Position numbers and translations under genes: made by a program
Notes under the pieces: generated by a model
Told to the model about the DNA's origin: nothing
The model's input: the letters and a program-made list of their open reading frames with translations, nothing else
Database searches by the model: none
From: Bretschneidera sinensis
Taxonomy: Eukaryota > Streptophyta > Magnoliopsida > Brassicales > Akaniaceae
Direction: 5' to 3'
DNA length: 64,000 nt
NCBI GenBank assembly: GCA_023935145.1
Contig: CM043697.1
Span: forward strand, 60,016,001-60,080,000
Shown: positions 1 to 64,000 of the stretch, in pieces
Layout: the number at the start of each line of letters is the position of its first letter
Numbering within the stretch: the first letter of the stretch is position 1

Positions 1-249
1 TGGGCCTGGCGCTTGTTGGTCTCGGTACTGGGCATCGCGGTGCTGGGTCTGGCGCTGCGGTGCTCACTAGTGCCCAAAAAAAAAATTATGTCCTTGGTTG
101 CCAAGCGAAAAATAAAATAAAATTAAAAAGTGAATCTAAAAATTTAAATTGAAAAAAAAACTAATAATTTGAGAGTGAATAAAATGTAATTAAAAACAAA
201 ATAAACAAATCAAAAGAAAAATAAATGAAAACGTACCTGTGTGGTAAAG
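1..249 (-). repeat. 3' noncoding region of Athila-1 with GC-rich motif cluster
   Basis: Positions 1-76 hold repeated GCGGTGCTGG / GGCGCTGCGG motifs of the kind also found in this element's LTR (5524-5690) and between pol and the extra ORF of Athila-A (53725-53935). The remainder is AT-rich. It lies just downstream of the pol stop. No coding sequence is visible, and any accessory ORF would lie beyond the left edge. Confidence 0.55.
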
Positions 250-1598
250 TTAAGGGAAATAGACCGGATCCATAAGTGGAATGTCTTCCACCTCTGGATT
301 TGGCCTATTGATTAAGATCTTAAGGCGCTGACCATTCACTTTAAAAATTCGACCGTCCTTAATGTCCTCAATTTCCACCGCTCTATTCCTAAAAACACGT
401 TTTACTATGAAGAGACCGGTCCATCTTGACCGAAGTTTTCCTGGATGCTTATGGAGTCTAGAATCGTACAAGAACACCCGATCATTGGGTCTAAATGTTT
501 TCCTCAAAATGTTTTTATCACGGAATGCTTTCATCCTAGTCTTATAGATCCTAGAGTTCTTATAAGCATCGTTTCTTAATTCCTCTAACTCGGTCAGTTG
601 ATACTTTTTAATCTTACCCGTCTCTCCTATGTCAAAATTAAAAGATTTGATGGCCCAATAAGTTCTATGCTCAAGCTCTACTGGTAAGTGGCAAGGCTTT
701 CCAAAAACAAGCCTATAAGGTGACATGCCTAAGGGTGTTTTAAAAGCAGTACGGTATGCCCAAAGTGCATCAACAAGTCTCAAAGACCAATCCTTGCGAT
801 CCGGGTTAACCGTTTTTTTTAAAATTTGTTTGATTTCCCTATTAGTGAGCTCTACTTGTCCACTAGTATGAGGATGATAAGCAGTAGAAATTTTTATGTA
901 ACACCCCATATTTTCGCATTAAAGCTTCAAAAGAACGGTTGCAAAAATGTATACCTTGATCACTAATTATAGCACATGGTGTACCAAATTGAGATAACAC
1001 ATTTTCTTTGAGAAATTTGATTACCGTTCTATTATCATTGCTTCGGCAAGCTGCGGCCTTTACCCACTTAGATACATAATCTATTGCCACAATGATGTAT
1101 TGGTATCCAAAGGAAGGAGGGAAGGGTCCCATAAAATCGATGCCCCAACAATCAAAAATTTCAATTACTAAAATAGGGTTTAAGGGCATCATATTTCGAT
1201 TGGACACAACTCCTAACTTTTGACACGTTTCACATGAGCGACAGTAGGTGTTTGCATCTTTAAACAAGGAAGGCCAATAAAATCCACACTACAAAATTTT
1301 TGCAGCGGTTTTTTTCATTGAAAAGTGGCCTCCACAAGCTATGAGTGACAAAAGTCTAAGACACTTGCAATCTCTTCATTAGGGATGCAACGCCTTAGAA
1401 TTTGATAAGGGCAATACTTGAAAAGATAGGGGTCATCCCAATAGAAATTATGTACCTTGTATAAGAATTTCTCTTGTCTTGAGCACTCCAATCCATTGGT
1501 ATCTCACCTGTAGCCAAATAATTTACGATGTGAGCAAACCAAGGTAGAGAAGTAATGGATAGTAATTGCTCATCTGGAAAATCATCCTTGATTGACAT
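250..1598 (-). pseudogene. Athila-1 integrase (frameshifted)
   Basis: This encodes the retroviral-type integrase that would insert the element's cDNA. The segment 1598-1395 is the RNase H to integrase linker. The frame 1267-863 carries the CX2C part of the zinc-binding domain (CRSCETCQ) and core motifs GIDFMGP and ISDQG, which hold the first two Asp of the DDE triad. The frame 909-250 carries GQVELTN with the catalytic Glu, then the C-terminal domain ending in a SRWTG...VNGQRLK stretch as in Athila-A. The two frames overlap out of register around 870-905, so one frameshift breaks the enzyme between the second Asp and the Glu. Further stops lie between 1268 and 1394. The fold assignment is secure. 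Confidence 0.88.
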
Positions 1599-1658
1599 GT
1601 CATCCTAAGTGTCCTCGAAAGTAAGTCTCAAAATATGATCAGCCATTACATTTTCCAC

Positions 1659-2860
1659 TCATTTTTTGTCTATGTCAAATTCTTGTAGGAGGAGGATCCA
1701 TCGGAGCAGTCGTGCTTTAGCATCCTTCTTCGTAAGAAGGTACTTGAGTGCTGCATGATCTGTAAAAATAAGAATAGGGGAACCAATTAAATAAGCATGA
1801 AATTTATTTGAAGCAAATACTATAACTAGTAATTCTTTTTCAGTTGTAGAGTAATTCATTTGAGCACTATTTAAAGTTTTACTAGCATAGTAAATGACAA
1901 ATGGTTTTCCCTCTCTTCGCTGTCTAAGAACAGCACCTACAACGTAGTCACTAGCATCACACATGATTTCAAAAGGCAAGGTCCAATCCAATGACTGCAT
2001 TATAGGTGCGAAAGTAAGCTTGCCGATTAGCATTTGGAACGCTTCTTGACAAGCTTCTGTCCATTCAAGGGGAGTGTCTTTAACTAGGAGGGCACATAGT
2101 GGTCTAGATATGCTTGAAAATTTTTGTATGAACCTCCTATAAAAACCAGCATGACCAAGGAAGAACCTCACATCCTTTATTGTCTTAGGTGAGGAAAATT
2201 TAGAGATTAATTCAATCTTAGATTGATCGACCTCTATTCCTTTAGAAGAGATAATATGCCCTAAGACAATGTCGGATAGTACCATGAAATGACATTTTTC
2301 CCAATTTAGAACCAATTCTTTTTCCTCACAGTGAATTAATACTCTTTCTAAATTCATTAAGCATGCTTCAAATGAGGATCCGAAAATAGTTAGGTCATCC
2401 ATAAAAACTTCCATGCAACTTTCAACCATGTCACTAAAAATACTCATCACGCAGCGTTGAAAAGTGGCAGGAGCATTACATAATCCAAATGGCATTCTGT
2501 GAAAAGCATAGGTGCCAAAAGTACAAGTAAAAGTGGTATTTTCTTGGTCTTCTAATGCAATTTCTATTTGATAATAACCAGAATAACCATATAGAAAACA
2601 GTAAAAGGAATAACTAGCTACACGCTCAAGAATTTGATCAATAAAAGGGAGTGGGAAGTGGTCTTTCCGGGTGGCAACATTTAATTTTCTGTAATCGATG
2701 CACATACGTCACCCGGTCACAAGTTTGGTAGGGACTAGCTCTCCTAGGTCATTCTTTACTACCGTGACTCCGGACTTTTTAGGGACAACTTGTGTAGGAC
2801 TTACCTATTTACTATCAGCTATGAGATATATAATACCCGCATCTAACAGTTTTAGCACTT
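1659..2860 (-). pseudogene. Athila-1 reverse transcriptase and RNase H
   Basis: The main open frame (2705-1659) starts in the RT palm with CIDYRKLN and contains [16 protein letters not shown] and the catalytic FMDD box. RNase H follows, with MCDASD, TEKELL and [10 protein letters not shown]. The catalytic DGYSGY block reads as GYSGYYQI with its Asp replaced (the copy reads YGYSGY where Athila-A has DGYSGY), so the first active-site Asp is probably lost. Sequence between 2705 and 2860 continues the RT N-terminus in broken frames. Family membership is clear; activity is not expected. Confidence 0.88.
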
Positions 2861-3885
2861 CATTTTTCACTATTTCTTTCATAGTGGGGTTCTCTACGAG
2901 GACTAGCTCTTTCATCCAAATTTATTTTATGGGAGCAGATTAGGGGACTAATTCCCTTTAAATCAGCCATGCTCCAACCTAGGGCTGATTTGTGTGCATT
3001 TAAAGTTTTTAAGCCCTTAGGTAGTGGCTTTAGTTCAACCTTAGGTGCTTCCACACTTGAGGGGACTTGTGTCTTGCTTCTTTCGGGCAGCTCCTCAAAC
3101 CTTGGTTGCCATGCCCGATTGCTATAATCCTGAGATTTGTCAAAAACAGCACAAATATTAATCATATCAGTTTTATCATCAAATAAATCTATCTCAAAAT
3201 TAACAAGAAAACTCTTAAGAGGATCATAATTATGAGTTAAAGAGACTCCCTCATTGATGAGTGACTCAATCATGTAAAGCTGGTGGTTTTCGTCCTCTTC
3301 TTTGGGCTACTTTGCAACATTGAAAATATTCACTTCAAGTGTCATATTGCCAAAAGATAGTTTCATGAGTCAATTCCTACAATTTATTAGAGCATTTGCA
3401 GTAGCAAGGAAATGTCTATCCAAAATCAAAGGGATTTTAGAGTTAGTATCAACAGTAGAAGTAGTATCAAGAATTAAGAAATCAACAGGATAGTAGAATT
3501 TATCAATTTGAATAAAGACATCCTCTACCACAGCCCGGGGTACTTTGACTGAACGGTCAGCCAATTGCAATACCACGCTGGTTGGTTTGATTTCTCCTAA
3601 CCCTAGCTGTAAATAAATGGAGAATGGCATCAGGTTTACACTAGCTCCTAAATCTAGCAAAGCTTGTCCTACCTCATGATTTCCAATGCTACAAGTAATG
3701 GTAGGACAACCTGGATCTTTGTATTTTAGGGGAATTCTTTGCTCAATTAACGCACTAACTTGCTCAGTTGGGAATGTCGTTTTCTTGACATGATGTTTCC
3801 TCTTAATAGTGCATAAATCCTTGAGAACTTTTGCATAGGTAGGGACTTGTTTAATCACATGCAAAAGAGGAAGATTAAGTTTCAC
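2860..3885 (-). pseudogene. Athila-1 protease and protease-RT linker
   Basis: The frame 3885-3370 encodes a retropepsin-like aspartic protease: the active-site motif is DLGAS, followed by LQLADRS and a PLIL flap-side motif, all shared with Athila-A residues about 585-690. The frame 3273-2860 is the linker into RT, including the conserved SALGWSMADLKGISP segment. The PLILDRHFLA motif differs from the usual PLILGRPFLA, another sign of decay. The segment between the two frames (3274-3369) contains stops. Confidence 0.85.
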
Positions 3886-3910
3886 TTGCCTTAAGTTCTC
3901 AAGGATTTCA

Positions 3911-5287
3911 TTATTTATCTCCAGATTTTTTTTTAGATTTTAAAGCTTGGGGGAATGGTGCCTTAACAGGATTTTTGGTCACTTCAGGGTCTTTAAGCAA
4001 CTCGACTTCACTATTAGTTTGACCCTTTTCCACATCTTTAGATTTATTCATTGGTGGGATGTGCAGTGACTTGCCACTTCGGGTCACAATGGCATTTACA
4101 TCTTTCAAGTTTTCTTGTGCCATATGTTGACCGTGAGGTATGGACTGAGCTTGGGAAGGAAACTTACCTCGCTCAATCACACTTAAAGAGCCCATTAATT
4201 TAGACACTTGGCTCCTTATTTCTTTGTTTTCCTCAACCACTTGTGTAATTAATGCCTCACACCTCTAGTTTGTTTTACCTTGTGCTTCTATGAAAGTATG
4301 TAAGGTGTCTTCTATAGAGTTCCTAGAGGATGAAGGTGCATGATAAGGTGCTGGGTATGATCTAGTAGGCTGTGCATGCTACTGGTTTTCAGATTTCCAG
4401 CTGAAGTTAGGATGATTTCTCCACCCCGGACTGTAAGTGTTAGAGAAGGGTGCTTGAGGCTTCTTGTACATGCCTAAGGCATTACATTATTCCTCGTATA
4501 GCCCTCTCATGTCACTAAATGTGGGGTAATCTTGAGCAGGATGATCAATCCCACCTCACACAAAACATATTTCTAAAGGTTCGGCTTGATTATCTATGTG
4601 TGTTGGTTTTTTAGTTTTCAGTGCCTCTAACTCCCTCGTAAGCTCGACCTTAGCCTTAAGATTATCCTCTTCCCTAAGATGGTAGATTCCTCCACCACTA
4701 GGGTTTCCTATAGGTCATGACCTATTTGTGCTTTTAGTAGCACTAGGTCCAGTCCATGTGTGAGCTTTTTCAGCAAGCTCATTGAGGTACTCAAAAGCTT
4801 CATCAGGGTCTTTTTTCGGAAATTCACCATTGCACATCATCCCGATAAATTGGCGCTCTCTATAGGTAAGACCCTCATAAAAATAGCTCACTAAGCACTA
4901 ATTTTCGTACCTATGATGTGGACACATACTTAACAACTCTTTAAATTTCTCCCAAGACTAATACAAAGTCTCGTTTTCCTTTTGTGCAAAGGTAGAGATT
5001 TGTATTTTCAATGCATTAGTTTTATGTTGAGGGAAGTATTTGTTGAAAAAGACTTGGGTCATCTCATTCCATGACCCAATAGATCATGGTCTCAATGAGT
5101 ATAACCAACTCTTAACTTTATCCTTTAAGGAGAAAGGAAAAAACTTGAGTCTCACGATATCATTGGTTACATCTTGACTATGGAAAGTCGCAACTACTTC
5201 TTCAAATTCTCTAATGTGCACATATGGGTTTTTGTTTTCCGAGCCATGAAAAGTAGGGAGTAATTGTATCATCCCTGGTTTAAATTC
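3911..5287 (-). pseudogene. Athila-1 Gag, N-terminus deleted
   Basis: The stretch 5272-5084 encodes the Gag core segment starting MIQLLPTFHGSENKNP, nearly identical to residues around 42-100 of the Gag of element B. Further homology continues through 4500, where B's CCHC-type zinc knuckle is matched by degraded sequence, to 3911. Many in-frame stops occur between 5084 and 4240. Gag residues upstream of the MIQLLPTF motif are absent because a deletion joins this point directly to the LTR. Confidence 0.8.
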
Positions 5288-5435
5288 TTGATGGTGGGTG
5301 TTGGCTGGGCCTTACTTGGAAGTTAGTTAGCCATGGTGTTCATGGCTAAACTCTTTTGTGGATGAGAGTTGCTATCTTCAACTTTTGAGTCTTTGCTCAC
5401 AGCCAAGATGATCTTCCCTTAAACCCTAAGTGTCT

Positions 5436-5443
5436 TATTTATA
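5436..5443 (-). promoter_or_regulatory. TATA box of Athila-1 LTR
   Basis: The minus strand reads TATAAATA in the context GTACTATAAATAAG. It aligns with the TATA box of element B's LTR (43116-43123) and lies downstream of the palindromic block at 5524-5690. Confidence 0.6.
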
Positions 5444-5523
5444 GTACAAAAGACCAAGGGTATTCTTGGGTTTAATCTAGTGTTTAAAAACCCTAATTAA
5501 AGTCTAACTCGGAGATGTAAATA

Positions 5524-5690
5524 CGTGTGCGCGCTGCGGTGCTGCTGGGGAGCACCTCGGCGCTAGGTATGAGCTGGAATGGGCTTCCTTCTGGACTCCG
5601 CGGTTCTGTTGAGAAGCACCGCGGTGCTGGCTGGTGGGTCATCATATGTATGTTTCTGGGCACCACAGTGCTGCTGAGGAGCACGGCGGT
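5524..5690 (-). repeat. Palindrome-rich block in U3 of Athila-1 LTR
   Basis: The block contains repeated GGTGCT / AGCACC inverted motifs, including a perfect 14-bp palindrome AGCACCGCGGTGCT at 5615-5628. It sits just upstream of the LTR TATA box. Its base composition is much more GC-rich than the flanking sequence. Confidence 0.7.
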
Positions 5691-5957
5691 GCTGGCCTTT
5701 TTGCTGCTAATCTTCATACTTTGCCTCTTACTTCGCCATTCTTCTGCTTCGTCGTGCATGGACTCTTGGTGCTTTTAAACAACGATCGCTTCTTCTCTTC
5801 TTTGGACTCAAAACACCTAAAAATGTACTTGAATATGTTAGTAGTCCAATGATATTACTTAAGAGTTATCAACATACAAGAGTGCAATAAAGACCGAGAA
5901 AAATCATAAAATGCTAACAATTAAACATCTTTGAGGTGCATTTTATAGCTCTTATCA

Positions 5958-6742
5958 CCTGTCAAAGGTTTCTCCATTATCCAAGCCTAGGCAGGCTCTG
6001 AGTTCTTCTTCATTGCTTCCATAGCTTATTTAAAATTATCTTCATGGAATGCCTTGGCAGCCCACCATAAGATATTCCTAAGCATTAGCTCTGGGTTGTT
6101 AGGTATGAAATTATTGTACACATGCTTAAAACAATTCTTATGAAAGGAATGTGGGAAGACTTCAGCTATAGCATTCTTTAAGCTCTACATGAAAGAATGA
6201 TAACTTTATCAAGGCCCAGCTAAGTGGTTACTTTTTGATAAGTACAACACATTGAATAAATTAAAGTAGAAAAAAAAAACTAGCTTTTGTTTCTCAAACA
6301 TAATCGTTAATGTCTCATTTCCCAACCTTTTAAGCTTTCACAGAAGAACTTCTAGCTCTCAATGCGCTATATCCCCACAATTGTAACTGCTATTGGAAAC
6401 AAACCACCATTTCCATCTAAACCAACAGTAGAAAGTAAAACCCCACTATAAGGGCCATTAAGAAAGCATCCATTAAGCCCCATAAAAGGCCTACATCCTT
6501 TCAGGAACCCCACCTTTAATGCATTATAACATACACAAATTCTCTTGAATACTAGAGGTTTTGAAGGACTAATTCTATTATAAACTTCAATCTTCACCAC
6601 ATTGCCAAGATTTTTTTCCACCACTAGTTCACCATACTTTCTCAAAAAACCATATGATTTTCCATGACCCCCTTGCACCTCCTCTATAACCTTCCTCTTA
6701 GCCCTATAAAGTTGTGATTTAGTAGGATCAACCCTCACTATG
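5958..6742 (-). pseudogene. Mutator-like (MULE) transposase, C-terminal fragment
   Basis: Frame 6765-6367 (its first residues lie in the SIRE-M LTR) includes SQLYRAKRKV and the MULE catalytic-domain signature GCRPFMGLNGCFLNGPYSG...VGLDGNGGLFPIA, which surrounds the first catalytic Asp region of MuDR-type transposases. Further down, in broken frames to about 5960, come segments resembling the helical region after the core (FPHSFHKNCFKHVYNNF). The fragment is cut at 6742 by SIRE-M and at 5958 by Athila-1. It continues upstream at 16781-17395 and 29677-30720. Confidence 0.85.
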
Positions 6743-7911
6743 TGTAGACTGAGGTTCCAACCCAAGATAGGGGGGGGGGGGAGTGAATTAGGTTTTTAAA
6801 ACTTTTTACTAATTAATCACAAGTTTATAAAAACAGAAAAACCAACAAGCATATAAACAAGAAATGTGTTGTAAACAAAAGAGTTTAAGGAATAGAAGAT
6901 GCAAACTCAGTTTATAGTGGTTTGACAATATTGGATTCGTTCCGACCCTATGTCCACTCTCTTCAAGGAGCCTCCTTGAAGTAATCCGCTAAGAAACTTA
7001 ATCGTGCAACTTCACGGGTGTTGCACAAACCTTACAATCAATCCCTTCCTCTTGGGAGCAAACCCTTTCCTTTCGGAAGCTAATCCCTTTACAATAAGAG
7101 CTGTAAAGTAAATGTTAGAGAGACAACAATGAAAGCTTATACAACTGAATAATATCTCTCTTTCAAGATAAAGCTTAAAGAATGGCTCAGCACAAATATT
7201 TCAAAGCTTTTGGTGTATCAAAGAGTAAAAACTTGATTGAATGTGTGATCTCTTCTTTTTTAAAATGCTCAATATAGTTGGTTTATATAGTCTTGAAGTA
7301 ATACGCTCGTTCTATACTGATTTGTTATGTTTTAGTGTAAGTTGTTCTGAAATCTCGCATCTCAACGATCATATTTTTTGAACTACCAGTCGACTGGGTT
7401 TTAGTACCAATCGACTGGGTCAAGCTTTGAAAATGTTATTTTTAAGGCTATTGAAGGTGCCAGTCGACTGGGTATGACTTACTAGTTGACTACAAACCTT
7501 CTGCCCAAAGTACCAGTCGACTGGTATGTGTGACCCAGTCGACTGAGGATATACTATCCCATATACCAGTCTTTTGGTATAAGTACCAGTCGACTGGGTT
7601 GCTTAATAACCCAGTTTTCATGTTTTGAAGTGTTTTTAATTTTAAAATGTTTGATTAAAAAGTTATGTTAAAATGCTTTTCAAAATGAGTTATTGGACAA
7701 GCTAAAAACTTGAACAAGTGAGATTTACAACTTGTTTAACTACCTTGAACCTATACTAGATCTTCTGTCTTGAGTTGATGTTTGATTTGGGTTGAGTTCA
7801 TGCACCTTGATCCTTGGCTGAATGCTTTTCTCGCTTAATATACTTAGATAGCACTATTAGTATAATTAAGGTTATATTTTGTCATCATTAAAATATAGGT
7901 AAGGGTCAACA
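6743..7911 (-). repeat. SIRE-M 3' LTR
   Basis: On the minus strand it starts TGTTGACCC at 7911 and ends TCTACA at 6743 (TG...CA). It contains the CCAGTCGACTGG palindrome array (7381-7600), a TATA box (7282-7289) and only two copies of the CTTCC-GAAA-GGAAG hairpin motif (7045-7090), against four in its own 5' LTR. A run of about 12 G at 6769-6781 may be a sequencing homopolymer. Confidence 0.9.
7381..7600 (-). repeat. CCAGTCGACTGG palindrome array, SIRE-M 3' LTR
   Basis: Four exact 12-bp palindromes (the first at 7386-7397) and several one- or two-base variants lie within 220 bp. They sit upstream of the LTR TATA box in the element's orientation. Confidence 0.85.
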
Positions 7912-7925
7912 ATCTCCCCCTTTTT
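7912..7925 (-). other. SIRE-M polypurine tract
   Basis: The minus strand reads AAAAAGGGGGAGAT directly before the 3' LTR start at 7911. This is the expected position and composition of the plus-strand primer, and SIRE-P has an equivalent tract at 27798-27812. Confidence 0.8.
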
Positions 7926-8521
7926 GATGATGACAAAACTAAAGAGAGAAAACTGTTTTAAAAACTAAGTGTTGGATTTTTTGAAAAAAATAAGGCGGAG
8001 TCTCCTCTGTTTTTTGAACAAAACCAACCTATAAAAGGATCAAAAATAGTTTATATATAGCCCAACCAATCAACTCAACATTTATAAACATATACCAAGA
8101 TCTTTGGAGCTATGCTCCCCCTAAATCTATGCACTAGTTTGAGTTTACAGTAGGATTAGGTTTTCACATTTTCTCATTTTTCTCCCCTGTTTTGACAACA
8201 GCAGAAAATGGGCTGTAAACCAAAATAAGCAATATAGTTCATAGTCATGAAGGGCATACATAAACAAACTTGTACGTGAAAATTTGGCACCATTCAGAGT
8301 TTAGAAGCCTTCATAGGAAGAACCAAAAGTTTCCATACAGGCATAAGCAATTTAAAGCATTTATCCGAATATAAAGAGGTGTACAGGCTTCGTAGAGCCG
8401 AAATAGAAGTAAAAATACAGAACAAAGAAAAGGAAACTACATCAATATGAAGATATATCCATGCTAAGAACAATGAAAAATCTACATAAAAAAGTACATC
8501 AAAAGGAAGAAGAAAGATGAC
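7926..8521 (-). other. SIRE-M 3' noncoding segment
   Basis: This is the untranslated sequence between the accessory ORF stop and the polypurine tract, homologous to 27130-27797 of SIRE-P. No gene is seen in it. Confidence 0.6.
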
Positions 8522-9790
8522 TCAGGGAGCAGGAGAGTCAGATCTGTCATGGATAAGATCTCGAAGCTCAGCTAGAGAGCCCTCGGTATGCTCACGGTGC
8601 AATTCAAAGTCATCTCGGAGAGAACGGAGGTCGTGATGCATGCTTTCGATGGTAGAGCTCAAGCTCTGGACTCCGAACTGCATGGTCAGTTGAAAGTTCA
8701 TGATAGCCTGAAAAAGATCGCCATAGCTAGCTTGACCAGCACTCGAGTCACCCATAGGAGGTGCTCAAGCATCCGTATCCATATCAATAGCAGCAACAGC
8801 ATCTGGACTCTCGTCCTTATCATCACTGTTGTCGTCCTCTCCAATTCGAATATGCTTCCCGGCCTTGGAGTAGATGAAGCCGTCTCAAACTGTGCATCCC
8901 ATCTTCTTCAGCTAGGAGACGTTGATGATGTCCTTAAGATCGATGTCTTGAGCCTCAGAGGCAGGGAAAGGCACTCGGAAGTGCTGAAGGATGAGTGTGA
9001 TGAGCATCCCGTAGGGAAGGCATCTAGAGTCACTCGCTTCACCATTAATCATGTTGGCGAGCAATAGGGGGTAGATATTGAAGTGATGCCCAGTTTTAAG
9101 GCACCAAATCAATACAATATCTATCTTAGATAGATACCCCCGACTCTCTAGTCTCAAGTGGATAGTCCAACTCACAATGAGGTTGAACAATTTCGAGTCG
9201 AAGGGCATGTCACTATATGTGTGAAATTTAGTGGGTCGAAACACATAGTTAGGGTCACCCTTAACTATCTGACATACCTTCTCAACCTCGAAGTTGTCTG
9301 GCCATCCATCCAGACTCCATTGGATCCCTCCCACAGGGATCCTCAAAATACTCATCAAGAGGTCAGTAGTGACCTCAAACTCCACACCCATGACTCTGGT
9401 TCTGAACCTCAGAGCCAATGGACTGGGTTTCACCAAGTTCGTATTGAACTGGTGAATCAGTCTAGAGTAAAACTTCTTATGTATCTTGACTAATGGGGTC
9501 AAGTGTATTACCTTGAAGGTAGGTAATACATCGAAGTTACCATGACGAATAGAGTCGAAGTCGACAACTCTACTCATCATGATTTTCTTATGCCTAATGA
9601 TGGAAGTATACCTGTCCTTCGCCGCTAGGCTAGTAAACAACGAATCATCAAGCTCTGTTCTGGGCTTCTTGCTTGATGAGCCCGACACTCCCTTCCCCGG
9701 TGACTCCAGAGCCATGGATTTGGTGGAACTTGGTCTCGTAGGCATATTTGGTCCCCCAACGGTGGTCTTTACCCGGATTCTTTTGGACAT
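8522..9790 (-). pseudogene. SIRE-M accessory (env-position) ORF with plant-transposon domain
   Basis: The start chosen is the ATG at 9790 (MSKRIRV), because SIRE-P has its ATG at the same point (MTDRIRV); an in-frame ATG 20 codons upstream is not shared. The N-terminus is basic and Ser-rich. A globular region follows (about residues 60-280), with VKIHKKFYSRLIHQF, VEFEVTTDLLMSILRIP and LIWCLKTGHHFNIYPLLLAN motifs. It resembles the domain annotated in plants as 'putative plant transposon protein', also seen in the Athila-A accessory ORF. After stops near 8910 and 8767 the frame continues (8755-8522) into a heptad-like C-terminus, probably a coiled coil. In Sireviruses this position is called env-like, but no signal peptide or membrane segment is visible. 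Its function is unknown. Confidence 0.75.
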
Positions 9791-10006
9791 TTTGGTAGAA
9801 ATGAGAGTTTTGGGTAAAAGAGGGTTTTTGGTGGAAATTAAAGATTTCAACCGTAGAAAGTTGAAATAGATGGTTTGGATGAGTAGATCGAGGTGTTTAG
9901 ATAGTGTTTTAAAGGTTTTTGATCAAAATGATGAGATTTTGTAGAGAGAGAAAGCTAGGGTTTTTTGAAAATGGTGTGAAAATCTGAAAAAAAAAAATAA
10001 ACAGCT

Positions 10007-10014
10007 TATTTATA
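10007..10014 (-). promoter_or_regulatory. TATA box upstream of the SIRE-M accessory ORF
   Basis: The minus strand reads TATAAATA in CGCAATTCTATAAATAAG, about 217 bp before the accessory ATG and just downstream of a palindrome array. SIRE-P has the same arrangement at 25708-25715. Promoter function is inferred. Confidence 0.5.
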
Positions 10015-10022
10015 GAATTGCG

Positions 10023-10292
10023 ATACCAGTCGACTGGGGTGAGGATGCCAGTCGACTGGGTGCTTTGCAGAGATGAAAAGTTTTGCACACCAGTTAACTG
10101 GATCAAGATACCAGTCGACTGGGTAGTTCATACCAGTCGACTGGGTAGTTCATACTAGTCGACTAGGTAGTTACTTGATTTTCAAAAAATGGCTCCAAAC
10201 AAAGTCTAGTTGACTGGTATAGATTTACCAATCGACTGAGAGATTAGGCAGAGACTTACCAGTCGATTGGGATAGACTTACCAGTCGACTGG
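10023..10292 (-). repeat. Internal CCAGTCGACTGG palindrome array (SIRE-M)
   Basis: Five exact 12-bp palindromes and at least five variants (such as CCAGTTAACTGG and CTAGTCGACTAG) lie between the pol stop and the internal TATA box. Two copies are in a short tandem unit ending TAGTTCAT. The array matches the one in the LTR U3. Confidence 0.88.
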
Positions 10293-10439
10293 ACCCTTAA
10301 GAAAATTTCTACTCTTTGAGTCTCAGAACAAAAATTGTTTATTTATGCCATCTTGAGTGAGGGAGACATTAAATAAGGATTAATACTCTTTCACTAGATG
10401 TCAAGTATGCATAATGATGAATGATGAATGATGAAGCAA

Positions 10440-13400
10440 TCAGATATACAGTTTATCATAATCTAACAATCCCATTAATAGTCTAATTTTGCATAAACTA
10501 CCTTCACTTAGAGGTTTTGTAAGAATATCAGCTATTTGATCTTCTGAAGGTATGAATTCTAGTATTATATCACCTTTTTGAGCAGGGTCTCTTAAGAAAT
10601 GATGTCTAATTTCTATGTGTTTAGTTCTAGAGTGTTGAATAGGGTTTTTGGTTAGGTTGATAGCACTAGTATTATCACAATGTATTAGGATACTTTTAAA
10701 GTTCATGCCATAGTCTTCTAGTTGTTGTTTCATCCATAACACTTGGGCACAACAACTTCCAGTTGCTACATATTCTGCCTCGACGGTTGATAGTGCAACA
10801 GAGTTTTGTTTCTTAGAAAACGAAGAGGTTAACATTGCACCTAAGAATTGGTGTGTTCTACTTGTGCTTTTTCTATCTATCCTACATCCAGCAAAATCAG
10901 CATCTGAATATCCTACAAGCTCAAAAGATGAATCTCTAGTGTACTATAATCCTATGGTTTGAGTTCCTTGTAGATATCTAAGGATTCTTTTTACTGCAAC
11001 TACATGTGATTCCTTAGGATTAGCTTGAAATCTAGCACACATACATACACTGAATATTATATCAGGTCTACTTACAGTCAAATAAAGCAATGCTCCTATC
11101 ATGCTTCCATAATATTTAGTATCTACATATTTACCTCCTTCATCAAGATCAAGTTTTGTAGAGGTGCTCATGGGTGTTCCAAGTGGCTTTGAGCTTTCCA
11201 TCCCGAACCTCTTTAGTAGGTTCTTAGTGTACTTTGATTGATTGATGAAGATGCCTTCTTTTAGTTGTTTGATTGGAAGTCCAAGGAAGTAGGTAAGCTC
11301 TCCTATCATGCTCATTTCAAATTCACCTTGCATGCACTTGGCAAACTCTTAACACATAGATTCATTAGTAGCACCAAAAATAATATCATCAACATATATT
11401 TGGACTAGTAGAGTGTCATTTTTGTGAGTCTTTGTGAAGAGGGTTGTGTCTACTTTACCTCTAATAAAATTATTGTCAATAAAAAATTTGCTTAGTCTTT
11501 CATACCATGCTCTTGGAGCTTGCTTCAACCCATATAGAGCCTTAGAAAGCTTGTAGACATGATTTGGAAGACTAGGATTCCCAAATCCAAGAGGTTGCTC
11601 AACATAAACCTCTTCTTCAATAAAGCCATTTGAAATAATTTAAACTTATTAAAGCATACATAGGCTAATAACATTCAAATAGCTTCTAATATAGCTACAA
11701 GAGCATAGGTCTCATCAAAGTCTATTCCTTATTCTTGATTATATCCCTTAGCAACTAGTCTAACCTTGTTCCTAGTTACTATTCCATTTTCATCCATCTT
11801 ATTTCTAAATACCCATTTAGTTCTTATTATTGTATGATTCTTAGGTCTAGGAACTAGATTCCAAACATTGTTTCTTTCAAATTGATTTATTTCTTCTTGC
11901 ATTGCAATTATCTAATCATTATCCTTTTTGGCTTCTATCAATGTCTTAGGTTCTATTTGAGACAAATAAGCTACATAATTGCAAATATTTCTAATAGAGG
12001 AATGAGTTCTTACCCCTTGTGAAGGATCACCAATCACTTGATCAATCGGGTGATAATTTACATACCTCCAATTTTTTAGAAGACTATCCTCTTGTCGACT
12101 TGTAGATGCTTGGTCTACTTTGAGAGTTTCCATCTCTCCATTTGTTTAAGGTGGGCTCTCCTTTGGGTCAACAATGGGAGTAGGTGTTTTCGTTCTTGGA
12201 ATAAAATCTGCATCATTATTAAAAGAAACTTCTCTACTACTAATTGGGTTAGACTCATCAAGAGTTACATGTACGGATTCTTCTACCATTAGAGTTCTCT
12301 TGTTAAAGACTCTATAAGCCTTACTAGAGGTTGAATATCCTAAAAATATCCCTTCATCGGTCTTAGAGTCAAATTTACCCAAGTTAGTTTTATTGTTATT
12401 TAAGATGAAGCATTTACAACCAAATGTATGAAAATATGAGATATTAGGTTTTCTACCTTTCCATAGTTCATACGGAGTTTTATCAAGCATAGGCCTAATT
12501 AAAATTCTATTTAGGATGTAGCAAGAAGTGTTTAGTGCTTCAGCCCAAAAGTATTTTGGTAAATTGTTTTCACAAAGCATTTTTCTTGCAAATTCTTCTA
12601 GAACTCTATTTTTTCTCTCAACAACTCTATTTTGTTGAGGAGTTCTAAGAGCTGAAAAGTTATGATCAATTCCATTTTCATCACAAAATTTTGAAAAACT
12701 TTGGTTTTCAAATTATTTTCCATGATCAATTCTAATGTTTGAAATACAAATCCTTTTTTTTTTCATTTTGAACCTTTTTGCAAAAGTTTTCAAATCCTTT
12801 TAAAGCTTCATCCTTAAAAGCAATAAAAATAACAAAAGTATATCTTGAATAGTCATTAACAATAACAAGAGCATATTGATGGCCACCTAGACTAATGGTA
12901 CTTATTGGACTAAATAAGTCCATATGCAAAAATTCCAATGGTCTAGTAGTTGAGACTACATTCTTTGGTTTAAAAGAAATCCTAGTTTGTTTTCCCATTT
13001 GACAAGCATTACATACTTTGTCTTTTTCAAAATTGATTTTAGGAAGTCTAATGAATAAATATTTTCTTGAAATGATTTTAAGTAAATTTATGTTCCCATG
13101 ACCAAGCCTTCTATGCCATAGCCATGGATTTTCACTAAGTGCGGGAAAACATTTTTCATTTTCGGAATGCAAGGATTTTAAATCAACTATATAGACATTT
13201 TCATGTCTATGGCCAACAAATTTGATCTTGTTACTCTTGATGTCTATTACTAGACAATGAGAGGTTTCAAATGTGATTTTGTTGCCTTTGTCATAAAGTT
13301 GATTAATAATAAGTAAATTTGGCTTAAGGCCTTGTACTAGCAATACATTATCTATGGTTGAGAAGTCATTACCAACTTTTCCATGCCTGATAATCTTTAT

Positions 13401-13520
13401 TTTTGTGTTGTCTCCAATGGTGACAAGTCCACCATCTCTTAGAGTTAGTGCCTTAAATACACTTTTATCACCAGTTATGTGCTTTGAGCATCCACTATCA
13501 AAGTACCATCAGTTACCTTT
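10440..13520 (-). pseudogene. SIRE-M pol: protease, integrase, RT, RNase H (copia order)
   Basis: Protease motif FDSGCSKH lies near 13500, preceded by a stop. Integrase has the WLWHRRLGH and CNACQMGKQ zinc ligands and the core LLHMDLF motif. The proline-rich linker SNPISSREV follows, then RT and RNase H (DNTSAINL, HSRTKHIEIRHHF) ending at 10440. Frames are broken at several points (about 12730, 12600, 11900, 11640 and 11340). The RT segment normally reading DVKSAFLNG is deleted near 11635, apparently between short AATGG repeats, removing the first catalytic Asp and shifting the frame. Confidence 0.88.
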
Positions 13521-15546
13521 TTGCTTGGTGTGGAGACATATCGACATCACACAAGGATATACAATGGTATTTTTAGGTACCCAAAATTTCTTGGGTCCTT
13601 TGGGGTTAGTCCTTGAAAATACGATTCCTTTTGGGACTCATACTTTCTTAACAACATATAGAGTTCTATAGACATGATGATGCGAAATCCTAGGATGATA
13701 TAGTTGTACCTGTCTATAATACTTAAGATATGAGTTCCTAGGATACATGTTTCTATTGTGAGAAATATGAATATGCATGTCATTTCCAGAAAATGTATGA
13801 TGATGATTTCTAGGATACATGCTTGTATGCACACTATTTCTAGGATGACCGTGATGGTAACTCCTAGTATGTGCAGTGTGCAAGTTTTGATTACATATAT
13901 AGTGTCTAGGATGCATATTATGATTATTCCTAGGATGTGTATAAGCATTCCTTGAATGAGCATACATATAAGCATGCGTATTTCTTGGATTCTTCATTCT
14001 TTTATAAGTATTAGAATTAGTATTTCTAGACATGCTATCATTCATTATGGGTGTAATTTTGACCTTTGAAACAAAGGCTTCATTCACACGCGAAGCTTGG
14101 ATGAATAAGCTCTCTTTTGATTTTTGCTTTCCTAATGGAGAGAATCTTAATCCGGATTTTCCTCCACTTAATCTTTGGCAAGAATGCACTTCATTAAGTT
14201 TTTCTTTTCCAAGCATGAGTCTAGATATAGTGCCATTTAATTCTAATATCTTATTCTTTAAGTTCTAATTTTCATCTTTTAGGAAATCTTGAGAAGAATC
14301 ATAAAGCAATGAAGATAGTTTATCTTTATCTTCTCTTAGACTAATCATTTCTTTAGAGAGAGATGATACCTCTTTCTTAAGAGTTGAGTTCCTAGAATCG
14401 AACTTCTTCAATTCATCATGCATATCATTTATAACTTCTAACAATTCTTCACTACTACTCATAATGTTATTTTTAGAAGAGGGAGAAGATAATACCTTAT
14501 TTTCATCATCAATTGCCATAAGGCATAGGATGACAATTTTCTCGTATCTGACTTCTTTATCCGAGGATTCTTCTTCTTCAAGTGGTTGCAATTATCGCTT
14601 TCTTCTTGAAGCTCTTGTATAGTTTTCTTGTAACCATACAATCGGCCTTGATGTGACTGAGCTTCTTGTATCCATAGCACACAAGTGGTTCCCCTTTTGT
14701 TGTGGGATCCTTTATATATAGTTTCTTGCTTTTCTTCAAGAATCTATGAAACCGTTTGGTGATTAAAGCCATCTCACCATCTTCTTCGCTGCTCTTCGCC
14801 TCTTCTTCCGATTCCACTTCTTTGTTGCTTGTAGAGGCTTTAAGAGCAATCACCTTTTTCTTCTTCTCATCATCATTGACAGTGGAATTCATTTCTTCCA
14901 TTTCATATGTCAATAATGACCCAAGGAGTGTCTCAACATCAAGTTTGTCAAGATCTTTGGCCTCCTGAATGGTCGTCTTCTTTGGTTTCCACGAAGGTGG
15001 CAGAGATATTAAGATTTTTCTTGTTAGTTCAAACTCCTCAATGTTTCTACCAAGAAGCTTCAAACCATTAACAATAGTTGTGAAACGTGAGTGCATTTGA
15101 GAAATTGTTTCGTTATGAGACATTCTAAAAGATTCATATTCAGATACTAGCATATAGATTTTTGATTTTTTAACCTCACTAGTTCTTTCATATGTAACTT
15201 GCAATTTATTCCATATTTCCTTAGATGAAACACATGCAGAGATTTTATTGTATTCAGATATATCTAAAGCACAATGTAAAATACTTGTTGCTCTACCATT
15301 GAAAGACATCATTCTACAATCCTCATCATTGTACTCAGTTTTGAGTTTAGGAATTGCATGATTAATTTCTCCAATAGTGATTTTCTTTGATGGAATTCTA
15401 GGTCCATCTTCAATGACTCTCCATAGATTATAATCTTGTCCTTCGACAAAGATTTTCATCATGTTTTTCCAATAGTTATAATTGGAGCCTTTAAATAAGG
15501 GAGGCATAGTGTATGAGTGTCCCTTAGAATAGTTATTTGCTGCTAT
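13521..15546 (-). pseudogene. SIRE-M Gag
   Basis: Gag packages the element RNA. The ancestral start at 15546-15544, ATG in SIRE-P, is ATA here; the next in-frame ATG is at 15507. The N-terminal half (15507-14578) is the copia Gag domain (NYNYWKNMMKIF, LKLLGRNI, LPPSWKPKKT). A CCHC knuckle lies near 14680, where one Cys-region position has diverged. Frame changes near 14590 and a stop at about 14265 follow. A coiled-coil-like acidic segment (14591-14265) leads into an unusual His/Asn/Pro/Arg-rich tract with repeated YPRN and HPRN motifs (about 14040-13700). Confidence 0.82.
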
Positions 15547-15587
15547 CGGATCAACTCAAGGATATTAAGCCTAAAATTGAGAACGAG

Positions 15588-15599
15588 GCTCTAATACCA
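15588..15599 (-). other. SIRE-M primer-binding site (initiator-tRNA-Met type)
   Basis: The minus strand reads TGGTATTAGAGC, two bases after the 5' LTR. It differs by one base from the iMet-complementary TGGTATCAGAGC present in SIRE-P. Confidence 0.8.
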
Positions 15600-15601
15600 G
15601 T

Positions 15602-16780
15602 TGTAGACTGAGGTTCCAACCTAAGAAGGGGGGTGAATTGGGTTTTTAAAAACTTTTTGCTAATTAATCACAATTTTATAAAAACAGATAAACCAACAAG
15701 CATATAAACAAGAAATGTGTTGTAAACAAAAGAGTTTAAGGAATAGAAGATGCAAACTCAGTTTATAGTGGTTCGGCAATATCAGATTCGTTCCGACCCT
15801 ATGTCCACTCTCTTTAAGGAACCTCCTTGAAGTAATCCACTAAGAAACTTAGTCATGCAACTTCACGGGTGTTGCATAAACTTTACAATCAATCCCTTCC
15901 TCTTGGAAGCAAACCTCTTCCTCTCGGAAGCAAACCCCTTCCTTTCGGAAGCTAATCTCTTTCTTTCGAAAGTTAATCCCTTTACAATAAGAGCTGTAAA
16001 GTAAATGGTAGAGAGACAACAATGAAAGCTTATACAACTGAATATGATCTCTCTTTCAAGGTAAAGCTTGAAGAATGGCTCAACACAAATATTTCAAAGC
16101 TCTTTGTGTATCAAAGAGTAAAAACTTGATTGAATGTGTGATCTCTTCTTTTTAAAATGCTCAATAGAGTGGGTTTATATAGCCTTGAAGTAATATGCCC
16201 GTTTTGTACTGATTTACTATGTTTTAGTGTAAGTTGTGCTGAAATCTCGTATCTTTACGGTCATATTTTTTGAACTACTAGTCGACTGGGTCTTAGTATT
16301 GGTTGATTGGGTTAAGCTTTAAAAATGTGATTTTTAAGGCTATTGAAGGTGCCAGTCGACTGGAAACCTTCTGCCCAAAGTACCAATCGACTGGTATGTG
16401 TGACCCAGTCGACTGGGAACATACTGTCCCATATACCAATCTTCTGGTATAAGTACCAGTCGACTGGGTTGCTTAACAACCCAGTTTTCATGTTTTGAAG
16501 TGTTTTTAATTTTAAAATGTTTGATTAAAAAGTTATGTTAAAATGATTTTCAAAAAGAGCCATTGGACAAGCTAAATACCTGAACAAGTGAGATTTACAA
16601 CTTGTTGAACTACCTTGAACCTATACTAGATCGTCTGTCTTGAGTTGATGTTTGATTCGGGTTGAGTTCATGCACCTTGATCCTTGGCTGAATGCTTTTC
16701 TCGCTTAATACACTTAGATAGCACTGTTAGGATAATTAAGGTTGTGTTTGCCATCATTAAAATATAGGTGAGGGTTAACA
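15602..16780 (-). repeat. SIRE-M 5' LTR
   Basis: This 1179-bp LTR starts TGTTAACCC at 16780 and ends TCTACA at 15602 on the minus strand. It holds three exact CCAGTCGACTGG palindromes plus variants (16275-16480), a TATA box (16174-16181) and four copies of the CTTCC-loop-GGAAG hairpin unit (15897-15985). The identity of boundaries with the 3' LTR supports the call. Confidence 0.9.
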
Positions 16781-17395
16781 ATATGAATTCATGGCTTTTT
16801 TCATCAAGTCATAACTCATTGTAGGATTAGCCCTAAATTGGGCACCAAGTTTCCTTGTAATCAATGGGTGATCTGCATTATCATTCTTGGTCACCCTAGC
16901 AGTTGTGTTCATTATTTAGAGTTTTGACGATGAAGGTTATACCATAAGGTGTCACAGATATATATATCCTCCATAGGCAACCCTCAGCTTTGCATTTAGC
17001 ACTCACCTTTTTAGGATCATTCTTTTTCCTCATGAAAGAATTCCCACCTTTCACCCCATAATCTTTTTATTTTTTTTTGAAACTAATCACATCTAGGAAC
17101 AAATGTCTCACCTCAAATTCTATAGTTCCATCTTCTTTTGGCTTAAAAAAATTCCCATGAATCTTATTTGTGATATTAAAGGTCCTTAACATCCTTTGTT
17201 GACTATACTTAAAGTCAAAAAAATCACTTGCATAATAATAAGATGCATCTGACTCTATATTACTCGATTAATTATAAGAACCATCATCCTGCCCTTCATT
17301 TTCAACATCATGTCTATCAAAATCATCCTCATCATTAGAACCTTTATTAATGCCCTCTAACCATTCCCCATCTTCAGCATAAAAAAATTCATATG
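16781..17395 (-). pseudogene. MULE transposase, middle fragment
   Basis: Reading leftward from 17395, the translation opens with YEFFYAEDGEWLEGI, passes the MuDR DNA-binding-like region (RHLFLDVISFKK) and a zinc-ligand-like segment (KCKAEGCLWRIYIS), and ends at ALMKKAMNSY-type residues at the SIRE-M boundary. A stop and a frameshift occur near 16900. The fragment connects codon-for-codon to 29677 upstream across element D, and to 6742 downstream across SIRE-M with a small frame change. Confidence 0.85.
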
Positions 17396-18350
17396 TGTAG
17401 CATCCCATCCCGGGTTGGCCATCACCGAGATGGTGTCGTCACGTTTTGAAATCTCAGCATGACACATATATGCAACAATATAAAAATAAATCAACTGAAA
17501 TTAAAAGTTACTTCCAATCATCAACTCTTTTCAGAGGAGACACGTCATCATTCTCCTATCAGAATTAATACATAAGTATAACAAAATGCATGAAAATTTT
17601 TATTACAATATTTCTTTCTTCTTTCTTACAATGTTTGAGGACTTGACCATGAGAATTACTTAAAGTAATTACTCTGATATCAGCTCTAAACTCTATCTGC
17701 CCTGCTTGCTGCTTGAAAATTTTCAACAATAAGGAGTGAGCTTCACAAGCTCAGTGAATTAAATTTACTAGAAGTACTCGATTGTATACTTTCAGTCACA
17801 TTTTATTATTCAATCGTTTCTAATTCACCAATATTAATCATCTATTTCTTCACATATAATAATTCAATCTTTCAAATAATCTTCTAATATTCATTCATCT
17901 ATTATCACATATAATTCAGTAATAACATTATATTATTACTGTTCATATCATAATTCCAACCATTTATCAATATCTTCTTAAATTAATCACCAAACATATC
18001 AATTTTTCTTCTCATATATTTAATCATCTTGAGATTATCAATTCAACATCATTATTTACCCCGTTATGAGATTCACAACACAAAATCAGTCAATCCAATA
18101 ATTTTTATCATATCATACTTTCATATTTCTTTCTCATCATATATGTCTCTCTGTGAGACTCATTATCTATCAATAATATCACAATCAAGATGATACTTTA
18201 GCATCTCAATCAATAATAATAAAATAACCAAATAAATAAATATATGTGTTTAGATCATCTTTCTTTATTTCTTTCTTTCTTCTTCATCACATCATCTCAT
18301 TATTTCATATTATCATCTAGGAATGTCTTCCCACATGTTGACATGTTTCA

Positions 18351-18500
18351 GCCAGACCAGCTACCTTCCTGGTCTTTTCAGCCAGACCAACTGCCTTCAT
18401 GGTCTTCTTAGCCAAACCAGCTGCCTTCCTGGTCTTCTTAACTAGACCAGTTACCTTCCTGGTCTTTTTAGCCAGACCAGTTGCCTTCTTGGTCTTCCCT
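18351..18500. repeat. 30-bp tandem repeat with internal hairpin (element D)
   Basis: Five head-to-tail 30-bp units begin at 18351, 18381, 18411, 18441 and 18471. Each unit carries the inverted pair AGACCAG ... CTGGTCT with an 8-base spacer, sometimes with one change. Because the period is 30, an open minus-strand frame with a 10-residue repeat results. This is probably incidental. Confidence 0.85.
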
Positions 18501-19204
18501 TTTATGCATATGATCAATAACATGGAAGTCAGCATACATTAAACCATTCAATTCAACTATCTAGCTCTTTCTCAAAATTATTATTTTTATCATATTTATT
18601 AAATTGTCTCCTCATATATTATATAAATTTTTCAATCATATTTCAGAAATTTCATATAACTTAACATATTTTTCATTAATCCATCATTTTTAAAATATAA
18701 ATTCTTATAATCCCTAATCAATCAATCAATTATCATACTTAGCAGAAAGTACATCATTAAATCATTATAATTCAATCATTTATTAAAATATCATAAATTC
18801 ATATTTTTATTGGTCTTGATTACTAAAAATAAATCTAACTCACCACGTAGCATTTAAAGCTACCCGTGGATCACTTCCTTGTCTTTTCTGCTCCTTTAAG
18901 CAATTTCACCCTGTTGACCCTCACCTATATTTTAATGATGACAAAACACAACTCTTATCATCCTAACGATGCTATCTAAGTGTATTAAGCAATAAAAGCA
19001 TTTAACCAAGGATCAAAGTGCAAGAACTCAACCCAAGTAAAGACAGAAGAACTAGTATAGGTCTAAGGTATTATAAACAAGTTATAAGTCTCACTTGTGA
19101 AGGTAAAAAGCTTGTCTTATGGCTCATTTGAAAAGCATTTTAAACAAAACCTTTTAAACAAATGTTTTAAAGTTAAAAACTCTTCAAAACATAAAAACTG
19201 GGTT

Positions 19205-19430
19205 GTTAAGCAACTCAGTCGACTGGGTACTTATACCAGTCTTCTGGTATAAGGGACAGTATGTCCCTAGTCGAATGGATCAAAGATATCAGTCGACTGG
19301 TACTTTGGACAGAAGTTTCCCAATCGACTGGTAAGTCATACCCAGTCGACTGGTACCTTCAACAGCCTTAAAAATGTGATTTTTAAGAATGACCCAATCG
19401 ATTGGTACTAAGACTCAATCGACTGGTAGT
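19205..19430 (+). repeat. CCAGTCGACTGG palindrome array, SIRE-P 5' LTR
   Basis: One exact palindrome and about seven variants such as TCAGTCGACTGG and CCAATCGACTGG lie about 90-320 bp upstream of the TATA box. Confidence 0.8.
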
Positions 19431-19521
19431 TCAAAAAATATATCATTAGGACACGAGAATTCAGCATAACTTGCACAAATTTGAACCAAATCAGTTCAAA
19501 ATGGCCATATAACATTAAGAC

Positions 19522-19529
19522 TATATAAA
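19522..19529 (+). promoter_or_regulatory. TATA box of SIRE-P 5' LTR
   Basis: TATATAAA is present at the same relative position in all four SIRE LTRs of the window (also 28455-28462, 16174-16181 and 7282-7289). Confidence 0.65.
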
Positions 19530-20096
19530 CCCACTCTATTAAGTATTTCAAATGAGAGGATATACATTCAAACAAGTTTTTACTCATTGATACTCAAAAG
19601 CTTTGAAAATATATTGCAGAGCCATTCTTCAAGCTTTACCAAGAAAGAGAGATATTATTTAGTTGTATAAGCTTCCATTGTTGTCTCTCTACTGTTTTCT
19701 TTACAGTATTTATTGTAAAGGGATTTACTTCCGAAATAAATGGATTTTGCTTCCACAAGGAAGGGGTTTTGCTTCCAAAAGGAAGGGGTTTGCTTCCGAG
19801 AGGAAAGGATTGTAAGGTTTGTGCAACACCCTTGAAGTTGCACGACTAAGTTTTTTAGTGGATTACTTCAAGGAGGTTCCTTGAAGAGAGTGGACGTAGG
19901 GTCGGAATGAATCCGATATTGCCGAACCACTATAAACTGAGTTTGCATCCTCTATTCCTTAAACTCTTTATTTACAGCACACATTACTTATTTATATGTT
20001 TGTTGTGTAATCAGTTTTATAAACTTATGTTTAATCTACGAAAGTTTTTAAAACCTAATTCACCCCCCCTCTTGGGTTGAAACCTCAGTCTACAAT

Positions 20097-20108
20097 TGGT
20101 ATCAGAGC
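20097..20108 (+). other. SIRE-P primer-binding site (initiator tRNA-Met)
   Basis: TGGTATCAGAGC matches the complement of the plant initiator tRNA-Met 3' end, two bases past the LTR. Confidence 0.9.
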
Positions 20109-20149
20109 CTCGTTCTCAATTTTAGGCTTAATATCCTAGAGTTGATCCG

Positions 20150-22180
20150 ATGGCAGCAAATAGCTATTATGAGGGTCACTCATATACTAGGCCTCTCTTG
20201 TTCAATGACTCCAACTATAACTATTAGAAAAACAAGATGAAAATCTTTGTCAAAGGACAAGAATATAATCTATGGAGAGTCATTGAAGAAGGACCTAGAA
20301 TTCCATCAAAGGAAATCACTATTGGAGAAATCAATCATACAATGCCTAAACTCAAAACTGAGTACAATGAGGAGGACTATACAATTATGTCTTTCAATAG
20401 TAGAGCAACAAATATTTTACATTTTGCTTTAGATATATTTGAATACAATGAAATCTCTGAATGTGTTTCAGCTAAGGAAATATGGGATAAATTGCAAGTT
20501 TCATATAAAGGAACTAGTGAGGTTAAAAAATCAAAAATCTATATGCTAGTATCTGAATATGAATCTTTTAGAATGTCTTCTAACGAAACAATTTCTCAAA
20601 TGCACTCCCATTTCACAACTATTGTTAATTGTTTGAAGCTTCTTGGTAGGAACATTGAGGAGTTTGATCTAACAAGAAAAATCTTAAGATCTTTGCCACC
20701 TTCTTGGAAACCAAAGAAGACAGCCATTCAGGAGGCCAAAGATCTTGACAAACTTAATGTTGAGACACTCCTTGGGTCATTGTTAACATATAAAATGGAA
20801 GAAATGAATTCTACTGTCAATGATGATGAGAAGAAGAAAAATGTGATTGCTCTCAAAGCCTCTACGAGCAACAAAGAAGTGGAATCGAAAAAAGAGGTGG
20901 AGAGTAGCGAAGAAGATGGTGAGATGGCTTTAATCACTAAACGATTTCATAGATTCTTGAAGAAAAGCAAGAAACCATACACAAAGGATCCCATCTCAAA
21001 AAGGGAGCCACTTGTGTGCTATGGATGCAAGAAGCCTGGTCACATTAAGGCCGATTGTATGGCTGTAAGCAAACCATACAAAAGCTTCAAGAAGAAGGCT
21101 ATGATTGCAACCACTTGGAATGATGATGAAGAAGAAGAAGAATCCTCGGATAAAGAAGTCAGATACGAGGAAATTGCCAACCTATACCTTATGGAAATTG
21201 ATGATGACAATGAGGTGTTAACTTCTCCCTCTTCTAAAAATAACATTGTGAGTAGTAGTGAAGAATTGTTAGAAGTCATAAATGAAATGCATGATGAATT
21301 GAAAAAATTCGATTCTAGGAACTCTACTCTTAAGAAAGAGGTGTCATCCCTTTCTAAAGAGATGATAAGTCTAAGAAAAGAAAAAAAAAACTATCTTTAT
21401 TGCTTTATGATGCTTCTCAAGATTTCCTCAAAGATGAAAATGAGAATTTAAAGAAGAAGATATTAGAATTGAATGGTACTATATCTAGACTCATGCTTGG
21501 AAAAGAAAGCTCGATGAATTGCTTTCTTGCCAAAGATTAAGTGGAGGAAAATCTGGTTTAGGATACTCTCTATTAGGCAAGCAAAAATCAAAAGAGGGCT
21601 TATTCATGAAAGCTTCATGTGTGAATGAAGCATCTATTTCAAAGGTTAAAATCACACCCACATTGAATGATGGGCATGTCTAGAAATACTAATTCTAATG
21701 CTCATATAAGATTGAAGAATCCTAGAAATACTCATGCTTATATGTATGCTCATTCAAGGAATGCTTATGCACATGCTAGGAATAATCATCATGTGCATCC
21801 TAGGAACAATTTGTATACTCAAGACTTGCACACTGCATAAACTAAAAGTTACCATCATCCTAGAAATAGTGTGCATACAAGCATGTATCCTAGAAATCAT
21901 CTACATACATTTTCCGGAAATGACATGTATATTCATATTCCTCACAATAGAAACATGTATCCTAGGAATTCATTTCCTAAGAATTATAGGCATGCACAAC
22001 TAAATACTCCTAGAAAATTCAATAACTATCGTCCTAGGATTGTGCATCATTATGTCTATAGAACTCTATATGTTATAAAAAAATATGAGTCCCAAAAGGA
22101 ACTGTATTTTCAAGGACTAACCCCAAAGGACCCAAGAAATTTTGGGTACCTAAAAATGCAATTGTATATCATTATGTGAT
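20150..22180 (+). pseudogene. SIRE-P Gag
   Basis: The ATG at 20150 opens the frame (MAANSYYEGHSY). A TAG at 20225-20227 replaces a Trp conserved in SIRE-M (NYNYW). The frame then runs from 20228 to 21451 with the UBN2-type copia Gag domain and a CCHC zinc knuckle (CYGCKKPGHIKADC, near 21018). A frameshift in an A-run at about 21385 moves the remaining Gag into other frames. The region 21680-22060 encodes the His/Pro/Arg/Asn-rich tract with YPRN repeats also found in SIRE-M. Gag would form the virus-like particle in the cytoplasm. Confidence 0.85.
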
Positions 22181-22194
22181 GTAGATATACCTCC

Positions 22195-25100
22195 ACACCA
22201 AAGAAAAAGGGTAACTGTTGGTACCTTGATAGTGGATGCTCAAAACACATGATCGGTGATAAAAGTGTATTCAATGAGCTAACTCTAAGAGATGGTGGAC
22301 TTGCCAACATTGGAGACAACACAAAAATAAAGATCATCGGGCATGAAAAATTTGGTAATAATTTCTCAACTATAGATAATGTATTGCTAGTACAAGGCCT
22401 TAAGCCAAATTTACTAAGTATTAGTCAACTTTGTGACAAGGGCAACAAAGTTATATTTGAAACCTCTTATTGTCTAGTTATGGACATCAAGAGTAACAAG
22501 ATCAAATTTGTTGGCCATAGACATGAAAATGTCTATATAGTTGATTTGAAATCCTTGCATTCCGAAAATGAAAAATGTTTTCCTGCCATTAGTGAAAATC
22601 CATAGCTATAGCATAGAAAGCTTGGTCATGTGAACATGAACTTTCTGAAAATCATTTCAAGAAAATATTTAGTCATTGGACTTCCCAAAATAAATTTTGA
22701 AAAAGACAAAGTATGTGATGCTTGTCAAATGGGAAAACAAACTAAGATTTCTTTTAAATCAAAGAATATAGTCTCAACTACTAGACCATTGGAACTCTTG
22801 CATATGGACTTATTTGGTCCAATTAGTACTATTAGTCTAGGTGGCCATCAATATGCTCTTGTTATTGTTGATGACTATTCAAGATATACCTTTGTTATTT
22901 TTATTGCTTACAAGGATGAAACTTTCAAAGGATTTAAAAACTTTTGCAAAAAAGGTTCAAAATGAAAAAGGGATTTGTATTTCAAGCATTAGAAGTGATC
23001 ATGGAAAAGAATTTTAAAATCAAAGCTTTTTAAAATTTTGTGATGAAAATGGAATTGATCACAACTTTTTAGCTCTTAGAACTCCTCAACAAAATGGAGT
23101 TGTTGAGAGGAAAAACAGAGTTCTAGAAGAATTTCAAGAACAATGCTTTGTGAAAATAGTTTACCAAAAAATTTTGGGCTGAAGAGGTAAACACCTCCTC
23201 CTATATCTTCAATAGAATTTTAATTATGTCTATGCTTTACAAAACTCTCTATGAACTATAGAAAGGTAGAAAGCCTAATATCTCCTATTTTCGTACATTT
23301 GGTTGTAAATGCTTCATCCTAAACAACAATAAAACTAACTTGGGTAAATTTGACTCTAAGATCGATAAAAGGATATTCTTAGGATATTCAACCTCTAGTA
23401 AGGGTTATAGATTCTTCAACAAGAGAACTCTAGTGGTAAAAGAATCCATACATGTAACTCTTGATGAGTCTAACCCAATTAGTAGTAGAGAAGTTTTTTT
23501 TAATGATGATAAAGATTTTATTCCAAGAACGGAAACTCCTACTCCCATTGTTGACCAAAAGGAGAGTCCACCTCAAACAAATAGAGAGATGGAAACTCTC
23601 AAAGTAGACCAACCATCTACAAGTCGACAAGAGGGTAGTTTTCCCAAAGATTGGAGGTATGTAAATTATCACCCGATTGATCAAGTGATTGGTGATCCTT
23701 CACAAGGGGTAAGAACTCGTTCCTTTATTAGAAATATTTGCAATTATGTAGCTTATTTGTCTCAAGTAGAACCTAAGATATTTATAGAAGCTGAAAAGGA
23801 TAATGATTGGATAATTGCAATGCAAGAAGAAATAAATCAACTTGAAAGAAACAATGTTTGGAATTTAGTTCCCAGACCTAAGAATCACTCAATAATAGGA
23901 ACTAAATGGGTATTTAGAAATAAGATGGATGAAAATGGAATAGTAACTAGGAATAAGGCTAGACTAGTTGCTAAGGGATATAATCAAGAAGAAAGAATAG
24001 ATTTTGATGAGACCTATGCTCCCATAGCTAGATTAGAAGCTATTTGAATGTTATTAGCCTTTGCATGTTTTAAAGGCTTAAATGGCTTTATAGAAGAAGA
24101 CGTTTATGTTGAACAACCTCTTGGATTTGAAAATCCTAGTCTTCCAAATCATGTCTATAAGCTTTCTAAGGCTCTATATGGGTTGAAGCAAGCTCCAAGA
24201 GCATGGTATGAAAGACTAAGTAAATTTTTTATTAACAATAATTTCATAAGAGGTAAAGTAGACACAACTCTCTTCATAAAAACTCACATAAATGACACTC
24301 TACTAGTTCAAATATATGTTGATGATATTATATTTGGTGCTACTAATGAATCTATGTGTCAAGAGTTTGCCAAGTGCATGCAAGGTGAATTTGAAATGAG
24401 CATGATGGGAGAGCTTACTTACTTCCTTGGACTTCAAATAAAACAAATAAAAGGAGGCGTCTTCATCAATCAATCAAAGTACACTAAGGACCTACTAAGG
24501 AGGTTCGGGATGGAAAGCTTAAAGCCACTTGTAACACCGATGAGCACCTCCACAAAATTTGATCTTGATGAAGGAGGTAAATGTGTAGATACTAAATATT
24601 ATAGAAGTATGATAGGAGCTTTGCTTTATTTGACTGCAAGTAGACCTGATATAATGTTCATTGTATGCACGTGTGCTAGATTTCAAGCTAATCCTAAGGA
24701 ATCACATGTAGTTGCAGTAAAAAGAATCCTTAGATATCTACAAGGAACTCAAACCATAGGATTATGGTACTCTAGAGATTCATCTTTTGAGCTTGTAGGA
24801 TATTCAGATGCTGATTTTGCTGGGTGTAGGTTAGATAGAAAAAGCATAAGTGGAACATGCAAATTCTTAGGTGCAATGTTAACCTCTTGGTTTTTCAAGA
24901 AACAAAACTCAATTGCACTATCAACCGCCGAGGCGGAATATGTAGCAGTTGGAAGTTGTTGTGCTCAAGTGTTATAGATGAAACAACAACTAGAAGACTA
25001 TGGCATGATCTTTAAAAGTATCCTAATTCATTGTGATAATACTAGTGCTATCAACCTAACTAAGAATCCTATTAAGCACTCTAGAACTAAACACATAGAA

Positions 25101-25269
25101 ATTAGACACCATTTCTTAAGAGATCATGCTAAAAAATGTGATATAAGACTAATTCATACCTTCAGAAAATCAAATAGCTTATATTCTTACAAAACCTCTA
25201 AGTGAAGCTAGTTTTTGCAAAACTAGGCTGTTAATGGGATTGTTAGATTATGATAAACTGAATGTCTAA
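22195..25269 (+). pseudogene. SIRE-P pol: protease, integrase, RT, RNase H
   Basis: The protease motif is YLDSGCSKH near 22220. Integrase follows: its HRKLGH zinc motif is preceded by two TAG codons where SIRE-M has Trp, then CDACQMGKQ, HMDLFGP and, out of frame, SDHGKEF and NGVVER, which complete the DDE triad. RT (from about 23820) has [20 protein letters not shown] and the catalytic YVDDIIFG. RNase H has SDADFAG, AEAEY and DNTSAI. Stops: TGA at 24045 (Arg codon expected), TAG at 24975 (Trp expected). The RT segment holding the first catalytic Asp (DVKSAFL) is missing between CFKG and LNGFIEED. The frame shifts near 25140, and the end is taken at the TAA at 25267 by comparison with SIRE-M. 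Confidence 0.9.
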
Positions 25270-25399
25270 TTGCTTCATCATTCATCATTATGCATACTTG
25301 ACATCTAGTGAATGAGTATAAATCCTTGTTTAATATCTCCCTCACTCAAGATGGCGTAGATAAACAAATTTCATGCTAAGACTCAAGATTGAAAATTTT

Positions 25400-25700
25400 C
25401 TTAAGGGTCGAGTCGACTGGTACGTCTATCCCAGTCGACTGGAAAGTCTCTGCCTATTTTCTCAGTCAATTGGTAAGTCAATACCAGTCGACTAGTTCAT
25501 CTAAACTTTGTTTGGAGCCAATTTTTTTTGAAATTCCGTTATCACCCTAGTTGACTGGTATAACCTACCCAGTCGACTAGTATATGTTTGCTAGTTTATC
25601 CAGTCGACTGGTACCTAGATTCAATTGACTGGTATGCAAAATCCTTCATCTCTGCAAAGTACCCAGTCGATTGGTATACTCACCCCAGTCGACTGGTATC
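25400..25700 (+). repeat. Internal CCAGTCGACTGG palindrome array (SIRE-P)
   Basis: Three exact 12-bp palindromes and at least six variants lie between the pol stop and the internal TATA box. The arrangement and spacing match SIRE-M 10023-10292. Confidence 0.88.
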
Positions 25701-25707
25701 GTGATTC

Positions 25708-25715
25708 TATAAATA
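25708..25715 (+). promoter_or_regulatory. Internal TATA box before SIRE-P accessory ORF
   Basis: TATAAATA sits just past the palindrome array and about 195 bp before the accessory ATG. A pyrimidine-rich leader follows. The layout mirrors the LTR promoter and is conserved in SIRE-M. Promoter use is inferred. Confidence 0.5.
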
Positions 25716-25909
25716 GTCACTTCATTTTTCCAGATTTTCACGCCATTTTTCAAAAACCCTAGCTTTCTCTCTCTACAAAATCTTGCCATTTTGATCCAAA
25801 AACCTTCAAAACACTACCTAAACACATCAATCTACTCATCCAAAACCTATTTTTCAACTTTCTATGGTTGAAATCTCCTTTTTCCACCAAAAACTCCTTT
25901 TACCCAAAA

Positions 25910-27129
25910 ATGACCGATAGAATCCGAGTTAAATAAATGCGCCTATAAGGCCAAGGTCCACCAAATCCACAATTTCGAATTCAAGCGGGAAGGGCGTGGC
26001 GGGCTCATCCAGCAAGAAGCGCAGAACAGAGTTTGACGACACTCTGTTCTCCAGCCCAGCGGCAAAGGCAAGGTATAATTCCGTTATCCGCCTTAAGAAA
26101 ATCATAATAGGTAGAGTTGTCGACTTTGACTCTATTCGTCATGGTAACTTTGATATATTGCCTGCCTTTGAGGCTATTAACTTGACCCTACTGGTCAAGA
26201 TTCATGAGAAGTACTACCTTAGACTGATTCACCAGTTCTATGCGAACTTGGTGAAACCTAGTCCACTGGCTCTGAGGTTCAGAACCAGTGTCATGGGTGT
26301 GGATTTTGAGGTCAATACTGACCTCTTGATGAGTATTTTAAGGATCCCTGTGAGAGGGATCCAATGGAGTCTAGATGGATGACCAAAAAATTTCGAGGTT
26401 GAGGAGGCGTGTCAGATAGTTAGGGGCGACCCTAACTATGTGTTCAGACCCACTACATTTCACACATGTAGTGACATGGCCCTAGACTCGAAATTGTTCA
26501 ACTTCATAGTGAGTTGGACCATCCACCCAAGATTAAAGAATCGAGGTTATCTATCTAAGATAGATACCGTATTGATTTGGTGCCTTAAAACTGGGCACCA
26601 TTTCAATATATACCCCCTGCTGCTTACCAATATGATTAATGACGAAGCGAGTGACTCTGGATGTCTTCCCTACGGGATGCTCATCACTCTCATACTCCAT
26701 CATTTCTGAATGCCTCTCCCTGCCTCTGAAGCTCAGGATATCGGGCCAAAGGACATTATCAATCTCTCATCACTGAAGAAGATAGGATGCACGGTCCGCG
26801 ACGGCTTCATCAACTCCAAGGCCGGGAAGCACATTCGAATTGGAGAGGATGATAGTAGTGATGATGAGGATGCTGTTGTTGCTGCTGATATGGATACGGA
26901 TGCTAGAGCACCTCCTATGGGTGACTCGAGTGCTGGTCAGGCTGGGTACAACGATCTATTTCAGGCTATCACGAGCCTCTAGCTGACCATGCAGTCTAGA
27001 TTCCAAACTTTGAGCTCCTCCATTGAGACCCTCCGGGATGACTTCGAGCTGTACTGAGAGCACACTGAGAGTTCCCTGGCTGAGATTTAGGATCTCATTC
27101 ATGACGGCTCAGACTCTCCCACTGCATAA
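25910..27129 (+). pseudogene. SIRE-P accessory (env-position) ORF
   Basis: The ATG at 25910 (MTDRIRV) is followed by a stop seven codons later and a frameshift. The main body is readable from 25996 (SSSKKRRTEFDD) through 26382, 26440-26709 and 26710-26982, and the last codons end at the TAA at 27127. It has the same domain as in SIRE-M: VKIHEKYYLRLIHQF, VDFEVNTDLLMSILRIP, LIWCLKTGHHFNIYP, then an acidic linker (GEDDSSDDED) and a coiled-coil-like tail. No transmembrane or signal sequence is visible. Its role is unknown; in Sireviruses the position is termed env-like. Confidence 0.75.
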
Positions 27130-27797
27130 GTCACTTTCTTATCTTCCTTTTGATGTACTTGATGTAGACCTTTTCATTGTTCTTGGCACGAACATATCTT
27201 CATTTTGATGTAGTTTCTTTATTTGTACTTCTGTTATGGCTCTACGAACCCTACATGGTATAGACCTTTGTTGTATATGACTATGATTTCACCTTTTATA
27301 TATTTCATGTACTTGCTTTACATATGTCTGCATGCTTTATATCTCTTTAAATTCAGATATATGCTTTAAAACTGCTTGTGCTTGTATGAAAACTTCCGGT
27401 TCTTATCGAGAAGGCTTTAAAACTCTGAATGATTCCAAATTTTCGTGTACTAGTTTATTTATGCATGCTATTAATGACTATACTAGCTATATAGCTTATT
27501 TTTTGGTTTACTACTCCTTTTTCTGCTGTTGTCAAAACAGGGGAGAAAAATGAGAAAATGTGAAAACTAAGTGTAAACTCAACAAAATGCATAGATTTAG
27601 GGAGAGTATTGCTCCAAAGATCTTGATATATGATTTATATATGTTGTCTTGCTTGGTTGAGTTGTATATAAACTGTATTTGATCTTTTTCTCATTTTTGG
27701 TTTTATTCAAAAAACAGAAGAGACTCTGCCTGATTTTCAAAAAAAACCAACACTTAGTTTCTTAACAGTTTTTCTTTCTCATGAGTCTTGTCATCAT
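27130..27797 (+). other. SIRE-P 3' noncoding segment
   Basis: This is untranslated sequence between the accessory ORF and the polypurine tract. No gene was found. Confidence 0.6.
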
Positions 27798-27812
27798 AAA
27801 AAAATGGGAGAT
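27798..27812 (+). other. SIRE-P polypurine tract
   Basis: The A-run followed by ATGGGAGAT lies directly before the 3' LTR start TGTTGATCC, the expected plus-strand priming site. Confidence 0.85.
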
Positions 27813-28114
27813 TGTTGATCCTCACTTATATTTTAATGATGACAAAACATAACTCTTATCATACTAATGATGCTATCTAAGTGTATTAAGCAATAAGAGC
27901 ATTCAACCAAGGATTAAAGTACAAGAACTCAACACAAGTGAAGATAGAAGAACTAGTATAGGTCTAAGGCATTATAAACAAGTTGTAAGTCTCACTTGTG
28001 AAGGTAAAAAGCTTTTCTTATGGCTCATTTGAAAATCATTTTAAAAAGAACCTTTTAAACAAACGTTTTAAAGTTAAAAACTCTTCAAAACATGAAAACT
28101 GGGTTGTTAAGCAA

Positions 28115-28365
28115 CCCAGTCGGCTGGGTACTTATACTAGTCTTTTGGTATAAGGGATAGTATATCCCCAGTCGACTGGATCAAACATACCAGTCAACTG
28201 GTACTTTGGACAGAAGTTTTTCAGTCGACTGGTAATTTGGGCATAAGGTTTCCAGTCGACTGGTAAGTCATACCCAGTCGACTGGTACTTTCAACAGCCT
28301 TAAAAATATTATTTTTAAGAATAACCCGGTCGACTGGTTCTAAGACCCAGTCGACTGGTAGTTCA
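28115..28365 (+). repeat. CCAGTCGACTGG palindrome array, SIRE-P 3' LTR
   Basis: Four exact copies and four variants occur, including CCAGTCGGCTGG and CCGGTCGACTGG. The array ends about 90 bp upstream of the TATA box. Confidence 0.87.
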
Positions 28366-28662
28366 AAAAATATGACCATTGGGACGCGAGAATTCAGCAC
28401 AACTTGCACAAATTTGAACCAAATCAGTTCAAAACATCCATATAACATTAAGGCTATATAAACCCACTCTATTAAGTATTTCAAAATGAGAGGATATACA
28501 TTCAAACAAGTTTTTACTTATTGATACTCAAAAACTTTGAAAAATATATTGCAGAGCCGTTCTTCAAGCTTTACCAAGAAAGAGAGATATTATTCAGTTG
28601 TATAAGCTTCCATTGTTGTCTCTCTACTATTTTCTTTACAGTATTTATTGTAAAGGGATTTG

Positions 28663-28765
28663 CTTCCGAAAGGAAGGGATTTGCTTCCGTAAGGAAGAGG
28701 TTTTGCTTCCGAAAGGAAGGGATTTGCTTCCGAAAGGAAGGGATTTGCTTCCGAGAGGAAGGGAT
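28663..28765 (+). repeat. Tandem GNRA-hairpin repeat in the SIRE-P 3' LTR
   Basis: Five units of 21-22 bp begin at 28663, 28684, 28706, 28727 and 28748. The consensus core CTTCCGAAAGGAAG would fold in RNA as a 5-bp stem capped by a GAAA (GNRA) tetraloop; one unit has a GAGA loop and one GTAA, both also GNRA. The array lies about 200 bp downstream of the TATA box, so it would be transcribed. Confidence 0.85.
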
Positions 28766-29676
28766 TGTAAGGTTTGTGCAACACCCGTGAAGTTGCGCAA
28801 CTAAGTTTTTTAGTGGATTACTTCAAGGAGGTTCCTTGAAGATAGTGAACGTAGGGTCGAAACGAATCTGATATTGCCAAACCACTATAAACTGAGTTTG
28901 CATCATCTATTCCTTAAACTCTTTATTTACAGCACATATTACTTGTTTATATGCTTGCTGTGTTATCAGTTTTATAAACTTGTGTTTAATCCATGAAAGT
29001 TTTTAAAACCCAATTCACCCGCTCTTGGGTTGAAATCTCAGTCTACACACCCGATTGTTGATCGTAAACACCTGACATAATATTTATATTAAAATTTATA
29101 ATTTATTCTTCAATTCTTCTACAATTCATATCTTTAAATTTCTACATCAAATTCCGGGTAATTTCATGTATGCAAAATTTTAAAAATAAAATTCACATTA
29201 CCTTTTTCTTTTCTTAAAGCTTCCCTTGAATCTCTTTAAAATTCTCCCATAAACTTCTTCAAAATTTCAATCTTTCAAACTTTTTTTTTAGTCCCCAGGT
29301 GTTTAAAGAAATAGAGTAATTTGACAAAGAATATAAATTTAGAGTAAGAAAGAAATTTGCAAACTAATTTTTTTAACAAACCAAAACAAAAAAAAAACTA
29401 ATTTTTTTTTTTTTAATATCAAACCCGCCCCTGACTTGCCATCGTTCTTCATATTTTCTCATTTCATGTGTCTTGCATGCAAGATGCATGCATTTTGGGG
29501 ACTGCACCTGGACGTCCAGGTGTTTGTCCTTTTTTTTATTTTGTGATAAGCGTCCATGTGTCTCTTTTTTTAATTATTATATTAATAGTAAAACTTTCAT
29601 GTATACATTATTGTAATTCCATGTAATATCTATCAAATTAATTTTTTATCTTTACTTTAAGAACACATGTATTACA

Positions 29677-30720
29677 ATATGTTTCATTTTCAAACCCTCC
29701 TTCACCCACCATATCATCACACCTTTCATTATCCCCAAAATGTTCACCTTGATGCCCCTCCCCAACTTGTTCACCCTGATATCCCTCCCCAACTTGTCCA
29801 TCCTGGTGTCCCTTACCACTAAACATATATTCATCAACAACGATATCCTTAAATGGAAACCCACCAAACAAGCCATTCTAAGTCTCTTGAGTTACATTCT
29901 GTTGAGTTATATTATTCTCAAACACAAGATCATTCATATATCATCACTGACATTATCAAACAGAGGAATATAAGCATTATTATCACCCAAAACATGCTCA
30001 TTAACATGAACACTTGCAACTTCACTTATAGGAATATTAGTAGGTTCACTAACATGCTTATTCACAATGTCACTAACAGGAACAGTAATAGTTTCACTCC
30101 ATGAACAATAGTAGGTTCAGTAAACACATACTCATTCATATTTTCAGTAACATGTTCACTAACAAGATAACTATCATTCTCAATAATAGGCTCAGTAACA
30201 GACTCACTAATAGGAAAACCAGCAAAAACATCAGCAACATTACCAACATACTAATGAGCAGTGTCAGTATCAGGCTCACTACCAGTCTCATTACCAAATA
30301 AGTCTTGCTCAATATCTGAATCAGATATATATTAACTATATCAACATCATTATTAAGCCAATTACACCCCTTTACATGACCCCTTGGGTGCCTATCATCC
30401 ATAACTTGAATTGTAACCAAAATCGTCAATGTAAAATCCTATACGCTCAATATCATAATAATTAGCAAAAATAGGCTGTAAATCATCATCACATTCAACA
30501 ACTTTATCAGTACCAGATTCAATTCTAACTTAAGTTAAATCTAATTCGAGCAAGAAAAAAATGTTACCTAATGATATCATAAGTTGTATCTGCTTGGCTC
30601 CACTATAACAGTTGCTTTGGGTTCAATTTCATCCTCTAAGTGAAACACTAGATTATTATGTCGCTGTATTGTACCATAGAATGACAAAAAACAATTAAAT
30701 GGAAACCCTAACTATAACAT
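29677..30720 (-). pseudogene. MULE transposase, N-terminal fragment
   Basis: Reading leftward from about 30720, conceptual translation gives an N-terminal segment (VFHLEDEIEPKATVIVEPSRYNL, DDLQPIFANYYDIERIGFYIDDF), then a long hydrophilic linker with a Ser/Glu motif (VSEP-like) repeated many times, and a GEGxQGExx repeat near 29740-29830. It ends at GFENET, where element D interrupts, and the reading resumes at 17395. Several stops and frameshifts are present. Assignment rests on continuity with the clear MULE core at 5958-6742. No terminal inverted repeat was recognised. Confidence 0.65.
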
Positions 30721-32104
30721 ATTAGGTATTTTTAATACATGAATAATAGATTACAAAATGGATGTAAAACACAAAATTTGAGGGGGTTCAAAAGGTATTG
30801 AGAGTCACAAAACTAAATTTTTCACACATGATTTTTTCACAGAAACTGATTTTAAAGTACATGAGCGAGGTACATTACAAGAACAAGAAGAAGAAATTAA
30901 ATTAGAAGATGAGGTATATTATGACTTACCATTTAGTCAACATTGTTCATTTTCTTCGTTAGTAAACTAACACGATTAAAAGGAGAAAATGGCGTCAAAG
31001 ATAACAAAATGAGGGGAGGAGAGAAAATTTGACTAATTTCGAAATACTTTGAAGGTAATTTAACAACTAAATAAGGCTTAATTTTTGCTAAATGTACTAA
31101 GGATTAGGGGTTTTTAGTAGGTTTCAATTTCAAATATGAACTGCCATGAGAGAAGGATGAGTAAAGAAAATACATGAAATTAAATGTTGACTTCTCATCT
31201 AACTGTGATAATATATATGAGGGAAACTATGTCATTTGATTTTCTCTATCAAAAATTAACAGAGAGTTGACAGTCAAATATACTCGAGGGGGTATTTGTA
31301 TATTTTGAAACTACGGGTCTTTATCTGTAGGTTAGGTCATACTATAGGTGGCTAAATATAATTTTCCTGAAAGACAATTACACCAATAATCTCTATAGCT
31401 CAATATGAAATTCAAATTAATCCTTAAAACAACATGTATGCAAAATCTTTTTCCTTAACCTCATCTTTTTCCTTTAGTCTTATCCCCTTTTGAAAATTAA
31501 AAATGTAAATCAACATTGATCTCTTCCCTTCCTTTCTCTAAAGCCCTCATCTCTTTCAACATCCCCAATCTATATCCAAAAGAAGAAAAACATAGTAAAA
31601 GAAAAGATATTGGAAAAAAGGATATTATAGAGGAATCAACAGCCACTTGGTCATTTTCGCAAGTACTAATTGAGATTTCCAACTCACCACTTGTAGTTTT
31701 CCTAACTCTTGATGGGGATTGTATCATATCATTTTCTCTTGTTCAATGCCCATGAAATATTTTTGCCATTAATTATCTAAAATTTACAAAATTATACTTG
31801 TTGATGCCGAAAACAAACTTGGTCGGCTCTCACCACTCTGATTCATTTTTTGGGATTTGAGTTGCTCGTATGAGTTGCCTATGCGATGCCAAACTACTTG
31901 AAAAGAAAACTACTCGGAGTTTTTGTTTTCTAGTGAGGGTCCTCTAATGGTTAAGTCAACAGATGACTTAAGAATGAGAAGATAGGATAATCTTTTCTAG
32001 GAAAGTTATCATGAATAGTGCACATGAAATAATATGCCATTTATATAGAGCTTGGAATCTTACCCTAATGAGAAAATGTGATGGGATCTTTCGAGGTAAA
32101 ATTA
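30721..32104. other. Intergenic, no gene recognised
   Basis: AT-rich sequence without a supported coding region, RNA gene or repeat. Short open frames near 31500-31750 show no recognisable features. Part of it may be the 5' flank of the MULE. Confidence 0.5.
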
Positions 32105-32298
32105 CCTTATTGGCCTTTACCTTTCTTGTGGAGCAAGTAGTCTTTATCCTTGAGGAGAAATTATTTCAATGCCCTCTAAGACACCCACATGCCAACTTTC
32201 TATTGGGTGGTGTATTTTACCCACATCATATGCCCCCACTCCCCTAGTGAATTTTAAGCTTAAAGGAGTAGTTCTTGAACTATTGTACTCCATGTCTT

Positions 32299-32661
32299 CA
32301 TCCTCGGAGAATGAAAGTTCACCTTGGACTTGTATGAGGTGAAGGTTATTTTTGGGCCTTCACCTCGTCCCTTAGATGCTGAGAATTCACCTTGGACTTA
32401 TATGGGATGAAAGGCCATATTTAGGCCTTCACCTCGACCATCAGACATGGAGAATTCACCTTGAACTCGTACAAGGTGAAAGGTCATTTTTGGACCGTCA
32501 CTTCGGCCCTCGGAGATAGAGAATTCACCTTGGACTCATATAGGGTAAATGGTTATTTTAGGGTCTTTAATTCAATCCTCAAATATATAGAATTCACCTC
32601 GAACTCGTATGGGGTGAAAGCCATTTTTGGGCTTCATATCGGTCCTCGGGGATGGAAACAT
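32299..32661 (+). repeat. 69-bp tandem repeat in element E
   Basis: TTCACC anchors occur at 32318, 32386, 32455, 32524 and 32593, a period of 68-69 bp over about five units. Each unit carries the inverted pair TTCACCT ... AGGTGAA or a close variant. The array lies about 140 bp upstream of a TATA box. Confidence 0.88.
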
Positions 32662-32801
32662 TTTTCTCTGAGTTTCCAGGTCGATACTTCCACACTTGGA
32701 AGGTTTTTAGCTCTTAGCTTGTTATAGTGTCTTTTAGACTTCCCTTAGGGCTACGTGGCATTCTCTAGGAGCCTTAGTTCAGCTAGCTCCCACCTTCAGG
32801 G

Positions 32802-32809
32802 TATAAAAG
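32802..32809 (+). promoter_or_regulatory. TATA box of element E
   Basis: TATAAAAG in the context GGGTATAAAAGAGAGG lies about 180 bp upstream of a possible ATG at 32987. Confidence 0.5.
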
Positions 32810-32986
32810 AGAGGGATGGGGGGATCACTCCTCATTTAACTATTCTTAGCCTTTAGAGTTCCCTTTGAGAGCAATTCAGATCCCACTTTGGTTCCTCTTT
32901 TTTTTAGATTTCCTCTATTCCTCCTCGTCTTTCCTTTTCCTCAGTAAGATCCTATTCTTTCTACTTTCTTTTACTTATGTTTAATT

Positions 32987-34135
32987 ATGTCTAGTCTTAG
33001 TAATAGTAGTGGTACAGTAAAAGCCTATAGTTATGACTGAAGGTCAAATAGGAACGACAAGTCTAGTAATAGTGTGTATTCATCCACGAAGGTGACAGCC
33101 TCATCGAGTGCGATCTTGAGTGACAAACATGAAACGAGTACGGAGGTAAATATTACCTTAAAGACCAGCCCTTCCATTCCTTAGAGAGGTGCTTCCAATA
33201 AACCCACAAATTCCTAACTTGGGTGAAGTTAGTATATAGATCTCGATGGAACATGACTGAGTAGATTTTGCAGTGGAGTTAAAGTCGTGCTCATTATCCG
33301 AGGCTACATTGGCTCTATATCGATGAAAATATTGCATTTCTTTGAAGTACAAGCTTCGACTGCCTTCAGCTAATGAGAGGGCTTGCAGTCTTATAGGATC
33401 TAAGACTCCATACGAGATATTCTTCTACAAGGAGTGCTTCAAGGCAAGTCTATATCTTCCCATGGATTTGGGTGTGGTTGAGATTCTCAACTACTTCAAG
33501 ATTGCACTGATGAAATTGGCTTTGGACTTATGGAAGATCCTGATCGGTTTCTTGATATTGTTATGGAGATATAACTGAGAAGTGGAGTTCTTGGTTCGAT
33601 ACTTTTGTTACTTCTACGCCATCAAGAAAAAGGAAGGGAACTTCGGGTGGTATTATTTCTTTCCTCATAATAGGCATAAGATCCTCAAGGACTGTCCTTC
33701 TTTGGTCCATGATTGGAAACCAAAGTTCTTCTATATTTGCAACTCGGAGCCCTTTAGGGTTCTAAGGAGGTGGGTCCTCAAGATATATGAGAACTAGGAG
33801 ATCCTTTTTACTATAGCAAAGAAGAATGGATTCTTGGATTCTATTCGGCGAAATCCTATGAGTACGTATGAGCTAATAGATAAATGTTTGCTGATCCACT
33901 ATGGACTCGTCTCGGCTACCAATGGTAGTTTGACTGCTTTCATACATGTAGTTTTCTTGATTTTATTTTAACTTTGTATTGATTCTTTCTTTTTTCTTTC
34001 TTTGGTGTAGCCATGGTAACAGATCGAGTTAAGTTGATGAAGAACATTCAGGTTGTGGCCAACAAGGTCCTTGCTATGAAGGCAGGGGCCGTCACCTCCC
34101 GCGGAGGCTACGAGATCAACGATGACAGTGGATAG
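32987..34135 (+). pseudogene. Degenerate 'putative gypsy type transposon' domain protein (element E)
   Basis: The ATG at 32987 begins a Ser-rich stretch (MSSLSNSSGTVKAYSYD). After frame changes, 33342-33797 encodes LRLPSANERACSLIGS, YKECFKASLYLPMDLGVVEILNYF, WKILIGFLIL and GNFGWYYF motifs, which match the plant domain known as putative gypsy type transposon (Transposase_28 in Pfam, from memory). A splice-acceptor-like TTTGGTGTAG precedes a resumed frame at 34014 (VTDRVKLMKNIQVVANKVLAMKAG). Several stops make it a pseudogene. Its function is unknown even in intact members. Confidence 0.5.
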
Positions 34136-34811
34136 GACCAGAAGTGCTGGTCACAATGCTGATGCCTCTAGTTCGATCCCCCTCCTCCCCCACTACCTTC
34201 GAGCTGTCCTCTAGACGGCTCGAAGAGGAGGGCTCAGGTGGATGCCACTTCGGAGCTAATTATCACACCTCTCCTCGGACCAACTGTGCTAAGAGGGTAG
34301 GTGGTTAGTCAAGGATCGAGGTCTTCCTTGGTAACTGGTCTGTGCTCCCCATGAACTCGACCATTGCAAATCCGGAGATAGCTCACTCCATCTTCAGTGG
34401 TTCTATTCTTCTGGCTGACTTGGCGTGGATATTTGATCAGTAAATTCAAACCTTAGTCGTTCTCCTTAACCAGTTTGCACATCAGATACTAGTTTTCTAC
34501 CTTTATTTTTTTTTTTTTTTTGTCTTTGGTTAACTCGGTGCTTATTTGTGTTCGATTTGTATTGCCTTTATCTTTCTTGTGGAGGAAGTAGTCCTTATCC
34601 TTGAGGTGAAATTACTTCAATGCTCTCTAGAAAACCCACGTGTCAACCTTCTATTGGGTGTGATATATTTTACCCATATAAATACTCAGTTTTTTGTTAT
34701 AAAAAACGCCATTAAAAAACAAATCACTTGGGAACTTGATTTTAAAACAAACATATAGATTTTACTTCATATTCAACTGTAGATCTGATGATAAAACACC
34801 AGAGACATTGC

Positions 34812-35215
34812 TAATTAGTAATGTGACTTGTCTCCCTAGTGGGTTGAGGCAATGGTATTGGCCATTGAGGGATCGCTAACAGGACCACTAACCACCAATG
34901 AATGAATTGGGCAGCTAATGGAAAAGGAACATTCACCTTCTTGGTTCGAATATTGTAGGATACAATGTGTTGCTTGAATTGTTGATAGAACCTCAAATAC
35001 ACTATTTCATAATCAAACCGTGGAAAGCTACTAGGTATAACTCTGCTAATGGCATATAAAAATTACTTGGTAAATTATTTCTTGTTTCCATGTAGAATTG
35101 TGCACCAAAAACCACTCCCTTGCATCGTGGAGTAGTTTTCAAGATCCCAGATGTTGAAAGTAAGATGATTTTCATGTACCAAGATTCGCAAACATTCCAC
35201 CTCAAGACATTCTTC
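34812..35215 (-). pseudogene. Possible F-box-associated gene fragment
   Basis: Reading leftward from 35215 in two frames gives ECLRILVHENHLTFNIWDLE and then FDYEIVYLRFYQQFKQHIVSYN, IRTKKVNVPFPLAAQFIHWW and PQWPIPLPQPT. The pattern of a strand ending in '(V/I)SYNIRTKK' is reminiscent of the C-terminal half of plant F-box-associated proteins. There is at least one frameshift, near 35000. No promoter or F-box is visible. The identification is tentative. Confidence 0.35.
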
Positions 35216-36552
35216 TTTTATAGGTGGGGGCAATTGAAGGAGATGAGGTTAAAGTGATGAGTTTTACCGATGTTTAAAGAGAAAGAAAGAAAAGATTAAC
35301 TTTGATTTAAATTTTTTATTTTTCAAAAAGTGTAACTCAAAGAAAGAGATTAGAGATGTCAACAGAGCATGTTTGGATCAAATACCTCTCCTCTATCACT
35401 CGAACCCACAAATTTTTTTCCGTACCCACCCCAATACCCGACAGATATACATAGCCTTCTTCCATCTTGTCCTCATCCTCATCATTGGTGTTTTTACCCA
35501 GCAACAACAAAAGTAACAATTAAACCAAATGGGCTTTGTGTGAGTGAGTCATAGAAAGCCTACCATTTAAGAGTAGGCTATCTATCCATCAACCCTATCC
35601 CCCACTTGTGTTTTTGTCAAGCACTGGAGACCTAATTTGTATGCCTTTTGAATCTATTATGTTTGTCACAAGAGTCATGGAAAAAGGCTAATGGCTCATG
35701 AGATTGATCTATCATACTTACATTAATTCAAAAGAAATATTCCATTTATTAGAATTCATCGACAAGAATTATATCACCCCACTTAATATTTGAAAAACAT
35801 ATTAATAATATATATTTTTAAAATTTATCCTATTAATATAAATAATCTATCCCATAAATATTAAAAATGATCTAAACTTAATGTAAAATTACCGTATATT
35901 TCAAAAGCTTTGGATTTATTAATAAGTTATAAGCTTGATATAATTGCTCACAAATTGTTAAAACTTTTTATTTTATAAGAAGAAATAGAAATTTCTAAAA
36001 AATGTTTATTTACAAATTATTTAGCCTTTTTGATGAGTACTATAAATAATCAAATGCACAATAGTATAAGAGAAAAATTGTTGAATGATTGTTTGACCAC
36101 TCTCGCGTGTCACCAATGTGAAAAGTGATTTAGCATAGATCTGCATTTTTTTGGTTAGTATTATCCAAAACCACTATTACAGTCGAGTCGAAAATGATCA
36201 GATATATCGAACCGTCAAACTTTGATTCCATCACAATCAATCGCACGCACCCCACACACCGTTAGCAATGTGTGGGATCAATTCTTGCTCATTGTTTTTA
36301 AAGAAGAAAAAAGAAACAAAAAATAAATACCAAAAATCTCTACTTTGATGACGTGGTAGATTAATAGAAAAGAACCGAGAATATTGTAGTAAAAAAATTA
36401 AAATACAATACTAATTTACACTTTAAATGATGTAAGTTATAATTTTTTTAAATATATATTTTTATGATTTACAATATCGCCCTCGTTAAAAAATAATTTG
36501 AATCCACCGCTGTATTTGTATAACAACACACTAGTCACACAACTGATATATT
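35216..36552. other. AT-rich intergenic sequence
   Basis: No supported gene or repeat was recognised. Short open frames near 35337-35554 on both strands look incidental. Confidence 0.5.
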
Positions 36553-36830
36553 GGTATTAGTTAGGGGTGAGCATGGGTCAGTTTGGGTTAGGTTATCCTA
36601 AAATTTCAACCCAACCCATTCATACCGGGTTGAAAAAATCTCAACCCAACCCAACCCGTGAACCCATCCAACCTCAACCCAACCCAACCCATTCTAATCG
36701 GTTTGGGTCACCAGGTTGATATTTTTTTTTACTAAATAATTAAACCATACATATTACATAACAAAAAAAAATTCTATTAAATCCAAAACTAAATCTATTC
36801 ATATTACAAGTAAAATATGTGTGCATGACA

Positions 36831-37205
36831 GCACAAAGAATATTTGATAACATGGAAAAGAGAAAAATTGTCTCATGGACTATAATAGTTGTAGGCTATG
36901 CTAAATTTGTTTTTTTGATACTGCTAAGACGTTTTTCGATGACATGCAAGAGAAGGATGTTGTGCCATGGAATACCATAATTGGAGGCTACGTTGAAGCC
37001 AAACTTGGTAAGGATGCTTTGGCATTGTTTCATGAAATGCAAGCGAGTAATATAAAGCCTGATGAAGTAACTATGGTTAATTGCTTATCTGCATGCTCAC
37101 AACCTGGAGCCCTTGATGTTAGAATATGTATTCATTGTTATATTGAAAAACACAATCTTCATCTAAATGTTGCGCTAGGAACTGTTTTAGTTTATATGAA
37201 TTTAA
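36831..37205 (+). pseudogene. Pentatricopeptide repeat (PPR) gene fragment
   Basis: Translation shows AQRIFDNMEKRKIVSWTIIV, then after a frameshift FDDMQEKDVVPWNTIIGGY, LALFHEMQASNIKPDEVTMV and LSACSQPGALDVRICIHCYI. The 'DVVPWNTIIGGY ... ALALFHEMQ...KPDEVTMVNCLSAC' spacing is the hallmark of PLS-class PPR proteins, which bind organelle RNA. Only about three repeats are present, with no start or end, inside the TIR element. It is therefore a captured fragment and not a gene. Confidence 0.85.
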
Positions 37206-37594
37206 CTTGCTTTAGAAAACTGTTCAATTACGAATGAAATCGGGATTTCTGGACAGTTACTAATAATATATTTTAGTAACTCAGCATTTGTTGGCCGTGC
37301 TAGTGCTTTCTCACTAATTAATCTAATTTTTGAACTATGCTTTAATGAACTTGGAAGAGACATGAGGGCTCTTAAAATGTCACAGAGAGGCAAATTGAAT
37401 GGTTCAATAATGTTTGCATGAAAAGCTTCCAGCAAGTTGGTATTACTAAGCTTTATCATACATTCAACATTTCTTCCATCAACATTATGGTACATCTTTT
37501 TGGAATATAAGTTTATCTCCATACATTGATCTCTACTGGAATCTTGTAGGTTAGTGTTAATTTTTATGTTTATTTTATAGTTACAACGGTACAA
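37203..37594 (-). pseudogene. Unidentified captured gene fragment
   Basis: An open frame of 130 codons has a well-structured composition (FNLPLCDILRALMSLPSSLK, SKIRLISEKALARPTNAELL, YIISNCPEIPISFVI). I do not recognise the family. It looks helical and protein-like, particularly residues 35-125. It abuts the PPR fragment in opposite orientation, both within the TIRs, which suggests a second transduplicated exon. An incidental open frame cannot be excluded. Confidence 0.45.
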
Positions 37595-38081
37595 GAAATC
37601 AAAATTTTGTTATCATAAGTTAATTGTACATCAATTTATTCTGATTGAAGATATGCTTAAGAATAATTATGAAAACTATTTCGTAACTTGAAATCAGTAT
37701 TTGTTTCTAGTGTAAATATTTGAAACTAAAATCTGGGTAATTAGAAAATATGAAACTTGTTTGCACATTGGAGTATTTGCTATGCATAATTTTACACACT
37801 AGTAGTAATTAGAATGAACATTTTATGATTATATATTTTACAATTATACTATACATATTTATATACTATTTTATATTCAATAAATATAAAATATATAATT
37901 ATATATTTGATCGGGTTATCGGTTTGGGTCGAGTTAAAAATTTTAAACCCATGACCTAACCCAATCTACCGAATTTAAAATATTTTTAATCCAACCTAAA
38001 AAAACACAACTCAACTTATTATATCGATTTAAATCGAATTCATGAATTAATCACGATTTACGTTCACCCCTAATATTAACT

Positions 38082-39430
38082 GTGCGTAACTGGTCAATGA
38101 AAAGACCATTGACAATGATATTAGTATTATATTATATAGCCATTTTCCCTAGTGTTTGATTGGATTATGCCCCCAAAACAATGATACTGCTGTTTTAATG
38201 CATTGAATGCACTGCAAATAACAAAAATATTAAACTTAAACTTAAACTTAAACTTATACGGTACTAATTATTACCAGTACGTGCGGACCAAACCAGACCC
38301 AGATTTACCTTTGTGCATGACAGCACTTTGTTGGTCGGCACAGACCACCAAGCGCATGTGATTATGGGACCAAGAGCTCACGTGTAGCACCCTTTTTTTT
38401 TAATTGGGTTCACCATTAATTCTTGTGTCTGATCCATGTGATCGATCACAAAAGGAAACTTATCATTTGTTGGTTGACCCAACGCTTTGACGTGACTAAT
38501 ATCTCGTATTATTGTATAATACTTGAGAAGTTCTTATTTAAGTATCGGCTTATGAATCTTTCATAATACATTGCGTGTAACGATCATTTTATTATCGAAT
38601 AGCATAAAAAGTAAGGTTATAAATTTTATTCTCGGGTAATATTTTGATTTAATTATTAAAATAAAATATTTTAATTTTAATATATTTTGATATGTTGTTT
38701 CAAATTTGATGGTATTTTTAAATACGTATCTATCAAATTACATATATAAGTATATAAATATAAATATAAATTATAAAAAAAACAATCACTAATAAAATAT
38801 ACAAATTAATCATACTCAATTTTTTTGCTTTAAAATTAATTACAATTTTTTTTTTATATAAATCCAATTTGAGACGTTGTCGTATTGTCAAATTACATAC
38901 CTTATATATATAATTATAAATACATATCATAATAAAATAATCATCATTCAAGCATCAAATAATAAAAATAATGTATCACCCACATCATTCAAAATCTAAA
39001 TACCTTCTTAAATTTTTCAAAAAAAAATTAATATTAAAATATTTTGACTGAAACAACTGAAACGGACCAAAACATACTAAAACGAGCCGAAACAGAAAGC
39101 AAAACGAAATATCTCGATTTAGTGTTGAAATCAAAATGTTTTGGCTGAAACGATACGAGATTCACAAATTTGTTGAAAAGAGAGAAAAATGATATTTTTT
39201 TTCATTCAATTATGAGATAGACCCTAACACTAAATATCTTTTATGAACTCGAATTTCATAAGAATTTTTCATAATATTTCTTCAACAAATTGAGCTTTCC
39301 AATCTTTTTTCTCGATCTTTCAACAAAATTATAATTCGTACAATAAAAATCTGCTATATATTATTACATGACAAATTTCTATTATCAAAATATATATGGA
39401 AAAATGCTTATTTTTCACGGTATTTGAAGA
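38082..39430. other. AT-rich intergenic sequence
   Basis: No gene was recognised. A perfect (AAACTT)4 microsatellite lies at 38232-38255, and poly-A/T and AT runs are frequent. Confidence 0.5.
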
Positions 39431-40001
39431 TGTTGGATTTTACCCATAAAATTCATGTACTCAATCTTCGTCAAAAACACAACCACAACAATTAAATAGA
39501 CAAAATAAATAAAGAGTAATAACAGTAATAATTAATGTGGTTCGATAACCTCTTTGCATACATCCACCAACAAATCCATTGTTTTATTAATCTTCAACTA
39601 CAACTTTAGGAAGAGTAAAGTTGTCAAACTCTCAACCCAAAGTCTCAATACAACAAAATCTCTTAACCAACCTCTAGTTGTGAGTGCCCTCCCTACTACA
39701 CAACCCAAAACTGCAATACACTCAAAGCTCTCATCCTAACTCTAATAGTAAACCACTCTAATTTACAATGTATTGAGAATTATAAGTGTGCATCAAATTT
39801 TCTCTAGGACCCCTTTATATAGAAGAAATTTTTCTAATACTAATAGGAAAAGACCAACAACAAAGAAAACAATTTCTAGTACTACTAATACAAGCAATAT
39901 CCAATACGAAATTACTACAACTCCTATTAGAACAAACAACTATAAAATAGGAAACCACTTTGCTCAAACCAATTGGGAGTATTTTTTATGGGGAATTGAC
40001 C
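39431..40001 (-). repeat. Copia-type LTR remnant, interrupted by element C
   Basis: On the minus strand the segment has a TATATAAA box (39821-39814), followed by leader-like sequence and an end reading ...AAAATCCAACA at 39431, typical of a Ty1/copia LTR terminus. The GAACCACATTAATTATTACTG region resembles copia U5 sequence. No primer-binding site follows, so a solo LTR or truncated copy is likely. Its upstream half would lie beyond 63994, outside the window. Confidence 0.5.
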
Positions 40002-40451
40002 TGATGTAGGACATAATAATTAGTATTTTATTTTGTTTTCCTTTCCTTATGAGGATTAACTTTAATTTCTCTAAAACTATTTTCTTTTTTAGGATTAGAT
40101 TTCCTCTCTCAACAAGGATTATATTTACTTTTCTACTAGAACACTATGTTTACTTTTCTACTAGGACTAGATTTACTTCTTTTACAAGGAATATGATTTT
40201 CCTATCATTATAAATAGGTGATCTCATTATTGTATTTTGAATAACTTTGATCAATTGAATTACTAAGAGATTTTCTCTCAAAACTCTGCGAAGTGTTATC
40301 TTTGCAACTTGCGGGTTGATGTTCTATCTTTGGGTAAGAAACACTGTTTTTTTCTCCATTCTAGGGTGCACCCAGAAGAAAAAGGTTGAAGACACTGTTT
40401 TTTTTTCCTCCTTGGTGCACTACGGTTAAACTCAAGTCTTTTGCTATGTTA
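40002..40451 (+). repeat. Element C 5' LTR
   Basis: This LTR starts TGATGTAGGACATAATAATT and matches 63562-63994 along its length. It contains a TATAAATAGG box near 40208. It ends CTATGTTA, whereas the 3' copy ends CTATATCA, so the canonical CA end has mutated here. Confidence 0.88.
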
Positions 40452-40453
40452 GT

Positions 40454-40465
40454 TGGTATCAGAGC
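40454..40465 (+). other. Element C primer-binding site (initiator tRNA-Met)
   Basis: TGGTATCAGAGC lies two bases past the 5' LTR end. Confidence 0.88.
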
Positions 40466-40481
40466 AGGTTTTATCCTGATC

Positions 40482-41690
40482 ATGGCCAGCCAATATAATG
40501 GGGACAATCCGCGTAACGACGACGTTCGTGACAGGGAGGCTCTTTCGAGAGTTGAGTTCCAGAATCTCTAGTAGTCCGTTCAATGGTTGCAAGAGACTTT
40601 GGAGCAAATGTAGCTTGGGTTCAATCAACATCACTGGGACTATGATGCTAAGGATAACAATGGAATCCGAGTAAAGCTAGCCCATCACTTTCAGCCTAAG
40701 CCCCAAGGTAATCTAGTCCATGACGATAACAGTGATGATGAAGCTTACGTTGATGGAGTCTTTGGTATCAGAGCTAGAGGTGGTATATAGTATGGAGGTC
40801 ATGGGCACAAAGGCACTGGTTATGTGGATAACACCTATGGTGGTGGCTATGGGGTTGCTTATTAAGAGCATCTTAGGAGTTAGGATTATGGTAGGGATGA
40901 TTCCAGGGAATACCAGATGAAGATAAACTTGCCTTTGTTCAATGGACATCTTCACATTGAAGATTTCTTAGATTGGGTAATGGAGGTGGAGAGGTTCTTC
41001 GAATACATGAGTATTCCTAAGGAACAAAAGGTCAAGTTGGTGGCGTATAAGTTCAAGGTAGGAGCATCCGCTTAGTGAGAATAGTTGCAAGTTTCTCTAT
41101 CCCGATGGGGGAAGAAACCCATGACTTCATATCTAAAGATGAAATGGCTTCTCAAAGCTAGGTTTCTACCACCCGACTTTGAGCAATGATTGTTCCAACA
41201 ATATCAAGAGTGTCGCCAAGGGATCTGTACACTCCAGGTATATGTTTATGAGTTTTATAGACTGTTGGCTAGGAATGATCTTATAGAGACCGAAGCCCAA
41301 CAAGTGGCTAGGTTTAGTGGTGGGTTGCGTATGGCAATCCAAGACAAGGTGTCTATGCAACATGTCTTCACTCTTACTGAAGCTGTTAGCCTAGCCACCC
41401 GAGCAGAGAAACAATTTGAGTATCCAAGAGCTTCAACCTGGGAGTGAAACCCGAGTGATTCGATGCGATCTGCACAGTCTCAGGGAAAGAAACCAATGGT
41501 CATTCTCGAGACCACCACTCAGTCCATAGTCCCGGGAGGGAAGGCATCCGGTGGAAGCACTAGTGGACCGAGACAGTCAGGGACCATGCCCCCTTTTAAC
41601 AACTCTTAAGCACGACTTGAGCTAGACAAGTGTTTCAAGTATAACCAACTGGGGCATAGATCCACTCAATGCATGAGAAGAAAGATAGTG
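40482..41690 (+). pseudogene. Element C Gag
   Basis: The ATG at 40482 (MASQYNGDN) is followed by several stops. The retrotransposon Gag core is readable: FLDWVMEVERFFEYM in broken frames, then 41190-41447 (QQYQECRQGICTLQVYVYEFYRL, VARFSGGL). A degenerate zinc knuckle CFKYNQLGHRSTQC lies near 41630, with its second Cys replaced by Tyr. Confidence 0.8.
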
Positions 41691-42608
41691 AATTACATTG
41701 ACACCAAGACTGGTGAGGTGGAAGAGTATGAGGAGTTTAAAGAGGAAGATGCTCTAGGGGAAGAGATATCCGAGTACCAAAAAACAACATCCAACATCAA
41801 TGGAATAGCTCTCTTTTCCCAGTCCTTGATTATCCAACGAGTACTCTTATCCCTAAGATATGAAGACCAATCACAGAGGCACAATATCTTTCGCACAAGA
41901 TGCACCATCAACCAACAAGTATGTGATGTGATCATTGATGGGGGCAGTGGAGAGAATATAATGTCCCGAGTGATGGTGATGAAGTTAGGACTAAAGACCG
42001 AGAAGCACCCAGTACTTTACAAGATTGGATGGGTCAAGTAGGGTACCAAGACACCAGTTACTAAGCAGTTTCGGTTCACCTTCTCAATCGGTAAACACTA
42101 TTCAGACTCCATTCTTTGTGATATTGTTGAGATTGATGCTTGTCAAATAATTTTAGGGAGACCATGGCAATTCGATGTGGACGCCTAATACAAAGGTCGT
42201 GACAATGTCTATATTATCTTTCGGGAAGGTTGGAAAATAATATTTAGACCATTGAAAGAAGACTCGGTTGAGGTACCTACCCGAACGAAGAGGAAGCAGG
42301 TTTTGTTGACCGATGGGGCTAAGTTCCTAGAGGAGGTTAAGGAAGCCCGAAAGATCATTGCATTGGTAACTAAAGGAACCATTGTGCCTATGTCACAAAC
42401 CATTCCCGAGCCAGTGCAAGAGATACTAGAAGAGTTTCGGGACATCATTCCTGAGGAGATGCCTGATGGACTCTCACCCATGAGAGACATCCAGCATTGT
42501 ATTGACATAGTGCCTAGAGCTAGTTTACCTAACCTTCCACACTATCGGATGAGCCCTAGGGAGAATGAGATCCTACAAGAATAGATAGAAGGACTTGTGG
42601 AAGAGACA
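41691..42608 (+). pseudogene. Element C protease and RT N-terminus
   Basis: The protease active site is IIDGGSGENIMS near 41930, followed by IILGRPWQFD at about 42155. The frame 42252-42584 carries the pre-RT region ending LPHYRMSPRENEILQE, a strongly conserved gypsy RT entry motif. A stop follows (42585-42587), then IEGLVEE, where element B interrupts. RT resumes at 61119 with [10 protein letters not shown] in another frame. Confidence 0.87.
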
Positions 42609-43864
42609 TGATTAGAGCCATAAAATGCATCTCAACAATGCTTACTTGTTAGCATTTTAGGGTTGATCTCCGTCTTAATTGCACTTTTATACGTTAATAA
42701 CTCTAAAGTGATGTTCTTAGATCATTAACTTATTTTGGTGCATTTTCAGGTATTTTGTGTTTAAAAGAGATGGAAAAGCTATCATTGCGTAAAGCTCAAA
42801 GATTCCATGCACATCTGAGTGAATGAGTGCTTCCGAAAGGACAAACGAAGAGTTTATGAGCAAAAAGCCCTTCAATGGAAGCCTAGGCGCCTAAAGAGGA
42901 GAGGGATGGCGCCCAAAAAAAATAAGAGTCAGGGCTACGGCACCCAAAAGAGAGGGCCGCGGTGCCCAGCACCTCCACAACCAAAGCTGAAGGCAAGGCA
43001 GCGGCACCCAAAAAGGAGAGTCGCGGCGCGCACACGATGTTTTGTCTCTGAGTCAGAACTTAATTAGGGTTTTTATGATAGATTAAACCCTAAAACACCC
43101 TTGGACCCTTTGTACTATAAATAGATCACTTAGGGTTTGATATTCAATACATGGATTAGAGGGTCAAAGGTCGAGAAACTCAAGCATGAGCCCTATGGCA
43201 GATTAACCTCAAAGCAAGGCAAAGGGATAAATCCTTAGGTGTAGTTGTTCTTATTTTCTTTTCTTGATTTAGTTGTAGTTTGGATTTATTATCATTAAAC
43301 ATTGTTATGATTTACTTTTTAATCTAATTAGATGAGTTCCCTTTAATATAGTGATTGCATATTTCTCCCCCATATAAGTCTAATCATGCTCTTCTTATAT
43401 GATGTTGTTGAGGTGTGATTGAGTTCGGTAGATTTCTCTTATAGATTTGTCCATTACTGCGGTATTGTCATTATGATATATTGTCATTTCTTGATAATCT
43501 ATAAGTTAGCTAATGTGTGCTTGAAAGTAAAAAGTATTTCATAACAATTACATTAGGGTTTATATATGTGCTTGATTGAATATTTGTTGATTGCTTGTTT
43601 GGGATGTGAAACTTGCAATCGAGATAAAAACAACTGAATTGAGATTGGAATAAGGCAACGAACCTAGGGAGGATTCCCGGAACCTTGTTTTTCTCCATCA
43701 TATTTACACAATGATTTCACACTACTTCAAATCAGATTCTTTCCTTTGACTTTTATCGTTTCGTATTAAGGTTTACATCTTCTCTTGTGGATCGCTTGTC
43801 TCCCTGTGGAATCGATACCCCAAAGCTGTGCTACAACTACCGCGTTATACTTTAGGCATAACCA
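42609..43864 (+). repeat. Element B 5' LTR
   Basis: The U3 contains GGCGCC / GGCACC / GGTGCC motifs (42893-43030), each six bases and (near-)palindromic. TATAAATA at 43116-43123 follows. The LTR matches the 3' copy throughout, including a leader with GGTTTACATCTTCTCTTG. Confidence 0.9.
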
Positions 43865-43869
43865 AATTT

Positions 43870-43887
43870 TGGTGTCGTTGCCGAGGA
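43870..43887 (+). other. Element B primer-binding site (tRNA-Asp type, decayed)
   Basis: TGGTGTCGTTGCCGAGGA differs at three positions from the tRNA-Asp-complementary TGGCGCCGTTGCCGGGGA present intact in Athila-A. It lies just inside the 5' LTR. Confidence 0.75.
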
Positions 43888-44172
43888 GACCCGCTTAAGT
43901 ACAAAGAAGATTGTCAACCTTGAGACAAGACGGTAGAAGAATTGTAGATAGTTTTTCTTTTCAGCAGTTTGTAAAGGCGGTAACTTCGTTCCCTCTTTTA
44001 GCTTGCTGCATTATTTTTTTGTTTCCTTTATTTATTTATTTTTATTATTTTGAGATCTTGCATGCCCCGATATAGAGATATGTTTGGCAGATTTGCTTGT
44101 AGGCCTGTGTTAGAGTCATAATTAAATTCTTTTCTAAATCCTTTATTTGATAATCCATTTAGTCCCGAAGAA
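43888..44172 (+). other. Element B untranslated leader
   Basis: T-rich noncoding leader between the primer site and the Gag ATG. No gene is seen. Confidence 0.6.
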
Positions 44173-45774
44173 ATGAGTGAACATGAATATCAACTCCCTA
44201 GGACCCTTCAGGATTACCTCTACCCTACACGAATAACCACACCATCATGCATCATGTTTCCAGCCAATACTCGCCTTTTGGATTTTAAAACAGGGATGAT
44301 ACAATTACTCCCTACGTTTCATGGCTTGGAAAGTGAAAACCCATATGTGCACATTAGAGAGTTTGAGGAAGTAGTTGCGACTTTTCATAGTCAAGATGCA
44401 ACTGCTGATATTGTGAGACTTAAGTTCTTTCCTTTCGCTTTGAAGGATAGAGCTAAGAGTTGGCTATACTCACTGAGACCACGATCTATTGGGTTGTGGA
44501 CTGATATGACTACGATTTTCGTTAATAAATACTTCCCCCAACATAAGACCAATGCTTTAAAAAGGAAAATCTCCACTTTTGCACAAAACGATAGTGAGAC
44601 TTTATATCAGTTTTGGGAGAGATTTAAGGAGTTGTTGAGTATGTGCCCTCACCATGGTTATGAGAATTGGCGCTTAGTGAGTTATTTTTATGAGGGACTT
44701 ATATATAGGGAGTGCCAATTTGTAGAGATGATGTGTAATGGTGAGTTTTTAGAAAAAGATCCTGACGAGGCCATAGAATACCTCAATGAGCTTGCTGAAA
44801 AAGCTCACACTTAGACTGGACCTAGTGCTACTGAAGGCACAAACAGGTCACGACATGTAGGAAACCAAAATGGTGGTGGAATTTACCATCTTAGGGAAGA
44901 GGATAACCTAAAGGCTAAGGTCAAGATGCTCACTATGGAACTAGATGTCTTAAAGACTAAGGGCTTACAACAAACATACGTAGCTAATCATGCAAGATCT
45001 TTTGAACCATGTTTTGTGTGTGGCGGGGTAGATCATCTCGCCCAAGAATGTCTCACATTTGTGGAGATGAGAGGGATGTATGAGGAACAATGTAATGCCT
45101 TAGGTATGTACAAGAAGCCTCTTTCACCTTTCTCTGATACCTATAATCCGAAGTGGCGGAATCACCCCAATCTTAGCTGGAAATCTGAAAACCAGCCGCC
45201 TACACAACCCCCTATATCATATCCTGCACAATATAATGCACCTGCACCTTTTAGGATTCCTTTAAAAGAAACTTTGCATACTTTTATTGAGGCATACGAT
45301 AAGACAAATCAAAAGCTTGAATCTTTAATTACGCAGGTTGTTGAAGAACGTAAGGATTTAAATAGCAAAGTGTCCAAGTTGATGAGCTCCTTGAGTGTGA
45401 ATGAGCGAGGTAAGTTCCCTTCCCAAGCTCACTCCACACACTATGGAAAACATTTGGCGCAAAAGAATTTGAAAGAGGTGAATGCCATTGTGATACTTAG
45501 TGGTAAGTCATTACACATCCCAACACCAAACAAATCAAAGGATGTGGGCGAGAACCACCAAGTATATATGATTGACTCACCCATGAAAAAGGTCCATCAC
45601 CTTAATCCATTGGAGTCAATCCATACCCATGGGTTCACAAGAGCATATATTGAGCCAAAATCTGGAGATGTTACTGATGACATCCTTGAGGCTTCTTCAA
45701 AGCATACAAGCACCCAATTTGATAGTGAAGCAGTTGTTGGTGCATTCAGTTCATGTTTGTCTAGGAGGGAATAA
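44173..45774 (+). pseudogene. Element B Gag (single frame with one stop)
   Basis: The ATG at 44173 (MSEHEYQLPR) is followed by 213 codons of Gag core: MIQLLPTFHG, REFEEVVATFHS, LKDRAKSWLYSLRP, NKYFPQHKTNALKR, YQFWERFKELLSMCPHH. A TAG at 44812-44814 replaces a Trp present in Athila-1 (AHTWTG). The same frame then continues to 45774 with a CCHC knuckle CFVCGGVDHLAQEC near 45010 and a coiled-coil-like segment. The C-terminus (DSPMKKVHHLNPLESIHTHG) resembles no protease. A single stop in 534 codons suggests Gag was kept after pol was lost, or that the element is young. Confidence 0.85.
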
Positions 45775-46434
45775 GAGCACCTGGCTGAAAACGTAAAACT
45801 TAGCGCTCATGGGAGGCACCCCACAGCATATTTTTTCACTTTTATTGTTTTCACATTTCTTTTTCTTGTTTATTATTCGTATTTTTTTTTGTTTTCCAGT
45901 ATTAATTTAGTATTTCTTTTTCAGGGATAAATATATGAAGCAGTTCAAATGGTGGAGCACAATTTTAAGCTTCTGTGCACCTTTGGCTACAAAGGGAGTT
46001 TCCTTTACTCGTTCTTTTAGATTGAGGTCAATGCAATTTTTAAGTTGCGGGTGGAGGAAATGCATCTCTTTGTTTCCATATTCTTTATTTCCATACATTT
46101 TTTTTTCTTTTTCCATTGAACTGTTTGGTGTCATTTTCCATTCTTGTTTGTTTTTAGCATGCTTTATGTTAAGCTTTAGAGTTAATTCACATGTCAATGA
46201 TATGAACCTAATTGAGATAGCATATAGCATTTAGAAGAAGTTAAATCTTGCTTCGGTTTGAGAATAATTTAAGTGTCAATCTTAATTTGGTTTGAGACTC
46301 TAGTTTGCGGTAAGATTGTATGATTAGTCTAAAGCATCTAGAGAAGTTTTATGTGATTGCTTTGTGAATATTTTTATGGTCTCAACAAGCTCTAGAACTT
46401 ATTTGATAATCACTTGAGGTGAATTCCTAGAATG
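45775..46434 (+). other. Element B 3' noncoding segment, left of Athila-A
   Basis: The segment opens with the GCTCATGGGAGGCACCCCA box typical of Athila sequence downstream of coding regions. The rest is T-rich. It continues at 58850 after the Athila-A insertion. Nothing else was found. Confidence 0.6.
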
Positions 46435-46965
46435 TGATAACTCTATGATAAGAGCCATAAAATGCATTATAATTGTACTTATTTGTTAGCACTTTAGGGT
46501 TGATTTAGGTCTTAATTGCATTTTTATTCATTAACAACTCTAAAGTGGTATTTTTGGAGCATTAACTTATTTCGGTGCATTTTTCAAGTATCTTGATCTA
46601 AAAGAGATGGAAGAGCTATCATCATTTTAAACACGAAGCTCCATTGAACACTCAAGCAAAAGAATGGTCGTGGAAGAGCCAAGATGAAGAGAAACTAAGA
46701 AAGGAGTTTTCACTAAGTTGTTGGAGTTGCCATACGAATCAACCATTTTTACAAATTAAACTGTATTGATGTAAGAAGAACCAGGAAGTGTGCCATATAT
46801 TCTCAGAAAGATCTGGAAGTCTACTTTCTGGAGGATTTTATGGTTCATTAAAATCATTTTTCTAGAGAAAGTTATGGTGATTTTAGCGAACAGAGGTCAT
46901 ACCTCCTGGTTCAGCATCAGCCGCACCTCACGGCACCAAAATGCACAGAGAGGACAGAAACTCAA

Positions 46966-47135
46966 GGCTGCAGTGCCAGGATGTTGGTGCTGCAGCGCTG
47001 GTAGCTTACACAAAGAAGGATTTGGACAGAAATTTGGCGCTGCAGCGCCAGAAAGTTGGAGCTGCAGCGCCAGAATTAGGGTTTCTTTATGTCTTGGCGT
47101 TGCAGCGCTGGGATGTTGGCGCTGCAGCGCCAGCC
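46966..47135 (+). repeat. GGCGCTGCAGCGCC palindrome block, Athila-A 5' LTR
   Basis: Seven related sites carry GCTGCAGCGCC or close variants. Two are perfect 14-bp palindromes. The block lies just upstream of the TATA-like box and is repeated at 57634-57803 in the 3' LTR. Confidence 0.88.
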
Positions 47136-47150
47136 CGCGAATTTTGAATG

Positions 47151-47159
47151 TTATAAATT
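47151..47159 (+). promoter_or_regulatory. TATA-like box of Athila-A LTR
   Basis: TTATAAATT follows the palindrome block by about 20 bp; the 3' LTR copy is at 57819. This is a moderate match to a TATA box. Confidence 0.45.
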
Positions 47160-48182
47160 GAAACCCTAGCTGAACAAGAAGGGAGTCTGGAAAAGAGGTG
47201 GAAAAGAGAAGAAAGAAAACAAAATTTGGAGGAGAGGAGACACGAAAGGAGGCTTGGAGACACTCCGGGAGGCTACGCATCAAGCTTTTAATCATTCTTC
47301 TCCGGTTTTGTATTCTTCTATTCTATCTATGTTGATGTTTTATAATATGAACATGGGTTGTTTGAACATGATTATGGAGTAGATATTTTTGTGTTAAGGA
47401 TAGATGGATCCTAAACCTTTATCTTGAGTTGTTGTTTGGACAAGTGGAATTTAATGTGTTTTTCAAAGAGTGTGTTTTATTGTTCTTAATGCTTTTTATT
47501 ATTTTGATTCCTTCTTTGCACGGGGTGATGTGTCGAATAGAGAAGCCATGCTCTTATGAATGGTTGAACTAATAAATATGATATTGGATTTTTATGTATG
47601 CAAAGGCCAGGGTAAAACATGCCATAAATGGAATAGGAGTAACCGAATAGGGATTTTAGGAAGTTCATGTGGTCCGTTTAAATCGTAACCGAATAGGGAG
47701 ATTTAACTGAAAGGAATCCAAAAACACTTAATGCTTCTCAATTTGAGTTAATCTAGAATAGACCTGGAATACAGATATTCAAAGTTAATGATTCTTGAGA
47801 TTGTGGTTAGACCCGGAATATGTATAACCAATTTATTGGGGATTCTACCATCTTGGAAAACATATTAAACGATTCTTGTCCATTCGAAACTCTTATCAAT
47901 TATGGTTTAGGTGAAGTCGAGTCCTTAGCACGTTAGTTCATAAGAGTTTTCATTCCAAAGGTTGCTAATCTTCCATTATTTACTATTGCATTTTGTTTTT
48001 CCTTAGTTAATTGTTAGTAAATCTTTCCCCTACAATTATTCGTTTGCTCAAATAACAGTAAAAGTTAAGTAATAATTTTTATAGTATTTGATCAGTCCTT
48101 GTTGGGAACGATATTCACTCATCATTTTATTACTTGAACGATTAGTGCACTTGCTAGTGTCAATTTCATCGCATCAAGTTTT

Positions 48183-48200
48183 TGGCGCCGTTGCCGGGGA
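48183..48200 (+). other. Athila-A primer-binding site (tRNA-Asp)
   Basis: TGGCGCCGTTGCCGGGGA is an 18-base complement of the plant tRNA-Asp 3' end, six bases after the 5' LTR. Confidence 0.9.
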
Positions 48201-48303
48201 CTAAAATAAACTATTACTTTTATTGTGATTCAACTTGTTAATTTGAGAGTTTTTTTTTAATTTGGTTTTTAAGTCTATTTTGTGGGGCTTTCGATTCTAG
48301 TGC

Positions 48304-51300
48304 ATGACACGCACTAGTGGGAGAATACTTGCAGAACCTAATCCAGAGATTGAGCGCACGTTTCACTATTTGAGAAGAGCAGCACCAGTAATAATTAATA
48401 CAATGGCAGAAGGAAATAATGCAGAGATGCAACGTGCACTGTGGGATTATGCTATGCCAAAGGTGGATAGTGTTGAATCCAGCATTCGGCGACCACCTAT
48501 ACAAGCGAACAATTTTGAAATTAAGCCAGCCATCATCCAGATGATTCAGTATTCAATACAATTTGGGGGCTTATCACAAGAAGATCCGAATGTTCACTTG
48601 GCGAATTTCCTGGAAATTTGTAACACATTCAAGAATAACGGAGTATCAGAGGATGCAATTCGCTTAAGGCTTTTCCCATTTTCATTGAGGGATAAAGCAA
48701 AAAGCTGGTTGACTTCTTTGCCTGCCGGATCCATAACAACATGGGCAGAATTGGCACATAAGTTTCTAGGGAAGTACTTCCTTCCTGCAAAGTTACGTAA
48801 TGAAATTACTATGTTTTTGCAGGTTGATCGAGAGTCACTCTATGAGGCATGGGAGCGCTTTAAAGACCTGTTGAGAAGATGTCCTCTTCACGAGTTGCCC
48901 ACCTGGATGCAGGTACAAACTTCTTATAATGGTTTAACTAATACAACCCAAAACATGATTGATGCAGCTGCAGGAGGCACTATCATGAGAAAAACTCCAG
49001 AAGAAGCCATCAAATTACTAGAAGAAATGGCTACCAACTCTTATCAATGGCCAATTGAAAGATTACCTATCAACAGAGCCCCAGGATTGCACAATGTAGA
49101 TGCTGTTACAGCTCTAGCAGCACAACTGGAGACTCTCAACAAGAAGATTGATGGATTTAATCCCCACTCACATTCAATATGTGAATTGTGTGGTGGTAGT
49201 GGCCATCACAACAGTAGCTGTCAAGGTAATCAGCTTGCATGTAATTCATCTGCTGAACAAGCTAATTTTGTTTCAAATTTTCACAGGCAGTACAATCCAT
49301 ACAGCAACACATATAATCCGGGATGGAGGAATCATCCAAACTTCTCGTGGAATCAAAGCAATGCAAAGCAACCTCATCCTGAATACACTCCTCAAGAAAA
49401 GAAGTCCAACTTGGAGGATATGATGGCCAAATTTTTAAGTACAACAGAAACAAGATTCCAAAATCAGGAAGCATTCATAAAAAATCTGGAAGTTCAAGTT
49501 GGTCAACTAGCCAACATAATTTCTGGACGTGCACAAGGTTCCCTCCTGAGCAACACAGAAAAGAATCCTAAGGAGGATGTCAAGGCCATAACACTAAGGA
49601 GCGGCATACAATTGGAAGAGCCACAACCTAAGGAACTTACTCAGCAAGTTGGCGAGAAAGAAGAGACTGTGCAAGAGGAAAAACAAGTTTCAGCAAAGAA
49701 GTCTACTGGTAAAGGTTTGATTGATTCTAACTCTGAAACCAAATATATGCCACCTCTTCCTTATCCTCAGAAATTCCAAAAAGAAAAACTAGACAAACAA
49801 TTCTCAAAATTTTTAGAGATTTTCAAGAAGTTGCATATTAACATACCGTTTGCAGAGGCATTAGCACAGATGCCTAGCTACACTAAATTTTTGAAGGAAA
49901 TTCTGTCTAATAAACGGAAACTAGAGGAACATGGAACGGTGATGTTAACTGAAGAGTGCAGCGCTATACTACAAAACAAGCTACCTCCAAAATTGAAAGA
50001 TCCAGGGAGTTTTACTATACCTTATACTTTGGGAAATTCATTTTTTGATAAAGCGTTATGTGACCTTGGTGCAAGTATTAATCTTATGCCTCTTTCAATT
50101 TTCAGGAAACTTGGATTAGGAGAAGTCAAAACAACAACAGTGTCATTACAATTAGCTGATCGATCCATTAAGAGACCACGAGGAATTATAGAAGATGTAC
50201 TGGTAAAAGTTGATAAATTTATATTCCCTGTGGACTTCATCGTACTTGACATGGAAGAGGATCGGGAGGTACCTCTTATACTCGGGCGTCCGTTCCTTGC
50301 TACAGGGAGAGCCCTGATAGATGTACAAAAAGGGAAATTGATTTTAAGAGTCAATGATGAACAAGTAGTTTTTGATATGTATAAAATCATGAAATATCTG
50401 TCTGACATATCTATTTCTTATTGTTTTCATGCTGATGTTGTTGATGACCTCATTGAAGAGTTTCAGGAGAAGACATTAAATGAAGATACTTTGGAAAGAT
50501 GCACCATGGAATCTGGAACTACCACCACTGAAGAACTTGTCATCCAAGAAGAAGCAAGGAATTTGGAAGCTGAAATGGGCAAAGAAGTGCCAGAAGAACC
50601 AATAATAACCCCTGAATTAAAAACTTTACCTGATCATTTGAAATATGTTTATCTAGAGAAGAATATTTTTCCAGTTATAATATCATCTTCATTGACAAGT
50701 AAAATGGAAGAACGCTTGTTGGAAGTCTTGAGAAGGCACAAAAAGGCTTTGGGATGGACAATAGCGGACATCAACGGAATTAGCCCTTCCATTTGCACTC
50801 ACAAAATTCTTATGGAGGAGAACTTCAAGCCTACAGTTCAGCCACAGCGACGCTTAAATCCAGCAATGCAGGAGGTTGTTAAGAAAGAAGTAGTCAAGCT
50901 GCTTGACGCAGGTATTATTTATCCAATTTCTGATAGTGCTTGGACCAGCCCGATACAAGTAGTACCAAAGAAAGGTGGGATTACTGTTGTTAAAAATAAT
51001 AACAATGAATTGATACCCACCAAAACTGTGACAGGTTGGCGGGTTTGTACTGACTATAGAAAATTAAATGACGCCACTAGAAAAGATCATTTTCCTTTAC
51101 CTTTTATCGATAAAATGTTGGAAAGATTGGCAGGTCACAAGTTCTACTTTCTGCTTGATGGATACTCGGGATACAATCAAATCCCCATAGCACCCGAGGA
51201 TCAAGAAAAGACGACATTTACTTGTCCTTATGGAACATTTGCATATAGGAGGATGCCTTTCGGTCTTTGTAATGCACCAGCAACTTTTCAACGTTGCATG

Positions 51301-51441
51301 TTGGCAATTTTTTCTGATATGACTGAAATTTTTTTAGAGATCTTCATGGATGATTTTACACTATATGGTCTAACCTTTGATGATTGCCTTCATAATCTCT
51401 CTTTAGTTTTGCAGCGATGCGAAGACACAAACCTAGTATGA
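48304..51441 (+). CDS. Athila-A gag-pro-RT polyprotein, N-terminal part
   Basis: The ATG at 48304 opens 1045 codons. The Gag core is at about residues 75-260 (FSLRDKAKSWLTSLPAGS, YEAWERFKDLLRRCP). A CCHC knuckle (CELCGGSGHHNSSC) is near residue 296. A long charged linker follows, then protease with DLGAS at about 587-591 and PLILGRPFLATG near 660. RT follows: [46 protein letters not shown] and catalytic FMDDF at about 1014-1018. All key residues are present. The frame ends at a TGA (51439-51441) in the sequence NLV-stop-NWEKCHF, where Athila-1 has a Leu. The protein acts in particle assembly and reverse transcription in the cytoplasm. Confidence 0.93.
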   Translation: MTRTSGRILAEPNPEIERTFHYLRRAAPVIINTMAEGNNAEMQRALWDYAMPKVDSVESSIRRPPIQANNFEIKPAIIQMIQYSIQFGGLSQEDPNVHLANFLEICNTFKNNGVSEDAIRLRLFPFSLRDKAKSWLTSLPAGSITTWAELAHKFLGKYFLPAKLRNEITMFLQVDRESLYEAWERFKDLLRRCPLHELPTWMQVQTSYNGLTNTTQNMIDAAAGGTIMRKTPEEAIKLLEEMATNSYQWPIERLPINRAPGLHNVDAVTALAAQLETLNKKIDGFNPHSHSICELCGGSGHHNSSCQGNQLACNSSAEQANFVSNFHRQYNPYSNTYNPGWRNHPNFSWNQSNAKQPHPEYTPQEKKSNLEDMMAKFLSTTETRFQNQEAFIKNLEVQVGQLANIISGRAQGSLLSNTEKNPKEDVKAITLRSGIQLEEPQPKELTQQVGEKEETVQEEKQVSAKKSTGKGLIDSNSETKYMPPLPYPQKFQKEKLDKQFSKFLEIFKKLHINIPFAEALAQMPSYTKFLKEILSNKRKLEEHGTVMLTEECSAILQNKLPPKLKDPGSFTIPYTLGNSFFDKALCDLGASINLMPLSIFRKLGLGEVKTTTVSLQLADRSIKRPRGIIEDVLVKVDKFIFPVDFIVLDMEEDREVPLILGRPFLATGRALIDVQKGKLILRVNDEQVVFDMYKIMKYLSDISISYCFHADVVDDLIEEFQEKTLNEDTLERCTMESGTTTTEELVIQEEARNLEAEMGKEVPEEPIITPELKTLPDHLKYVYLEKNIFPVIISSSLTSKMEERLLEVLRRHKKALGWTIADINGISPSICTHKILMEENFKPTVQPQRRLNPAMQEVVKKEVVKLLDAGIIYPISDSAWTSPIQVVPKKGGITVVKNNNNELIPTKTVTGWRVCTDYRKLNDATRKDHFPLPFIDKMLERLAGHKFYFLLDGYSGYNQIPIAPEDQEKTTFTCPYGTFAYRRMPFGLCNAPATFQRCMLAIFSDMTEIFLEIFMDDFTLYGLTFDDCLHNLSLVLQRCEDTNLV

Positions 51442-53523
51442 AATTGGGAGAAATGTCATTTCATGGTCCAGGAAGGGATAGTGTTGGGGCACAAAATATC
51501 ATCGAGGGGTATTGAAGTTGACAAAGCTAAGGTGGATGTGATCGAAAAACTCCCACCTCCCGCTTCAGTCAAAGCCATCAGAAGTTTCCTGGGGCATGCA
51601 GGATTTTACAGGAGATTCATTAAGGATTTTTCAAAAATCTCTAAACCTCTTTCTAATCTTCTTGTAAAAGATGTGAAGTTTAACTTCTCTGATGATTGTT
51701 TGCAGGCATTTGCTACATTAAAGGATAAATTGGTGACCGCCCCTGTTGTAGTCACACCAGATTGGAGCCTCCCATTTGAATTAATGTGTGATGCTAGTGA
51801 CACCGCAGTTGGAGCAGTGCTTGGTCAAAGAATAGATAAGGTCTTCAGGACAATTTATTATGCGAGCCGCACTCTTACTGGACCCCAACTGAATTATGCT
51901 ACCACAGAGAAAGAACTTTTAGCTGTTGTATTTGCATTTGACAAGTTTCGATCCTATCTTATTGGATCAAAAGTTACTGTTTATACTGATCATGCAGCTT
52001 TAAAGTATCTTTTGGCCAAAAAGGACGCAAAACCAAGACTACTGAGGTGGATTCTCCTTCTTCAAGAATTTGATTTAGAAATCAAAGATAAGAAGGGGAC
52101 TGACAATCAAGTAGCAGACCACTTATCAAGGCTTGAAAAATCGGAAGAGACTAAGACCAGCATCAACGAAGAATTTCCGAATGAGAAAATATTTTCTATT
52201 TCTTCAATTGATTCTGTTTTATTGGTGTCTGAGACACCGTGGTTTGCTGATTTCACCAATTACCTTGTAGGAAACTGGATCCCAGGGCACTTCACTTATC
52301 AACAAAGAAAGAAATTCCTATCAGACGTGAAGCATTATTTTTGGGAGGATCTGTATCTCTACAAATTATGTGCAGATCAGGTAATTCGCAGATGTGTGCC
52401 AGAGCATAAGTTTAACAATATACTGTATCACTGCCATGACAGAGAAGCTGGGGGACATTTTGGTGCAAACCGAACAGCAGCAAAGGTGTTGCAATCAGGT
52501 TTCTATTGGCCGACCTTGTTTAAGGATGCTCAGGCTTACGTCACATCATGTGATCGGTGTCAACGAATTGGTAACATCTCTAAACGAAATGAAATGCCTT
52601 TAAACAATATTCTTGTTTGCGAAATATTTGACGTTTGGGGTATTGATTTCATGGGGCCCTATCTTGCATCTTTTTCAAACCAGTATGTTCTAGTTGCTGT
52701 AGATTATGTGTCTAACTGGGTAGAAGCCATAGCAACCCGCACTAATGATGCCAAGGTAGTTCTCCAATTCCTTAAGAAAAACATCTTTACCCGGTTTGGA
52801 ACTCCTAGAACAATAATTAGTGATCGAGGTAAACATTTTGACAATCGTCAATTTAGAACTTTGTTAAGAAAATATGGAGTAACTCACAAACTCGGCACCT
52901 CATACCATGCACAAACAAGCGGTCAGGTAGAAGTTTCAAATCGGGAGGTGAAACGAATTTTAGAAAAAACTGTGAATGCTTCTAGGAAAGATTGGTCACT
53001 TAAATTAGATGATGCCTTGTGGGCATATAGAACGGCCTTCAAAACACCCATCGGAATGTCACCATATAGGCTGGTTTTTGGTAAAGCATGCCACCTTCCT
53101 GTCGAACTCGAGCATAAAGCATACTGGGCCACCAAATTCTTGAATTTTGATATAACCCTTGCAGGACAAAAGCGTTTGTTGCAGGTTGATGAATTAGAAG
53201 AACTTCGATTAGGAGCATATGAGAATGCAAGGCTGTACAAAGAGAAAACAAAAAAATGGCATAATCAACACATCTCGAGGAAAGAATTTGTTCCAGGACA
53301 ACAAGTTCTTTTGTACAATAGCCGACTTCGTCTATTTCCGGGAAAACTGAAATCTCGATGGACTGGACCGTATACCGTGATAAGTGTCTCACCTTTTGGT
53401 GCCGTCGAGGTTCAACACGAGACAAATAAGGAGAAGTTCAAGGTTAATGGACACAGATTGAAGCACTATATTATGGGGACGTTTGATCCTCAATCGTCCA
53501 CCACCATTCTCCAAGAACCATAA
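51442..53523 (+). CDS. Athila-A RT C-terminus, RNase H and integrase (same frame after one stop)
   Basis: This part is in the same frame as 48304-51441 and opens with NWEKCHF. RT thumb ([13 protein letters not shown]). RNase [49 protein letters not shown]. Integrase: HHCC finger ([13 protein letters not shown]), core GIDFMGP / ISDRGKHF / GQVEVSN giving a complete DDE triad, and the C-terminal domain [11 protein letters not shown]...[10 protein letters not shown]. Stop TAA at 53521-53523. No other defect is seen, so a single stop separates this from a full gag-pol frame. Readthrough is conceivable but not supported, since other copies have a sense codon there. Confidence 0.93.
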
Positions 53524-54570
53524 ATCGAAAAGTCAAGCTAAAGACTATAAATTAGAACTACCATTTTGCGTCTTATTTTTTTTTTAATTTTATTTTTCAT
53601 GCTTTTTGAAATTATTTGGGGTGTCCAAATTTTTGTTTTTTTTTTGTTTAATTTAATTGTTATTTCAATTTTTATAGCCTTACGACGAGTATTTGTGATG
53701 TATTTTTTAGCTCTACGTGGAGCCGGGACAGAAATTCAGCGCTGCGGCGCCAGAAAATTGGAGCTGCAGCGCCAAGGCCCTCCATTTCACGCCATCAGCC
53801 CAGAAATCTGGTGCTGCAGCCTCACAAACTCAGCGCTGCAGTGCCAGGACCTGTTCGTTCAACACAATAAAAATTCCAGCACAGCAATTCAACGCTGCAG
53901 CGCCAGAAAATTGGAGCTGCAGTGCCAGATCGTACAAAGGAGATTAAATGCCCAACTCTCCAACAGTTAGGGCAGTCCAAATATTAAAATTCCAGCTGCT
54001 CTCCCTCTCCAAAACACAAAAATATCACTTTTCCTTCCCATAGAAACACCCAAGCAAGAGTTTTTCTGCAATTTCAACCATGGATTCCTTCTATTCTCCA
54101 GGAGAATCAATCTTCTCGAGTGATTTTGGGTGCTATTGAGTTTTTTTTTTATCAAGTAAGATTTCTCCACTTTGAGACCCTCAAACTTCATATTTTTAAG
54201 TGCAATCACTTGAGTTGTTTATGGGTAGATGATAATACATGGTGAGTTGATGAAAAATTAAGGAAAGGATGAATGGATAAGTTGTATGTTCACAAGTTTC
54301 TGCTGAAACTTTTTCATGGGACTGTGCGTTGGGAGAGAAGGGTACTGTAGCTGGTACTGTAGCTGAAAATTTTTTGACGTTAATGAGTTGAATTTGCTAT
54401 CTATTATGCTGGGTTATTCAAGACTAAATTGATTGAAGTAATTGCCCAACTTGGATTGAAATTTCTACTGCAATTTTTATTTGGGAATTGGTGTGTGAAA
54501 GTGGGTGTTGCTCTTGGTTACTTTCTGCTGTTTGGAGTGTAATTATTTAAAGCACAAAAGTCTTAATTAA
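53524..54570 (+). other. Athila-A pol-to-accessory-ORF spacer
   Basis: A T-rich start is followed by a palindrome block at 53725-53935 and then about 600 bp of noncoding sequence up to the accessory ATG. No clear TATA box was found, in contrast to SIRE. Confidence 0.6.
53725..53935 (+). repeat. Internal GCTGCAGCGCCAG palindrome block (Athila-A)
   Basis: Seven GCTGC(A/G)G(C/T)GCC-type sites occur, arranged in pairs joined by AGAAAATTGGA, the same paired unit as in the LTR block. It lies between pol and the accessory ORF, as in SIRE elements. Confidence 0.85.
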
Positions 54571-55644
54571 ATGGCTCCTCCTAAATGCGCGAGACCTAGC
54601 TCCACCAGTTACAATTTAGAGCTTTTTGTCTCAAAGGAAGCAGAACAGAGGTTTGAGCGTTCTCAACTCAAGAAAGTCCCAATTCCTGAACGAGGATTTA
54701 ATATCACCAAGGGACACTTCCTCCTCATTCACAGGATCATCACTGCTCATAAATGGGAACAATTCTGTGCAACACCAGAAGCTGTAATTATTCAAGTTGT
54801 GCGTGAATTTTATGCAAATGCCGCAGAGCACACGAATCTGAAGGTAAAGGTTAGAGGGAAATTAGTGGCGTTCGACAGAGGCACAATCAACAAATTGCTC
54901 AACACCCCCACCATCCCAATGGATGAGTACAGTGCGTATGCCAGCGCACCTGACCTCGATGAAGTACTCCGGGTTCTTTGCAAAGTTGAGACACAATGGA
55001 AATTGTCCGGTGATGAGCGGACTTCATTTCCATCAAGTGCAATGGATAGGATAGCAAAAGCTTGGCATTACTTTATAGGCGCTCGTTTGCTTTCGACAAC
55101 TCATTTAAGTGATGTCACAAGAGAGAGAGCAATCCTTCTATTCACCATCTACCAAGGATTGAGTATTGATGTGGGACGCATTATCCAGCACAACATTCTA
55201 TACAGCGCAAATTCGATCAGTGCAGGGTTATATTTTCCATCTTTGATAACAGCACTTTGTGGATTGTGTGGTGTTACCTGGACTGCAGGGGAGCAAATCA
55301 AACAACCAATGCATCCGCTGGACCTAAAGACTATCTATTGGATCACGGACATAGAAGAAGCACCGAGCCCAGGCACCTCTTCCTCGCAACCTCCTCCAGC
55401 ACGCCAACAACGGAATATATCACTTTCTAATCGTCTAACAGTTGTTGAGATGGAGCTTCATGAGCTTCGACAATTGAGTCAGCAGCAGGCCTCCTACGTC
55501 GCAGGTTGTTCTCAAACCAATGATTAGATGATGAGGATTTTTGCCACTCATTTAGGCATCGACACACAGCAGCTACCTCAACTACCACCATATCCCGGTC
55601 ATAGTAGTGATCCGGAGGATGAGGACATTGACAAAGACGATTGA
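54571..55644 (+). pseudogene. Athila-A accessory ORF with plant-transposon domain (one internal stop)
   Basis: The ATG at 54571 opens 318 codons ending at TAG (55525-55527); the same frame then continues 38 codons to TGA at 55642 with a Pro-rich and strongly acidic tail (DPEDEDIDKDD). Residues about 40-230 form a domain resembling 'putative plant transposon protein', with VKVRGKLVAFDRGTINKLL, AMDRIAKAWHYFIGARLL, ILLFTIYQGLSIDVGRII and FPSLITALCGLCGV. A Gln/Leu-rich coiled coil (LTVVEMELHELRQLSQQQ) follows. No signal peptide or membrane segment is seen, so the traditional env-like label is positional only. The same domain organisation occurs in the SIRE accessory ORFs. Its function is unknown. 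Confidence 0.82.
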
Positions 55645-57090
55645 TTCAGCCTCTGACTAATCAGGGGAGTTCTCTTCTCTTACTTTATAATTCAAATTCT
55701 ATACATTGCGGACAATGTATTATTTAAGTTTGGGGGTGGGAACTTTATCTGAATGTGTGCACTGCTTATGTTTCTAGTTATTTTTCTATTTGTGTTTTCT
55801 GAGTGCTTTCTGTTGATTGATTTTGATTTTGCCAATGATGAGAAATAGATTGACTTGATTATAGCCATTGAAAATTTGAAAAATGTTGCGTTTGTCTGTG
55901 TGCTTGAATTTGTTGTTTGGATTTATTTTGCATCTAACTCTTTGAACACAATGAGCACTTACACCTAAGCACTTTGTTGTCTTGCTGTTTCAGAGAGCGT
56001 TTATGTGAGCAGTGTAGTCTTGTGATCTCTTGGACTCTAGAACTTGTTTGAAGACCACTCGAGGCGAAATCCTAGGTAGTACAGTACCAAAGAAAGGATC
56101 CAGGCCATGTTTGGAAAGTTTGAGCCATTTTAGCCAACCCTTGATATGTGACTATCCTTAGTGTTCCCCTTTTGAGCTTGGATACATATTGTTTTGTCAC
56201 CCAATCATATATCCTATTTCCCTTTCAAATATATATATATATAAAAAAAAAAATTCTCCACCTTTCACCTTTAAGCACATTGATTAATAAATGGACTATT
56301 CTGTTAAGTGGTGATAGAGGATTGAGCAAGAGGAAGCGGTCTTCACTTGGCTATGATAAGTATTACATATTTCCCATCGAGAGTGACCAAAGGAAAGATC
56401 GAAGTTAAAAAGGTTTACCACAAGAACTATTTGATCAAGTTGTATTATGCCCATCACAGGAAGCCGGCAAAGTTGTGTTTGATCGTCGTGTACATGCTAT
56501 GCTATAGTTTCAGTAATGCACACAGAAACAAAGACTAGTGCTACTATAGTACAAGCATACGAAAAAAAAAAGATGTGACAATAGCAAAAGTATTGGAAGT
56601 ATTCCATGATAACTGAGGGAAAGTTCGAAATTAAATTTTTATTGGTCGATGTGCTTAAGGTGATGTGAGCATCAAATCAATCTTTTACCATACCTTAACC
56701 TTAGCCAAAGTTATAAGCTGAATAAAGTCCTGGTGATCTCGGGTATTGTCATGGCTTACATTAGTGGAGAGTGGTGTGAAAAGTAAGCTTATGGACTTTG
56801 AAAGAGTGACATTATCCTACTTGCTGGCATAAACCGATCAGAGTGGCGAGACGATTAAGTTTATAAAGGTGTTACACACACACACGTTTGAAGAATTTGA
56901 TGTAAGATAAGGCTAGCAATAAATTTGAAATTCTAGACATTGGCAGCATTTGGAAAGTTTTTTTGTGCGTTATAATTTTTATACAATCTTTGAGGCATGC
57001 TATATCAAATCTAATCAAACCATCTCGCACTCTTAGGATGTGTGTGCATAGAATTTTGTTCTAGTTTGCTCGAGGACTAGCAAAAACATA
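55645..57090 (+). other. Athila-A 3' noncoding region
   Basis: The region includes AAGTTTGGGGGTGGGAA near 55729, a purine-rich box usual downstream of Athila coding sequence, and sequence homologous to element B around its insertion site (56030-56085 matches 46385-46430). No gene was found. Confidence 0.6.
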
Positions 57091-57102
57091 AGTTTAGGGG
57101 TG
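57091..57102 (+). other. Athila-A polypurine tract
   Basis: AGTTTAGGGGTG directly precedes the 3' LTR start TGATAACTCT. Element B has the similar TAGTTAGGGGTTG at 59851-59863. Confidence 0.75.
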
Positions 57103-58844
57103 TGATAACTCTGTGATAAGAGCCATAAAATGCATTATAATTGTACTTATTTGTTAGCACTTTAGGGTTGATTTAGGTCTTAATTGCATTTTTATTCATT
57201 AACAACTCTAAAGTGGTATTTTTGGAGCATTAACTTATTTCGGTGCATTTTTCGGGTATCTTGATCTAAAACAGATGGAAGAGCTATCATCATTTTAAAC
57301 ACGAAGCTCCATTGAACACTCAAGTAAAAGAATGGTCGTGGAAGAGCCAAGATGAAGAGAAACTAAGAAAGGAGTTTTCACTAAGTTGTTGGAGTTGTCA
57401 TACGAATCAACCATCTTTACAAATTAAACTGTATTGATGTAGGAAGAACCAGGAAGTGTGCCACATATGCCCAGAAAGATCTGGAAGTCTAATTTCTGGA
57501 GGATTTTACGGTTCATTAAAATCATTTTTTTAGAGAAAGTTATGGCGATTTTAGCGGACAGAGGTCATACCTCCTGGTTCAGCATCAGCCGCACCTCACA
57601 GCACCAAAATGCACAGAGAGGACAGAAACTCAAGGCTGCAGCGCCAGGATGTTGGCACTGCAGTGCTGGTAGCTTACACAAAGAAGGATTTGGACAGAAA
57701 TTTGGCGCTGCAGCGCCAGAAAGTTGGAGCTGCAGCGCCAGAATTAGGGTTTCTTTATATCTTGGCGCTGCAGCGCTGGGATGTTGGCGCTGCAGCGCCA
57801 GCCCGCGAATTTTGAATGTTATAAATTGAAACCGTAGCTGAACAAGAAGGGAATCTGGAAAAGAGGCGGAAAAGAGAAGAAAGAAAACAGAATTTGAAGG
57901 AGATGAGACACGAAAGGAGGCTTGGAGACACTCCGGGAGGCTACGCATCAAGCTTTTAATCATTCTTATCCGGTTTTGTATTCTTCTATTCTATCTATGT
58001 TGATGTTTTATAATATGAACATGGGTTGTTTGAACATGATTATAGAGTAGATATTTTTGTGTTAAGGATAGATGGATCCTAAACCTTTATCTTGAGTTGT
58101 TGTTTGGACAAGTGGAATTTAATGTGTTTTTCAAAGAGTGTGTTTTATTGTTCTTAATGCTTTTTATTATTTTGATTCCTTCTTTGGGCGTGGTGATGTG
58201 TCAAATAGAGAAGCCATGCTCTTATGAATGGTTGAACTAATAAATATGATATTGGATTTTTATGTATGCAAAGGCCAGGGTAAAACATGCCATGAATGGA
58301 ATAGGAGTAACCGAATAGGGATTCTAGGAAGTTCATGTGGTCCGTTTAAATCGTAACCGAATAGGGAGATTTAACTGAAAGGAATCCAAAAACACTTAAT
58401 GCTTCTCAATTTGAGTTAATCTAGAATAGACCTGGAATACGGATATTCGAAGTTAATGATTCTTGAGATTGTGGTTAGACCCGGAATATGGATAACCAAT
58501 TTATTGGGGATTCTACCATCTTGGAAAACATATTAAACGAAACTTGTCCATTCGAAACTCTTATCAATTATGGTTTAGGTGAAGTCGAGTCCTTAGCACG
58601 TTAGTTCATAAGAGTTTTCATTCCAAAATTTGCTAATCTTCCATTATTTACTATTGCGTTTTGTTTTTCCTTAGTTAATTGTTAGTAAATCTTTCCCCTA
58701 CAATTATTCGTTTGCTCAAATAACAGTAAAAGTTGAGTCATAATTTTTGTAGTATTTGATCAGTCCTCGTTGGGAACGATATTCACTCATCATTTTATTA
58801 CTTGAACGATTAGTGCACTTGCTAGTGTCAATTTCATCGCATCA
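57103..58844 (+). repeat. Athila-A 3' LTR
   Basis: At 1742 bp it is the same length as the 5' LTR, with the same palindrome block (57634-57803) and TATA-like box (57819). It ends GCATCA before GAATA. Differences from the 5' copy are mostly single-base transitions. Confidence 0.93.
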
Positions 58845-58849
58845 GAATA

Positions 58850-59863
58850 CACACTACTTAGGATATGATACAGGCCATTTTTTGAACCGTTTGAGCCTTT
58901 CAAACTTATCCTTGCTATATCTATCACTAGTCACCTGTTTGAGCCTTTTTCTTGAAAAAGAATTTGAGCCTTGTTTCTTTCAAAAACCCATTTATTTACC
59001 CTTATGAGCCTAAAGATATTTTATCCTTACCCTTCTTTTAAAAGAACTTAGTTATACACATTTTTTGAAAAACACTTAAGAGGAGTAAGGATGGAAATAT
59101 GAAAAAAAAAAATTACTTCCATAACCCAAGTACATTAAAAGAGATAAGTTTGGGGTTATAGATAAGAAAAGAAAAGAAAAGAAAAGAATGAATAGGAGGT
59201 GAATGGTCTTATGCCAAATGAAAAAAAAAAGTGAATTATGGCAAATAAAGAAGAAAAGAAAGAAAGTGGTGATTGAGAGAAAATGCTCGAAAAATGGTTG
59301 GAAGAGTTGGGTGTTGAAGTAAGGTTATCAGTGCTTAAAGAAGGTTGTGTGTAAAACTAAAAGATTAAGTTGTTTTATTTTGTTGAATCCTTCCCATTCT
59401 TTCTTAAACCTTTACCTTAGCCTAATGTTACAAGCTTATTAAAGACCTATTGATCCAAGGTGGTGTGAGTTTTCTACAATAGTGGAGAGTGATTTGAAAA
59501 ATAAGCCTATGGAGCTTGATTTGTGATTGATATCATGCAACTTATTATGTTTTTAGAGACCAAGACTTGTATTCATGAATGTTATGCATAAAATCATCCG
59601 GGTGTTCGGATTAATGGATTGTGGTAAGATGGATGTTAAGAGTCAATAACGATTTTGAGATTGATGTTTGGATTACTTTTGGACTTAAGTGATATTTAAT
59701 GATTCTATGTGCTGTGTATTATGTGCAATTTCTAAGACAAAAATTGAATTGCTCCTAGTTTAACACTAGCACTGCTTTACTTTGTTTTTGACTCCTACCG
59801 TAGAATTCATCTCTTGTTTTCACTTGAATTGCTAGGGACTAGCAATAAGCTAGTTAGGGGTTG
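58850..59863 (+). other. Element B 3' noncoding segment, right of Athila-A
   Basis: This continues 46434 of element B. It contains a GAAAA microsatellite (59164-59187), decayed 3' UTR-like sequence and the polypurine tract at 59851-59863. No gene was found. Confidence 0.6.
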
Positions 59864-61118
59864 TGATGAGAGCCATAAAATGCATCTTAATAGTGCTTAA
59901 CTGTTAGCATTTTAGGGTTGATCTCGGTCTTAATTGCACTTTTATATGTAATAACTCTAAAGTGATGCTCTTAGATCATTAACTTATTTCGGTGCATTTT
60001 CAGGTATTTTATGTTTAAAATAGATGGAAAAGCTATCATTGATTAAAGCTCAAAGATTCCATGCACATCGGAGTGAAGGAGTGCTTTCGAAAGGACAAAC
60101 GAAGAGTTTATGAGCAAAAAGCCCTTCAGTGGAAGCCTAGGCGCCCAAAGAGGAGAGGTACGGCACCCAGAAGAAATAAGAGTCAGGGTCGCGGTGCCCA
60201 AAAGAGAGGGACGTGACACCCAGCACCTCCACAACCAAAGTTGAAGGCAAGGCCACGACGCCCAAAAAGGAGAGTCGCGGCGTGCACATGATGTTTTGTC
60301 TCTGACTCAGAACTTAATTAGGGTTTTTTTGATAGATTAAACCCTAAAACACCCTTGGACCATTTGCACTATAAATAGATCACTTAAAGTTTGATATTCA
60401 ATACATGGATCAGAGGGCTAAAGGCCGAGAAACTCAAGCATAAGCCCCATGGCTGACTAACCTCCAAGCAAGGCAAATGGATGAATCCCTAGGTGTAGTT
60501 GTTCTTATTTTCTTTTCTTGATTCAGTTGTAGTTTGGATTTATTATCATTAAACATTGTTATGATTCACTTTTTAATCTAATTAGAAGATTTCCCTTTAA
60601 TTTGGTGATTGCATCTTTCTCCCCTATATAAGTCTAGTCATGCTCTTCTTATGTGATGTTGTTGAGGTGTGATTGAGTTCGGTAGATTTCTCTTATAGAT
60701 TTGTCCATTACTGCAGTATTGTCATTTTGATATATTGTTGTTTCTTGATAATCTATAAGTTAGGTCATGTGTGCTTGAAAGTAAAGAGTATTTCATAACA
60801 ATTACATTAGGGTTTATATATGTGCTTAATTGAATATTTGTTGATTGCTTGTTTGGGATGTGAAACTTGCAATCGAGATAAAAACAACTGAATTGATATT
60901 AGAATAAAGCAATGAACCTAGGGAGGATTCCCGGAACCTTGTTGTTCTCCATCATATTTACACTATTATTTCACACTACTTCAAATCAGATTCTTTCTTT
61001 TGACTTTTATCGTTTCATATTAAGGTTTACATCTTCTCTTGTAGATCGCTTGTCTTCCTGTGGAATCGACACCCCAAAGCTGTGCTGCAACTACCGCGTT
61101 ATACTTTGGGCATAATCA
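59864..61118 (+). repeat. Element B 3' LTR
   Basis: The LTR starts TGATGAGAGCC and ends ATAATCA. It matches 42609-43864, with a GC-rich motif block (60138-60285) and TATAAATA near 60371. It differs from the 5' copy more than the Athila-A LTRs differ from each other. Confidence 0.9.
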
Positions 61119-63528
61119 GGACACTTACGGGAGAGTATGAGTCCATGTACCGTACCAGCTTTGCTTATACCAACGAAAGATGGTAGTTGGCGGATGTGTG
61201 TGGACAACTGAGCTATCAACAAGATCACAGTGAAGTACATGTTGCTTATTCCTCGGATAGGTGATATGTTTGATATGCTAGTAGGAGCTAAAATATTTTC
61301 AAAGATTGATTTGAGGAGCAGTTATCATCAGATATGTATCCAACCGAGAGATGAATGGAATACTGCATTTAAGACTAAAAAAAGACTCTGCAAGTGGATG
61401 GTGATGCCATTCGGACTTTTTAATGCACCAAGTACATTCATGCGAGTTATACACCAAGAATTAAAACCCTTCATCGGTAAATTTGTTACAGTTTATTTCG
61501 ATGACATTCTTATCTACAGTCGCAACCCAGGAGACCATATGAGTCACGTAAGGTAAGTAATAGAGACTCTTCATGAACACAAGCTCTTTATCAACTTGAA
61601 GAAGTGCACATTTATGATGGATCAGCTACTCTTTCTCGGATTTGTAGTCAGTTCAGATGGGATTCAGGTTGATGAAGACAAGGTGAGAGCAATCCGAGAG
61701 TGGCCCACACCGAGAACTGTCGGAGAGGTCAGAAGCTTTCACATGTTAGCAATCTTCTATCGGAGGTGTGTTCAAAATTTCAGCAGCATAATAGCCCCTA
61801 TCATCAAGTGCATGAAGAAAGGTGGTTTCTATTGGGGTGAAAAAGTCGAGAAATGTTTTGAACTAATAAAAAAGAAGCTATGTACAGCACCAGTACTAGC
61901 TCTACCCGACTTCGACAAATTGTTTGAGGTTGAGTGTGATGTGTCAATTATAGGGATTAGAGCCGTATTGACTCAAGAAAGAAAGCGTGTTGAATTTTTT
62001 AGTGAGAAGCTCGGAGTGATGAGACAGAAATGGTCAAAATATAAGCAGGAACTCTATACTATTCTGATTGCATTGAAGGTATGGGAGCACTACCTTATTC
62101 AGCAAGAGTTCATCCTTTACACTGACCATCAAACTTTGAAGTTTATCAACAGCCAGAAGAATCTGAATCGAATGCACGCCCGATGGATTTCTTACATTCA
62201 GTGATTCACTTACCCCTTAAGCATAAATCAGAGAAGTTGAACCGAGTAGTTGATGCATTGAGCCACTGAACTACACTATTGGTAAGTTTACAAGCTGCAG
62301 TAACAGGATTCGAGTGCCTCAAGGAGTTATATGAAACAAATGAGGATTTTGGAGAGCACTGGGATCGTTGCAAATCTGGGACACCTATACCCGAGATGCA
62401 TATCCATGAGGGATATCTCTTCCGGGGAAATCAGCTTTGCATTCCGAGAAGTTCTCTTTAGGACAAGTCATCTGAGAGATACATAGGGGAGGTTTAGGTG
62501 GACATCTCGGGAGAGACAAGACTATTTCATTGGTGGAGGATCGGTATTATTGGCTGCGACTAAAGAATGACGTTGGAAACATCGTGAGGAGATGCCAAGT
62601 ATGTCAAGTAGCTAATGGGCAAACGCAAAACATTGGCCTTTACATGCCTTTACCGATACCCGAGGCACCATGGGATGATGTGTCCATGGATTTTCTGTTG
62701 GGACTTTCAAGAACCCAACGAGGAGCTGACTCTATTATGGTGGTAGTGGACAAGTTTTTCAAGATGACTTATTTTATTTCTTGCAGGAAAACTTCTTATG
62801 TTGTCCAGGTAGCCAATATATTCTTCCAAGAAGTGGTAAGATTGCATGGGGTGCCAAAGTCGATTACTTTTGATCGAGACACCAAGTTTTTATCCCACTT
62901 TTGGAGAACTTTATGGAGGAGGTTTGACACAGCCTTAAATTTCAGCAGCATTAGCCATCCGCAGATGGACGGACAAACTGAGGTTGTGAACTGCACATTA
63001 GGCAACTCGCTTCGTTGTATTGCAGGAGATAAGTTGAAACAGTGGGACCTGGCTCTAGCTAAGGCCGAGTTTGCCTATAATAATATGGTGAACAGGTCTA
63101 CTAGAAAGACACCGTTCGAGGTCATGTATGGAAGAACTCCGAAGCTTGCTATAGACTTAGCAAATCTGCCCCAAGTTATCCGGGGCTAGTATAGCAACCA
63201 AGCACTTGACCGAACGGGTGAAGACAACTCATAAAGAGGTTCATCAGCATCTTAAGGATACTTATGCTAAGTATTAGGAGAAGGAAGATAAGGGTTGGAG
63301 ATCAAAGGTTTTCCAAGAGGGAGATCTTGTGATGGTTTACGCAAGGGGCGACTACTGACTGGAACATCAGGAAAACTACAAAACAAAAAGTTTGGACCTT
63401 GCAAAGTTCTCAAAAAGATAAATGATAATGTCTATGTTGTTGATCTTCCGGAGGACCTAGCAATTTCTTCGACGTTCAATGTGGCAGGCATTTTTGAATA
63501 TTTTCCAACAAAATGGGACATAACCTAA
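61119..63528 (+). pseudogene. Element C RT, RNase H and integrase (continuation)
   Basis: The coding resumes with [10 protein letters not shown] and runs through [11 protein letters not shown] in a broken frame. [17 protein letters not shown] (first Asp), [22 protein letters not shown]. RNase H (61596-62204): [25 protein letters not shown]. Integrase (62530-63189): CQVCQ zinc ligands, [22 protein letters not shown] and [10 protein letters not shown] give a complete DDE triad. The C-terminal tail (63295-63528) reads GPCKVLKKI...[16 protein letters not shown] and stops without a recognisable chromodomain. Stops or shifts occur near 61210, 61557, 62205, 62462 and 63190. Confidence 0.88.
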
Positions 63529-63548
63529 CTCAAAGACGGGTTGTTTTC

Positions 63549-63561
63549 AAGAAGGGGAGAC
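63549..63561 (+). other. Element C polypurine tract
   Basis: AAGAAGGGGAGAC lies directly before the 3' LTR start TGATGTAAG. Confidence 0.85.
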
Positions 63562-63994
63562 TGATGTAAGACATAATAATTAGTATTTTATTTTGCCTTT
63601 CCTTATTAAGATTAACTTTAATTTCTCTAAAACTATTTTCTTTATTATGATTAGGTTTTCTTTCTCAACAAGGATTATATTTACTTTTTTATTATTTACT
63701 TTTCTACTAGGACTAGATTTACTTCTTTTACAAGGAATATGATTTTCCTATCACTATAAATAGGTGATCTTATTATTGTATTTTGAAGGACTTTGATCGA
63801 TAGATTATTAAGAGATTTTCTCTCAAAACTCTGTGAAGTGTCATTTTTGCAACCTACGGTTTGGTGTTCTATTTTTGGACAAAAATTTTTTTTTTTCTCT
63901 ATTCTAGGGTGCGCACAGAAGAATAGGGTTGAAGTCATTGTTCTTCTTTCCTCCTTGGTGCGCTAAAGTTAAACTCAAGTCTTTTGCTATATCA
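63562..63994 (+). repeat. Element C 3' LTR
   Basis: The 433-bp LTR starts TGATGTAAGACATAATAATT and ends CTATATCA. It is followed by TGAGC, the partner of TGACC at 39997. It is 17 bp shorter than the 5' LTR. Confidence 0.88.
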
Positions 63995-64000
63995 TGAGCC

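Follow-up and report, generated by a model that had tools for sequence, protein, structure and literature searches.

Several LTR retrotransposons within one 64-kb stretch of the Bretschneidera sinensis genome carry arrays of short inverted repeats in their LTRs, and the question that this locus raises is what such arrays do. A first-pass annotation of the window (the whole 64,000-bp stretch analysed here) had read them as convergence of unrelated families on one promoter architecture, with binding sites for dimeric factors among the possible roles.

Identity of the elements

SIRE-1 and SIRE-2 possess a copia-type gag (PF14223, E=8.8e-29 and 2.3e-27, respectively) and, in the reverse transcriptase piece scanned from SIRE-2 alone, a copia-type enzyme (PF07727, E=1.1e-39). 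The Sirevirus primer-binding site TATCAGAGC follows the 5′ LTR exactly in SIRE-2 (20100) and with one mismatch, as TATTAGAGC, in SIRE-1. Two exact copies of the Sirevirus polypurine tract AGGGGGAG precede the 3′ LTR of SIRE-1 (8122 and 7921, minus strand); no exact copy is present in SIRE-2, where the junction reads differently. A further Sirevirus trait found in both elements is the presence of the repeated motif (RM) upstream of the LTR TATA box and of the ORF in the ENV position.

In Athila-A the Pfam domains run PF03732, PF00078, PF17917, PF00665 and then the PF20167 ORF. This order fits a predicted gypsy element, with gag and RT–RNaseH before integrase and a third ORF after pol; the name Athila is taken over from the first-pass annotation and the class is assigned from domain order. 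The LTRs of Athila-A, Athila-1 and Athila-B align partly at 70–83%, yet their array motifs differ.

Palindrome arrays in the LTRs and upstream of the third ORF

The perfect 12-bp palindrome previously noted in SIRE, CCAGTCGACTGG, is indeed present, in 20 exact copies. It had been described as an LTR feature, which holds for 12 of the 20, but the remaining eight are internal, between pol and ORF3: five in 10026–10292 (SIRE-1) and three in 25431–25696 (SIRE-2). Similarly, the perfect 14-bp palindrome of Athila-A, GGCGCTGCAGCGCC, occurs four times, every time in an Athila-A LTR as had been claimed and each time within a 16-bp palindrome, but this element too has an internal array, made of imperfect copies (Table 1). 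The motif is private to each family and common to the LTR array and the internal array in both SIRE and Athila-A, and in Athila-A the two arrays have a 49-bp unit in common (92%). Single array copies are in themselves dyads, the form usual among the binding sites of dimers. The palindrome attributed to Athila-1, AGCACCGCGGTGCT, exists, but as one perfect copy (5615) rather than a perfect array; six copies are found if as many as 4 of the 14 positions may mismatch. The Athila-B sites, absent from the earlier list, were first spotted by eye.

Table 1. Positions of LTRs, arrays, TATA-like words and third ORFs in the window.
Feature	Position	Strand	Details	TATA-like word
Athila-1 LTR array	5530..5693	minus	three pairs at 21 bp, motif AGCACCGCGGTGCT	CTATAAATA at 5444
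SIRE-1 3′ LTR	6743..7913	minus	U3 palindrome array 7386-7597	CTATATAAA at 7290
SIRE-1 ORF3	8912..9790	minus	292 aa from the frame's first ATG; PF20167 E=6.5e-11 for 8912-9772	
TATA-like word, 10 bp past SIRE-1 internal array	10007..10015	minus		CTATAAATA
SIRE-1 internal array, pol-ORF3 linker	10026..10292	minus	10 copies; gaps 22,31,22,51,22,22,21,42,22	
SIRE-1 5′ LTR	15602..16782	minus	U3 palindrome array 16278-16467	CTATATAAA at 16182
Element D 30-bp tandem	18346-18496			
SIRE-2 5′ LTR	18912..20094	plus	array 19215-19426	CTATATAAA at 19521
SIRE-2 internal array, pol-ORF3 linker	25409..25696	plus	10 copies; gaps 22,31,22,63,22,31,21,42,22	
TATA-like word, 10 bp past SIRE-2 internal array	25707..25715	plus		CTATAAATA
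SIRE-2 ORF3 region, interrupted	25933..26706	plus	two frame pieces, searched separately: PF20167 E=0.0045, 2.7e-5	
SIRE-2 3′ LTR	27813..29047	plus	array 28116-28358	CTATATAAA at 28454
Element E 69-bp tandem	32318..32636	plus	partial dyad	TATAAAAG at 32802
Athila-B 5′ LTR array	42886..43030	plus	six degenerate GGCGCC-type sites; gaps 22,31,22,42,22	CTATAAATA at 43115
Athila-A 5′ LTR	46433..48176	plus	array 46964-47131, three 22-bp pairs	TTATAAATTG at 47151
Athila-A internal array, pol-ORF3 linker	53738..53926	plus	three 22-bp pairs, 6 imperfect copies	
Athila-A ORF3	54571..55527	plus	318 aa; PF20167 E=3.3e-43	
Athila-A 3′ LTR	57101..58844	plus	array 57632-57799, three 22-bp pairs	TTATAAATTG at 57819
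Athila-B 3′ LTR array	60140..60284	plus	six matching positions, more decayed	CTATAAATA at 60369

Counting degenerate copies (at most two mismatches for SIRE, three for Athila-A), we found 5–8 in each of the six SIRE and Athila-A LTRs and 6–10 in each of the three linkers, against shuffle means of 0.00–0.04; the gag-pol regions of SIRE-1, SIRE-2 and Athila-A have none, and each SIRE ORF3 region has one stray copy. Perfect 12-bp palindromes with at least five G/C beat all 200 shuffles in the U3 of all six SIRE and Athila-A LTRs, while the same test revealed no excess in the three gag-pol regions of these elements. By this measure the U3 excess was borne out for SIRE and Athila-A and was marginal in Athila-1 (9 of 200 shuffles reach the observed value); palindromes in the Athila-B U3, in E and in D are not above chance. 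Between the SIRE-1 and SIRE-2 linkers, identity is 91% in palindromes, 80% in spacers and 86% in the remainder; in the LTRs, palindromes are no better kept than the rest, with 83% in palindromes, 82% outside and 86% in spacers in one comparison and 81%, 85% and 81% in the other.

TATA-like words lie downstream of the array in all four SIRE LTRs, both Athila-A LTRs, Athila-1, both Athila-B LTRs and E, in agreement with the placement first described for SIRE, Athila and E. Both SIRE internal arrays are likewise followed by a TATA-like box, CTATAAATA, a word with eight occurrences in the whole window, both strands counted; in SIRE-1 the first ORF3 ATG is about 225 bp farther on. The Athila-A internal array lies about 640 bp ahead of ORF3 and is not followed by a good TATA box.

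The tandems of E and D, both putative LTRs, were present as reported, but an unbroken 7-bp dyad survives in only two of about 4.7 units in E and two of five in D. Downstream of the E array and its TATA-like word, a frame piece (33327–33575) has a weak, below-cutoff match to PF04195 (E=0.00013). We considered E and D as part of the same architecture and rejected them: they are tandem repeats of different geometry.

Spacing and helical phasing of the repeats

A motif-blind search of the 64 kb for near-palindrome pairs with dyads 19–24 bp apart returned 19 pairs; all 19 are spaced at 21 or 22 bp and all are located in U3 or a linker. The SIRE arrays have R=0.94–0.98 at a best period of 10.5–10.6 bp (range tried, 10.0–11.0), with p≤0.0062 in six of six arrays at both mismatch settings, though these six amount to about two independent cases (LTR and linker) because they are homologous. 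All 43 SIRE gaps match an integer multiple of the 10.55-bp turn to within 2 bp, as does every gap in Athila-B and Athila-1, and a motif-free lag analysis is concordant for SIRE and Athila-B and weaker for Athila-1. Athila-A arrays have no 10.5-bp phasing beyond the 22-bp pair (R=0.45), and in the lag analysis 12 bp carries more power. Array spacings besides 22 bp include 31, 42, 52, 63 and 74 bp; TRF reports units of 53, 31 and 22 bp.

Convergence on one promoter architecture, as originally proposed, is supported for copia SIRE and gypsy Athila by the 21–22 bp pairing and falls for D and E on geometry. The paired spacing, together with whole-turn phasing in all but Athila-A, supports convergence more strongly than the first-pass annotation could see.

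The third ORFs and PF20167

SIRE-1 ORF3 matches PF20167 (Transposase_32) over positions 4–177 of 177 at 42.9 bits, just under the cutoff of 45. A database search with this ORF returned nothing at E≤0.001, BLASTP against P0025 and P0026 gave nothing convincing, and hhalign assigned a probability of 13%. An HMM built from alignment A1 detected the SIRE-2 N-terminal piece at 5.9e-5 and SIRE-1 at 0.08, the latter beaten by 1 of 1000 shuffles. Searching with profile A2 (E≤1) yielded 21 proteins, 20 of which carry PF20167; ten are from named plants, P0022 is labelled E. coli, and no close relative of SIRE ORF3 was among them. The third ORFs of copia SIRE and gypsy Athila are probably distant homologues, and for this reason calling the families unrelated needs a caveat. 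Their motifs do differ, and the arrays extend beyond the LTRs.

DUF1985, the VANC domain, was not among the Pfam hits of Athila-A ORF3, its 12 homologues or SIRE-1 ORF3, with HMMER being a method that misses very distant kin. Scans of IMG/VR returned no relatives of Athila-A ORF3, of one SIRE-2 RT piece, of one Athila-A pol piece or of the paired-palindrome pattern.

Comparison with known systems

Palindromic motifs were already known in Sireviruses from other plants, as the first-pass annotation had noted: in its available text, Bousios et al. (2010; PMC2829016) publishes arrays in the LTRs and ahead of ENV, family-specific and placed upstream of the LTR TATA box as they are here. By that account RM is present in 13 of 21 Sireviruses and lacking in eight, ENV-bearing ones included; among the 13, pre-ENV copies occur in nine of nine ENV-bearing and none of four ENV-less elements, and an internal promoter is supported, not conclusively identified. 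The Vitis Sirevirus motif CGGTCGACCG and the CAGTCGACTG of this window are a single position apart in each arm. The core reported in 2010 is CGG-CCG, Tnd-1 excepted, whereas the SIRE-1 and SIRE-2 palindromes have CAG-CTG in its place; and RM was termed Sirevirus-specific from a copia-only set, whereas gypsy Athila also has arrays in this window. In the available portions of that paper the words 'spacing' and 'helical' are confined to the reference list.

The VANC/VANDAL anti-silencing system (Hosaka et al., 2017; PMC5735166, in its available parts) likewise combines an element protein with family-specific motif arrays in non-coding regions, and related families there have switched motif, just as Athila-A, Athila-1 and Athila-B differ in theirs here. 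Anti-silencing of the VANC type means that the protein binds its element's motif and strips methylation from it. In contrast to the elements described here, VANDAL is a DNA transposon, its motif YAGTATTAY is non-palindromic, VANC carries DUF1985, of which ORF3 has no Pfam match, and binding was shown, where binding to the present arrays is putative. Accessory ORFs such as Grande gene23 (Vicient and Casacuberta, 2020; PMC7264820) also lie between pol and the 3′ LTR, with their own promoter and a nuclear product, but the Grande gene is antisense where ORF3 is sense, and the accessible text describes no array shared between LTR and interior. As far as its available text goes, PMC6911290 concerns the insertion of LTR retrotransposons into palindromic targets. 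In the literature searched, mostly open-access, we found no report of helical spacing, Athila pre-ORF3 arrays or the shared ORF; the Arabidopsis Athila paper (PMC2410132) contains neither 'palindrom' nor 'promoter'.

A proposed two-promoter model and its alternatives

The family-specific arrays, mostly spaced by whole turns, stand both at the principal promoter and ahead of an additional gene. This suggests docking by a regulatory protein that works as a pair, perhaps one that the elements encode. Among the roles originally offered, binding sites for dimeric factors is the reading that fits best, the sites being putative. We consider it reasonably probable that the arrays are clusters of binding sites for a regulator that acts as a dimer, and that they serve two promoters in each element. 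Molecules of such a regulator would load next to each other along the same helical face, with pairs two helical turns apart; the array-served LTR promoter would make genomic RNA, the array-served internal promoter would make a distinct transcript carrying the third ORF, and the binder could be either the ORF3 protein or a factor of the host. Protein binding, promoter activity and the ORF3 mRNA are all what we infer from this arrangement. In foamy viruses, the LTR and internal promoters are both driven by the element-encoded Tas; two promoters under one element-encoded regulator make a likeness that is analogy only, ORF3 binding being putative here. A bolder version, which we hold tentatively and think doubtful, is that ORF3 (PF20167) is a nuclear, dimeric regulator that recognises the phased palindromes of its element, in the LTR as well as in the promoter of ORF3, and activates or protects no family but its own; the protein family and the circuit would then be common to copia and gypsy elements, with palindrome and ORF3 changing together in each lineage, as a password.

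Expression of ORF3 need not involve a promoter at the internal array if an envelope-like ORF3 is expressed through splicing of genomic RNA. The distance from array to ORF3 in Athila-A leaves room for an intron, and splice acceptors for ENV have been predicted in Athila and Bagy2 and stop-codon suppression reported in SIRE1 (PMC2829016, available text). We judge this unlikely: splicing leaves the TATA-like box and the shared array unexplained, a sunflower Athila protein bearing PF20167 is predicted to be nuclear (PMC11728184, available text), and neither of the two window ORF3s scanned by simple hydropathy shows a strongly hydrophobic segment as a candidate transmembrane span (best 19-residue mean 1.54 in Athila-A and 1.16 in SIRE-1; 2.30 in homologue P0003). 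Less probable still is that the arrays act as sources of RNA or siRNA, paired palindromes of the genomic RNA, in the 3′ LTR U3 and the linker, forming hairpins for use by host or element and the DNA phasing being incidental. Palindromes in maize Sirevirus LTRs are described as hotspots of sRNA mapping (PMC5311732, available text), palindromes diverge faster after insertion than other LTR sequence, chiefly by transitions, and the RNA folds far better than shuffled sequence does (z −8.6 for the SIRE-1 linker, −7.4 for the Athila-A LTR). A hairpin accounts for the 22-bp pair, however, and not for the 31, 42, 52, 63 and 74-bp spacings; a loopless dyad alone makes a poor hairpin, and placement ahead of TATA boxes is promoter-like. 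An equally improbable account is purely mutational: a short palindromic unit would have spread by gene conversion and tandem duplication, with methylation-driven decay, leaving spacing that is inherited and not selected. Tandem duplication can copy spacings, the two Athila-A arrays have a unit in common, a 31-bp unit stands in tandem in the SIRE-2 3′ LTR, and C>T or G>A changes make up 20 of the 21 mismatches between linker palindromes and their consensus. Against it, gap lengths of 22, 31 and 42 bp recur in copia SIRE and gypsy Athila-B despite unrelated motifs, where the two SIRE linkers disagree in a gap they do so by 12 and 9 bp, each near one turn, and the arrays are found solely at U3 and ahead of ORF3.

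For the third ORF of Sirevirus and Athila elements, 'envelope' is a guess based on position. Were the self-binding version of the dimeric-regulator model true, the 'envelope-like' gene of such plant elements would be a self-activator. A private motif at the LTR and before the third ORF, paired at two turns in copia and gypsy elements alike, makes for a concrete hypothesis, that a cooperative dimeric factor controls both promoters, and the model gives a route to recognising similar circuits in any plant genome.

Palindrome arrays in the LTRs and upstream of ORF3

Self-comparison revealed the window to be a stack of plant LTR retrotransposons, with Athila-A sitting between the two Athila-B LTRs. 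Pfam searches identified copia gag in SIRE-1 and SIRE-2 and, for SIRE-2, also copia RT; Athila-A has gypsy gag-RT-RNaseH-integrase. The SIRE and Athila names are those of the first-pass annotation and do not derive from an RT tree. The LTRs of Athila-A, Athila-1 and Athila-B are partly alignable (70-83%).

Elements and features in the window (elements delimited by self-comparison)
Feature	Position	Strand	Remarks
SIRE-1	LTRs 6743-7913 and 15602-16782	minus	
SIRE-2	LTRs 18912-20094 and 27813-29047	plus	
Athila-A	LTRs 46433-48176 and 57101-58844	plus	LTRs 97% identical
Athila-B	LTRs 42609-43864 and 59864-61118		
Athila-1	left edge of window	minus	truncated
Athila-A internal array	53738-53926		between pol and ORF3
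Athila-A ORF3	54571-55527		
CTATAAAT word	53545		
SIRE R/U5 tandem repeat	28653-28766, 15891-15982, also 19720-19805		21-22-nt unit
Element E	32318-33575		69-bp array; TATAAAAG at 32802
Repeats flanking E	32108-32226 and 34560-34679		120 bp, 85%
CACCTGGACGTCCAGGTG	29505-29522		isolated 18-bp perfect palindrome just outside SIRE-2
ATAGGTCATGACCTAT	4710-4725		16-bp palindrome within Athila-1 internal region

Every palindrome quoted in the first-pass annotation is present in the window sequence. The SIRE palindromes had been placed in the LTRs, which is true of only part of them: of the 20 exact copies, 8 lie inside the elements, in the stretch from the end of pol to the third ORF (ORF3) that we call the linker. 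Athila-A likewise has an internal array. One motif is common to the LTR and linker of the same element, and motifs differ between families. With up to two mismatches allowed, the four SIRE LTRs hold 5, 6, 8 and 8 copies of the SIRE motif and the two linkers 10 and 8; each of the two ORF3 regions has one, and gag-pol and the sequence downstream of ORF3 have none. With up to three allowed, the Athila-A LTRs hold 5 and 6 copies of the Athila-A motif and the linker 6, and the motif is absent from gag-pol, UTR, ORF3 and the region after ORF3. Dinucleotide-preserving shuffles of each region (100 per region) predict at most 0.09 occurrences in any region.

In a motif-free test counting perfect 12-bp palindromes that contain 5 or more G/C against 200 shuffles, U3 lay above all 200 shuffles in all six SIRE and Athila-A LTRs; only one of the six R/U5 parts (SIRE-2 3' LTR) held a palindrome of this kind, a single one. 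The Athila-A linker showed an excess for imperfect dyads only (6 vs 1.32; 0/200 shuffles). In the same test Athila-1 was marginal, and no enrichment was seen for Athila-B or for E and D, two further elements with tandem repeats (69-bp and 30-bp).

The Athila-A LTR and linker arrays have in common a 49-bp unit (92%) and a collinear match of 122 bp (66%), so either array is a copy of the other or sequence is exchanged between them. Between SIRE LTR and linker arrays, likeness barely extends beyond the palindromes, the best match being 35 bp at 86%. In both SIREs CTATAAATA starts 10 bp after the end of the internal array. With both strands counted it occurs eight times in the window, and five of these occurrences follow an array: one in each SIRE linker, one in Athila-1 and one in each Athila-B LTR. 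No similar box lies behind the Athila-A linker array; the CTATAAAT word is ~190 bp upstream of that array, not behind it. In element E the array is followed by TATAAAAG and by a frame piece that resembles PF04195 (Transposase_28) weakly, and E is possibly another array-promoter-accessory-ORF unit. The SIRE R/U5 tandem repeat contains GCTTCCGAAAGGAAG, a dyad centred on GAAA; the RNA fold of 28640-28780 has a z of -3.95, with units predicted to nest in one long stem, not in separate GAAA hairpins.

Spacing and helical phase

Over ten arrays, 35 of 69 successive motif distances were 21 or 22 bp; as many as 4 or 5 mismatches were tolerated here, so a few of the sites counted are strays lying outside the arrays. 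When the 64 kb were scanned blind to motif, 97 near-palindromes emerged, among which 19 pairs had dyads 19-24 bp apart; every one of these pairs was at 21 (3) or 22 (16) bp and belonged to a U3 or linker of SIRE or Athila-A. With as many as 3 mismatches tolerated, all 43 gaps between successive copies in the SIRE arrays (20-22, 31, 42, 51-53, 63 and 74 bp) were at most 2 bp off whole 10.55-bp turns. Phase coherence of the spacings, R, was 0.94-0.98 in the six SIRE arrays at the best period within 10.0-11.0 (p 0.0002-0.0062; null of random gaps with a 12-bp minimum); the homology of these arrays reduces them to roughly two independent cases. Athila-1 (gaps 21, 44, 21, 43, 21) gave R=0.97 at 10.7 bp (p=0.0006), and Athila-B (22, 31, 22, 42, 22) R=0.97 at 10.6, given without a p-value; this array was first spotted by eye and afterwards matched by pattern, which makes the case post hoc. 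In motif-free lag analysis, the SIRE arrays reached a cosine power of 0.81-0.90 at 10.6 bp, Athila-B 0.75-0.77 and Athila-1 0.62.

Athila-A is the exception to helical phasing among the arrays. The two sites of a pair are 22 bp apart in 9/9 cases, but the pairs are out of phase with one another at 10.5 bp (R=0.45), with lag power of 0.04-0.17 at 10.6 and 0.49-0.69 at 12.0. In the LTR the gaps are 22, 50, 22, 38, 22 and in the linker 22, 50, 22, 59, 22, a difference of 21 bp.

Divergence of the palindromes

Within the LTR pair of one insertion, palindromes (taken at up to 4 mismatches, which admits a few stray sites) have diverged more than sequence outside the array: identity is 86% vs 94% in SIRE-1, 85% vs 93% in SIRE-2 and 94% vs 97% in Athila-A. 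The differences are mostly transitions (13/15, 13/14 and 5/5, respectively). C>T or G>A accounts for 20 of the 21 mismatches to the consensus in linker palindromes and for 16 of the 25 in SIRE LTR palindromes. The pattern fits cytosine methylation of silenced copies. Between the SIRE-1 and SIRE-2 linkers, palindromes are 91% and spacers 80% conserved; between their LTRs, palindromes are not conserved better than spacers.

The ORF3 protein

Athila-A ORF3 matches PF20167 'Transposase_32' (E=3.3e-43). SIRE-1 ORF3 matches the whole domain (E=6.5e-11; 42.9 bits vs a Pfam cutoff of 45), and the interrupted SIRE-2 ORF3 matches in two pieces (E=0.0045 and 2.7e-5). The SIRE and Athila-A proteins are likely, not proven, homologs, since routes other than Pfam were weaker or negative. 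A Cuscuta protein, P0025, has copia gag (PF14223) and PF20167 within a single gene model. This agrees with PF20167 being carried along by copia elements, although neighbouring genes can be fused in such models. By simple hydropathy, neither of the two ORF3s scanned has a strong membrane segment; a basic stretch, MAPKR, starts 5 of 12 homologs, and a sunflower Athila protein with PF20167 is predicted nuclear in the available text of PMC11728184. The Athila-A ORF3 structure model is confident, and Foldseek returned no solved fold like it. P0022, a PF20167 fragment outside the window that the protein database lists under Escherichia coli (405-bp contig), is perhaps plant contamination.

Relation to known systems and a proposed mechanism

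The arrays are real and more structured than first reported, judging from five elements in one window. The Sirevirus half of the finding is known: the available text of Bousios et al. (2010; PMC2829016) describes such motifs, there called Sirevirus-specific, in 13 of 21 elements, with pre-ENV copies in all nine motif-bearing elements with ENV and none of the four without, the same LTR and pre-ENV layout as in the SIREs here. Those authors offered the pre-ENV motifs as support for an internal promoter, which they did not conclusively identify (PMC2829016). The literature searchable here yielded no report of helical phasing, a gypsy counterpart or a shared ORF3 family.

The dyads are predicted to be bound by dimers, and pairs two turns apart would bring neighbouring dimers into contact. 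Whole-turn spacing over an array suggests a need for every site to lie on one face of the helix, as in cooperative promoter complexes. Because the same array stands at the LTR and before ORF3, one regulator could serve both promoters. The binders may be a set of several different host factors. The alignable Athila-A, Athila-1 and Athila-B LTRs differ in motif and share the pairing, so the motif varies and the pairing is kept. Since this parallels the VANDAL transposons, in which VANC and its targets likewise show motif change (in the available text of PMC5735166), a binder encoded by the elements themselves would be an attractive candidate.
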